Below, piece by piece: positions 1-42,052 of a stretch of 42,052 nucleotides of DNA. The position numbers and the translations under genes are program-made. The notes beneath the pieces were generated by a model. It saw only the letters and a list, made by a program, of their open reading frames with translations, made no database searches and was not told the origin of the DNA. The stretch comes from an uncultured Lachnospiraceae bacterium (GTDB taxonomy: Bacteria > Bacillota > Clostridia > Lachnospirales > Lachnospiraceae), in contig CANQBX010000030.1 in NCBI GenBank assembly GCA_947589095.1, positions 1 to 42,052 on the forward strand, in the 5' to 3' direction. Each line of letters starts with the position of its first letter. The first letter of the stretch is position 1.

Positions 1-575
1 ATCGTCACGTTGATCACCTGCAGGCCGATATCGTGCTGCTCCAGCTTCTGCGCGATCTGCTCCCGCACCTTGGTCTGGATCTCATTCTTCCCGGTGGTCA
101 GCACCGAGTCCACTTCATAGCTGCCGATGACGCCGCGGATGCAGCTTCGGCTGATGTTCTGCAGGATCAGCAGCGGATCCTGGGACGCGTAGACCGCCTT
201 CACCGGATCAGACACCTTGTATTCTACGAAGAAATCCACATTGACAAAATTGTAATCGCTGGTGATCATCAGGGAATCGTCTTCCTGGCTTTCATTATTG
301 CTCGGATCGTAGCCGATCGCAAAGCCCTGGATCGTCGTATTCACCTTCTGCACCCGCTGGATCAGCGGTATCTTGAAATGAAGTCCCGGCTCCGTGACGC
401 TCTTGGCCACGCCGAACGTGGTCAGAACCGCCTGCTCCTGCTCACCGATATTGTAGAAGGAGCCGGTGCTGAGCACCGCGAACACCACGACCGCAAGGAA
501 GATCCCTGCCAGGCGCTTCGCCGTTTTTAAAAGTTTCTTCTGCTTTTCCATAAAATCCGGATCGTAAGTCTCCAT
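1..575 (-). CDS. hflK: HflK, SPFH/Band 7 membrane protease modulator (partial, 3' end outside window)
   Basis: The first 191 codons are present; the gene runs off the left edge. HflK is a membrane-anchored SPFH/prohibitin protein that, with HflC, forms a cage around FtsH protease and modulates its access to substrates. Visible: a short cytosolic N-terminus, one membrane segment at about residues 21-36 (LAGIFLAVVVFAVLST), the typical IGEQEQAVLTTFG start of the Band 7 domain, then GLHFKIPLIQRV and the stretch around ITSDYNFVNVDFFVEYKV. Start chosen at 575 because GAAAGGTG lies about 8 nt upstream; the next ATG (551) has no ribosome site. An hflC gene would be expected beyond position 1. A structured leader lies upstream at 809-945. 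Family call is firm; the HflK rather than HflC assignment rests on N-terminal features. Confidence 0.85.
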   Translation of the reverse strand, partial: METYDPDFMEKQKKLLKTAKRLAGIFLAVVVFAVLSTGSFYNIGEQEQAVLTTFGVAKSVTEPGLHFKIPLIQRVQKVNTTIQGFAIGYDPSNNESQEDDSLMITSDYNFVNVDFFVEYKVSDPVKAVYASQDPLLILQNISRSCIRGVIGSYEVDSVLTTGKNEIQTKVREQIAQKLEQHDIGLQVINVT

Positions 576-808
576 ACCTTTTCACCTTTCTTTTCCGTTT
601 TGCGCGAACGCCCTGCGGCTCCGCGCGCTTGTTTACGGGTTCCGTTCCTCCGCGTCTCATTCCCGCGCCATGGTTCGCGGCAGCGCTTTCGGAGGCCGCC
701 GTACGCCGTCAGCGACCGTACAGCGCCAGCCGGAATAAAGCGCAGAGCGCGTATCCGTAAGAGTTCCCCATCGTCCTTCCATCCTCATCATACCACAGAT
801 TCCGCTAT
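576..808 (-). other. Untranslated leader between attenuator and hflK
   Basis: About 230 nt of leader lies between the terminator and the hflK start. No convincing coding frame or second RNA structure was found; only the hflK ribosome site near its end is recognisable. Confidence 0.5.
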
Positions 809-945
809 AAAAAAAGACTTTTACTGCCGCCCTAAAGGCTTCAGTAAAAGTCTTGCGATCTCACAAGCAGATGCGGATAGTTTCTATCGTCCTGACGTCG
901 TCTGCTCACCGTCTCCGGTGTGCTACTCCCTCTTACGTTGTAAGT
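809..945 (-). ncRNA. Candidate yybP-ykoY (Mn2+) riboswitch with terminator
   Basis: The leader RNA begins about GTAAGAGGGAGTAGC (compare the class hallmark GGGGAGUAGC). It continues with a CACCG-GAGA-CGGTG hairpin, then AGCAGA pairing with TCTGCT around CGACGTCAGGACG, and closes with GCAAGACTTTTAC. GTAAGAG can pair with CTTTTAC as P1. The same CTTTTAC is also the start of a perfect 13-bp hairpin (arms at 842-854 and 814-826) followed by seven T (815-809), a classical intrinsic terminator. Aptamer closure and terminator are therefore mutually exclusive, as expected of an ON switch: ligand stabilises P1 and allows read-through. Seen: promoter, competing helices, terminator. Inferred: the yybP-ykoY class, from recall of the consensus. 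Confidence 0.62.
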
Positions 946-974
946 ACTATAGCACGAATAAAAAGGTTTGTCAA
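946..974 (-). promoter_or_regulatory. Strong sigma-A promoter for the hflK leader
   Basis: On the minus strand, TTGACA (969-974), a 17-nt spacer and TATAGT (946-951), with an extended -10 TGC just before it. Transcription should start near 938-940, giving a leader of about 365 nt before hflK. Confidence 0.8.
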
Positions 975-1007
975 TAGGTTTGTTAAAAAAATATCATTTT
1001 AAATAAG

Positions 1008-1472
1008 TCATTTTTCCAGAATCTTAACTACGACCTTCCTGACGCCGGACGGTTTCCCGTTCACCGTCCTCGGCTTATGGCCGTCCCAGGGGAAGAAAAT
1101 CACGAAATCACCGCAGCGGCAGGACACCCGGATCCCGGGATTGGGATCGTCGAACAGGATCACATCCTTCTCCGGATCATAAGGACAGGACGAAACCAGC
1201 TCATGAACCGGGGCGTAGCTCATGATCTCCGTCCCGCTGATCATATACTGTATGTCCGTATATCTCTCATGGGCCTCGTAGACCGTCTCCTCCCACGGGA
1301 TCGTGGCGTATGACATGACGCTGGCATAAACCGTCTCGCCGTCGATCTCATACCGGCCGTCTTCCATACCGGCCAGATCGCTGCTTTTAAGCCACTCGAT
1401 CGCCTTCGCGTAGCGATCCCCGATGCCAAGCGTTTTATAGAAATCGATATTTTTTAACTGATCAACGATCAT
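1008..1472 (-). CDS. YhcH/YjgK/YiaL (DUF386) family protein, NanQ-like
   Basis: A 154-aa cupin-like protein of the YhcH/YiaL/EbgC family. Members include NanQ, a sialic acid anomerase, and YiaL of the diketogulonate pathway, so the general role is helping acidic or free sugars convert or mutarotate in the cytosol. Visible hallmarks are HERYTDIQYMISGTE (metal- or ligand-binding centre), DPEKDVILFDD, and the late FFPWDGHKPR with its conserved His. Start at 1472 is preferred over 1493 because AAGGAG lies 8 nt upstream. It is the last gene of the minus-strand sugar locus, 30 nt after the GH2 stop. Together with the NAL-type lyase at the other end of the locus it favours a sialic-acid-like substrate, but the family is broad. 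No strong terminator was seen after it; a weak T-rich stretch lies at about 981-990. Confidence 0.85.
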   Translation of the reverse strand: MIVDQLKNIDFYKTLGIGDRYAKAIEWLKSSDLAGMEDGRYEIDGETVYASVMSYATIPWEETVYEAHERYTDIQYMISGTEIMSYAPVHELVSSCPYDPEKDVILFDDPNPGIRVSCRCGDFVIFFPWDGHKPRTVNGKPSGVRKVVVKILEK

Positions 1473-1502
1473 ACTCTCTCTCCTTCGGCTCAAACGGCGG
1501 CT

Positions 1503-4271
1503 CTACGCCGTCCTGTCGTTTCCGTTCGCCGCAAAATTCGTGTTGGCCGCGGCCTCCTGCACCTTACCGTCCAGCAGCAGCCGGAGACCGGCCGGATCCA
1601 GGGTATCTTCGGGCCGGAACCGATCGCTCTGCACATAGGCAAGCAGATGTCCGAGGAACCAGCGGGCCGCCGGATCCTCCTCGCTGAAATGAAAGCCGCA
1701 GACCAGAAGTCTTCCGTTTATCGCCCGGAACTCAAACAGGATCGCCTGCCGGATCACGTACTTGTGTGTGGAAACCACTTCGATTACAGGATGGAACGGG
1801 ATCCGGTCCGACGCAAAGCAGACCGCCCTTCCGCCCTCCATAAGCCCGCCGAACTGCCATCCGCAGAAGCCCTCGTGCGGCATCTCCTTCATAAGCGGAT
1901 GGTCATGGATCACCGTCGCCAGATTTCCCGAGGTTCTTCCCGCAAGTCCGATCCGGAAGGTGACCGGCAGATCCGCAAAGGGCTTCGTTCCCAGCAAAAC
2001 TACGTCTTTTCCTTCCGTCATAAGACGTTCCAGCTCCTCCCCCGTCATTTCGTGCAGGATCACGGGACCGCGGGTCTTTTTGGCACCGCCGCACGCCGGA
2101 AACAGATACAATTCCCATTCATTTTCCGCAGACACCTCTGCCCCCTCCAGCAAAGCATGCAGCTTCATCGCTCCCGGATGCTTTACCTCCGGAAGTACGC
2201 AGGTGAAATCATACAGCCGCGACACGCTGCCGCAGGGCGCTTTTGCTGTCTCCGTTCTTCTGCATTCGACGGTCTCCCCGTCCAGACTGAGCCGAACCGT
2301 CAGAAGCGCGCCGTTTAACGGCTCTCTTCCGTAATTGGAGACATAAAGCCCGAAGGAAATCCTTTCGCCGGAAGCAAAATTCGTTTTCCGCCCCAGGTCC
2401 GTAAGCAGCACCACATCGCTGTTGTACATCCGCACATTTCTCACGGTCTCTCCCGGTTTGAGCTCGTAGAACTCATTCATCATGCCCACATCATACCCGA
2501 ACGTATGCCAGTGGGTATCGATCGGCCCCAGGAAATCATATCCGGCTATATAACGGCTGCGCCGCACCGTCTCAAAGCAGAACTTCCGCACTCTGCGCTG
2601 CCATTCGCAGGAATTCCGAAAATACAGCGGCGCCTTTTTTAGCATTCCCGTTTCTCGGAGATGGCTTTCGATCGAAGAAAACAGTTCTGTTCTGCCGATG
2701 CGCAGGTTCCTGTACCGGTCCTTCAGGCTCAGATCCGTATAGGTCCCGTCAATGCAGATCTCATGACTGACGCGGGGCCTGCCGTATACGCTGCTCCAGG
2801 CGTCCACAACTGCGGGATCCCCTTCCAGCGAAAAATAGCTGTGCTGCCCGTTGGCATAGCTGGAATACAGGTCGCTGAACCTTCCCAGAGCCTCGATGCG
2901 GCGCGGATGATGGCGGAACGGCTTCTCGCACAGCTCCTTCTCCTGCTCCGGCTCATTCCAGTAGTACTCTACCCCACGCAGAGCGCTCATCGGTGAAAAG
3001 AGCGCGTCCGTCTCCTGATGCACCACATCCGCGCACCGGCTAAGGTAACGGATCCTCGGTTCATCGATCAGAAGCTCATTGCCGCAGCAATAGATGACCA
3101 CAGACGTATGGCGCCGGCAGAACGCCACGATCTCCTTCCACTCTCCGACCGTCGTGTTATTCGGACATTCCACATGCAGCAGCATCCCTTCTTCATCGCA
3201 GACCGCCATATATTCCTCCGCGGGGATATGCGTGTGGAACCGTATAAAATTGAAGCCCAGCCGTTTTACCGTCCGCACGACCCGGCGGTAATATCCGGGA
3301 TCGTGATTCGGATGCACCGTCTCCGGATAATAGCAGTGTTCGCAGATCCCCCGCAGGTAGTAGGGGACATGGTTAAGGCGCAGGCCGGTACCGTCGGCGG
3401 TCAGCCGCCGGATGCCGAAGATCCGCTCGGCCGCGCCGCCCGCGCAGGCGACCGTAAGCTTATAAAGCCTCGGAGATTCCGGGGACCAGTACGAAAGCCC
3501 GGCGGTATCAAAGCGGAAGGATCCGCAGCATTTTCCCTTCTTCAGGACCTTCTCCCCATCGGCGACAGACCACTCGCAGGGCACGGGCTCTGTTAACTCT
3601 ACCCGTACCTCGGCCTCCGAACCGTCCTCCGATACCAGCACCGCCAGGTCGCGCAGCGGACAGACATACTCGCGAAGCTCTACATCGCCGGTTATGCCGC
3701 CCGTACATTCGTTGGCCGCCCGGGAAGTCAGGCCCGAAACCGGCTTTCCGGCGTATCCCGCAAGCCGGTGGTTCGACACCGACAGGATGATCCGGTTTTC
3801 TCCGCTCCTTAAGACACCATCCGGAATCTCCATGTCAAACGGGGCGCTGTATCCTTCGTGCCTTCCCAGGAATACGCGATTCAGCCACACGGAAACCGCG
3901 TTCTGCACTCCCTCAAAATGAATGACCGCCGCGCCGCCTTTTCCCTCCCGCCAAAAGCTCCTGCGATAGAAAAAGTTGCCCTCGATATTCGGCAGCGCCA
4001 TATCGGGCGGATTACAGGCCATCGGGTACCGCTGGATCCCGTATTCCGGATTCGTTTTCAGCTGGTCAAAGAAAGGAAGCGGCCGGAATTTCTCCGTCAT
4101 ATCCTCCCAGTAACCCGGCACCGCGCCGGTCACCGGATTCGACGCTGCCGCCGTCTCCGGGCCTTCGTCCGTGTCCGGAAGCGGAGGCTCGGAAGCGGTA
4201 TACCGCTCCTTACGGTAGTACATTTCCCAGTCTCCGTTTAAAGATAAGGACGTATAGATCATCTTTTTCAT
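1503..4271 (-). CDS. Glycoside hydrolase family 2 protein
   Basis: A 922-aa GH2 enzyme of the beta-galactosidase/glucuronidase/mannosidase clan. Order: sugar-binding jelly roll at about 10-200 (LNGDWEMYYR, WLNRVFLGRHEGYSAPF), Ig-like domain at about 205-290, TIM barrel from about 298. The acid/base motif GNE is at 397-399 (YCCGNELL), and a probable nucleophile Glu504 sits in RVSHEIC. No signal peptide, so it should act in the cytosol on imported oligosaccharides. About 300 residues follow the barrel, including a DVVLLGTKPF stretch resembling the amidotransferase-like tails of some GH2 proteins. Start at 4271 has GGGAG just upstream; the gap to the preceding gene is 30 nt. Substrate cannot be told from sequence; a beta-linked sugar is likely. 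Confidence 0.88.
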   Translation of the reverse strand: MKKMIYTSLSLNGDWEMYYRKERYTASEPPLPDTDEGPETAAASNPVTGAVPGYWEDMTEKFRPLPFFDQLKTNPEYGIQRYPMACNPPDMALPNIEGNFFYRRSFWREGKGGAAVIHFEGVQNAVSVWLNRVFLGRHEGYSAPFDMEIPDGVLRSGENRIILSVSNHRLAGYAGKPVSGLTSRAANECTGGITGDVELREYVCPLRDLAVLVSEDGSEAEVRVELTEPVPCEWSVADGEKVLKKGKCCGSFRFDTAGLSYWSPESPRLYKLTVACAGGAAERIFGIRRLTADGTGLRLNHVPYYLRGICEHCYYPETVHPNHDPGYYRRVVRTVKRLGFNFIRFHTHIPAEEYMAVCDEEGMLLHVECPNNTTVGEWKEIVAFCRRHTSVVIYCCGNELLIDEPRIRYLSRCADVVHQETDALFSPMSALRGVEYYWNEPEQEKELCEKPFRHHPRRIEALGRFSDLYSSYANGQHSYFSLEGDPAVVDAWSSVYGRPRVSHEICIDGTYTDLSLKDRYRNLRIGRTELFSSIESHLRETGMLKKAPLYFRNSCEWQRRVRKFCFETVRRSRYIAGYDFLGPIDTHWHTFGYDVGMMNEFYELKPGETVRNVRMYNSDVVLLTDLGRKTNFASGERISFGLYVSNYGREPLNGALLTVRLSLDGETVECRRTETAKAPCGSVSRLYDFTCVLPEVKHPGAMKLHALLEGAEVSAENEWELYLFPACGGAKKTRGPVILHEMTGEELERLMTEGKDVVLLGTKPFADLPVTFRIGLAGRTSGNLATVIHDHPLMKEMPHEGFCGWQFGGLMEGGRAVCFASDRIPFHPVIEVVSTHKYVIRQAILFEFRAINGRLLVCGFHFSEEDPAARWFLGHLLAYVQSDRFRPEDTLDPAGLRLLLDGKVQEAAANTNFAANGNDRTA

Positions 4272-4301
4272 TCTCCCGTCTCACTGCCCGGCGCTGTGCC
4301 G

Positions 4302-5501
4302 TCAGGAAAGCAAACTGTCTCCGAACTCTCTGTACATCTCCTCCAGATCGATCACGTAAACTCCCCGCCTGCCTTCGTGCGTCGAGTCAAAGCTCAGCAT
4401 ACTGCCGTCCCGGTTCCACCTCGGGTGCAGATCACAGCGAAGATCGGTCACGGAACTGGGCATGGAATAAAACCGTCCCAGCTCCACACAGATATCCGAC
4501 CCGGTACTGAAAATGCGGATCGGCTGCATTCTCTGCGCATCCGGATAACAATCCGTCAGGATCAGCCGTCTGTCCGGCGAATAGCTCATATGATGATCCT
4601 TGTGGAAAAAGCCGTCCGCGACTATCTCTCCTTCATACGTCTTATCCTTCAGGATATATGTATTCGCCCAGCCCCTCGCGCAGTCAAGCTCCTTTCCTCC
4701 GGAATAGAAGATCACCTTTTCCGAGTCGAACCAGGAATAGTGGGACTGCACGCCGTAATCCGACAATAAGAACAGGCCGCCGCCGTCCCGGTCCGCCGTG
4801 ATGACCGCCGTATCATGCGTCTTTCCTTTTTCCGGGAAATTGCGTACAAGCATCAGGAAACGGCTTCCGTCCGTATTGAAGGTAATATGGTTGATCACCA
4901 TTTTCTGATCCTTGTCCCCGAAAAACGCATGGGAAAACTCCCATATCTCCTGCATGGACAGGATCAGCCGGCTCTTTCCGGTCAGCATATCCGTCAGAAA
5001 GACTCCGTCGCGGCTGCTGTGATTATGATGATAGAACGGATCCCCGTACCTGGCGTAGCCATAGCCGGGTCTGAAATCGTAAAGCCTTGCGAAATTAATG
5101 CTGAGCGCATATCTCCCGTCCCGCGAAACGCTGGCTACGGGCCTGTCCAGAAGGCGCTTTCTCCCACTTTGGATATTCAATATGACTCCGCAATAATCTC
5201 CGTCCGCCAGGCTGTTGTAGACGATCTCCTCCTCCGGCGCGGCCGGATTCCACTGCAGCATCGCGCCCTGCTGGAAATTCCATGCTCCCGTCACATCCAG
5301 CTCTTCGAACTTTTCCGTCTCCAGATCCAGAAGTCCGATCTGCGCCGTGTCGAAGCGCTGCTGGAGCCTGTCCGCGAAATCCGCTTTATGCGTCAGATGG
5401 AGCTTCCCGTTAAAGGGCTGCAGATCATAATAACCAAAGAAATATTCTCCGTCGAGAGGCGATATCCTTCTCGCGTAATACGATTTTTTAATTATTTCCA
5501 T
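4302..5501 (-). CDS. Beta-propeller protein, oligosaccharide-lyase-like (PL22-type fold suspected)
   Basis: A 399-aa protein of WD40/TolB-like repeats: YSPDRRLILTDCYPD, FNTDGSRFLMLVRNFP, HPRWNRDGSMLSFDS and a closing GVYVIDLEEMYREFG. No signal peptide. Conserved-looking His residues (DHHMSYSPD, DLHPRWNRDG, YHHNHSSRDG) are reminiscent of the Mn-binding His cluster of oligogalacturonate lyases (PL22), but I cannot confirm this. It may be a cytosolic lyase or epimerase for unsaturated or acidic sugars, or have an uncharacterised role. Start at 5501 is set by AGGAGG 7 nt upstream; the in-frame ATG at 5528 lies inside the end of the preceding gene. It sits between an esterase and a GH2 gene in the operon. 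Confidence 0.6.
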   Translation of the reverse strand: MEIIKKSYYARRISPLDGEYFFGYYDLQPFNGKLHLTHKADFADRLQQRFDTAQIGLLDLETEKFEELDVTGAWNFQQGAMLQWNPAAPEEEIVYNSLADGDYCGVILNIQSGRKRLLDRPVASVSRDGRYALSINFARLYDFRPGYGYARYGDPFYHHNHSSRDGVFLTDMLTGKSRLILSMQEIWEFSHAFFGDKDQKMVINHITFNTDGSRFLMLVRNFPEKGKTHDTAVITADRDGGGLFLLSDYGVQSHYSWFDSEKVIFYSGGKELDCARGWANTYILKDKTYEGEIVADGFFHKDHHMSYSPDRRLILTDCYPDAQRMQPIRIFSTGSDICVELGRFYSMPSSVTDLRCDLHPRWNRDGSMLSFDSTHEGRRGVYVIDLEEMYREFGDSLLS

Positions 5502-5524
5502 ACCGGTTCCTCCTGCGTCTGCAT

Positions 5525-6559
5525 TCATACCTTTTCTTTTTCGCGGGCTTTGATCCGCTTAAGCGCGTCCCACGCGCCCTGCGCGTAAAACCTGTGGCCG
5601 CCTGTTCCCATAAAATGTTCGCATTTCCCGTCCGCGCCGAAATACCCGTACATTTCCTGCGCCTTCGCAAACATCCGGTCCACGCCGTCCGGCGGAAAGA
5701 TCCCGTCCTCCGATCCGTTGATCACGACAAGTCCCCGCGGAGCAATGAGTCCCGCAAGATCGCCCATATCAAAGTCTGTCGCGATGCCCGGAATATAGTT
5801 GCACGCGCAGTGCCAGTTTAAAACGATCGATTCATAGTAATTACATGCGCTGCAGCATGGCATCGCATAGGCGATCCGCTCGTCTATGCAGGCGGAATAG
5901 AACGTAGTGGTTCCTCCGCCCGAATTACCAAGACATACGATGCCTTTCGGATCCACGTCTGTAAAATGCGTTTCGATCACATCAATCAGCCGCATCACGT
6001 CCCATACCCGTTCGCCGATCGCCGTCCGGCCGAGCAGGAGCGGCGGCAGCGCCTGTCCCACTACGCATCCGGGAACCTTGCGTTCCTCATTATGACCGCA
6101 GACACCCATATACCTCTGCTCGATCGCAAACGCCGCATACCCCTCGCCCGCGGCAATGACCGCGTTCATACGGTCAGGGTCTTTAAAGCATCTCTCGTCA
6201 TCCGGAAAAAGCCTTCTTCCGCGGGATATGTGCATACCGGTGGAATGTCCCTGTATACATATCGCAACGGGCGGATTCTTCACATTTCTCGGCAGGATCA
6301 CAAAGCCCGGCACCTCATATCCCGGTTCGCTCTCATAGGTAAAATCGATTTCCAGTCCGTACTGCGTCTCCTCGCGGGCCGTCACGGCAAAGGCATCGTC
6401 CTGCGTCCTCTGCATCCGATCCATGCCAAGCCGGTCCCAAAGCCTCGCGTACGCCCTCTTCTGCCAGATTCTTACGTCCTCTCTGCCGTCATACCTGTAT
6501 TTCGGCACAAGCTTTTCAAAAAGCGATATGTCATAAGCATGTGAATTTCTTGTTCCCAT
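5525..6559 (-). CDS. Alpha/beta-hydrolase, probable carbohydrate esterase
   Basis: A 344-aa protein of the acetyl-xylan-esterase/dienelactone-hydrolase-like (Abhydrolase_7/DLH) group. Catalytic triad candidates: Ser in the nucleophile elbow GNSGGG, Asp in NGSEDGIFPP and His in GTGGHRFY. An oxyanion-region motif ICIQGHSTGMH is also visible. There is no signal peptide, so it likely removes acetyl or other ester groups from imported sugars in the cytosol. In a sialic-acid-type locus an O-acetyl esterase would fit; glucuronoyl or xylan-type esterase is the alternative. Ribosome site GGAG sits 7 nt before the 6559 ATG; the stop lies 23 nt before the propeller start. The region after HSTGMH is Cys-rich (CGHNEERKVPGC, CCSACNYYES), which is unusual for the family. 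Confidence 0.75.
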   Translation of the reverse strand: MGTRNSHAYDISLFEKLVPKYRYDGREDVRIWQKRAYARLWDRLGMDRMQRTQDDAFAVTAREETQYGLEIDFTYESEPGYEVPGFVILPRNVKNPPVAICIQGHSTGMHISRGRRLFPDDERCFKDPDRMNAVIAAGEGYAAFAIEQRYMGVCGHNEERKVPGCVVGQALPPLLLGRTAIGERVWDVMRLIDVIETHFTDVDPKGIVCLGNSGGGTTTFYSACIDERIAYAMPCCSACNYYESIVLNWHCACNYIPGIATDFDMGDLAGLIAPRGLVVINGSEDGIFPPDGVDRMFAKAQEMYGYFGADGKCEHFMGTGGHRFYAQGAWDALKRIKAREKEKV

Positions 6560-6602
6560 CTGCCGTCTCCTTCTCCCAGAGCTTCTCTATCGGTTATCCA
6601 TC

Positions 6603-8522
6603 TTATGCCTGCAGGCATTTGTGCAGCGTATGCATCGCCAGATAATGGTCGAAATACCGTTCAAGTTCGATCTCATAACGGCCGAACCGGCTGCACATCG
6701 CCTTCCATCGCCTCGCGGCCTCTTCATCATTTCCCAGCGCCTTCTCCGCCATCATATCCGCGGCCAGTTCACAGTACTCGGCATGCCGCAGCAAAAGGCG
6801 CATGGAAACCGTCTGCACACGGACCGGACGCGCAGCGTTCGAAAGAGCGAACTTTCTCTCCCGCGCGGCGACGTCCCTGATCTTCCTCAGCTTCTCCGCA
6901 TGGGCCGGGTTATAATACTTTCCCCGGCTCTGCTCCGCAGATCTCTCTCCTTCCATATAAGCAACATCGAAAAGACGGCTGATCTCGTTTAAACACTGCG
7001 CCGCTTCTTCCCAGTGTTCCCCGTATATATGGCTGAAATAGTCCTTTTTGACCGCTTCATAATCACAGCCGCAGTCCAGCAGGGCCTCCGCGTAAATGTA
7101 CATGGCAAAGCCGTTGGGGAAGAAGCCTCTCTGCGTACCGTCTTCCACCATGCCCTCCAGGCCCAGCTCCCTGATAGACAGAATGTCCTCATAAATGCGC
7201 CTGCTGATATCCATCATGCCCGGATCGCGGAACAGATGTGTAAAGAAATGGTACTCGTAGCAAAAACTGCTGCCATGCCACTCCTTCTGCCAGTCCAGCA
7301 GAAAAGCCGCGTTTTCCTCCGGGGAAACAGGCGTCGGCCACGCATTGCGCACATATTCGGGCGCAGGCGCGATCCGCTCCTTTCGGACACTGCTCGTATA
7401 GGAACGCTGGATCGGCGCATAAAGCATCGCGAACCGTTCCGGATTTTTGATCCGCTCCCGAACAGGCGCATACAGCGTGTCCAGATAAACGATAAATACG
7501 ATGCGGGTATTCAGTTTCCGCCTTGTAAGCTCCTCATCCAGCTGATTCATGATCATCACATAGTAATCGGACGGACGGAGTTTCCGGCATTCCTCACACT
7601 CGCAGTGATTCCGCGAACCGTCAGCCAGCCATACATGAATGTACGCGGCATTCGGATGATTGGCGGCATAGTCCGCGACCGCTCCCGCCATGATCGCCCT
7701 GGTAGCGGGATTGGACATGCACAGATTCGTATTCAGGGCGACGCCTTTATACAGTTTGCGCTCTCCGTCGATCATCGCAAGGTGCGGTTTGATCTCCTCC
7801 GTTATCTCCGCATCGTGAGGACGCCACTGGTCGGAAGAGTCCAGACCGAACGGTTCCGCCGTCCACCCGTGTCCCATATCATGGAACTGCAGCCCTCTCC
7901 TGGCTATCTCCGTCTCACACTGACGCTTCCATTGCTTCACGGTCTGCCAGCCAACCGGCTCCGGCGGACGGTTGTCCTCATTGTAAACATGACGGTAATA
8001 CAGATCATAATAATAAAACGGCGTGTCGAACTCCAGCATGTAGATGTTCATCTCCAGCTTGGCATAAAAATCAATGGTATCCAACATACATTGCTGGCTC
8101 TCCGAACCTTCGTTGCACTGTCCGCGGAAACGGCTGCTGGGAAGATGGTGATACTTCACGGGAACAATCTCTTTCACCGGGATATATTCCCCATCCACGC
8201 CGGGATAAAGGAAGCGGCACCCGTTCTCCTTCAGATAACGGTACACAGCGAAAAGCACGCTTCTGGGATTGCCGCCGGCCAGGATACCCCCGCGGACATC
8301 CGTATCAATGTGTACCACATCGTCCAGGAACGGATCCCGGACGTCCGGGAAGGAAAGGCGGAAATCCTCCGCCAGTCCCAGACGAAAACCCTCGGACGCA
8401 CCAGGTTCATAGAGAATCGGAATGTCGCCGCATTCCGGCATCATCATACGCAGGTATTTTTTTAATTCCTCAGCGGCAAAGTCTATGACATGATCCGCAC
8501 GAAGCTTTTTAATCTGGAACAT
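6603..8522 (-). CDS. DUF4838 family protein (GH67-type N-domain)
   Basis: A 639-aa protein. The N-terminal 130 residues look like the alpha-glucuronidase (GH67) N-terminal domain (AAEELKKYLRMMMPECGDIP, GNPRSVLFAVYRYL, GCRFLYPGVDGEYIP). A TIM-barrel-like DUF4838 core follows, with YIHVWLADGSRNHCECEECR and DYYVMIMNQLDEEL. The paired Cys (C-x-C-x2-C) is characteristic of DUF4838. No signal peptide. DUF4838 proteins recur in polysaccharide-utilisation loci and are suspected glycosidases without settled activity. Ribosome site AAGGAGG at 9 nt. It follows the gene for the large secreted protein and precedes the esterase, so it probably acts on the same imported sugar. Confidence 0.78.
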   Translation of the reverse strand: MFQIKKLRADHVIDFAAEELKKYLRMMMPECGDIPILYEPGASEGFRLGLAEDFRLSFPDVRDPFLDDVVHIDTDVRGGILAGGNPRSVLFAVYRYLKENGCRFLYPGVDGEYIPVKEIVPVKYHHLPSSRFRGQCNEGSESQQCMLDTIDFYAKLEMNIYMLEFDTPFYYYDLYYRHVYNEDNRPPEPVGWQTVKQWKRQCETEIARRGLQFHDMGHGWTAEPFGLDSSDQWRPHDAEITEEIKPHLAMIDGERKLYKGVALNTNLCMSNPATRAIMAGAVADYAANHPNAAYIHVWLADGSRNHCECEECRKLRPSDYYVMIMNQLDEELTRRKLNTRIVFIVYLDTLYAPVRERIKNPERFAMLYAPIQRSYTSSVRKERIAPAPEYVRNAWPTPVSPEENAAFLLDWQKEWHGSSFCYEYHFFTHLFRDPGMMDISRRIYEDILSIRELGLEGMVEDGTQRGFFPNGFAMYIYAEALLDCGCDYEAVKKDYFSHIYGEHWEEAAQCLNEISRLFDVAYMEGERSAEQSRGKYYNPAHAEKLRKIRDVAARERKFALSNAARPVRVQTVSMRLLLRHAEYCELAADMMAEKALGNDEEAARRWKAMCSRFGRYEIELERYFDHYLAMHTLHKCLQA

Positions 8523-8602
8523 AGCGGGGATCCTCCTTACTGTCTCTCTCTGTATCTTACGTCATTTCTGCTCTGTCTTATTTTAAGCGGCCCTGTACAT
8601 TT

Positions 8603-11600
8603 CTACTGGATCCACTGTCCCGCTCCATCCACAGAATAGCCGTCCGGAGTTACAGTGTCCGTCAGGAGATGGCCTTTCGTCCCATCTGATATACCGCTGA
8701 AATAATACCATATACCATCGATCATATTCCATCCGGTATACATATAGCCCTGTCTGCCGTCAGATAGCGGATGCAGATAATATTTCAGTCCTCCATCCGT
8801 GATCCAGCCGGTCTTCATGTATCCCTTCTCATCGAAGTAGTACCAGTCTGTTCTGCCGTCCCATTCAAGCTGCGCCCATCCATTCACCGGCCGGGTGCCG
8901 TTCGGATATCGATACCACCATCCATTCGTATCTTTTATCCAGCGGCCGCTCTCCTTTACCGCAATGCTGCTGCCTGTCGCCACATAGACCGGCGTCTTTT
9001 TCTCGTTATCATCCGATACAAATTTCAATCGGAACGGGCTGAAGGATTTCGACCGGACGGTTGCAACGCTGCCATTAATCCGCGTCACGGGATCCTCGAT
9101 AACATCTGTGCCCCATACGCCTTTCTCACTGTCATAATGGCTCCACTCTACATAATCGTTTCCGCCGCGGGCTTCGGCGTCCGGAACGGAGACACTCATG
9201 CCGAAATATCGGTTCTTGATCAGTTCCGTCAAAGCTCCCATTTCCCTCTCGTCCGTCCTGACGATCAAGGAAAGATCCGCTTCCAGGCTCCGAACGATCA
9301 CCGTCTCGCCTTCCAGTACGCTATCCATGCTCTTAAAGTCTACCACCGGCAGAATGAACAGGTCTTCGTCTTCATCCACCCGGGATTCAAGCGTTTTTCT
9401 GAGAGCCGCGCTCACATCCGAGGCACTAAAGTCCAGGCTACAGTCCTTTTGCATTCCATTCATCACTTTTACGATCTGTTCCTTTATCTTCCTCTGCAGC
9501 TCCGTATCCGTGACGCCATATTCTTCTGCCAGCTCATTCGCTTTTTCTTCTGCAGTAAACGCAAATGTAAGCTCCGTATCTTCAATCCTCGTATCCGCTT
9601 CTTCACCCGCTTCTTCATCTGTTTCTTCATCCGTTTCTTCATCCCCGTCCACAACTTTAATACGGAGAGGGGCGGCAAAAGAAGCATATGTTACCCGAAG
9701 ATATTTCTCGCCCGGCACATTCATATCCGGTGCGCCAAACCTGCTTGTATAATTGACCGATGCATCCGGTTCACTTATGCTTACGCCTTTCTCTGTAAGA
9801 GGAACCGTCTTGCTCGTTCCATCGTAATAATACGCGGTAACGGTTCCGCCGCTCAGATCCAGTTCTTCTCCGATCTTATACACTTTCTTATCCGGCGGAG
9901 TCACCTGAATGTGCACTACATCTTTATCCAGCGTGTAATCATCCGGCCATTCCTCATACGATGTTATGTCGCTCTTTCTAATCTTCACAATCGTCTGCCG
10001 CTGCGCATTGTGGCCCTGGCTCTTATCAATCTTTTCCGACCAGCCCGCCGTCACGAATACATAATCCTTTGTAATCGTGATGGTTGGGTCTACCGTCTGA
10101 TAAATATTTTCTTTCCCATCGCCGGGAACATCCTCCCAGCGCCAGACATCCATAACAAACTCCCAGTCTTCCCCATTCCGGGACCGGAGCAGTACCAGCC
10201 TGTTGCGCAGCAGTGAATTGTAATCTACCGAATCCGTATATATAAATGTCATATACGTATACCCGCTGTCCGGATCGTACATATAATCGAAGGAACTCTT
10301 GGTGCAGCGCAGCTGCGGCAGCGCATATTCGCCCTCCCAGGTCACTCCGTAATCATGCGATACGAAATAGCGCGCGGTAACGGAATCATTCCAGGTACAA
10401 AACATCACCAATGTTCCGTCAAAAGACATAACACGGGATTCGCAGATATTCGCAAGCCCGGATATCCAGCGTGTGTCCGGAAGTTCACTCCTGTTCCATG
10501 TATAGCCCGAATCATCCGTATAATAAACTTCCTCCCAGTGTTCCGTAACGGAGCCCGTACCCTCGGGATTCCCTGTAGCTCTGACGTCTGCGCAGTAAAA
10601 GACACGATAGTTATCTGCGCCGTCGCCATCGATGTCGCCCAGATTCACCTCTTTGATCATCGCTCCCATACCGCCATAAAATTCCCATTTATTTTCTATT
10701 TTATCAACAGCCCACATCTGGCCCACCTGCTGAGAGGTCTTAGTCTCCCAGTCAAAGAGATATGCTTTTCCTCCGGTGTAATTATCCACCTTCAGCACAT
10801 CGCCGTCATGAAGCCTTACATACTGGGACCTGGCGTTTTGGATAAAGAAAGCATACTTTTCATTCTCCTCCGGTGTGGCCGGTACAAAGGTATCTCCCTG
10901 ATCTCTGGAAATGTAAAGCTTTCCTCCTAAGCCGTTAAACAATGTAATTTGATCGTCATACTCGAACAGGAAACCTCCTTCTGAGTAGGAATCCGGCGTG
11001 ATTATATAGTTCTGCATAACGGCCTTCTCCACTCTGCCCTGTCCGCTCAAAAGCTGCAGTCTTACGTCATCCACATAACAAACCGCCGCCCTGGTATAGA
11101 CTCCCACACGTCCGGTCGTCACCTGTTCGATCTTATCTGTCTCTAACACCGGAACATCATCCGCTGTTACGACCAGCCTTGGACCGACTGTACGTACATT
11201 AACCGTATGCCATTGATCCTTTGCAAATTCGGATTCCGAATCGGCCCATATTATCTTCTCATCAAAATCCAGGCCTTTTCGGTCCCGCACAAACCATCTC
11301 TTTGTCTTGAAATCATATCCGACAATCACATGGGCCTGCGTGCCGCTTAACCGGACAATCACCCCCGCCTGCGCCGAAGAAGACGTTCCGGCCGAAGCCA
11401 CATATAGCTTCGAAGTCAGATCCACATTTGTTTCAAATACATGAAGCCAGGTTGCGCTCTCCTCCTCTGGAGAAACGTCGGTGACCCCATACGCTTTGCC
11501 CTGACCGTCAGCAGATATCACCTTCCATTTATTCTCCGTATTCTTTTCCAGCCATCCGTCAGGATTTCCGGATATTTCGTATTCCTCAAAATTGTCTTCA

Positions 11601-13585
11601 AATATGACAGGATTGTCCACTACCGTTTCGTTATACTTAATATCCGGTTCCAGTTCCTTTGCGACATTATAGATCCGGAACTCATCCACTCTGACAGAAC
11701 CGTCTTCCGCCATGAATCCCGCGTAACCGTTAAGCGCCCCCTCCCCGGTTTTGCCGGCAAGATATAAAACATTATCAACATAACCATAAAGGGTTCCCCC
11801 GTACTGATAAAGTTCCATCCAATAGGGGCCGCTTCCATCCATTTCAAACCTTGTCTGCGCCAGCACCTTTTCTGCGCCTGAGCTTTCATGCTTTACGATC
11901 TGAAGCGCATTGGATGCGGTAGCAACATCCGCCAGCTTAAGCTGATAAAAGGGAAGCCCGCTATCCCTATATGCCATAACCGGACCGGCCGAAGCACCGC
12001 TCTCGCCGCCTCCATCAAATGTTACGCTCGCCGCAACACTCTCAAACTCGGCTTCTTCTTCCGAATAATATACAAATCCCCCATTCTCAAACGTGATAGC
12101 ACCATCTCTCACGGCAACACTGTCCGTCGCGACAGGCACCGTCTTCCATGCGCCCTCCTCGATGTGATTCAGCATAATCTCCCCTCTCGGGACTCTCAGG
12201 ACAAAATTATCAACGATCGCACTTCCCTGTGAGCTGCGGATACCCGCTGAACCGGCGGTAAATATGGTGCCGTCGTCCGACGTATCATGCTCTATGTATG
12301 TCGTCCCATCCAGGATTCCTTTAAGCACGCCATCGGACATGGCCAGCTCTAAATGGTACCACTTCTCCCTTTCTATGGAAAAATCTAATTCCTCCGCCTG
12401 AAGAAGCTTGGCCGTTCCGCTGTCCATCCGGTACAGCTGAATTTTATCGATCCCATCCTTCATATCGCTTATGCGCAAATGATAGTAGCTCCTATCGTCA
12501 TACGCCGCGACCGGACCCACATACATATTGTTCTCAAGACTGCTCGTGAGCATCACATCCGCCGCAACGGAACCGAAAATATACTTATTACGATCAAAGA
12601 GTATAATCGAATTGTCGGAGGGACTATCCAGTCTGTTTACCATCAATCCTTTCCGGATCGACCAGTCTCCCATTCCCTGATCATTGCCTTCCCAGTTCCA
12701 TAAACTTGTATTCTGTGCGAAATCATCCTTGTAAATTACAACCGTTTCACCATCATTCTTATATTCCCGCGGGATCTGCTCGATCTGCTCATAGTCCGAA
12801 TCCCTGGGATCTTCTTCCTCGTACCGGCCGCTGACTTCCGTCACGCTCAGATCACTAATTTCTATCTTCCGCTCCACTTTCGTATCTCTACTGCTGCAAT
12901 ACATGAAGATTCCGACTGTACCTTCCGTATGGGCATATTCACTGTTCCTTGCATCGTAGGTTAAAATCTTTTCGCCGTTCAGGAAACAGTCTATTATACC
13001 CTCGTAGACCTGTATACCCAGCTTATATTCAACATATTCGTTTCCAAAGCCTGTATTTTCCGCTTTAACGACTTTCGACGGTAGCGGCTGTGCCACGCGA
13101 TTGCCATCCACTGTCTTCATGGAATATAAAAACATGTTGTATGTATCTTTCGATGGAACTTCGACCCTGACCCCATAACTGTTATGGTCCATTGCATATG
13201 CCGTGGATCCGCCGTAAACAGAAAGGCCCACATTCGTATATTTATATTCATTGCTGCCGTTCGGTTTATATTTATAGGAACGAACAGTCACATCGAAACG
13301 GTAATTAGACCAATTTTGAGCATCGTCCTTCTTATATACGGCATATCCATTAAAGTTGCTTGTATAATCAGGTAATTTAAGCTCGATTTTCTCATCTGCT
13401 TCTTTGCAATCCAGCTTTACTGCGGTGTCCAGATCCCAGTTGTCCTTATTATAAAAATCTTGTTCTGAAGCCTCAGTTAATTCCGCGTATGAATCCACAA
13501 CGGACATATGCACGCTTACGGAAACAAGCAAAGAAAGACTCAGCGCAAAAGCCGTAATCCTTCGGAATACCTTTCTTCCTTTCAT
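8603..13585 (-). CDS. Large secreted wall-binding protein with repeated LamG-like domains and a sialidase-like Asp-box region
   Basis: 1660 aa. Signal peptide at 1-34 (ITAFALSLSLLVSVSV). Four concanavalin/3-keto-disaccharide-hydrolase-like segments follow at about 36-250, 280-465, 475-645 and 650-860. A beta-propeller-like region at about 865-1220 carries three Asp boxes: SRDQGDTF (about 892), TDDSGYTW (about 1023) and SHDYGVTW (about 1077). A bacterial Ig-like domain (GEELDLSGGTVTAYYYDG, about 1235) is followed by an acidic linker of EETD repeats (about 1318-1335), a helical region and choline-binding-type wall repeats at about 1541-1660 (WYYFDEKGYMKTGW). The architecture is that of a surface glycan-binding or trimming enzyme. 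The arginine triad and RIP motif of GH33 sialidases were not recognised, so a true sialidase is not claimed. GGAGG lies upstream of 13585; an ATG at 13592 is out of frame and stops at once. Confidence 0.8.
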   Translation of the reverse strand: MKGRKVFRRITAFALSLSLLVSVSVHMSVVDSYAELTEASEQDFYNKDNWDLDTAVKLDCKEADEKIELKLPDYTSNFNGYAVYKKDDAQNWSNYRFDVTVRSYKYKPNGSNEYKYTNVGLSVYGGSTAYAMDHNSYGVRVEVPSKDTYNMFLYSMKTVDGNRVAQPLPSKVVKAENTGFGNEYVEYKLGIQVYEGIIDCFLNGEKILTYDARNSEYAHTEGTVGIFMYCSSRDTKVERKIEISDLSVTEVSGRYEEEDPRDSDYEQIEQIPREYKNDGETVVIYKDDFAQNTSLWNWEGNDQGMGDWSIRKGLMVNRLDSPSDNSIILFDRNKYIFGSVAADVMLTSSLENNMYVGPVAAYDDRSYYHLRISDMKDGIDKIQLYRMDSGTAKLLQAEELDFSIEREKWYHLELAMSDGVLKGILDGTTYIEHDTSDDGTIFTAGSAGIRSSQGSAIVDNFVLRVPRGEIMLNHIEEGAWKTVPVATDSVAVRDGAITFENGGFVYYSEEEAEFESVAASVTFDGGGESGASAGPVMAYRDSGLPFYQLKLADVATASNALQIVKHESSGAEKVLAQTRFEMDGSGPYWMELYQYGGTLYGYVDNVLYLAGKTGEGALNGYAGFMAEDGSVRVDEFRIYNVAKELEPDIKYNETVVDNPVIFEDNFEEYEISGNPDGWLEKNTENKWKVISADGQGKAYGVTDVSPEEESATWLHVFETNVDLTSKLYVASAGTSSSAQAGVIVRLSGTQAHVIVGYDFKTKRWFVRDRKGLDFDEKIIWADSESEFAKDQWHTVNVRTVGPRLVVTADDVPVLETDKIEQVTTGRVGVYTRAAVCYVDDVRLQLLSGQGRVEKAVMQNYIITPDSYSEGGFLFEYDDQITLFNGLGGKLYISRDQGDTFVPATPEENEKYAFFIQNARSQYVRLHDGDVLKVDNYTGGKAYLFDWETKTSQQVGQMWAVDKIENKWEFYGGMGAMIKEVNLGDIDGDGADNYRVFYCADVRATGNPEGTGSVTEHWEEVYYTDDSGYTWNRSELPDTRWISGLANICESRVMSFDGTLVMFCTWNDSVTARYFVSHDYGVTWEGEYALPQLRCTKSSFDYMYDPDSGYTYMTFIYTDSVDYNSLLRNRLVLLRSRNGEDWEFVMDVWRWEDVPGDGKENIYQTVDPTITITKDYVFVTAGWSEKIDKSQGHNAQRQTIVKIRKSDITSYEEWPDDYTLDKDVVHIQVTPPDKKVYKIGEELDLSGGTVTAYYYDGTSKTVPLTEKGVSISEPDASVNYTSRFGAPDMNVPGEKYLRVTYASFAAPLRIKVVDGDEETDEETDEEAGEEADTRIEDTELTFAFTAEEKANELAEEYGVTDTELQRKIKEQIVKVMNGMQKDCSLDFSASDVSAALRKTLESRVDEDEDLFILPVVDFKSMDSVLEGETVIVRSLEADLSLIVRTDEREMGALTELIKNRYFGMSVSVPDAEARGGNDYVEWSHYDSEKGVWGTDVIEDPVTRINGSVATVRSKSFSPFRLKFVSDDNEKKTPVYVATGSSIAVKESGRWIKDTNGWWYRYPNGTRPVNGWAQLEWDGRTDWYYFDEKGYMKTGWITDGGLKYYLHPLSDGRQGYMYTGWNMIDGIWYYFSGISDGTKGHLLTDTVTPDGYSVDGAGQWIQ

Positions 13586-13649
13586 CTTTTCATACCTCCA
13601 TACCCCTTTTACAGTGTCAAAAACAGCCTGATTTTACCGGATCCACCGT

Positions 13650-14534
13650 TCACGTCTTCCGGCAGGAATCCAGCTTATCCGCAAGGAACCTTGCCCTCGC
13701 CGCCATAAAGCGAGTCGCTTCCCCCATGAATTCCAATTCGAAGCCCTCTAAAAAGCAGTTCGCTTCCAGCGTGAATTCTCCGTCATAACCGATCTCCGCC
13801 AGCGTCCTCACGACCTCATCATAATCCACGCGGCAGATTCCCGGCAGAGTATGATTATCGTGCAGGAAATCCACATCGTGTACATGCAGCGCATGGAGCC
13901 TCCCAGGTCCAAGGGCCCGGATCATCTCCGGTATATTCTCTCCGACCAGCTCGCAGTGGCCGATATCCAGGCATGCGATAACCCATTCCGAATCCATCAT
14001 ATCCACATACTCGCAGAATTCCCGCGGCGACGCGCAGGTATCATGTATGATATACTTTCTTTTCGGGTCGACACGCCACATGTTCTCGATCGCGATCCTG
14101 ACGCGGTTTTTCTCGGCATGCGGAAGCAGCGCGCTGTAAAACTCGTAATTGATCCTCTTCAGTTTCTCTTCATTTCCTTTGTATGTCATAAAATGCAGCG
14201 GGTGCACCACGATCTGCTTTACCCCAAGAATGGAAGCAATCTCAATCGACTTTGCGACCGCGTCGAAGACCTCCCGGTCGTCGGGAGTAGTAGGCTCCGG
14301 CGCATGCGCCTGATTAAAAGAAATTCCAAGCCGGTCCGTATATGCGCGCAGCTCCTCCGCCAATTTGTAAAAGTCAAAATCATGTCTCCCGGATTCCCGC
14401 TCAAGCGTACTGTGCGTAGAGCTAAAAGAGAAATCCAGGCAGTCATATCCCGCGTCCGCCAGCATACGGATCGCTTCTTTTTCATCAAAATGTTCAAACA
14501 GATAGGAAGTTGATGTTGATATTTTCGTTCTCAT
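13650..14534 (-). CDS. Sugar phosphate isomerase/epimerase (AP-endonuclease-2-like TIM barrel)
   Basis: A 294-aa TIM-barrel protein of the xylose-isomerase-like/IolE-IolI family. Metal-site signatures: Glu in RIAIENMWR, Asp and His in ACLDIGHCEL, His-Asp in HALHVHDVDF, and the final Glu in GEFTLEANCF. It likely isomerises or epimerises a ketose or its derivative in the cytosol. Start at 14534 (MRTKIS) chosen because AAAGGA lies 9 nt upstream; the longer in-frame extension to 14621 covers intercistronic sequence and lacks a site. It lies downstream of the solute-binding protein gene across a 197-nt spacer that carries stem-loops, and 64 nt upstream of the secreted protein gene. The exact sugar is unknown. 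Confidence 0.85.
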   Translation of the reverse strand: MRTKISTSTSYLFEHFDEKEAIRMLADAGYDCLDFSFSSTHSTLERESGRHDFDFYKLAEELRAYTDRLGISFNQAHAPEPTTPDDREVFDAVAKSIEIASILGVKQIVVHPLHFMTYKGNEEKLKRINYEFYSALLPHAEKNRVRIAIENMWRVDPKRKYIIHDTCASPREFCEYVDMMDSEWVIACLDIGHCELVGENIPEMIRALGPGRLHALHVHDVDFLHDNHTLPGICRVDYDEVVRTLAEIGYDGEFTLEANCFLEGFELEFMGEATRFMAARARFLADKLDSCRKT

Positions 14535-14599
14535 TTTTCGATTCCTTTCGTTTCCCGCTGCAGATTTCTGTCCGCCCGCCCCGTCATTTCCTATAAAGG

Positions 14600-14629
14600 G
14601 AGCCGCCGTTTCCGTAACCACGGCGGCTC
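14600..14629 (-). other. Intercistronic stem-loop after the solute-binding protein gene
   Basis: A perfect 10-bp inverted repeat (GAGCCGCCGT / ACGGCGGCTC) with a 10-nt loop. No T-tract follows on the minus strand, so it looks like an mRNA-stabilising or processing hairpin rather than a terminator. Such hairpins after a binding-protein gene commonly raise its level over downstream genes. Confidence 0.55.
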
Positions 14630-14643
14630 ACCCCCTGTTTCCA

Positions 14644-14714
14644 TACAAGCAAGGCGCCAGTGACGTCTTGTTTGTATTTCCATTCGGACAGAGCGCCGGC
14701 GACGCTCTGCCCGT
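14644..14714 (-). repeat. Hairpin repeat family, copies 1 and 2
   Basis: Two adjacent units of the dispersed hairpin family. Read on the minus strand, 14644-14676 has CAAG/CTTG stems around ACGTCACTGGCGC. 14684-14714 has a perfect CAGAGCG/CGCTCTG stem with loop TCGCCGG. The units are joined through GGAAATAC-like sequence. Confidence 0.65.
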
Positions 14715-14731
14715 ATTCACTTCTGCGTTTC

Positions 14732-16474
14732 TTACTTGTTCAGGCCTGTCAGATAGACGTCATATGCCTGCTGATGCAGATCGACGAATTCCTCCAGCCC
14801 CATCTTGTTCAGGGTCTCCAGATAGCCGTCCCACTCCGCATCGATATCGGATACGCCTGTAAGCCAGTTCGCGCGGTACATATCGGTCGTGCTGTCAATA
14901 TCCGTATACAGCTCGTTGATCCGGGTGTAGATATCGTCGGCGATATACGGACGCGGCCAGCATTCCTTCGCCATCGCATCCTTGTAGAGATCATAGTGTT
15001 CGTCATACGACTCTTTGTCCGCATCCAGAATAAAGCGAGAACTGTAATCATCCGCCGTAAACGCATACGGATAGTTATCCGCTATATTATGCGGCATCTT
15101 CGAGTCGAGGATTGCCTGATCCTCTTCCTTATTGGCGTCCGCTTCCAATACGACCATCTTGCCCTCGTCGTTGTATTCCCAGCCAAGGCCTTCTCCGCCG
15201 TATTCCGCGCTCATGGCGACCTCCAGGTCATAGAACTGATCGATCCACGCCGCCAGAATCTCGGGATGCTCGCAGGAACGTGTGATGGAGAACATACCCT
15301 TCGCTCCCAGGGAACCCGGATGCTCCCACCATTTCGCCTGATAGCCGTCCGCCGAAATCGGAGGAACCACCTCATACTGATCACGGAACGTCACGGAAGA
15401 CGGGAGATATTTATTGGTCGCTGCTCCGACCAGCGGTGCGCTCTCATTCTGCGTCGTCGCCGTCCAGGTTTCCGAATTGCCCGTAAAGATCTCGGACCAG
15501 ATCAGTCCTTCCTTGTACCAGGATGACAGAGTCCGGATCGCGTCATGATAAGCTTCGCTTGCTCCTACGTAATATACCTTTCCGTTATTTACATCCATAT
15601 AACGATCATTGGGCAGATCCTTCGTGGCAAGTCCCCACATGCAGAGCATTCCTTCCGGATAATTCAGCGATCCGCTCGTGGAAAGCATCAGTGGGATTTC
15701 ATCATTGGGATTGCCGTTTCCGTTCACATCGTTATCGCGGAACTTGGTCAGTACTCGATGCAGATCCTCGACCGTCGTGGGGATCTCCTCATCTACCGCT
15801 TCCAGCCAGTCCGTATTGATCCAGAGCGGCGTCTCCAGGTAGTTGCCTTTCTGGACGTCGTACTTGGGCAGGGCATATACATGTCCGTCAGCAGTGGTGA
15901 TGACAGCCCTCGTCTGCGGGGATTCCGCGAATACGCGGCTGTTAAGGTTCGGCATGAGCTCCGGATTGTCAATATATTCGTCCAGCGGAATGAGAAGTCC
16001 GTTGCTCCCCATCGAACTGGTGCCGCTCTCGCCTATGACAGTCGTCATACCCATGATGGCGTCCCCTTCCTCTCCGGCCAGGAACAGGGAATTCAGGTTA
16101 TTCATCGCCGTAGCGGACGGAATCGCAAGCCAGTTGATCTTCACGTTCGTCTTCTCCTCCAGCTCCTTCAGGATCGGGATCTTCTCGGCGTTCGCATTCG
16201 GATCGCCGTCATTCAATACCATTATGGTAAAGGTCACCGGCTCTGCCAGAGGGAAAGTAACTCCACCCGACGCTTCTTCCGCCGGAGCTTCCGTCTCCTC
16301 AGCTGCGGGAGCCTGGGTCGTCTCTTCCTTGGCGGCCTGGGTCGTTTCTTCCTTAGCGGCCTGCGTCGTCTCCGCCGGCGCGGTATCCGACGAACCGCTC
16401 TTCCCGCATGCGGCGAGCATCAGCGCAACTACCAGCAACAAAGCAAATAACCTTCTGCAGCTTCTCTTTTTCAT
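14732..16474 (-). CDS. Extracellular solute-binding lipoprotein (family 1) of a sugar ABC transporter
   Basis: 580 aa. Lipoprotein signal peptide with lipobox LAAC and Cys23 as the lipidation site. A Thr/Ala/Glu-rich tether with repeats of TTQAAKEE (about 37-70, from 27-nt tandem DNA repeats) lifts the domain off the membrane. The binding domain has PVTFTIMVLNDGDPN and the calcium-like loop DNDVNGNGNPNDEIPL found in LipO/LplA-type proteins of Firmicutes. It should capture oligosaccharides outside the cell and deliver them to the two permeases encoded just upstream. No ATPase gene is in the locus, so a shared MsmX-type ATPase is expected. Ribosome site GGAG 8 nt before the start. Confidence 0.92.
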   Translation of the reverse strand: MKKRSCRRLFALLLVVALMLAACGKSGSSDTAPAETTQAAKEETTQAAKEETTQAPAAEETEAPAEEASGGVTFPLAEPVTFTIMVLNDGDPNANAEKIPILKELEEKTNVKINWLAIPSATAMNNLNSLFLAGEEGDAIMGMTTVIGESGTSSMGSNGLLIPLDEYIDNPELMPNLNSRVFAESPQTRAVITTADGHVYALPKYDVQKGNYLETPLWINTDWLEAVDEEIPTTVEDLHRVLTKFRDNDVNGNGNPNDEIPLMLSTSGSLNYPEGMLCMWGLATKDLPNDRYMDVNNGKVYYVGASEAYHDAIRTLSSWYKEGLIWSEIFTGNSETWTATTQNESAPLVGAATNKYLPSSVTFRDQYEVVPPISADGYQAKWWEHPGSLGAKGMFSITRSCEHPEILAAWIDQFYDLEVAMSAEYGGEGLGWEYNDEGKMVVLEADANKEEDQAILDSKMPHNIADNYPYAFTADDYSSRFILDADKESYDEHYDLYKDAMAKECWPRPYIADDIYTRINELYTDIDSTTDMYRANWLTGVSDIDAEWDGYLETLNKMGLEEFVDLHQQAYDVYLTGLNK

Positions 16475-16530
16475 TTTGGTCTCTCCTTTTCTTTTTAATA
16501 TTTTCAGTTTCTAAAGCCTTTCGGCCTTTC

Positions 16531-17412
16531 CTAACCTTTTACGGCACCTACCATAACGCCTTTTACAAAATACCGCTGAACGAAGGGATACGCGATCACC
16601 AGCGGGATACAGGCCACTATCACGACCGCATATTTCTGTAAGTTTGTCTCCAGAGTAATTCTGGTAAGCTCCTCGATACTGATATCCTCCCTCAGCATAC
16701 TGCTGGTCCTCGACAGGATATTATTGATGACCTGCTGCAGAGTGAACAGCTTGGGATCGTACAGATACAGCTGCGCGCCCAGATATGCGTTCCAGTGCGT
16801 TGTAATGGAAAACAGTGCAATGATCGCAATGATCGGAGTCGCCAGCGGCAGCGCGATCATCGCGAAAAACCGCGTAAAGCTTGCCCCGTCTACCCTCGCG
16901 GCGTCCAGCAGCGATTCCGGTATACTGCTCTCGAAATAATTCCGCAGCAGGATCAGGTTATATACGTTCACACAGCCGGGAATAATGAACGCCAACGGAG
17001 AATTGAGCATCCCCATCGCATTCACGATCAGAAACTTCGGTATCATCCCGCCGCTGAAGTACATGGTAATGACAAACATCGTATTCAGGAATTTTCTGCC
17101 CGGCAGCGTCCTCTGCGCCATCGCAAATCCGCAGGGAACCATTACCGCCAGATCCAGCAGCACGGCACCCGATGTGTACAGGATGGAGTTCTTATAGCCC
17201 ATCCAGATCTGGGGCATCTCGAACAGCTTCCGGTAGGCCGCAAGATTCAGGCCCTTCGGCCAGAACAGTACCCGGCCGGCCGCTATTTCCATAGGCGAGC
17301 TTACCGACGCGATCAAAACATACCAGATCGGATAAATGCTTACGATCGCAACCAGCACCAGTAAAACATCGATCACCATATTCACGGCACGCTCTCCGCT
17401 TATTCTTTTCAT
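16531..17412 (-). CDS. Carbohydrate ABC transporter permease (MalG/LplC type)
   Basis: 293 aa with about six membrane segments, starting at VIDVLLVLVAIVSIYPIWYV. The ABC-permease EAA loop reads ESLLDAARVDGASFTRFF with IALPLATPIIA after it, the contact point for the ATPase. C-terminus FVQRYFVKGVMVGAVKG is typical of the LplC subgroup. It forms the inner-membrane channel together with the product of the gene 12 nt upstream. Ribosome site GGGGGC 5-8 nt before the start, nearly identical to that of its partner. Confidence 0.93.
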   Translation of the reverse strand: MKRISGERAVNMVIDVLLVLVAIVSIYPIWYVLIASVSSPMEIAAGRVLFWPKGLNLAAYRKLFEMPQIWMGYKNSILYTSGAVLLDLAVMVPCGFAMAQRTLPGRKFLNTMFVITMYFSGGMIPKFLIVNAMGMLNSPLAFIIPGCVNVYNLILLRNYFESSIPESLLDAARVDGASFTRFFAMIALPLATPIIAIIALFSITTHWNAYLGAQLYLYDPKLFTLQQVINNILSRTSSMLREDISIEELTRITLETNLQKYAVVIVACIPLVIAYPFVQRYFVKGVMVGAVKG

Positions 17413-17424
17413 CTTCCGCCCCCT

Positions 17425-18381
17425 TTAGAATAATGACACATCCGTCAGCCGCTTCGCGATCCGGTTCGTCAGAACGACCAGCCCCAGATTGATTATATTC
17501 TGGAAAATACCGACCGCAGAAGCAAATCCGTACTGCGAGCCGCCGATACCCGTTTTATAGACATATGTGTCGATGATCTCCGAACGCGCGATGTTCAGAT
17601 CCGTCTGCAAAAGAAGCATTTTATCCGCCCCGATCACAAACATCTGTCCCATATTCAGGATCAGCAGGATCACGATCGTCGGCAGGATGCAAGGAATCTG
17701 AATATGCCAGATACATTTAAGCTTTCCGGCTCCGTCGATCCTGGCCGCATCCTCCAGCTCCTCGCTCACCGCAGACAGCGCTCCGAGATAGATGATCGCG
17801 TCATACCCGGCGTTCTGCCATATCCCCGACAGTACGAACATCGGATAGACCCATTTCGGATCCCCGAAGAAACTGATACTGTCTTTTCCGAATTCCCGCA
17901 GCAGAATATTGATCAGACCGCTCTGACCGTCGCATAACAGCCGGACAATGTTGACGACTATAACTACGGACAGAAGGTGCGGCAGATAAGAGAAATTCTG
18001 CGCCGTCTTTTTGAGCTTTGTATTCACACAGTTATGCAGCAGCAGCGCCAGGAAAAGCGGCACGGGCCAGCATACAATATGCATCAGCAGGCTGATCAGC
18101 ACGGTGTTCCTGACCGTAACGCCAAACCACATGCTGGAGAAAAAGCGGTTGAAATGACGCAGCCCCACAAATTTATTCTGTAAAATCGGCACTCCGATCT
18201 TCACGTCCTGAAACGCCATAACGAGACCATACATCGGTCCATAAGAGAAAATCAGCAGAACTATGATCGCCGGCAACATGAACAGATACAGTTCCCGGTG
18301 CCTCCAGATTGCTTTTGTGATATTTTTTCTCGCATTCGCTTTCTCCTGTGCGGTCCGTTTTCCTCTTTTCTGTTTTCTCAT
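17425..18381 (-). CDS. Carbohydrate ABC transporter permease (MalF/LplB type)
   Basis: 318 aa with a basic N-terminus (RKQKRGKRTAQEK) and about six membrane segments (LFMLPAIIVLLIFSYGPMYG onward). EAA loop EELEDAARIDGAGKLKCIWH followed by IQIPCILPTIVILL. C-terminal IINLGLVVLTNRIAKRL matches LplB-type permeases. Pairs with the downstream LplC-type permease and the lipoprotein to import the locus sugar. The gene is 30 nt after the oxidoreductase stop, consistent with one operon. Confidence 0.93.
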   Translation of the reverse strand: MRKQKRGKRTAQEKANARKNITKAIWRHRELYLFMLPAIIVLLIFSYGPMYGLVMAFQDVKIGVPILQNKFVGLRHFNRFFSSMWFGVTVRNTVLISLLMHIVCWPVPLFLALLLHNCVNTKLKKTAQNFSYLPHLLSVVIVVNIVRLLCDGQSGLINILLREFGKDSISFFGDPKWVYPMFVLSGIWQNAGYDAIIYLGALSAVSEELEDAARIDGAGKLKCIWHIQIPCILPTIVILLILNMGQMFVIGADKMLLLQTDLNIARSEIIDTYVYKTGIGGSQYGFASAVGIFQNIINLGLVVLTNRIAKRLTDVSLF

Positions 18382-18411
18382 CTTCCGCCCCCTTTCAAAA
18401 AATTACCTTAC

Positions 18412-19815
18412 CTAAGCATCCACCTCTGCGCCGTTCTCCCGGAGAATCGTCCTCAGAGTCTGCACGTCCACTTCCCTAAACGGCCTTCCCGTCCGCAGCT
18501 TCACAGCCGCGGCCACGCCGGCCGCCTCTCCGATCGCAAAGCAGGTAGACATAATCCGCGCCGGACCAAGCGCCTGCCCTTCCGCCTCGATACACCTTCC
18601 GGCCACGATCAGGTTATCGGCTCCCTTTGGCAGCATCGCGCTGTACGGGATGGGCGTGATCCCTCTTTTTACGGATAATCCTGCATCCGCGAACTCCTGT
18701 CCCTGCCCTCGGCTCAGATCAAAATGCCGGCCGCCCAGAGCGATGGTATCCGCAAAATCCGTTCCTTCCAGAAGATCCTGCTCCGTCAGCGCCCGCTCGG
18801 AAACGATCCTTCGCGTTTCTCTCACTCCCGGATAGCAGGCCGTAAGACGCAGCCGGCAGTTCCCGGCTCCGGGCATATAGCCCTTAAACAGCACTTCCGT
18901 CAGCAGCTTTGCCCTACGGCGGCCGCGGATCGTAACCTTTGTCATATCCTCCCCGCTGGTACCGTCGTAACCATCGAATCCGGTACCGCCATTCACCATG
19001 AACACTCCCTCCTGCATCATCGGGAAAATGATCATGGCTCCCGGCAGATCCAGATCCGGATGCTCTTCGGCTGCACGAGCGCATATTGGCCGGAACCAGG
19101 GGTCTCCGCCTTCATTCAGATAGCGTTCAAGCGGCGCCGGATCTATGTTCTCAATATGCGCCACCAGATTGACGGACGTCATCTCCCCGGTCACTTTATC
19201 GCCTTTGTAGGTTTCGAATCCGGCGAAATCCGTCACATCCGCGTCCCCGGTGCAGTCGATCACCGCCCCGGCCGGAACGAACTGAACGCCGCTTTTGTCG
19301 GCGAAACGAATGCCTGTCACCCTGTTTCCTTCCCGCTCTGCGCCGATCACTCTGGCGTAATAGCGGATCCCGGCGCCGGCTTCCAGAAGCATCTCCTCCA
19401 GCACCCGTTTGCCGGTCTCCAGGTCGAAGGTGAATTCGTCATGGCAGCCCAGTCTGTCCAGACCGGGCCATCGGTCCGTCTGCGGCAGCCGGCATGGGCC
19501 GGAGCCGCCTCCTTCTTCCCGGATACGCCTCATCGCCTCCTCGAAGATTCCTCCCACCGCTTTCCGCGGATGAGGCAGATCCTTATAGGCGAGTCCCCGT
19601 TCCATCATCCAGGGAAACGGTATGGAGCCGTTAGTATATCCCAGCCAGAAAGGCAGCGCGCCCGCGGTGGAGGTTCCGCCCACGCAGCCGTTAACCTCGA
19701 TCAGTAACGTACGCATTCCCTGTCTGGCCGCCGCGACGGCCGCCCCGATCCCAGCCGGGCCGCCTCCCGCTACGACCACATCCACATACGGCAGTATTTT
19801 CTCCTGCTGTCCCAT
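18412..19815 (-). CDS. FAD-dependent oxidoreductase (FAD_oxidored type)
   Basis: 467 aa. N-terminal Rossmann motif VVVAGGGPAGIGAAVAAARQ with LLIEVNGCVGGTST, and a second dinucleotide segment GAVIDCTGDADVTDFAGFE. C-terminal ADNLIVAGRCIEAEGQALG and STCFAIGEAAGVAAA complete the FAD fold of the PF12831-like family found in many glycan loci. Cytosolic; probably oxidises or dehydrates a sugar or sugar acid with FAD. The substrate is unknown. Start at 19815 (MGQQEK) has GGAAG upstream; a TTG at 19836 is the only longer option. It begins 26 nt after the lyase gene, so the two are probably co-translated and metabolically linked. Confidence 0.85.
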   Translation of the reverse strand: MGQQEKILPYVDVVVAGGGPAGIGAAVAAARQGMRTLLIEVNGCVGGTSTAGALPFWLGYTNGSIPFPWMMERGLAYKDLPHPRKAVGGIFEEAMRRIREEGGGSGPCRLPQTDRWPGLDRLGCHDEFTFDLETGKRVLEEMLLEAGAGIRYYARVIGAEREGNRVTGIRFADKSGVQFVPAGAVIDCTGDADVTDFAGFETYKGDKVTGEMTSVNLVAHIENIDPAPLERYLNEGGDPWFRPICARAAEEHPDLDLPGAMIIFPMMQEGVFMVNGGTGFDGYDGTSGEDMTKVTIRGRRRAKLLTEVLFKGYMPGAGNCRLRLTACYPGVRETRRIVSERALTEQDLLEGTDFADTIALGGRHFDLSRGQGQEFADAGLSVKRGITPIPYSAMLPKGADNLIVAGRCIEAEGQALGPARIMSTCFAIGEAAGVAAAVKLRTGRPFREVDVQTLRTILRENGAEVDA

Positions 19816-19841
19816 TTTCTCTTCCTTTCCGTCCAAAGCGC

Positions 19842-20708
19842 CTAATCCAGCGCGTCTGTCTCATCCAGGAACCGTTTTTCCTCTTCCGTAACCGGCTTAA
19901 ACGGCATACGGCAGTCTCCCGCCTGTATCCCTTTGCGCTTCAGCAGATACTTCTCCGCGCTGATATCCCGGATGCTTGTCAGCCTGTCGATCACCCTGCA
20001 GGCTTCATGCTGGATCGACTCCGCCTCTTCCAGATTCCCCGACTCAAACGCCGCCCACAGCCGTTTATACTTCTTCAGCATGATATTGTATGTACTGCCA
20101 ATGGCCCCGTCTATGCCCAGGGGAAGCGCGGAAAGCAGCGCCTCGTCCCTGCCGAACAGGAGTCGGATATCCGGGTAGCGCACCCGTATCTTCTCCAGTT
20201 CATAGAGATTCATATCCGTATACTTCAGGCCGCATACCCTGCAGTATTTCATGATCATTCCCAGATTATCGGCCGTAATCGTCACGCCGGAAAACTTCGG
20301 ATAATTGTAGACAACCATCGGCAGGCTGACCGCGTCGGCAATCGCCGCATAGTACCTGACGATCTCCTCAAATTTAAAATCATAATAGAACGGAGGAACG
20401 CTGGAAACCGCGTCCGCGCCTGCCTTTTCTGCCTCCCTCGCAAGCTTCGCCGCCTGCGCTGCGCCGATCTTTCCCACATGGGCGACCACCGGCACCCTTC
20501 CATTCACCTCTTCGGTAACGGCAGCTACGATCCGTATCCTCTCCTCATCCGTAAGAAGAAAACACTCTCCCGTGCTGCCAGTCACATAGAAGCCGTCCGC
20601 TCCTTCCTCAAGAAGCACATTGACCAGCTTTCGCAATTCGGGGAAATTCACTTCACCATTCCCGTCAAACGGCGTTACCAACGCTGGAATCAATCCTCCT
20701 AGTTTCAT
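19842..20708 (-). CDS. nanA: N-acetylneuraminate lyase-type aldolase (DapA/NanA superfamily)
   Basis: A 288-aa Schiff-base aldolase. Key residues: GSTGE at 44-48, Tyr134 in YNYPKFSGV, Schiff-base Lys162 in GLKYTD, and the NAL-specific pair Asp188-Glu189 in FGRDEA followed by GAIGSTYNIM at 202-210. YN-x-P-x2-SGV, the DE pair and IGSTYN distinguish N-acetylneuraminate lyase from dihydrodipicolinate synthase. Predicted reaction: sialic acid (or a similar 2-keto-3-deoxy acid) to pyruvate plus an N-acetylmannosamine-like sugar. Ribosome site GGAAGGAGAG just before the ATG. It is the first metabolic gene after the regulator, and a YhcH/NanQ-like gene closes the same locus. nanE and nanK are not in the window, so the fate of the aldehyde product is open. 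Confidence 0.85.
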   Translation of the reverse strand: MKLGGLIPALVTPFDGNGEVNFPELRKLVNVLLEEGADGFYVTGSTGECFLLTDEERIRIVAAVTEEVNGRVPVVAHVGKIGAAQAAKLAREAEKAGADAVSSVPPFYYDFKFEEIVRYYAAIADAVSLPMVVYNYPKFSGVTITADNLGMIMKYCRVCGLKYTDMNLYELEKIRVRYPDIRLLFGRDEALLSALPLGIDGAIGSTYNIMLKKYKRLWAAFESGNLEEAESIQHEACRVIDRLTSIRDISAEKYLLKRKGIQAGDCRMPFKPVTEEEKRFLDETDALD

Positions 20709-20760
20709 GAATCTCTCCTTCCGTCATATACATGTCACCTACCTTTTCACCTGTGCATTG

Positions 20761-20990
20761 TGTCCTCCGGACACATGCTCCCTCCGGGGGTTGCGCACGG
20801 TTCGCTTCGGTGTTTGCCCTCCCTCCGGTCGGGCGCGAACCGGCGCGGTATAATCTCTGTCGAGATTATACCATGTCCTCCGGACATGCTCCCTCCGGGG
20901 GATGCGCACGGTTCGGTCCGGTGTTTCGTCCTCACTTCGTTCGGACACCGAACCGGCGCGGTATAATCTCTGTTGAAATGATTATACCAT
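20761..20990. repeat. Tandem 113-bp repeat with operator-like palindromes
   Basis: Two similar copies (20761-20873 and 20874-about 20990), each starting TGTCCTCCGGACA and running through CTCCCTCCGGGGG and GCGCACGGTTCG to GAACCGGCGCGGTATAATCTC. Each copy ends in a palindrome. In copy 1 it is GGTATAATCTC-TGTC-GAGATTATACC (847-872, perfect 11-bp arms); in copy 2 the arms are GGTATAATC/GATTATACC with an 11-nt spacer. Copy 2 reaches the stop codon of the regulator gene. The block fills the whole space between regulator and lyase genes, so it may hold the operator and the -10 (TATAAT) of the lyase operon, or be a mobile palindromic repeat that happened to land there. Confidence 0.7.
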
Positions 20991-22043
20991 CTGCATCTGC
21001 ACCCTTCTCCCGGTGCTGCTCTCCCTGATGAATATCTCCGGGGCCAGCAGGGACAGTGCCGCCGTGCTTTCGCCTTCCATTTCCTTCATCAGGAGCTTAA
21101 CCGCCTCCTTTCCCATTGTGCTGGACCGGGAGGATACCGATGAGAGCGGAACCAGCAGCTTATTGCAGATATCGCTGTTGTTGTTCCCTACCACCTTTAC
21201 ATCCTCTCCGATCCGCAGACCCATTTCCTGAAGTACCAGATACAGGAATGCCGCCGTGTTATCATCAAAGCAGACCACCCCGTCCGGATAATCCGGCTTC
21301 TCAAACATACTGCGGAGCCGTCTGCGCAGCTCTGACTCGCCAAAGTTCCCCAGAAGCATCCCGCCCTGCTCTACCTGCCCGGCATATTCCAGCATCGCGG
21401 TTTCATAGCCGTAATACCGCTCCAGCGCGACGGAATATTTCTTATCGGAAATGTAAGACAGCCGCGTGCAGCCGCATTCAATCAAATGCCGTGTGGCCAT
21501 GTGGGCGCCGTAGCAGTTATTGACTCCCACAAAAGGCACGTCCAGGCCGTCTATGCTGCGGGAACAGAGAACAAAGGGTATCTTCTTCTCCCGCAGATTC
21601 TGGAATGTCTCAAAGCTCTGCTCCGAATCCAATGTCGGAATGATGATGCAACCGTCCGCCTGCATCTCGATCGCTCGCTGCACGTTGGCCCTCTGCCTGT
21701 CAGGCAGCCGGTCGCTGGAAAACAGTACGATGTTGATATCATTGGCAGACGCATACTGCTCGATCCCGAAGATAAATCTTGGATAAATATCGTCCATGAC
21801 CGACGGAAGGATCACGGCGACATTGAGCATCTTCCGCGAGTGGTTCTCCGCGACAAAGGTACCGCTGCCTTTTACGGAATACAAGCTGCCTTCCTGCTCC
21901 AGCTCCATGATTGCCTTGTCGATCGTATTGCGTGCGACTTCAAACTTTTTGCACAGATAATTGCGGGACGGTATCTTGCTTCCTGGTTCTTTTTTCTGAA
22001 TCATTTCGCGGATTCCGTCTTTTGCTTCCAGATATCTAAGCAC
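20982..22043 (-). CDS. GntR/LacI-type transcriptional regulator (AraR-like architecture)
   Basis: 353 aa. N-terminal winged helix of GntR type at about 1-70 (KIPSRNYLCKKFEVARNTID, LEQEGSLYSVKGSGTFVAE). A LacI/periplasmic-binding-protein effector domain follows from about 72 (LNVAVILPSVMDDIYPRFIFG, DGVVCFDDNTAAFLYLVLQE, VVGNNNSD). Likely binds a sugar from the pathway and controls the downstream locus, and possibly itself. Start is GTG at 22043, with GGAGG 7 nt before it. Co-oriented with and directly upstream of the lyase operon. The palindromes at 847-872 and about 960-990 (+20000) are the obvious operator candidates. Confidence 0.9.
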   Translation of the reverse strand: MLRYLEAKDGIREMIQKKEPGSKIPSRNYLCKKFEVARNTIDKAIMELEQEGSLYSVKGSGTFVAENHSRKMLNVAVILPSVMDDIYPRFIFGIEQYASANDINIVLFSSDRLPDRQRANVQRAIEMQADGCIIIPTLDSEQSFETFQNLREKKIPFVLCSRSIDGLDVPFVGVNNCYGAHMATRHLIECGCTRLSYISDKKYSVALERYYGYETAMLEYAGQVEQGGMLLGNFGESELRRRLRSMFEKPDYPDGVVCFDDNTAAFLYLVLQEMGLRIGEDVKVVGNNNSDICNKLLVPLSSVSSRSSTMGKEAVKLLMKEMEGESTAALSLLAPEIFIRESSTGRRVQMQMV

Positions 22044-22287
22044 GCTGTTTCCTCCTTTTTCTTCCCTCTATGCCACCATGCCCTGTCAAAATGGGCAGCT
22101 CTCTGCTCATCTTTCTGATTTTGCCCTGTCCAGGCCTGATCATATTCTCCTATAGATTCTTGTATCGCCCCAAAAAGTGCGCAAAAAATAAAGGGTTTCG
22201 GTTTCTCATTCCCTGTCATTCTCGTATTAATATCAGATAACTTTTGGAATATATTGGAAATTTGTTCTGTTTTGTTCTCTTGAGAAG

Positions 22288-22317
22288 ATATTACACCAAT
22301 AATAGCAGGAGTGTCAA
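22288..22317 (-). promoter_or_regulatory. Promoter for the GntR/LacI-type regulator
   Basis: Minus-strand TTGACA (22312-22317), 18-nt spacer, TATAAT-like TAATAT (22288-22293). The leader to the GTG start would be about 235 nt; no clear structure was recognised in it. Confidence 0.6.
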
Positions 22318-22615
22318 TGCAGTTTCAAAACATTATGAAACTTATTGCGCAAATAGGCAGATTCCAATAAAGTTGCCTATTTTTAAGCATTTTCCTTTTA
22401 TATATCGGCTGTTGCAGGCGTACCTGCTCGCATAGAAATGCAAATCGTGTGTCTCCTACGCTCTGTTTGCATGGAAATACAAGCAGAACGTCTGGAGTGC
22501 CTCTTTTTCTTGACTGTTCTGTAAACCAGAACCTAAAAAATATCATTATTAAACGTGAATCAATATAACCAAAACAAAAATAAGAATCCTTGCCGCAAAA
22601 ACGTCTCACAATTCG
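22318..22615. other. AT-rich intergenic region between regulator and toxin-antitoxin pair
   Basis: No gene is supported. It holds a degenerate GCAGG-type palindrome near 22414-22426, two decayed units of the hairpin repeat family (22440-22503), and a small GTTCTG-TAAAC-CAGAAC stem near 22516-22532. Base composition is clearly more AT-rich than the flanking sugar locus. Confidence 0.5.
22440..22503 (+). repeat. Hairpin repeat family, two degenerate copies
   Basis: First unit GCAAA...TTTGC (22440-22470) with core TCTCCTACGCTCTG; second unit ACAAGCAGAACGTCTGG (22479-22503), preceded by the family's GGAAAT link. Stems are partly decayed. Confidence 0.4.
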
Positions 22616-22644
22616 TTGACAATTATGATGCGCTATTGTATAAT
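22616..22644 (+). promoter_or_regulatory. Promoter of the toxin-antitoxin operon
   Basis: Consensus TTGACA (22616-22621), 17-nt spacer, TATAAT (22639-22644). The start codon of the antitoxin is 30 nt downstream, leaving a very short leader that antitoxin binding could cover. Confidence 0.85.
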
Positions 22645-22674
22645 CGTTCCTATAATAGTTACGAGGTGATCGAT

Positions 22675-22950
22675 ATGAATTTTTACACGGTACGAGATTT
22701 AAGAACTACTCCAAAGAGTATATGGGATAATCTTTCTTCCGACGGCGAGGTTGTCATTACGAACAATGGTAAACCAACGGCGCTTTTGATCGATATTGCT
22801 GAGGGCGGTTTTGAGGAAACCGTAAAAGCGGTCAGACAGGCGAAGGCAATGCTTGCTTTCAATTCTATGCGTATGAAAGCGGCCGAAAACGGCTATATGA
22901 CGGAAGAGGAAATCAAAACCGAGATATCCGCCGCGCGCCGGGGAGATTGA
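22675..22950 (+). CDS. Phd/YefM-type antitoxin
   Basis: A 91-aa Phd/YefM-like antitoxin: N-terminal DNA-binding and dimerisation part (MNFYTVRDLRTTPKSIWDNL, GEVVITNNGKPTALLID) and a flexible C-terminal part (MTEEEIKTEISAARRGD) expected to wrap the toxin. Represses its own promoter in known members. Start at 22675, GAGGTG 6 nt upstream; the in-frame extension to 22555 would cover the promoter and is rejected. Its TGA is 2 nt before the toxin ATG, so the two are translationally coupled. Confidence 0.88.
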   Translation: MNFYTVRDLRTTPKSIWDNLSSDGEVVITNNGKPTALLIDIAEGGFEETVKAVRQAKAMLAFNSMRMKAAENGYMTEEEIKTEISAARRGD

Positions 22951-22952
22951 TT

Positions 22953-23345
22953 ATGCTTGCAGTGATCGACACAAATATTCTTGTATCTGCTTTATGGTCA
23001 AAGAACGGCGCTCCCGCAAGGATTTTGAGTTTGATAATCAGCGGAAAACTTATCCCATGCTATGATTACAGAATTTTAAGCGAGTACAAAGAAGTTCTAA
23101 TAAGACCGAAATTCAAATTTACACGCAGCGAAGTGAACGCTTTACTTGAGTGGATTGCAGATAACGGGCGCAGCGTAATTGCAGAACCGTTGAATGTGGA
23201 TTTTACAGATGAAGCGGACAAAAAATTTTATGAGGTTGCAAAATTTTGCGGGGTAAAACTGATTACAGGAAATACAAAGCATTTTCCGAAAGATCCCGCC
23301 GTTTTGACCGTTTCAGAATTTTTAGAACAATATAATTTGAAATAA
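22953..23345 (+). CDS. PIN-domain toxin (COG1569/PIN_3 type)
   Basis: A 130-aa PIN-fold ribonuclease of the putative toxin family. Acidic active site: Asp in AVIDTNILVSAL, Glu in ILSEYKEVL, Asp in DFTDEADKKFYEVA. The last position is Asn in LITGNTKHFP, as is usual for this subfamily. Predicted to cleave RNA when free of the upstream antitoxin. Start ATG at 22953, with GGGGAG 7-8 nt upstream; a TTG at 22947 is an overlapping alternative. Codon use and base composition are AT-richer than neighbouring genes, suggesting acquisition by transfer. Confidence 0.88.
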   Translation: MLAVIDTNILVSALWSKNGAPARILSLIISGKLIPCYDYRILSEYKEVLIRPKFKFTRSEVNALLEWIADNGRSVIAEPLNVDFTDEADKKFYEVAKFCGVKLITGNTKHFPKDPAVLTVSEFLEQYNLK

Positions 23346-23430
23346 ATCGGCGTAAGACGTGGTGCAGTCTCTTCTGCGCAAACATTGGGTGTGACCCTGC
23401 CGTTCACTGACGCTCCGCTTACATGATAGT

Positions 23431-23460
23431 ACGAACAGGGTGTCTCTGGCGCCCTGTCAC
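23431..23460 (+). repeat. Hairpin repeat family, single copy
   Basis: ACAGGGTG and CGCCCTGT arms around the 7-nt loop TCTCTGG, flanked by ACATG/CATGT. Located between toxin and topB, just before the topB terminator. Confidence 0.6.
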
Positions 23461-23469
23461 ATGTAAACA

Positions 23470-23513
23470 AAAAGAAGCCCGATCTGTCCCAATCCAGATC
23501 AAGCCTCTTCTTT
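23470..23513 (-). terminator. Intrinsic terminator of topB
   Basis: On the minus strand, directly at the topB stop, a stem of about 16 bp (GAAGAGGCTTGATCTG with CAGATCGGGCTTC, several G-T pairs) with loop GATTGGGA is followed by CTTTTTG. Confidence 0.8.
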
Positions 23514-25845
23514 ACTTCTTATAGAACCTGGCCGCCGCGGCAAAGCTGTCCCGCAGCTGGTACTGGTTATTCAGCCGCATCACGTTCCCGGTCCGCCCGG
23601 CCACGAAATGCTCCAGTTTCTCCATATATTCATCGGGAGTAATGCTTCCCTCCGCCACATAGGTCAGCCCTTTCTCCCAACTGGCCGTCAGATCCGGGTT
23701 CAGAAGCTGCCGGATAGAGGCAGCCACCACCTCATAGACAAGCTCGCCCAGAAGCGTGGGGGTAATCACCTGGGTCTTGCTGTTCAGCGCCAGGTATTTG
23801 ATATTCACCAGTTTCTTCAGGATCTCTGCCCGTGTGGCGCTGGTGCCGATGCCGCTGCCTTTGATCTGGGCCCGAAGCTCCTCGTCCTCGATCAGCTGGC
23901 CCGCGTTCTCCATAGCCAGGATCATGGAACCGGAAGTATAACGTTTGGGCGGCGAAGTTTCGCCTTCTTTGATGGCGAAGCCGAAAACAGTCAGTTCCAT
24001 GCCCTTTTTCAACGACGCCAGCATTTTTAAGAATTCCGGGTTCTCCAGATCGCGGCGGTTGCGTTCGGAATCATCGGAGTCGGCTGTCGCACCGCCTTTT
24101 CCGGTTTTCTCACTGTTTGTTCCGGAAGCGCCGGACCTGTCCGCGGCGTCTTTTCCATTACCCGCATCCACCGTCAACTGACCGACTCCCCGACCGATCG
24201 ATTCTGCGCGGCTGCTGTCCGCTGATTCCACGCCGCTGCTGCTGTCCTCTGATTCCTTTCTGCTGGCCGCTGGTTCCACACCGCTTCTGCTGTCCTCTGG
24301 TTCCGTGCGGCTGCTGCCCGCTGATCCCGCGCCGCTGCCCTGCTCCGCCATATCCTCTCGCCCGGTCTTCTTCCTGCCGCCGGACACGTCCGCCACTTTC
24401 AGATATCCCGGCTCCGCCAGCACCTTAAAGCTCGCGAAGAAATGCTCTCCCAGCCGCACAAGCTCCAGCGACGTCTTCTGATAGACCGCCGCCGGGTAAA
24501 AAATGCTTAAGAACCGCCTGGCGATCACCTCATAGACCTTAAGCGCCAGCGATTTTAGGCTGCGCAGCGCCCCAAAGCCCTGACCGGTCGGTACGATCGC
24601 GTAGTGGTCGGTAATCTGCTTGTCATTGACATAGCGGGTCTTCGCGATACTCTTATAGCTTCCGTTCTGCAGAATTTCTTCCGCGAACGCCTGAAGCGGC
24701 GCGAACTGGCGCAGGCCGCCGATATTCTTATGGATCTCCTTGGCCACCGCCGTGGACAATACCCTGGCGTCGGTTCTCGGATAAGTGACAAGCTTCTTCT
24801 CATAGAGTTCCTGCACGATCTGCAAGGTCTGGTCCGGGCTGATCTTGAACATCCTCGAGCAGTCGTTCTGCAGCTCCGCCAGGTTGTAGAGAAGCGGCGG
24901 ATTCTTTGTTTCCTTTTTACGCTCGACGGATGCAACCGTGGCAGTGAGACACTCTTTGCCTCCCGTCAGATACGCGATCAATTCTTCCGCGGTCTTCCGT
25001 TCCTTGAAGCCATTCTCCTTATATAAAAACGGCGTTCCGAAATATTTCGACCCTTCCACGCACCGCCATTCCGCATCAAATTCCAGCGGCATGACGCCGT
25101 CCGTTTTCTCTTCTCCCTGTCCCGGGCCGGCCGCCGTCTTTCCGAAGGTTCCGATCACCCGATAGAACGGCGTCTTCACAAAGTCCCGGATCTCCCGCTC
25201 CCGGCGCACCACCATACCCAGCACACAGGTCATCACCCGGCCAACGCTGACCACAGTCCGGTCCTGCTTTAAGAAATTAGAGACCGCATTGCCGTATTTC
25301 AGCGTCAGAAGCCTGGAGAAATTGATGCCCATCAGATAATCTTCCTTGGCGCGCAAATAGGCGGAGGCGGACAAATTGTCATACTCTGTCCAGTCCTTCG
25401 CCTCACGGATCCCCCGCAGGATCTCCTCCTCCGTCTGGGAGTCGATCCAGACGCGCCTGCGCGTCTTGCCTTTCACTCCGGCCATCTGGTCCACCAGGCG
25501 GTAAATGTATTCGCCCTCCCGCCCGGAGTCGGTACAGATGTAGATCACGTCCACATCCGGCCGGTTTAAGAGGCCGCTGACAATCTTGAACTGCTTCGCC
25601 ACACTGTCAATGACCTGGTATTTGAATTCTTTCGGCAGAAAAGGCAGCGTCTGAAGGCTCCAGCGCTTATACGCCGGATCGTAGGCCTCCGGATAGCTCA
25701 TGGTCACCAGATGGCCCACACACCAGGTCACGATGGCGTCGTCCGCTTCCTGGTAGCCGTCGGCCCGGCGCCAGTTCTTCTTAAGCGCCGCGGCGAACTG
25801 CTGGGCCACGCTGGGCTTTTCCGCGATATATAAAGATTTTGCCAT
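23512..25845 (-). CDS. topB: DNA topoisomerase III (type IA)
   Basis: 777 aa. TOPRIM domain at the N-terminus (LYIAEKPSVAQQ; ICTDSGREGEYIYRLV), a type IA core with VGRVMTCVLGMVVRRERE, and catalytic Tyr in KLVTYPRTDARVLS. Relaxes and decatenates DNA by single-strand passage. Odd points: the TOPRIM metal motif DxDxE reads D-S-G-R-E, so the second Asp is Gly. A low-complexity Ser/Gly/Glu/Asp-rich insert of about 100 residues (about 495-600) from short DNA repeats at 24180-24350 separates the core from the last domain (PPKRYTSGSMILAMENAG, GIGTSATRAEILKKL). Ribosome site GGAG 11 nt upstream of 25845. Monocistronic with its own terminator. Confidence 0.93.
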   Translation of the reverse strand: MAKSLYIAEKPSVAQQFAAALKKNWRRADGYQEADDAIVTWCVGHLVTMSYPEAYDPAYKRWSLQTLPFLPKEFKYQVIDSVAKQFKIVSGLLNRPDVDVIYICTDSGREGEYIYRLVDQMAGVKGKTRRRVWIDSQTEEEILRGIREAKDWTEYDNLSASAYLRAKEDYLMGINFSRLLTLKYGNAVSNFLKQDRTVVSVGRVMTCVLGMVVRREREIRDFVKTPFYRVIGTFGKTAAGPGQGEEKTDGVMPLEFDAEWRCVEGSKYFGTPFLYKENGFKERKTAEELIAYLTGGKECLTATVASVERKKETKNPPLLYNLAELQNDCSRMFKISPDQTLQIVQELYEKKLVTYPRTDARVLSTAVAKEIHKNIGGLRQFAPLQAFAEEILQNGSYKSIAKTRYVNDKQITDHYAIVPTGQGFGALRSLKSLALKVYEVIARRFLSIFYPAAVYQKTSLELVRLGEHFFASFKVLAEPGYLKVADVSGGRKKTGREDMAEQGSGAGSAGSSRTEPEDSRSGVEPAASRKESEDSSSGVESADSSRAESIGRGVGQLTVDAGNGKDAADRSGASGTNSEKTGKGGATADSDDSERNRRDLENPEFLKMLASLKKGMELTVFGFAIKEGETSPPKRYTSGSMILAMENAGQLIEDEELRAQIKGSGIGTSATRAEILKKLVNIKYLALNSKTQVITPTLLGELVYEVVAASIRQLLNPDLTASWEKGLTYVAEGSITPDEYMEKLEHFVAGRTGNVMRLNNQYQLRDSFAAAARFYKK

Positions 25846-25935
25846 GTATTATTCTGCTCCGAACATATGATTGCCGTTTTCCTGCGGTTCTGCTCTGCCT
25901 ATTCCGCCGCAGACAGATATTTCTTCAAGTATCTC

Positions 25936-26991
25936 TTACTCTACCCCAAACTTATAGATTGTCGTCGTCTTATACTCATCTCCGGTCTTCAGCACCGAAG
26001 AGGCGAAGTTCGGGCAGTTCAGATTATTGGGGAAGTACTGGGACTCGAAGCAGTAGCCGCCCCGGTCGTGATACGTCGTGCCGTTCTTGCCAAGCTTCGT
26101 GGACAGGGAATTCCCCGCGTACAGCTGCAGTCCAGGCAGGTCCGTATAGACCTCCATAAAGCGTCCGCTCTTCGGGTCATACGCCTTCGCCGCCAGGGAC
26201 AGCTCGCCCGGCTCATGGTTCAGCACGAAATTATTGTCATAGCCGCCGCAGAGGGCTACCTGGCGGAAATCCGTATCGATCTCGCCTGCCATGGTCTTCG
26301 CGGTGCGGAAATCAAGCGGCGTCCCCTCCACCGGCGCAATCTCCCCGGTAGGGATGCTTCCGTCGTCAGTCACCGTATAATGATCCGCATCGATCCAGAT
26401 CAGCTGGTCCGTGGCCAGCCCGGAATCATGCCCCGCCAGATTGAAATAGGCGTGGTTCGTCATATTCAACACCGTGTCCTCGTCGCAGACCGCATGGTAG
26501 TCGATCTGCAGCGCGTTGTCCTCGGTCAGCGTATAGGATACCATGATCTCCGCGTTGCCCGGATACCCCTGGTCGCCGTCGGGGCTGAACAGGGAAAATA
26601 CGATCATCGTCCCCAGAGGCGTCTCCTCCGCCTCCGCGTCCCATTTGCGGAGCCGATAATAATCCGGACCGCTGTGAAGATTATTCTTGCCGTTATTGGC
26701 AGCCAGCTGATACGTCTTCCCGTTCAGCGTAAACTTCGCGTCACCGATCCGGTTGGCGTTGCGGCCCACGATCTCGCCCATATGGCCCGGGTTCTGCTTC
26801 AGCGCTTCCACCGTGTCCACGGCCAGCACCACGTCCGCCAGCTTCCCGTCCTTATCCGGCACCTCCATGGTCAGCCACACGGCCCCCATATCCGTAAATG
26901 ACGCCGACGCGCCGGAACTGTTCTTCAGTGTATAGCGGTACACCTCCGTACCGTCGTCCATCTTCCCGAAAACTGTCTTTGTATAACTCAT
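25936..26991 (-). CDS. galM: Aldose 1-epimerase (galactose mutarotase)
   Basis: 351 aa, usual length. Interconverts alpha and beta anomers of aldohexoses in the cytosol. Catalytic and substrate residues: VGRNANRIGDAKF, His in NLHSGPDYY, His in MTNHAYFNLAGH, the loop GGYDNNFVLN, and the base Glu in GGYCFESQYFPN. Ribosome site AAGGAGGT before the ATG at 26991. It has its own promoter and stands apart from the sugar locus, so it may serve general galactose use, including that released by the alpha-galactosidase at 31255. Confidence 0.94.
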   Translation of the reverse strand: MSYTKTVFGKMDDGTEVYRYTLKNSSGASASFTDMGAVWLTMEVPDKDGKLADVVLAVDTVEALKQNPGHMGEIVGRNANRIGDAKFTLNGKTYQLAANNGKNNLHSGPDYYRLRKWDAEAEETPLGTMIVFSLFSPDGDQGYPGNAEIMVSYTLTEDNALQIDYHAVCDEDTVLNMTNHAYFNLAGHDSGLATDQLIWIDADHYTVTDDGSIPTGEIAPVEGTPLDFRTAKTMAGEIDTDFRQVALCGGYDNNFVLNHEPGELSLAAKAYDPKSGRFMEVYTDLPGLQLYAGNSLSTKLGKNGTTYHDRGGYCFESQYFPNNLNCPNFASSVLKTGDEYKTTTIYKFGVE

Positions 26992-27032
26992 GCCGTACCT
27001 CCTTGTCCGATATGCAATACGTTCTATGCTCT

Positions 27033-27061
27033 ATTATATAAAGGACAGGGAGTAAATTCAA
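27033..27061 (-). promoter_or_regulatory. Promoter of galM
   Basis: Minus-strand TTGAAT (27056-27061), 17-nt spacer, TATAAT (27033-27038). Confidence 0.75.
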
Positions 27062-27216
27062 GTGCTTTGTGCTTAAAGCATCCATTGCAAAAACGTATTT
27101 TATGCACTGCAATTTAACTGCCCGAACATAGATACCGCCATAAACGCAATCTCTTTGCAGATCTGCGGATTATTTACCCCATCACGACTGACGTCTCGAT
27201 GGAGATACTCGTCAAA

Positions 27217-27243
27217 CGCCGATTGACGCAGGCGTCATCGGCG
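27217..27243 (-). terminator. Stem-loop at the end of the ABC-2 permease operon
   Basis: Near-perfect palindrome: CGCCGAT/ATCGGCG outer arms and GACGC/GCGTC inner arms, just past the permease stop. The T-run after it is short (TTT), so termination may be weak. Confidence 0.5.
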
Positions 27244-27255
27244 CTTTCCTCGTTA

Positions 27256-27951
27256 TTATCCCAGATCCACCCGCTCGTAAATTGCCACAGACGCCCCGAC
27301 CGACACGGCAAGAGCCGCAATTCCCGCCGCCAGAAGTCCGACTGCAAGCGCCGCCGGCGACGTTCCTTCCAACACTGCGGCCGCGCCGTTAAATAGTCCG
27401 GAAAATGCCTGAAGCGCGCCTGCCCTCACCGATTCCGCCACAACAGCGCGCACAACGCTTAATAACATCGGCGCCCCGCAGACAAGCACCAGATAAGCGG
27501 CCATGATCAGATATCTGGCCTTCTCATAGCCGAACCGGAACTGGAGCGGCATGTAGACGCCGACAGCCACCGCCAGGATCAAAAATCCCATGATTGCCAT
27601 TCCCGGCGTCATCCCGCCGATCTGCGGTTTCAGGAGACTCATGCCCCAGAACGCGGCGCAGCTGAAACCGTACGGCAGGAAAATAACCACGTATTTGGAC
27701 AGCACCATCATCCTGCGGGAATACGGCGCGGCGCACAGAAGCGACGCCGCCCGCGGATACTGCACTTCCTTCGCTCCCGTCGCGATCAGGACGATATAGG
27801 CCGTCGCCGAAACGATAATGAAAAAGCCCATCGGTCCCACGAACGAGGTATTCATCGTCATCATAAACGGAACCGACAGATTCAGCACAATCAGCAGCAC
27901 CACGTACCGCCGGATCAACAGAAGATCCTTTTTTATCAATGCAAGAAACAT
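27256..27951 (-). CDS. ABC-2 type transporter permease
   Basis: 231 aa, six predicted membrane segments (VVLLIVLNLSVPFMM; GFFIIVSATAYIVLIATGA; AIMGFLILAVAVGVYMPLQF; ALAVGLLAAGIAALAVSVGA). ABC2_membrane_5-like exporter subunit working with the ATPase upstream, probably expelling an antimicrobial or stress compound, as is usual for GntR(YtrA)-controlled systems. Start at 27951 (MFLALIKKDLLLIRRY), with AAGGAG about 10 nt upstream; a TTG at 27984 would overlap the microprotein gene and is rejected. Confidence 0.85.
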   Translation of the reverse strand: MFLALIKKDLLLIRRYVVLLIVLNLSVPFMMTMNTSFVGPMGFFIIVSATAYIVLIATGAKEVQYPRAASLLCAAPYSRRMMVLSKYVVIFLPYGFSCAAFWGMSLLKPQIGGMTPGMAIMGFLILAVAVGVYMPLQFRFGYEKARYLIMAAYLVLVCGAPMLLSVVRAVVAESVRAGALQAFSGLFNGAAAVLEGTSPAALAVGLLAAGIAALAVSVGASVAIYERVDLG

Positions 27952-27971
27952 AAATCGATCTCTCCTTCTTA

Positions 27972-28055
27972 TTATTTCTTCCAAGCTTCATATAACGCGT
28001 TCACAACTGGAATCAAAACACAGATAGCTACAAGCCAGTCAGGCAAATGCGGCAT
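27972..28055 (-). CDS. 27-aa single-span membrane microprotein
   Basis: A small frame, too short for routine calling, lies between the ABC ATPase and its permease. ATG at 28055 is preceded by AAAGGAGG at about 8 nt, as strong a site as any in the window. The product starts MPHLPDWLVAICVLIPVV, one hydrophobic span, and ends ALYEAWKK with a positive tail, so N-out/C-in or membrane-surface placement is plausible. It starts 24 nt after the ATPase stop and ends 20 nt before the permease start, filling the gap exactly. Probably a regulatory or assembly subunit of the exporter; function is inference. I do not recognise a family. Confidence 0.7.
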   Translation of the reverse strand: MPHLPDWLVAICVLIPVVNALYEAWKK

Positions 28056-28079
28056 GGGTTCTTTCCTCCTTTGGCGCAG

Positions 28080-28925
28080 CTAACCCAGATTCGCCAGCAT
28101 AATATCTTCCACCGCGGCCCGCTCTGACAGCACGCCCGGCATCATCCTCATGACCCGGTCCGCTTCCTTTGTGATACCGGTAAAACCGAAGGTGTTCTCC
28201 TCCAGTTTCAGGAACAGTTTCCGCGTCTCCTCACTTAACATCGCCGGATCCCCTTTTATGATGCGGTAAGAATCCATCAGCGCGTCTTTCTCCTCCTGAA
28301 ATGCGATCCGTCCGCGGTCGATCATGATCAGCATATCGGCCACCTTATCCAGATCCGACGTGATATGGGTGGAGAACAGCACGCCCTTTCCGCCCTGTTC
28401 CATATAATCCGTCAGCACATGGAGAAATTCTGTCCGGATCAGTGGATCCAGGCCGCTGGTGGGCTCATCCATCAGAAGCAGCTCCGCCTTATGGGAAAGA
28501 GCCAGCGCCAGCGCGAATTTCATCCGCATTCCTTTGGACAGCTCGCTGATCTTCTGTCGCGGCGACAGTTCGAACCGGTCCAGCCAACCCGCGAAATCCG
28601 ATTCCGACCAGGAACTATAGGCGGCAGCCAGCACATTTTTCATCTCCTTAAGCGTCAATTCCATGTAGAACTGCCCGTCGTCGAAGACTACGCCGATCCG
28701 GTCCTTGATCTCCTTTTCGTCTGTTGCCATGTCCAGACCGAAGACGCGGATCTGCCTGGCCGACGGCCGCACCAGGCCCAGGATCGATTTCAGCGTCGTG
28801 GTCTTGCCAGCGCCGTTGACGCCGATAAAACCGGCGATACAGCCCTCCGGGACGGAAAATGTAATATCCTTCAGCGCAAAATCCCGGTAGGATTTGCACA
28901 GTCCGTTCACTTCCAGAATGTTCAT
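28080..28925 (-). CDS. ABC transporter ATP-binding protein (ABC-2 exporter)
   Basis: 281 aa. Walker A GVNGAGKTT, signature ELSKGMRMKF (LSGGQ variant), Walker B LLLMDEPTSGLDP, and switch His in FSTHITSD. The C-terminal part after about 220 is typical of YtrB/BcrA-like ATPases. Powers the membrane permease encoded two genes downstream. Ribosome site AAAGGAGG before the ATG at 28925. Part of the operon GntR regulator - ATPase - microprotein - permease. Confidence 0.93.
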   Translation of the reverse strand: MNILEVNGLCKSYRDFALKDITFSVPEGCIAGFIGVNGAGKTTTLKSILGLVRPSARQIRVFGLDMATDEKEIKDRIGVVFDDGQFYMELTLKEMKNVLAAAYSSWSESDFAGWLDRFELSPRQKISELSKGMRMKFALALALSHKAELLLMDEPTSGLDPLIRTEFLHVLTDYMEQGGKGVLFSTHITSDLDKVADMLIMIDRGRIAFQEEKDALMDSYRIIKGDPAMLSEETRKLFLKLEENTFGFTGITKEADRVMRMMPGVLSERAAVEDIMLANLG

Positions 28926-28999
28926 GATGCGCCTCCTTTTTCCACATTATATTCTTCTAAGGTATCGGCACGACAGCTTCGCTGTCCTGCCATGTCGTC

Positions 29000-29389
29000 T
29001 CACGCTTCGCGTGATGCGCCCTCCTCAAATAAGATCTCGAGCATCTGCCAGAGTTCTTCCTTGCTGATGTCTAAGGATTTCGCGGTGGCGATCATGTCCG
29101 CCATCTTTTCCTCGACCTCCCTGCGGCGGGAATCGCGCAGAAGCTCCACGTTCCCCACATTGACAAAGGTTCCGATCCCCACCTGGCTTACGACGAAGCC
29201 TTCCTGCTCCAGATCGTCATACACCCGCCGGATCGTCAGGACGCTGACTCGCAGCTCGTTGGCAAAGGTGCGGATGGACGGCAGCATATCTCCCTGCTTC
29301 AGCTCCTGCCTGAGGATCGCGTCCTTCAGCTGATCCTTGATCTGCTGGTACAGCGGGACGTCGGAATTGTTCGATATCAGGATCTTCAA
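29000..29389 (-). CDS. GntR-family regulator, YtrA subfamily
   Basis: 129 aa. Winged helix at about 10-75 (VPLYQQIKDQLKDAILRQEL, MLPSIRTFANELRVSVLTIR, YDDLEQEGFVVSQVGIGTFV). The short C-terminal helical part is typical of YtrA, which represses adjacent ABC exporter genes. Start codon is TTG at 29389, with GGAGGAG just upstream; no better ATG exists. A palindrome overlaps the -10 and start site upstream, indicating autoregulation of the operon. The stop codon lies within a small TTC-loop hairpin (29001-29013), one of two such hairpins before the ATPase gene. Confidence 0.9.
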   Translation of the reverse strand: MKILISNNSDVPLYQQIKDQLKDAILRQELKQGDMLPSIRTFANELRVSVLTIRRVYDDLEQEGFVVSQVGIGTFVNVGNVELLRDSRRREVEEKMADMIATAKSLDISKEELWQMLEILFEEGASREA

Positions 29390-29412
29390 ACCGCTCCTCC
29401 TCTCTAGTGTGA

Positions 29413-29456
29413 TGTGTTTATATACACACTATACTCTGTTTTCAGTCTGCTGTCAA
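29413..29456 (-). promoter_or_regulatory. Promoter and operator of the YtrA-type exporter operon
   Basis: Minus-strand TTGACA (29451-29456), 17-nt spacer, TATAGT (29428-29433). A near-perfect palindrome TGTGTTTATATACACA (29413-29428) abuts the -10 and covers the start site, an ideal repressor position. Confidence 0.8.
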
Positions 29457-29514
29457 CCAGAAAATGAAAATCTTCCTGCAATTCTTCGGACAAGGTCTCG
29501 ATTTTGGTCAAAAT

Positions 29515-29621
29515 ACGAGCAGGACGACAGTGATGCCTTGCTCGCGTGGAAATACAAGCAGGACGTCACTGGCACCCTGCTCGCAAGAAAAAAACAAAAA
29601 GGGCGTCACCGGCATCCTTCT
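29515..29621 (+). repeat. Hairpin repeat family, three tandem copies
   Basis: Three units about 40 nt apart: 29515-29545 (CGAGCAGG/CCTTGCTCG), 29554-29584 (AGCAGG/CCTGCT, loop TCACTGG) and 29597-29621 (AAGGGCG/CATCCTT, loop TCACCGG). Units are linked by GGAAATAC-type sequence. Confidence 0.7.
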
Positions 29622-29639
29622 CACATACTGACATAATAA

Positions 29640-29697
29640 AGCGCCCGTCTCCGCTACGGCTGACACCTCCCAGCCGCCGGAAACAGGCGCTTGCTTT
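29640..29697 (-). terminator. Intrinsic terminator of asd
   Basis: Minus-strand long stem AAGCGCCTGTTTCC / GGAGACGGGCGCTT with an inner GGCTG/CAGCC hairpin, followed by TATTAT. It lies just after the asd stop. Confidence 0.65.
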
Positions 29698-29723
29698 TAT
29701 CTTCTTAATTTTTCGCAGTTTTC

Positions 29724-30812
29724 CTAATTCTTCGCGGAAATATACCCCTGCGCCGTCAGAAGCTCCGCGCACAGCACGCCGCCGCCGGCCGCGCCGCGCA
29801 CCGTGTTATGTGACAGCCCGACAAACTTGTAATCGTAGACCGTGTCCTCACGAAGGCGCCCCACGGAGATTCCCATTCCGTTCTCGTAATCCACGTCCAG
29901 CGTCACCTGGGGCCGGTTGTCCTCCTCCATGTAACGCATAAACTGCTTCGGGGCGCTGGGCAGCTTTAATTCCTGCGGAAGCCCGGAGAACGAATGGATC
30001 TTCTCGATCAGCTGCTCCTTCGTCGGCTTTTTGCGGAACTTGACAAATACCGCCGCCGTATGGCCGTTGAGCACCGGCACGCGGATGCACTGGCAGGTGA
30101 TCACCGGCTCCTGCGCCTTCACGATCACGCCGTCCTCAATATGTCCCCAGATTCGCAGCGGCTCCTGCTCGCTCTTCTCCTCCTCGCCGGAGATAAACGG
30201 GATCACGTTGCCGACCATTTCCGGCCAGTCCTTAAAGGTCTTTCCGGCACCGGAGATTGCCTGGTAGGTGGTCGCCACCACCTCATAGGGCTCGAACTCC
30301 TTCCACGCGGTCAGCACCGGCGCGTAGCTCTGGATCGAACAATTAGGCTTCACGGCTATAAAGCCCCGCTTCGTACCAAGCCGTTTCTTCTGGAACTCGA
30401 TCACAGCCGCATGCTCCGGATTGATCTCCGGGATCATCATCGGCACGTCCGGCGTCCAGCGGTGGGCGCTGTTGTTGGAAACCACCGGGGTCTCGGTCTT
30501 CGCGTAGGCTTCCTCGATGGCCCGGATCTCGTCCTTGCTCATATCTACGGCGCTGAAGACGAAATCCACCTCAGCCGCTACCTTCTCCACTTCATTTACA
30601 TTCTTGACCACCATATGGCGGACCGCCTCCGGCATCGGAGTATCCATCTTCCAGCGGTCCCCCACCGCCTCCTCATAGGTCTTGCCCGCGGAGCGGGGGC
30701 TCGCCGCCACGCTGACCACCTCGAACCAGGGATGATTCTCCAGAAGCGCGATAAAGCGCTGGCCCACCATTCCGGTGGCGCCCAGTACGCCGACTTTCAG
30801 TTTCTTTTCCAT
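29724..30812 (-). CDS. asd: Aspartate-semialdehyde dehydrogenase
   Basis: 362 aa. NADP-dependent reduction of aspartyl phosphate to aspartate semialdehyde, feeding lysine/diaminopimelate, threonine and methionine synthesis. N-terminal GVLGATGMVGQRF binds NADP; catalytic Cys158 in VKPNCSIQSY; His251 in PVLNGHTAAV. Length and motifs place it in the archaeal/yeast-like type (about 350-365 aa) rather than the E. coli type. Start at 30812 chosen (GAGGAG about 9 nt upstream); an in-frame extension of 114 codons upstream runs across the promoter and is not real. Single gene with own promoter and terminator. Confidence 0.95.
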   Translation of the reverse strand: MEKKLKVGVLGATGMVGQRFIALLENHPWFEVVSVAASPRSAGKTYEEAVGDRWKMDTPMPEAVRHMVVKNVNEVEKVAAEVDFVFSAVDMSKDEIRAIEEAYAKTETPVVSNNSAHRWTPDVPMMIPEINPEHAAVIEFQKKRLGTKRGFIAVKPNCSIQSYAPVLTAWKEFEPYEVVATTYQAISGAGKTFKDWPEMVGNVIPFISGEEEKSEQEPLRIWGHIEDGVIVKAQEPVITCQCIRVPVLNGHTAAVFVKFRKKPTKEQLIEKIHSFSGLPQELKLPSAPKQFMRYMEEDNRPQVTLDVDYENGMGISVGRLREDTVYDYKFVGLSHNTVRGAAGGGVLCAELLTAQGYISAKN

Positions 30813-30888
30813 AATTGCTGTCTCCTCATTTCTGTATCCGCGCGCGGTCCGCCTTCCGCTTACCGCCGCGTTCTTAAATGTCCCACCT

Positions 30889-30917
30889 ATCCTACACAAA
30901 TCTTCCTGAATTGTCAA
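30889..30917 (-). promoter_or_regulatory. Promoter of asd
   Basis: Minus-strand TTGACA (30912-30917), 17-nt spacer, TAGGAT (30889-30894). Leader of about 70 nt, too short for a lysine or SAM riboswitch. Confidence 0.75.
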
Positions 30918-31137
30918 TAGGAATTCGCAAGAAAAATACATTTGTACGTGAGGCGCGGACATCCCTGTAAAATTCACTCCCTTGGAGAGACTTGTGCAAG
31001 ATATTCTGCTGCCGACAGGCCCTGCAGAAGCCGGAAGCAATCCGGTTTCCACCGTTTCCTTTTTTCCTTCTGCATTCTGCCAAGCACTTTCCTGCGCACT
31101 TCCTGCCAACCACGGCCAATCACTTTCCGGAAACAAA
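30918..31137. other. Intergenic region between asd and the alpha-galactosidase
   Basis: Divergent promoter region. Apart from the two promoters I see only imperfect short repeats on the minus strand (around 31040-31130, GGAAAGTG/GGCAGAA-type words). No gene or known RNA is supported. Confidence 0.4.
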
Positions 31138-31166
31138 TAGACTTTTTCTGACACATATGCTATACT
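31138..31166 (+). promoter_or_regulatory. Promoter of the GH27 alpha-galactosidase
   Basis: TAGACT (31138-31143), 17-nt spacer, TATACT (31161-31166). The weaker -35 suggests activation or catabolite control; no clear cre site was recognised. Confidence 0.5.
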
Positions 31167-31254
31167 CTCAAAGAATTAGCACGGCCTGCACCCAGCATGG
31201 CCGCCTGTACATAAGAACACCGGACAAAATATATTGCAGAATGGAGATCAAACG

Positions 31255-32778
31255 ATGAACAAGAACGATTTCGCGCCGCTGCCGCCCATGGGCTGGAACA
31301 GCTACGACTATTACGACACCACAGTGGACGAAGCGCGCGTTCGCGCCAACGCCGATTATATGGCCGCCCATCTGAAGGGATACGGCTGGGAATACGTGGT
31401 GGTCGATATCCAGTGGTACGCCCACGGCGCCGGTTCCATGCGGGACAAGTACCAGTATATTCCGTTTTCCGCTCTGGAAATGGATGAATATTCCCGGCTT
31501 CTGCCGGATCCGGAGCGTTTCCCGTCGTCCGCGGGAGGCGCAGGCTTTAAACCGCTGGCGGACTATGTCCACAGTCTCGGGTTGAAATTCGGCATCCATA
31601 TCATGCGGGGAATCCCGCGGCAGGCGGCCCATGCCCATACGCCGGTCAAACCCTATGATGCCGCGCTCTCTGCCGAAAAGGACTCCGTTTCCGGCCGCGG
31701 CGCAGAACTTTCTGCCGGCAGCAGCCGCTGCATCCCCGGCGGCAAATCGGACTCGGGCATGCCCGTCACCGCCGCTGACGTCGCCGATCCGTCCTCGATC
31801 TGCGGCTGGAACCCGGACATGTACGGCGTCCGAAACTGCGCGGCCGGACAGGCATACTACGATTCCCTGATGGAACTCTACGCCTCCTGGGGCGTGGATT
31901 ATATCAAGTGCGACGACATCTGCAACACCAACATTTATCCGCACAATCCCTACTCCGCCAGGCATGAGATCGAGATGCTGTCCCGCGCGATCCGGCGATA
32001 CGGACGCCCCATCGTCCTCTCCCTGTCGCCGGGCCCGGCTCTGATCGAGCAGGCGAACCATTACAAGATCCACGCGAATCTATGGCGGATCACCGACGAT
32101 CTGTGGGACCGCTGGAGCGATATTCTGCAGATGTTCTGGCGCTGCGAGCTGTGGCAGGACCATGTGGAACGGGGATGCTATCCCGACTGCGACATGCTGC
32201 CGTTAGGACGCATCGGCGGCGGCTTCGGAGAAGGCCAGGAGCGCTCCACCAATCTGACCCGCGACGAACAGCGGACGCTGATGACGCTCTGGTGCATCTT
32301 CGGCTCTCCGCTGATGCTGGGCGCAGAGATGACCAAGCTGGATGACTGGACCCTGTCCCTTCTCACTAACCGGGATATCCTGGCCATGCGCACGCCGGAC
32401 TGCCGTCCGCGCCAGCTTTTCCGCACCGCGGACGAAGCCGCCTGGACCGCTTGCAATGAAAAGACAGGCGAAATGTATGTGGCAGTGTTCAACCTAAGTG
32501 ATAAAGAACGAACCGTATCCGCCGACGATCCTGCTTTGTACGAAGCCGCAGGCGCCGCTGTACCCTGCGCCGCCAGACCCTGCGCCGCCGGCCGCATCAC
32601 GAACGATAACTGCACAGGAGCGCAATTCCCGGATGGAAAGGACGCAGAGGAAATCCATTCCTCCGACAGCACTAAGTCCGTCCCGGTCTATACCGAACTC
32701 TGGACCGGCCGGGAATACGCGTCACTCAGCGCCGCTCTCCCGCCCCACGGCTGCCGCGCGTTCCGCGTCAGCCGGTAA
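31255..32778 (+). CDS. Glycoside hydrolase family 27 protein, probable alpha-galactosidase
   Basis: 507 aa, no signal peptide. GH27 TIM barrel from residue 8 (LPPMGWNSYDYYD), conserved YVVVDIQW, catalytic nucleophile Asp220 in DYIKCDD, acid/base in WRITDDLWDRW (281-282), and the late TNRDILAM. A C-terminal beta domain has VAVFNLSDKER. Removes terminal alpha-galactosyl (or alpha-N-acetylgalactosaminyl/arabinopyranosyl) residues in the cytosol. Two insertions look unusual: about 138-168 (Ser/Gly-rich, between barrel elements) and about 435-480 in the C-terminal domain. Start at 31255, GGAG 8 nt upstream. The last 57 bases overlap the convergent sensor kinase gene. Confidence 0.88.
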   Translation: MNKNDFAPLPPMGWNSYDYYDTTVDEARVRANADYMAAHLKGYGWEYVVVDIQWYAHGAGSMRDKYQYIPFSALEMDEYSRLLPDPERFPSSAGGAGFKPLADYVHSLGLKFGIHIMRGIPRQAAHAHTPVKPYDAALSAEKDSVSGRGAELSAGSSRCIPGGKSDSGMPVTAADVADPSSICGWNPDMYGVRNCAAGQAYYDSLMELYASWGVDYIKCDDICNTNIYPHNPYSARHEIEMLSRAIRRYGRPIVLSLSPGPALIEQANHYKIHANLWRITDDLWDRWSDILQMFWRCELWQDHVERGCYPDCDMLPLGRIGGGFGEGQERSTNLTRDEQRTLMTLWCIFGSPLMLGAEMTKLDDWTLSLLTNRDILAMRTPDCRPRQLFRTADEAAWTACNEKTGEMYVAVFNLSDKERTVSADDPALYEAAGAAVPCAARPCAAGRITNDNCTGAQFPDGKDAEEIHSSDSTKSVPVYTELWTGREYASLSAALPPHGCRAFRVSR

Positions 32779-34752
32779 GGCAGCGCCGCTTCCCTGCTTC
32801 CGGTTCCCGGTCAGGCAGAAGCAGCTCTTTACTTCGAACTGCTTTTCCGTGGAATGGATGAGCAGGACACTGTTGTATTTTTTCGCGATATTACGCATGG
32901 CCGTAAGACCATAGCCATGACCGGCCTGTTTTTCCCGCATACTGCCGGGGAACTTTTCCGATGCGCTGTTGACGCATTTGACGAACAGAAAGTTCCCCTG
33001 CAGGTGCATTTCCGTGCGGATATACCGCTCTTCCTCCGGCTTCATCTTCTGGCACGCTTCCAACGCGTTCTGAAGCATATTGCTCAAAAACACACTTAAA
33101 TCCTCATCCGCGATATTCAGATCCGCCGGCACATTCAGCCGGTAATCCGTCCGTACGCCCAGGGCCCTCGCCTGATCCAGATAGGTCCCGGCAATCACAT
33201 TTACCAGCATATTCCGGCTGTAGTACCCGGCCGGAAGCTGTTCGAATTCCCCTGCGACAGCAGCCACATAATCGGACGCCCGCTTTACATCGCCGCTGTC
33301 CAGAATCCCAGCCAAAGCGTTGAAATGATGCCGCATCTCATGGCGCAGTGCGCCGGTCGCCTCCTGCGCGGCCAGCAGATGATGGTAATTCTCCACCGAC
33401 TGCCGTTCACGCTCACGGAGGATATCCATCGTCCGCCGTGTCTGAACCGTTCTTCGGATCACCTCCGCCACAACCGCGATCAGGGTCACATAGGAGACAA
33501 TGTTGGTAACCACATTTAAAAACGATTCATAGTATCCCATGCTGAGAGACGCCAGTATCTCATCCATAAAATATCTGCTCACGCTGCCAGCAGCACGAAT
33601 CTCGTTGAAGAGATAAATAAATGTAACCGCCGCCACAGTAAGTCCGTAGAAGATCACATTTCTCCTGTCCACGCTGTTCCTTCTGTCCCGGGTAAGCCAC
33701 TCGGCGGCATACGCCGCGGCCAGCGCCAGAAGCAGGAGGAACATTGCCCTGCCGGTATAACCGTAGTTTACGATAAGGCCCTGCCGGACATTCAAAAATC
33801 TGCGCACGCATTCATATATGACCCAGACCCCGATACCGGCGCACAGCGGATATTTCCACCATTTTTTTAAACGCAGCACCAGATAAAGGTACAGAGGCGC
33901 TATATAGATTCCATACAGGAAGCTCAGATCCAGCCGCGACCGCAGTTCGCTGTAGTAACCGACCGGAGAATCGTAAAGCCAGTTCAGGAACTGAAGCGCA
34001 AAGTACAGGCACAGGAGCAGCGTTTTACCGTCCGCGTCATTATTATGGATATCCAGCAGAAAGACACCGGCCGTCAGGATCGTCAGAAGCGCATAGACCA
34101 CCATCGCCACGTCTTCCTTAAACGCCGACACAACATATTCTGCCACGCCCGAGTATTCTGTACCGAAGAAAGGATACTCCGGCACGCACTGAAATTCCCG
34201 GTCTTCCGGGAAATAGGTCGTCACGGACAGCCGCCTGCCCTGATAATCCGCGGGAAGATTCATCCGCACCGTTATTCTTCCGCTTCTCTGATTCTTTAGT
34301 ATCCGATTCCAATCCTCCCCGGTCGGTCGCAGGAAACCATCGGTTCCTCTTTCCGTCTGCGGGAAATCCGAATGGAGCAGTTCGTCATCCAGGAACACTT
34401 CCACACCATCCTGATAACTCATCCACTGCAGTTCAGCGCCCATGATATCCTCTGTCATTGTCCGCGTAATGCGTACAGCCGTCGTCCCTTCCGGCAGCAT
34501 CAGTGTATACCCGTCGTCCGCGAATACAGGCTCATATGCCTGCGTCTCTCCGTTTACGAGCAGTTCATAGTCCCAGTCGAAACGCTCGTAAAGGTTATCC
34601 GCAAGGTAGATGTCCGTTTTATCCGTGCGGCTCAGCAGAGAAAAGACGAACATCATAAAAACTATGCCGGCCACGATCAGGGCGATTCCCGCGGCATACC
34701 ATCGATTCCGGTTCTCCGGGTCTATTGGGTCTCTCTTCTTATCCGGACGCAC
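32722..34752 (-). CDS. 7TM sensor histidine kinase, GHKL type
   Basis: 676 aa. One N-terminal membrane anchor (AAGIALIVAGIVFMMFVFSL), an extracellular beta-rich sensor domain at about 45-205 (7TMR-DISM-like), and seven predicted spans at about 210-440. A cytoplasmic kinase follows with phospho-acceptor His in GALRHEMRHHFNALAG (about 469), N-box LSNMLQNALEACQ and G-box GHGYGLTAM. The AgrC/LytS-like GHKL type usually pairs with a LytTR regulator, which is not adjacent here, so it is an orphan in this window. Start is GTG at 34752, with GGAAGG about 8 nt upstream. The C-terminal 26 residues are low-complexity (Ala/Gly/Glu); the final 18 of these codons overlap the alpha-galactosidase. Confidence 0.85.
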   Translation of the reverse strand: MRPDKKRDPIDPENRNRWYAAGIALIVAGIVFMMFVFSLLSRTDKTDIYLADNLYERFDWDYELLVNGETQAYEPVFADDGYTLMLPEGTTAVRITRTMTEDIMGAELQWMSYQDGVEVFLDDELLHSDFPQTERGTDGFLRPTGEDWNRILKNQRSGRITVRMNLPADYQGRRLSVTTYFPEDREFQCVPEYPFFGTEYSGVAEYVVSAFKEDVAMVVYALLTILTAGVFLLDIHNNDADGKTLLLCLYFALQFLNWLYDSPVGYYSELRSRLDLSFLYGIYIAPLYLYLVLRLKKWWKYPLCAGIGVWVIYECVRRFLNVRQGLIVNYGYTGRAMFLLLLALAAAYAAEWLTRDRRNSVDRRNVIFYGLTVAAVTFIYLFNEIRAAGSVSRYFMDEILASLSMGYYESFLNVVTNIVSYVTLIAVVAEVIRRTVQTRRTMDILRERERQSVENYHHLLAAQEATGALRHEMRHHFNALAGILDSGDVKRASDYVAAVAGEFEQLPAGYYSRNMLVNVIAGTYLDQARALGVRTDYRLNVPADLNIADEDLSVFLSNMLQNALEACQKMKPEEERYIRTEMHLQGNFLFVKCVNSASEKFPGSMREKQAGHGYGLTAMRNIAKKYNSVLLIHSTEKQFEVKSCFCLTGNRKQGSGAALPADAERAAAVGRESGAE

Positions 34753-34901
34753 GAAAAATACCTTCCTTTTCTTTGAAAATACACCGATCCGCCATCAAAG
34801 ACGGGCAATTCGGAAATACGATGCCATGTTCAGTTTACCATGGTTCCTTTTTTATAACAACTACATCTTTTTCCGTCCGTACTTTACCACATTCCAAAAA
34901 C

Positions 34902-34940
34902 AAAAAAGCTGCCGTGAAACAATACATTGATCACGGCAGC
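34902..34940 (-). terminator. Intrinsic terminator of the uracil permease gene
   Basis: Perfect 10-bp stem GCTGCCGTGA/TCACGGCAGC, 13-nt loop, then six T on the minus strand. Confidence 0.9.
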
Positions 34941-34969
34941 CGGAATCATTAAATTCACTACTCACTTCT

Positions 34970-36388
34970 TTATCTTTTTTTACGCGCACCTTTATTCCCC
35001 GTGCGCACATTTTCCTGGCTCTTCATTTCCTTCACCGGCTCGTCCTTCTCCTTCGAAAGCAGGACATTGGCCAGAATGCCCAGGATCAGGGAGCAGGCCA
35101 CGGTGCGGATCTCCACCGGTCCGAAGCTGACGGACAGGCCGCCCACGCCGGTGATGAAAATGATCGACGCCACGAACAGATTCCGGTTCTTGTTCAGATC
35201 CACGCTCTGCAGCATCTTAAATCCGCTCATCGCGATAAAGCCGTACAGCGTCACGCAGACGCCGCCCATGACGCAGTTGGGGATGGTCTGCAGGAAGGCC
35301 ATCAGCGGCCCGATGAAGCTGACCAGGATGCACAGGCACGCCGCGCCCCAGATGGAAACCACCGACGCGTTGCGGGTGATCGCGACGCAGCCGATGGACT
35401 CGCCGTAGGTCGTGTTCGGACAGCCGCCGAAGAACGCGCCCGCCATGGATCCCACGCCGTCGCCCAGAAGGGTCCGCGTAAGTCCCGGCTCCTTCAGAAG
35501 ATCCGTGCCGATGATATTGGAAAGGTTCTTATGGTCGGCCAGATGCTCCGCGAAGACCACGAAGGCCACCGGCACATAGGCCGAGAACAGCGTGATCAGA
35601 TAGGACCCGGAGATATCCTTAAGGGCAGATCCCTTTAAGAATGTGAAATCCGGTACCGCGAACAGCTTCACGCCCTTAAACGCCGAATAATCGATCACCG
35701 TGAAGGCCGGGTTCCCGGTCGCCTTCCCGATCAGGGCGAATACTGATGCGCAGGCATAACCAGCCAGGATTCCCAGGATAAACGGGATCAGTTTCGCCAT
35801 CTTCTTCCCGTAGGTGGAACAGAAGATGGTCACGGCCAGCGTCACCAGGCCGCAGATCAGCGCCACATAGACGCTTCCGCCCTCCACGCTGGATCTGGTC
35901 AGATCCCCCACGGCGTTGCCCGCCAGGGAAAGACCGATGATCGCTACCGTAGGCCCGATGATGACCGGCGGCATCAGCCTGTCGATCCATTTCACGCCCG
36001 CGATCTTTACCACAAGCGCCAGCACCGCATAGACGAGTCCCGCCATCACCGCGCCGATGATCAGGCCCCAGTACCCGACGGCCATGGAAGCCGCTCCGGT
36101 GAACGCGCTGATCATGGAACCGATGAACGCGAAGGAACTTCCCAGAAACACCGGGCTCTTGCTGCGCGTAAACAGCAGATACACAAACGTGCCCACGCCC
36201 GCGCCGAAAATAGCCGCCGCCGATGAAAGCTGCGTCCCGCTGCCGAATATCGCTGCAATGTCCTCGGAACTGTTGATCACCGCGGGAACCGCGATGGTCG
36301 CGGCCATGATGGCCAGAAGCTGCTGGATGGCGAAGAGGAGTATTTCTCCCGGCTTCGGCCTGTCGTTGATGTCGTAGATCAGATTCAT
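34970..36388 (-). CDS. uraA: Uracil/xanthine permease (NCS2 family), UraA-like
   Basis: 472 aa, about 14 membrane segments. NCS2 features: PGEILLFAIQQLLAIMAATI at the N-terminus, VKWIDRLMPPVIIGPTVAII, substrate Glu in FVVFAEHLADHKNLS, and the signature GGCPNTTYGESIGCVAITRN. Imports uracil (possibly xanthine) with protons. Basic C-terminus GNKGARKKR. Start at 36388, with GGGGG about 8 nt upstream; the extension to 36544 covers the promoter. It has its own promoter and terminator. A hairpin-repeat unit lies in its 5' untranslated region. Confidence 0.88.
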   Translation of the reverse strand: MNLIYDINDRPKPGEILLFAIQQLLAIMAATIAVPAVINSSEDIAAIFGSGTQLSSAAAIFGAGVGTFVYLLFTRSKSPVFLGSSFAFIGSMISAFTGAASMAVGYWGLIIGAVMAGLVYAVLALVVKIAGVKWIDRLMPPVIIGPTVAIIGLSLAGNAVGDLTRSSVEGGSVYVALICGLVTLAVTIFCSTYGKKMAKLIPFILGILAGYACASVFALIGKATGNPAFTVIDYSAFKGVKLFAVPDFTFLKGSALKDISGSYLITLFSAYVPVAFVVFAEHLADHKNLSNIIGTDLLKEPGLTRTLLGDGVGSMAGAFFGGCPNTTYGESIGCVAITRNASVVSIWGAACLCILVSFIGPLMAFLQTIPNCVMGGVCVTLYGFIAMSGFKMLQSVDLNKNRNLFVASIIFITGVGGLSVSFGPVEIRTVACSLILGILANVLLSKEKDEPVKEMKSQENVRTGNKGARKKR

Positions 36389-36456
36389 CTCTAATTCCCC
36401 CTTTTCTTTCCTCGCGGCTGCCGGGCGGCAGTTTCCGCGGGTTTTCTGGTTTTCTG

Positions 36457-36489
36457 TGCGGACAGAACGCCGGTGACGTTCTATACGTA
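36457..36489 (-). repeat. Hairpin repeat family, single copy in the uraA leader
   Basis: Minus-strand AGAACG-TCACCGG-CGTTCT, a perfect 6-bp stem with the family's 7-nt loop, preceded by GGAAATAC. It lies just inside the transcript from the uraA promoter. Confidence 0.65.
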
Positions 36490-36502
36490 TTTCCAATGAG
36501 AA

Positions 36503-36531
36503 AATATACCATCTGAATGAGGGGATGTCAA
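36503..36531 (-). promoter_or_regulatory. Promoter of uraA
   Basis: Minus-strand TTGACA (36526-36531), 17-nt spacer, TATATT (36503-36508). Confidence 0.8.
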
Positions 36532-36552
36532 TAAAACATTGCAATTTCGGTC

Positions 36553-36969
36553 TTATTCAGTCTTCTTTCCTGCCGCCAACTCCGTAAGTGTCCGGTAGAA
36601 CTCCGGATACTCCTTCGCGAGCCGTACCGGCATTCCGTTCCGATCCAGAAAACAATGCTCCGAATGCGCTTCGCAGACCTCCCGCCCTTCCGCGTTCGTC
36701 ATCCGATAGTCCAGCTTCAGCTTAACGCCCTTAAACTCGGCCACCGAAACCTGAATATCGATCACATCCGCGAACGTGGACGGCCGCCTGTATCGGCAGC
36801 TCACCGACACCACCGGCGAAACAAGGCCCATCTCCTCAAGCTTCGCGTAGTTCCATCCGATCTGATCCAGAAAATGGATCCGCGCCTCCTCCATCCACCT
36901 TACATAATTGGAATGATGAGTGATGCCCATCCGATCGGTTTCATAATACTGTACCACATGACGATACAT
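36553..36969 (-). CDS. Acyl-CoA thioesterase, YbgC/4-hydroxybenzoyl-CoA thioesterase family
   Basis: A 138-aa single hotdog domain. The signature YYETDRMGITHHSNYVRWME contains the catalytic Asp and the HHSNY motif of the 4HBT class I family; CEAHSEHCFLD closes the fold. Hydrolyses short or aromatic acyl-CoA thioesters in the cytosol; physiological substrate unknown. Ribosome site AAAGGAG 8 nt upstream of 36969. It is 33 nt downstream of the proB stop and likely shares its transcript. Confidence 0.9.
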   Translation of the reverse strand: MYRHVVQYYETDRMGITHHSNYVRWMEEARIHFLDQIGWNYAKLEEMGLVSPVVSVSCRYRRPSTFADVIDIQVSVAEFKGVKLKLDYRMTNAEGREVCEAHSEHCFLDRNGMPVRLAKEYPEFYRTLTELAAGKKTE

Positions 36970-37002
36970 GGCGTCTGCTCCTTTGCTTTTTAATCATGAG
37001 CG

Positions 37003-37770
37003 TCATCTTCTCCCGATAAACCGCGTCCCGACGCCCTTCCCGTCCACGATATCATACAGGCTTTCCGGCTTCGCGCCGCTCGTAATGACCATATCGATCC
37101 CGGCGTCTGTGGATATCTTCGCGGCGTGAAGCTTCGTCTTCATGCCGCCGGTTCCCAGGGAACTCCCGGCCCCCTGGGCCGCTTCCAGGATCTGAGGCGT
37201 GATCTCGCGCACGACCTCGATCCGCCCCGCGCTCTCATCCTTTCGGGGATCCGCGGTGTAGAGTCCGTCAATGTCCGTCAGAAGCACCAGAAGGTCCGCC
37301 TCCACGGACACCGCCACCACGGCCGCCAGCGTGTCGTTATCGCCGATGACGATCTCATCCGTGGCCACGGTATCATTTTCATTGACCACCGGCACCGCGC
37401 CGATCTTGAGCAGCCGCAGGATCGTGTTGCGGAAATTCTCGTGCCGCCGCCCGTCCTCGATATCCGCCGCCGTCAGAAGGATCTGCGCTACGGTGTGGGA
37501 GTACTCGGAAAAAAGCTTGTCATAGGTATACATCAGTTCGCACTGTCCCACCGCGGCCGCGGCCTGCTTGCCGGGGATGTCCTCCGGTCTCTCCGAAAGG
37601 CCCAGTTTCCCCACGCCCATGGCGATGGCTCCCGATGAGACGAAGATCACCTCATGTCCCGCGTTCTTCAGATCGCTCAGTACGCGGACAAGACTTTCCA
37701 CCCGGCGGATGTTCATCCGGCCCGTGGCGTATGATAATGTGGACGATCCCACTTTCACGACGATTCGCAT
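37003..37770 (-). CDS. proB: Glutamate 5-kinase
   Basis: 255 aa. Phosphorylates L-glutamate as the first step of proline synthesis. Amino-acid-kinase fold: VVKVGSSTLS, FVSSGAIAMGVGKLG, PVVNENDTVATDEIVIGDND, LLTDIDGLYTADPRKD and GTGGMKTKLHAA. Family members of about 370 aa carry a C-terminal PUA domain; this one ends after the kinase domain (GTRFIGRR), the short form common in some Clostridia. Start at 37770 (MRIVVKVG) with GAGGA 8 nt upstream; the ATG 24 nt earlier has no good site. proA is not in the window. Confidence 0.93.
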   Translation of the reverse strand: MRIVVKVGSSTLSYATGRMNIRRVESLVRVLSDLKNAGHEVIFVSSGAIAMGVGKLGLSERPEDIPGKQAAAAVGQCELMYTYDKLFSEYSHTVAQILLTAADIEDGRRHENFRNTILRLLKIGAVPVVNENDTVATDEIVIGDNDTLAAVVAVSVEADLLVLLTDIDGLYTADPRKDESAGRIEVVREITPQILEAAQGAGSSLGTGGMKTKLHAAKISTDAGIDMVITSGAKPESLYDIVDGKGVGTRFIGRR

Positions 37771-37840
37771 TGGTAATTCCTCGCTTGATTTCATTCTGAT
37801 CTTTTGTGCCATTTATACAAGCACATATAAAAGCTTTTCT

Positions 37841-37869
37841 ATTATAACGAATCATTTTCCAATATTCAA
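37841..37869 (-). promoter_or_regulatory. Promoter of proB
   Basis: Minus-strand TTGAAT (37864-37869), 17-nt spacer, TATAAT (37841-37846). Confidence 0.75.
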
Positions 37870-37904
37870 GAGCATATCGCTCCGCATTTTCTGTTTGCGG
37901 GGTC

Positions 37905-37943
37905 TTCTCAAAATCGGTCAACGGATTTATGATATTGGTATCA
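37905..37943 (+). promoter_or_regulatory. Promoter and candidate operator of the TetR operon
   Basis: TTCTCA (37905-37910), 17-nt spacer, TATGAT (37928-37933). The palindrome TGATA-TTGG-TATCA (37930-37943) overlaps the -10, suiting autorepression by the TetR protein. Confidence 0.45.
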
Positions 37944-37965
37944 GTATCCACGGAGGTGCGGCAAT

Positions 37966-38583
37966 ATGAACCCGAAATTCTTCTCGCTTCCAGAGGAAAA
38001 GCAGCAGGCGGTCCTGAACTCCGGCTACCGCGTGTTCTCCCGGAATTCCTATAAGAACAGCCCCATGAGCCAGATCGCCGCCGAGGCCGGGATCAGCAAA
38101 TCCCTGCTCTTCCACTACTTCCGCAACAAGAAGGAACTGTACCTGTTCCTGTGGGAAAAGTGCGCCGAAATGACCATCGAGGTCCTGACCGAGTACGGCT
38201 GCTATGAACAGGCGGGGCTCTTTGAAAGCATCGAGCGCGGAATGCGGGCGAAAATGGAGATCATCCGCCGCCATCCGGATATGACCAACTTCACGATCCG
38301 GGCGTTCTATGAGAAGGACGCCGAGATCTGCGCCGCCGTCCAGGAAAGCTATCACCGGCATTTCAATTTCAAGGCGGACCAGATGCGCGTCAATCTCGAC
38401 CCGTCCCAGTTTATTCCCGGCCTGGATATCCCGATGATGTACCGGGACATGTACTGGGCTTCGGAAGGCTATCTCTGGGAAATGGTGCAGCGCGGGGACG
38501 TGGATATGGAACGGATGGAGAAGGATTTCACGCAGCTTATCGAATTCTGGAAGAGCATTTATCTCAAAAAGGAAGGTGCTTGA
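37966..38583 (+). CDS. TetR-family transcriptional regulator
   Basis: 205 aa. N-terminal helix-turn-helix at about 12-55 (QQAVLNSGYRVFSRNSYKN, MSQIAAEAGISKSLLFHYFR, NKKELYLFLWEK) and a helical ligand domain after it. Expected to repress the ABC exporter genes that follow in the same direction until a compound binds. GGAGGTG 7 nt upstream of the ATG. 129 nt separate it from the ATPase gene; no terminator was seen in the gap. Confidence 0.92.
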   Translation: MNPKFFSLPEEKQQAVLNSGYRVFSRNSYKNSPMSQIAAEAGISKSLLFHYFRNKKELYLFLWEKCAEMTIEVLTEYGCYEQAGLFESIERGMRAKMEIIRRHPDMTNFTIRAFYEKDAEICAAVQESYHRHFNFKADQMRVNLDPSQFIPGLDIPMMYRDMYWASEGYLWEMVQRGDVDMERMEKDFTQLIEFWKSIYLKKEGA

Positions 38584-38712
38584 AGAAGAAAAGTCTTTGA
38601 GAAAAGAAAAACTCCTTTGGAAAAAAGCTGAAAAGAAAAAGCATGCAGCTAAGTCAGGCGCGGCTTCCCGTGACCATGGCCGCCGTCTAATCTCCGCGAA
38701 AGGAACCAGCAT

Positions 38713-39693
38713 ATGAATGAAAACGCGATCCAAACCAGAAATCTGACGAAATATTACGGCAAAACGCGCGGGATCGAACAGATCGATCTGACCGTCCCGC
38801 GGGGCGATTTCTTCGGCTTCATCGGCCCCAACGGGGCTGGGAAATCCACGACGATCCGCACGCTTCTGGGACTGATCCGTCCCACCGGCGGAGAGGCGAA
38901 AATCTTTGGACTTGATATTATCAATGACCGGGAACGGATCCTGTCACACGTAGGTTATCTGCCTTCCGAGACATCATTCTACCCCGGCATGCGGGTTCGT
39001 GATGTGCTGAAGCTGTCCGCCGAACTGCGCGGGCGCAGCTTTCGCAGAAGTAAGCAGCCGCTCCCAAGGAGCAGCCATGGCATAGCAACTCAGCCCCGGC
39101 GCAGCGATAATCGCTGCGAAGCGACGCTGTCTCCGTGGGAACACGACTGCTCCGAGACGGCACGCCTCTTGTGCGAGCGTCTGCAGCTCGACCCTGCCCG
39201 GAAGGTGGACGAGCTTTCTCTCGGCAACAAAAAGAAGGTCTCCATCGTCTGCGCCCTGCAGCATGACCCAGACCTGCTGATTCTGGACGAACCAACCAGC
39301 GGCCTTGACCCTCTGATGCAGAGAGAATTCTTTGAGATACTCCGGGAACGCAGTGCAGGCGGAACGACCATTTTCCTGTCCAGCCATATTCTCTCGGAGA
39401 TCCAGCACAACTGTGCCCACGCCGCCATGATCAGGGACGGCCGGATTATCGCGTCTGGAAGTGTGGAAGACCTCTCACGGACCGGCGCCAGGCGCGTCAG
39501 CATCCGCGGGCAGATGGATTACGGAGCGCTCTCCAGCGTGAAAAATCTGCGCATTTTGTCGGATGGCGCGGATTTCCTGTATAGAGGAGATGTGCAGGCA
39601 TTGCTGGCGGTCATGGCAAATGGGACGATCCGGGACGTCTCGATCAATGAACCGGATCTGGAAGAGATTTTTCTGCACTATTACACGGATTAG
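38713..39693 (+). CDS. ABC transporter ATP-binding protein with a 36-codon in-frame insertion
   Basis: 326 aa. Walker A GPNGAGKST, Q-loop region HVGYLPSETSFYPGM, signature ELSLGNKKKV, Walker B LLILDEPTSGLDP, switch His in SSHILSEI. Residues 109-144 (from SFRRSKQPLPRSS to TLSPWEH) look foreign. Without them LSAELRGR joins DCSETARLLCERL exactly as in related drug/bacteriocin exporter ATPases. The inserted 108 bases (39037-39144) are Arg/Pro/Ser-coding and full of hairpins. The insert falls in the helical subdomain before the signature motif, so activity may be retained or impaired. Ribosome site AAAGGA 8 nt upstream. Confidence 0.9.
   Translation: MNENAIQTRNLTKYYGKTRGIEQIDLTVPRGDFFGFIGPNGAGKSTTIRTLLGLIRPTGGEAKIFGLDIINDRERILSHVGYLPSETSFYPGMRVRDVLKLSAELRGRSFRRSKQPLPRSSHGIATQPRRSDNRCEATLSPWEHDCSETARLLCERLQLDPARKVDELSLGNKKKVSIVCALQHDPDLLILDEPTSGLDPLMQREFFEILRERSAGGTTIFLSSHILSEIQHNCAHAAMIRDGRIIASGSVEDLSRTGARRVSIRGQMDYGALSSVKNLRILSDGADFLYRGDVQALLAVMANGTIRDVSINEPDLEEIFLHYYTD
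39037..39144 (+). repeat. In-frame palindromic insertion within the ABC ATPase gene
   Basis: A 108-base segment, a multiple of three and free of stop codons in the gene's frame. It contains the hairpins GCTCC-CAA-GGAGC (39060-39072) and GCAGCGA-TAA-TCGCTGC (39101-39117). No target duplication is obvious. Boundaries are inferred from the break in protein family similarity. Confidence 0.55.
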
Positions 39694-39820
39694 CGCAGGA
39701 GCCGTGAATCTTGCCGGTCCATAGAATCAATCCATGTTTGCGGAAGAATACATGCGTCCGGAAAAATACGGAAACCGATACGAACCAACTATCTCCAAGT
39801 ACATAAGGAGCCGAATCAAA

Positions 39821-40606
39821 ATGACCATAATAAAACATGAACTCCGCCAGAACAGAACCTCCTTCGCCGTCTGGACGGCATCCATCGCCTTCCTGCTCAT
39901 CGTCTGCGTATTCCTCTTCCCGGAGATGAAAGGCGAAATGGACTCTATGGGGAATCTGTTCGCGTCTATGGGTAGATTTACCGCCGCTTTTGGAATGGAC
40001 CGACTGAATTTCGGAACGCTGATCGGATACTATTCCATCGAATGCGGCAATATCCTGGGCCTCGGAGGCGCGCTCTTTGCCTCACTTCTCGGCATCTCCG
40101 CTTTGACAAAGGAAGAAAAAGACCGGACGGCAGAATTTCTTCTGACCCATCCGGTCTCAAGAATGCGTGTCATTACGGAGAAGCTGGCCGCGGTTTTCCT
40201 GCAGATCACCGTTATAAACCTGTTGATTCTCATCCTGTCCCTGTTGTCCATCGCGCTGATCGGCGAGGATATTCCCTTCAAGGAACTCCTTCTAATACAC
40301 GGGGCCTACTTTCTGCTCCAGCTGGAACTGGCGTGCATCTGCTTCGGCATCTCCGCGTTCCTGCGCCGTGGAGGCGCCGGAATCGGCATGGGACTTGCCG
40401 CCGCGGCGTATTTTCTGAATCTGGTCGCCAACATCTCCGAAAGCGCCCGGTTCCTTCATTGGCTGACGCCCTTCGCCTACTGCGAAGGCGCGGATATCAT
40501 CGCCGCCGGAAAACTGGACGGCGGCCGGATTGCTGTGGGAACGACATTAGCCGTTATCGGCATCACAGTGGCTTACCGGCATTATGTCAGGAAAGATATC
40601 CGATAG
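39821..40606 (+). CDS. ABC-2 type transporter permease
   Basis: 261 aa, six predicted spans (FAVWTASIAFLLIVCVFLF; LGLGGALFASLLGISALT; ITVINLLILILSLLSIALIG; LLIHGAYFLLQLELACICFG; IGMGLAAAAYFLNLVA; VGTTLAVIGITVAY). KEEKDRTAEFLLTHPVSR is typical of ABC-2 permeases of the NatB/drug-export kind. Partner of the ATPase 127 nt upstream. Start at 39821 with AAGGAG 10 nt upstream; the ATG at 39734 lacks a site. Its stop is 1 nt from the convergent deoD stop. Confidence 0.85.
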   Translation: MTIIKHELRQNRTSFAVWTASIAFLLIVCVFLFPEMKGEMDSMGNLFASMGRFTAAFGMDRLNFGTLIGYYSIECGNILGLGGALFASLLGISALTKEEKDRTAEFLLTHPVSRMRVITEKLAAVFLQITVINLLILILSLLSIALIGEDIPFKELLLIHGAYFLLQLELACICFGISAFLRRGGAGIGMGLAAAAYFLNLVANISESARFLHWLTPFAYCEGADIIAAGKLDGGRIAVGTTLAVIGITVAYRHYVRKDIR

Positions 40607-40607
40607 G

Positions 40608-41330
40608 TCACGCCAGCGCCAGCGCCACCTTCATCATATTCGTAAACGTTTTCTGCCGCTCCTCGGCCGTCGTCACCTCGCCGGTGATCGCGGAATCCGA
40701 GATCGTGCAGATGCACAGCGCATTGGCGCCCGCGGCCGCTGCGTTGCTGTAAAGGGCCGCCGCCTCCATTTCCACGGCCAGGACGCCCATATCTGACCAG
40801 GTCATGCCTCCGGTCACCTGCTTGTCCGGCGCGTAGAACATATCGGAACTCAGGACATTGCCCACATGATATGTGATCCCCAGTTCCTTCGCCGCCGCTA
40901 CAGCCTTCTCCAGAAGCTCAAAGCTGGCGATGCAGGAATAATCCCCCGGCAGGCCAAAGAGCCGCACGTAGTTGGATGTGGTACAGGCTCCCATGCCGAT
41001 GACCATATCGCGGACTTTGCACTTGGGACTTAACGCGCCCGCGGTGCCCACACGGATCAAATTCTTCACCCCGTAGAAATGGATCAACTCGTAGGAATAG
41101 ATGCCGATGGACGGACAACCCATGCCGGTACCCATGACGGAGACCCGTTTCCCGTTATAAAAGCCTGTAAAGCCCAGCATATTGCGGGTGCTGTTGAACT
41201 GCTTCACATCGGTCAGAAAATTGTCCGCAATGAATTTCGCCCGCAGCGGGTCGCCCGGGAGAAGTATAGTCTCGGCGACCTCGCCTTCCATAGCCTCGAT
41301 GTGCGGTGTCGGTACGTTTTTGTTTGCCAT
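40608..41330 (-). CDS. deoD: Purine nucleoside phosphorylase, DeoD type
   Basis: 240 aa, the usual length. Cleaves purine (deoxy)nucleosides with phosphate to free base and ribose 1-phosphate. Motifs: [10 protein letters not shown] at the N-terminus, [52 protein letters not shown] and the catalytic Asp in [18 protein letters not shown] 6 nt before the ATG. Convergent with the ABC permease gene, no shared regulation. Possibly connected with uracil uptake in nucleobase salvage, though not adjacent. Confidence 0.96.
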
Positions 41331-41422
41331 GATATGCCCTCCTTATTTTGAAATAATAATGTTTTCATATAGCTTATTGTTTTCTAACATACTGCATCCA
41401 GACACTGACCACTATTACATCA

Positions 41423-42035
41423 TTAGTTATCATCAAATCCAAAGTTCTGAATCTTCAAAATCCGGCAGTTCTCCGATAACGTTCTCACCGTAGAAGAAGG
41501 TTTCCCTTCTGGCGCACTGACGCTCACCTCTAAAGTCAGCTCAACATCTGCCCCATCAACGGACATTAGATGCTGTATAACCTCAGTGAGATAGTCATTC
41601 ACATTCTTATTCCCACGGGTATTGTCCAGCTTAGCAGACATAAAGAACCGCGTATTCTTAGGAGCAGATTTGCCACCAATATTGCCACCCCCTGCCGGCC
41701 GAGAGTTCCATCGGGCTGCATCTGTCCACCACCTTGTCCTCCTTGCCGCACCACCGGAAGAATCTCCAGCGGTACCGGAGATATCAGGAAGTACATCACT
41801 GCCCGAAACAGTCCAGAACTGCAGCTACCAAAGCTGCAAGAGCGGAGCCTATAGGGCTGCGTCCCCACCACATATGAAGGTTCGCCGGATGACTGGCTTT
41901 CCCTGCTTTTTCCCGAATCGCGGAATCGTTGATTTCCGTCAGCGGAATCATTGTCTCTATCAACTTATTCATAGTCGTTTCCAATACCCTCTCGTCGAAC
42001 CGATTCTGGCAATTAATCCTTTTTCCTTTAAACAC
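41423..42035 (-). pseudogene. Remnant: DUF1156 methylase start fused out of frame to DUF499 ATPase end
   Basis: From ATG 41972 (or GTG 42035) a reading frame encodes the N-terminus of a DUF1156 DNA-methylase-type protein (LIETMIPLTEINDSAIREKA; HPANLHMWWGRSPIGSALAA), then stops at 41796-41798. In another frame, from about 41820 to the TAA at 41423, runs the C-terminus of a DUF499 ATPase (KNTRFFMSAKLDNTR; NDYLTEVIQHLMSVDGADVE; VRTLSENCRILKIQNFGF). Intact proteins of these families are far longer (many hundreds of residues), so an internal deletion joined the start of one gene to the end of the other with a frame change. DUF499-DUF1156 genes form a predicted helicase-methylase-ATPase phage-defence locus (Hma-like, from memory). 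More of it may lie beyond the right edge. Confidence 0.75.
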
Positions 42036-42052
42036 TTTATTTTCTGTGAAAC

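Follow-up and report, generated by a model that had tools for sequence, protein, structure and literature searches.

A regulator and a sialic-acid-lyase-type aldolase look to have been retained together across related Lachnospiraceae species, while the transporter and sugar-cutting genes that adjoin them vary, as judged from gene neighbourhoods. This regulator–aldolase core with exchanged downstream genes is newly recognised here, and we found no such locus described in published work at the level of titles and abstract openings. We propose that the 13-gene version of the locus forms one substrate-inducible catabolic unit for a C8/C9 ulosonic acid that is probably not Neu5Ac but Kdo of rhamnogalacturonan II (RG-II) or KDN, a reading to which we assign a probability of roughly one half.

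The locus lies in a window of 42,052 nucleotides (the whole stretch of DNA that was analysed, which is an entire contig of an uncultured Lachnospiraceae bacterium) and comprises 13 ORFs of 161–1660 aa, all on the minus strand, between positions 1008 and 22043. It begins with a regulator that joins a GntR helix-turn-helix to a LacI-type sugar-binding domain (20982..22043; PF00392 and PF13377), followed by an N-acetylneuraminate-lyase-type class I aldolase of the DHDPS family (NAL, 19842..20708; NF003164 and tree), an FAD-dependent oxidoreductase (18412..19836; PF12831, 314 bits), the ABC sugar permeases PermB (17425..18381) and PermC (16531..17412; both PF00528) and a lipoprotein solute-binding protein (14732..16474; PF13416/PF01547) with a lipobox-like MLAACG recognised by eye. 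Next come a xylose-isomerase-like TIM barrel of the sugar isomerase/epimerase superfamily (13650..14621; PF01261), the real start of which is perhaps the Met at residue 30, a secreted protein of 1660 aa (8603..13585), a DUF4838 protein (6603..8522; PF16126), a serine esterase of the alpha/beta hydrolase type (5525..6559; PF22244 glucuronyl esterase, GNSGG motif), a WbgV-type beta-propeller (4302..5528; uronate C5-epimerase family by annotation), a GH2-type glycosidase (1503..4271; GH2 N-domain by Pfam, and solved relatives) and an anomerase-type YhcH/YjgK/YiaL (DUF386) protein (1008..1493; PF04074, 152 bits), whose likely start is the ATG at 1472. Thirteen co-oriented genes running from a GntR/LacI-type regulator to a YhcH protein were thus what the original prediction had described, and the ORF and family calls bore this out; Pfam likewise confirmed the YhcH, GH2, DUF4838, ABC, FAD oxidoreductase, aldolase and regulator families it had named. 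As the contig starts 1 kb beyond the YhcH gene, the locus could extend past the contig end.

Neighbouring ORFs downstream of the aldolase overlap by 4 bp at the closest and lie 110 bp apart at most. The sole large gap (273 bp) separates the regulator from the aldolase and contains two tandem ~113-bp repeats (20773..20982, no strand assigned), a 22-bp piece of which was seen, among the loci compared, only in loci of the window genome. We saw no palindrome that the window shares with its sister loci ahead of the aldolase, where the 280 sister bases are mostly regulator coding sequence, and promoter- and terminator-like sites were near the shuffled expectation (25 versus 18.8 ± 3.6 and 19 versus 15.0 ± 4.0, respectively).

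The core aldolase was present in 11 loci (the window, L002–L009, L045 and L083) from 10 genomes; L010–L012, with 25–43% identity, were left out of the core set. A relative of the regulator (46–93%) adjoined the aldolase in 10 of the 11 loci, the window counted and L005 being the exception, and all 10 regulator–aldolase pairs were followed by ABC sugar transporter genes belonging to a single class. Of 26 genomes of the genus, 5, that of the window among them, had the core downstream of a topB-type gene. When the window was compared by blastn with the same-genus loci L002, L003 and L009, the homology covered topB, galM, the regulator and the aldolase and stopped at window position 19858, 16 bp before the end of the aldolase ORF; past this boundary there was just one 63-bp permease match (L002) and one 106-bp permease match (L003). 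The site after topB varies in the genus and holds another ABC cassette in G114.

In the tree the aldolase falls to the NanA side of its family: it shares a 22-row group (support 99/98) with the E. coli enzyme, and DapA and YagE lie outside. On tree grounds, function being a separate matter, this rules out filing it as a DHDPS or a YagE-type enzyme, and the original prediction, which had named clustering with the dihydrodipicolinate synthases as what would speak against it, survived. The enzyme is 41% identical to E. coli NanA and keeps Tyr137, Lys165 (Schiff base), Thr167, Asp191-Glu192 and GSTYN. With the NCBIfam models it scored 295.1 bits for NF003164 (cut-off 281) and 252 bits for TIGR00683 nanA, below the cut-off of 382. 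The residues that had been called NAL-specific are therefore present, but they are not specific for sialate, because aldolases of non-sialate context in G015 and G104, which also pass NF003164, retain these Tyr, Lys, Thr and Asp-Glu residues; their neighbours are aldehyde dehydrogenase and FGGY-kinase or enolase-superfamily genes.

GH33-type proteins (BNR_2-type) were found in 8 of the 11 core loci, those of L006 and L003 by Pfam and the other six by alignment. All eight keep seven of seven aligned positions (the YRIP Arg, Asp, Glu, two further Arg, Tyr and Glu), to which we assign catalytic roles by analogy with GH33. The PDB relatives of the L006 protein, the one of the eight that was searched, were GH33 sialidases. 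In six sister loci (L002, L006, L007, L008, L045 and L083) the GH33-type gene directly follows the aldolase; on the window contig no GH33-type protein was found, and the FAD oxidoreductase occupies this slot instead. The BNR_2 protein beside the L010 aldolase was set aside as evidence, as its RIP motif is missing. Because of the GH33-type proteins in 8 of the 11 loci, a ketoside of a 2-keto-3-deoxy acid is implicated as the substrate; among the published GH33 activities are Kdo hydrolase and KDNase, as given in PMC9120202. The assignment to sialic acid, or else to a keto-deoxy acid akin to it, holds, resting on the NanA-side aldolase and the GH33-type proteins that accompany its orthologues.

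Of the three features that had been offered for it, the aldolase stands, and the Asp boxes and the NanQ-like protein are weaker than claimed. The secreted protein carries a signal peptide (by eye), ConA-like domains, a divergent Asp-box propeller at about 9911–11100, Big_3 and, C-terminally, choline-binding-type repeats. Its Asp boxes are real (two fit the strict pattern), but there is no sialidase-type active site: the propeller slice scored 26.4 bits for BNR_2, below the cut-off of 31.4, no RIP motif was found anywhere in the 1660 aa, and two of the seven GH33-type residues are kept. We reject sialidase activity of this protein on these grounds. The closing protein belongs to the YhcH family (PF04074, and the wider TIGR00022 above its cut-off), but it reached 106.7 bits with the NanQ-specific NF040884, where the NCBIfam cut-off is 160.

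Since NF003164 and the key residues are common to aldolases in a dehydrogenase/kinase context, a shorter keto-deoxy acid is possible. The aldolase would then act on a C6–C7 keto-deoxy acid (KDG-like or Dha-like) from pectin-type uronic acids, and its sialate look would be inherited sequence. Consistent with this, the damaged second aldolase copy in G308 (L005) adjoins a KDPG-type aldolase and a PfkB kinase, L004 contains two RHGA/pectate-lyase-like proteins and an FAH-family protein, and the window cassette has enzymes of uronate type. The esterase gives this cassette a uronic-acid/RG-II flavour because it resembles BT1017, an RG-II methylesterase (6goc, E = 1.1e-5), a similarity that we also count in favour of the preferred reading; the solved relatives of the GH2 protein are headed by a GH2, followed by beta-glucuronidase, galactosidase and galacturonidase types. 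The propeller at 4302..5528 is, by homology, a WbgV-type (C5-epimerase) relative (27.6% identity along 89% of the sequence, with E-values between 4e-27 and 5e-27). It had been called lyase-like, a description that we drop: no Pfam family, the lyase families included, matched it even at E = 5, which also leaves an oligogalacturonate lyase-type filing unsupported. A same-genus relative of this propeller stands in a polysaccharide synthesis cluster of G114. Against a C6–C7 substrate, however, the GH33-type proteins of the core loci suggest a ketoside, and no kduI-, kduD- or kdgK-type family was among the hits in the window locus. In addition, YhcH is reported in PMC8141875 to accelerate NanA with Neu5Ac and KDN, but to be no help with 2-keto-3-deoxyxylonate, which is largely open-chain. 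We therefore regard a C6–C7 acid as a serious but rather unlikely alternative.

Kdo and KDN, our preferred candidates, have also to be weighed against a second system for Neu5Ac (or Neu5Gc or anhydro-Neu5Ac), in which ManNAc released by the aldolase would be finished by the nanE and ROK kinase products of contig C77 of the window genome. The NanA-side aldolase, the YhcH protein and the GH33-type proteins beside the relatives would all fit, and NanE is present in 7 of the 10 core-aldolase genomes, including that of the window. It is never at the core locus, however, and it was not found in the other three genomes (MAGs that are 88, 83 and 94% complete). The earlier statement that nanE and nanK are absent is true of the 13-gene locus, judged by Pfam family hits, so that it lacks the linked genes of a Neu5Ac operon, but not of the genome, as C77 carries nanE and a ROK kinase. 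They accompany another NAL (L044), which falls in a different tree clade from the locus aldolase and scores 213.5 bits with NF003164 (cut-off 281). Moreover, we know of no mucin-type gene set that fits the combination of GH2, methylesterase-like, WbgV-type and DUF4838 genes. A D-lyxose isomerase gene lies within the cassettes of L003 and L009; the isomerase occurs in 3 of 5 genomes with the core aldolase versus 4 of 21 others of the genus (Fisher p = 0.10, not significant), and the comparison of in-cassette isomerase with NanE gave p = 0.067. The D-lyxose isomerase near L004 in G320 was set aside, because it belongs to a separate dehydrogenase/HMGL/HAD/TPP cluster past a transposase. Because NanE is missing from three genomes and off-locus in seven, a separate NAL–nanE–ROK cluster exists and a D-lyxose isomerase occurs within cassettes, the substrate is probably not Neu5Ac, and Kdo or KDN is more likely to be the acid of the predicted catabolism. 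We consider a second Neu5Ac system improbable, and the view that this is not the ordinary Neu5Ac gene set holds.

In 299 sampled genomes of the family, FAD oxidoreductase relatives (E ≤ 1e-100, with up to five candidates per genome scored) were found in two, the window genome and G051, and DUF4838 relatives (E ≤ 1e-30) in 11. The aldolase–FAD pair recurs only in G051, where the FAD relative (75–77%) lies next to another NAL of a different aldolase subtype and is split over two contig ends, with ~120 residues falling between the contigs. No other region among those opened held the aldolase, the FAD oxidoreductase and DUF4838 together. The anticipated conserved co-occurrence of these three genes thus came out negative, and on the counts in the 299 genomes and the regions opened we reject a conserved three-gene system. 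The lone PDB match of the DUF4838 profile, a GH67 alpha-glucuronidase, was not significant (E = 0.21) and covered the N-terminal part only; the DUF4838 protein and the secreted propeller had no match among plasmids. That the 13 genes are not one unit, but a resident regulator–aldolase pair ahead of an unrelated polysaccharide cassette, would agree with the homology boundary at the aldolase end, the differing downstream genes of L002, L003 and L009 and the variable site after topB with its other cassette in G114, but is very unlikely given the same class of ABC sugar transporter genes after every pair, the start of the FAD gene 5 bp after the aldolase, a far-end YhcH protein in common with L004 (69%) and the renewed FAD–NAL adjacency in G051, even with the FAD gene there interrupted between contigs.

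For the proposed ulosonic acid unit, the domain content suggests the following order of events. The wall-attached secreted protein, with its signal peptide, ConA-like domains, Asp boxes and choline-binding repeats, would bind or trim an acidic polysaccharide outside the cell, and the ABC transporter, judging from its family, would import an oligosaccharide. The GH2 protein, the DUF4838 protein, the methylesterase-like hydrolase and the WbgV-type propeller, in none of which a signal peptide was seen by eye, would dismantle it inside. This would release a 2-keto-3-deoxy sugar acid bearing a polyol tail, whose ring YhcH may open and which the NanA-type aldolase may cleave to pyruvate and an aldose, by analogy with NanA and NanQ. 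The FAD oxidoreductase and the TIM barrel probably have the sugar acid, or a ketoside of it, as their substrate. They might even form a redox route that replaces the GH33-type ketosidase, with the FAD oxidoreductase oxidising the capped keto-deoxy sugar, the TIM barrel releasing it by elimination, and YhcH and the aldolase finishing the breakdown, but we regard this last idea as improbable. The GntR/LacI regulator most likely senses the keto-deoxy acid, because regulator and aldolase stay paired while the transporter and glycosidases change; the pairing is observed, and the ligand is our inference.

Clostridial nan clusters, such as those of Ruminococcus gnavus and others, occur in gut clostridia and combine sialic-acid-type aldolases with ABC import. 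The locus is like them in these general features; the nanE-linked L044 NAL of the window genome belongs to another clade. With E. coli nanATEK-nanQ the locus shares the NanA-type aldolase and a YhcH-family protein, the alignment of which spans its length, but it is without nanE, nanK and nanT and instead has an ABC importer, a GntR–LacI hybrid regulator and uronate-type glycan enzymes. It resembles the Bacteroides RG-II system in the esterase, the one enzyme compared, and differs from it in its ABC-transporter layout. WbgV itself is annotated as a UDP-GalNAcA C5-epimerase of O-antigen synthesis, whereas the window propeller stands in a catabolic-looking operon and would act on an oligosaccharide or a free uronate rather than on a nucleotide sugar. 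That a NanA-family enzyme can be dedicated to Kdn is exemplified by the Sphingobacterium Kdn-specific aldolase, described together with a KDNase in PMC10017367, where its specificity is reported to go back to an Asp50.

The core loci amount to a natural experiment in which a single sensor and aldolase are retained and several transporter and glycosidase sets are swapped. The shared sugar acid, once named through the regulator or the aldolase, would reveal the acidic unit that several gut glycans share. Should it be Kdo, which in plants is described in PMC12168206 as confined to rhamnogalacturonan II, the locus would be a Gram-positive route for a component of this polysaccharide; if it is KDN, which according to PMC12413058 can be made by Bacteroides thetaiotaomicron, the locus would provide a route to scavenge this sugar.

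The 13 co-oriented genes of the original prediction were found on the minus strand, from the GntR-LacI regulator (20982–22043) through to YhcH (1008–1493), both identified by Pfam. The further Pfam families of the locus are a GH2 N-domain, an esterase, DUF4838, a secreted multi-domain protein, a TIM barrel, an SBP-PermC-PermB transporter (SBP, solute-binding protein), FAD_oxidored and a DHDPS-family aldolase (19842–20708). The window is the complete contig C30 of a 4.1-Mb genome in 192 contigs. As only 1 kb of sequence separates YhcH from the contig start, where the locus ends on the left is uncertain. Between the regulator and the aldolase lie two tandem copies of ∼113 bp (20773–20982) with a TATAATCTC...GAGATTATA palindrome; a 22-bp piece of these copies was not found outside window-genome loci among the loci compared. 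The same gap is only 15–55 bp in the sister loci, i.e. the other loci carrying this aldolase.

The window aldolase scored above the cut-off of the N-acetylneuraminate lyase (NAL) model NF003164 (295.1 versus 281 bits) and below that of TIGR00683 (252 versus 382 bits). NALs were its best PDB relatives, and its nearest named relatives came from Lachnospiraceae MAGs named 'Lapin', which we read as rabbit gut. Clustering with dihydrodipicolinate synthases had been proposed as a test of the sialate assignment; in a 46-row tree the aldolase grouped with E. coli NanA (22 rows, support 99/98), apart from DapA and YagE. Tyr137, Lys165, Thr167, Asp191-Glu192 and the GSTYN motif were also kept. This signature alone, however, does not prove a nine-carbon substrate, since control aldolases of genomes G015 and G104 kept the Tyr, Lys, Thr and Asp-Glu residues (rows L047 and L049) and exceeded the NF003164 cut-off (tested as L015 and L016) in another gene context. 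These NanA-side aldolases (L047, 10848–14867; L049, 10963–15922) adjoin genes for an aldehyde dehydrogenase and an FGGY kinase or enolase-superfamily protein and look like members of another sugar-acid pathway. Thus, automatic naming as 'NAL' is unsafe here.

Relatives with at least 56% identity defined the core-aldolase set of 11 loci in 10 genomes (the window, L002–L009, L045 and L083). The clade is rare: at this level it occurred in 2 of 299 sampled family genomes, in the order sample only the window genome itself qualified (1/392, E≤1e-80), and within the genus it was present in 5 of 26 genomes, the window genome counted. A regulator relative (46–93% identity) adjoins the aldolase in every locus except L005 (10/11). 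As in the window, the pair lies downstream of galM-topB in L002, L003, L009 and L004; in L004 an FAH-family gene separates topB from the regulator. DNA similarity of the window to L002, L003 and L009 covers topB, the regulator and the aldolase and stops at 19858, 16 bases before the end of the aldolase ORF. Past this point there was only one match of 63 bp (L002) and one of 106 bp (L003), both in permease genes. Among the regulator-aldolase loci compared the transporters diverge as well (permeases 34–45%, binding proteins 22–34% identical). The window and L004 have YhcH in common at the opposite end of the locus (72.5% identical in DNA, 69% in protein). A different ABC cassette follows topB in G114, a congener lacking the aldolase at E≤1e-80; the site is therefore generally variable.

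What follows the aldolase differs between the sisters. L006 (by Pfam) and L008 (kinase and SIS by eye) encode a GH33-type protein of the propeller family BNR_2, a transporter, a ketohexokinase-type kinase and an SIS isomerase. L007, whose contig ends there, L045 and L083 have regulator, aldolase, BNR_2 and transporter, and L002 has BNR_2, a transporter, a GH5-like protein and a nucleoside-hydrolase family member. L003 (by Pfam) contains a transporter, BNR_2, GH27, GH51, D-lyxose isomerase and GH2; L009 has the same set by ORF-length matching, its D-lyxose isomerase being found separately. L004 combines the FAH-family protein with a transporter, two pectate-lyase-like proteins and YhcH. L005 holds a damaged aldolase copy beside genes for a KDPG-type aldolase, PfkB and DUF2961, presumably GH172; this second copy in genome G308 (L055/L005, 10001–10825) has an internal TAG stop and is apparently decaying. 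BNR_2-type proteins were thus present in 8 of 11 loci (not in the window, L004 or L005), and all eight kept, in the alignment, seven GH33-type residues that we take to be catalytic. YhcH occurred only in the window and L004, its absence being unsure in L002, L003, L007 and L009, where the sequence stops inside or just past the cassette.

The secreted propeller of the window has the predicted Asp boxes, but it keeps just two of the seven GH33 residues, the Glu and the third Arg. The 'lyase-like propeller' (4302–5528) matches WbgV over 89% of its length; the plasmid records annotate WbgV as UDP-GalNAcA C5-epimerase in several cases and as glycosyl transferase in others. Relatives at E≤1e-30 were confined to the window genome and G114 among 299 family genomes. 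In G114 the gene (L078, 4534–5802) has glycosyltransferase, UDP-sugar dehydrogenase and aminotransferase genes as neighbours, in a cluster for polysaccharide synthesis. The esterase is similar to the catalytic module (6GOC) of BT1017, an RG-II methylesterase. The GH2 protein is most similar to a structurally solved GH2 for which no role is stated, and next to beta-glucuronidase/galactosidase types. The sole PDB match of the DUF4838 profile, not a significant one, was a GH67 alpha-glucuronidase (E=0.21). DUF4838 genes lie directly beside sulfatase genes in G114 (L079, 9900–13160) and on contig C1 of the window genome (L081, 8233–11673), a hint that some of these proteins act on sulfated glycans. 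In G051 a relative of the FAD protein (75–77%), split into two pieces at contig ends with ∼120 residues missing between them, likely adjoins a 42% aldolase; a more distant relative (29.5%) belongs to a Bacteroides locus that also has GH130, GH2, GH88 and GH43.

A further question was whether Neu5Ac is the substrate. NanE was present in 7 of 10 core-aldolase genomes, at the core locus in none. G311, G318 and G320 yielded no NanE; these genomes are 88, 83 and 94% complete, so some of the absences could reflect missing sequence. On contig C77 the window genome has another NAL gene adjoining nanE and a ROK gene, and this NAL falls outside the 22-row group. D-lyxose isomerase was found in 4 of 10 core-aldolase genomes, inside the cassette only in G311 and G318, and within the genus in 3/5 aldolase-bearing versus 4/21 other genomes (Fisher p=0.10). 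Mannose is the expected product from KDN and D-arabinose that from Kdo. From this biochemistry we infer that D-lyxose isomerase would suit mannose, and the kinase and SIS isomerase either sugar. Among published precedents, YhcH helps NanA with Neu5Ac and KDN, not with 2-keto-3-deoxyxylonate (PMC8141875), Kdo hydrolase and KDNase are listed among GH33 activities (PMC9120202), plant Kdo and Dha are described as confined to RG-II (PMC12168206), and Sphingobacterium reportedly has a Kdn-specific aldolase (PMC10017367). We put at about even odds that the substrate is a C8/C9 ulosonic acid other than Neu5Ac, with no firm choice between Kdo and KDN. We read the locus as an operon for an acidic oligosaccharide carrying a keto-deoxy sugar acid, in which the core for sensing and splitting is kept. 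The kind of aldolase, its anomerase partner and the GH33 link were already known; the new part is the kept core with swapped cassettes, together with the contents of the window cassette.
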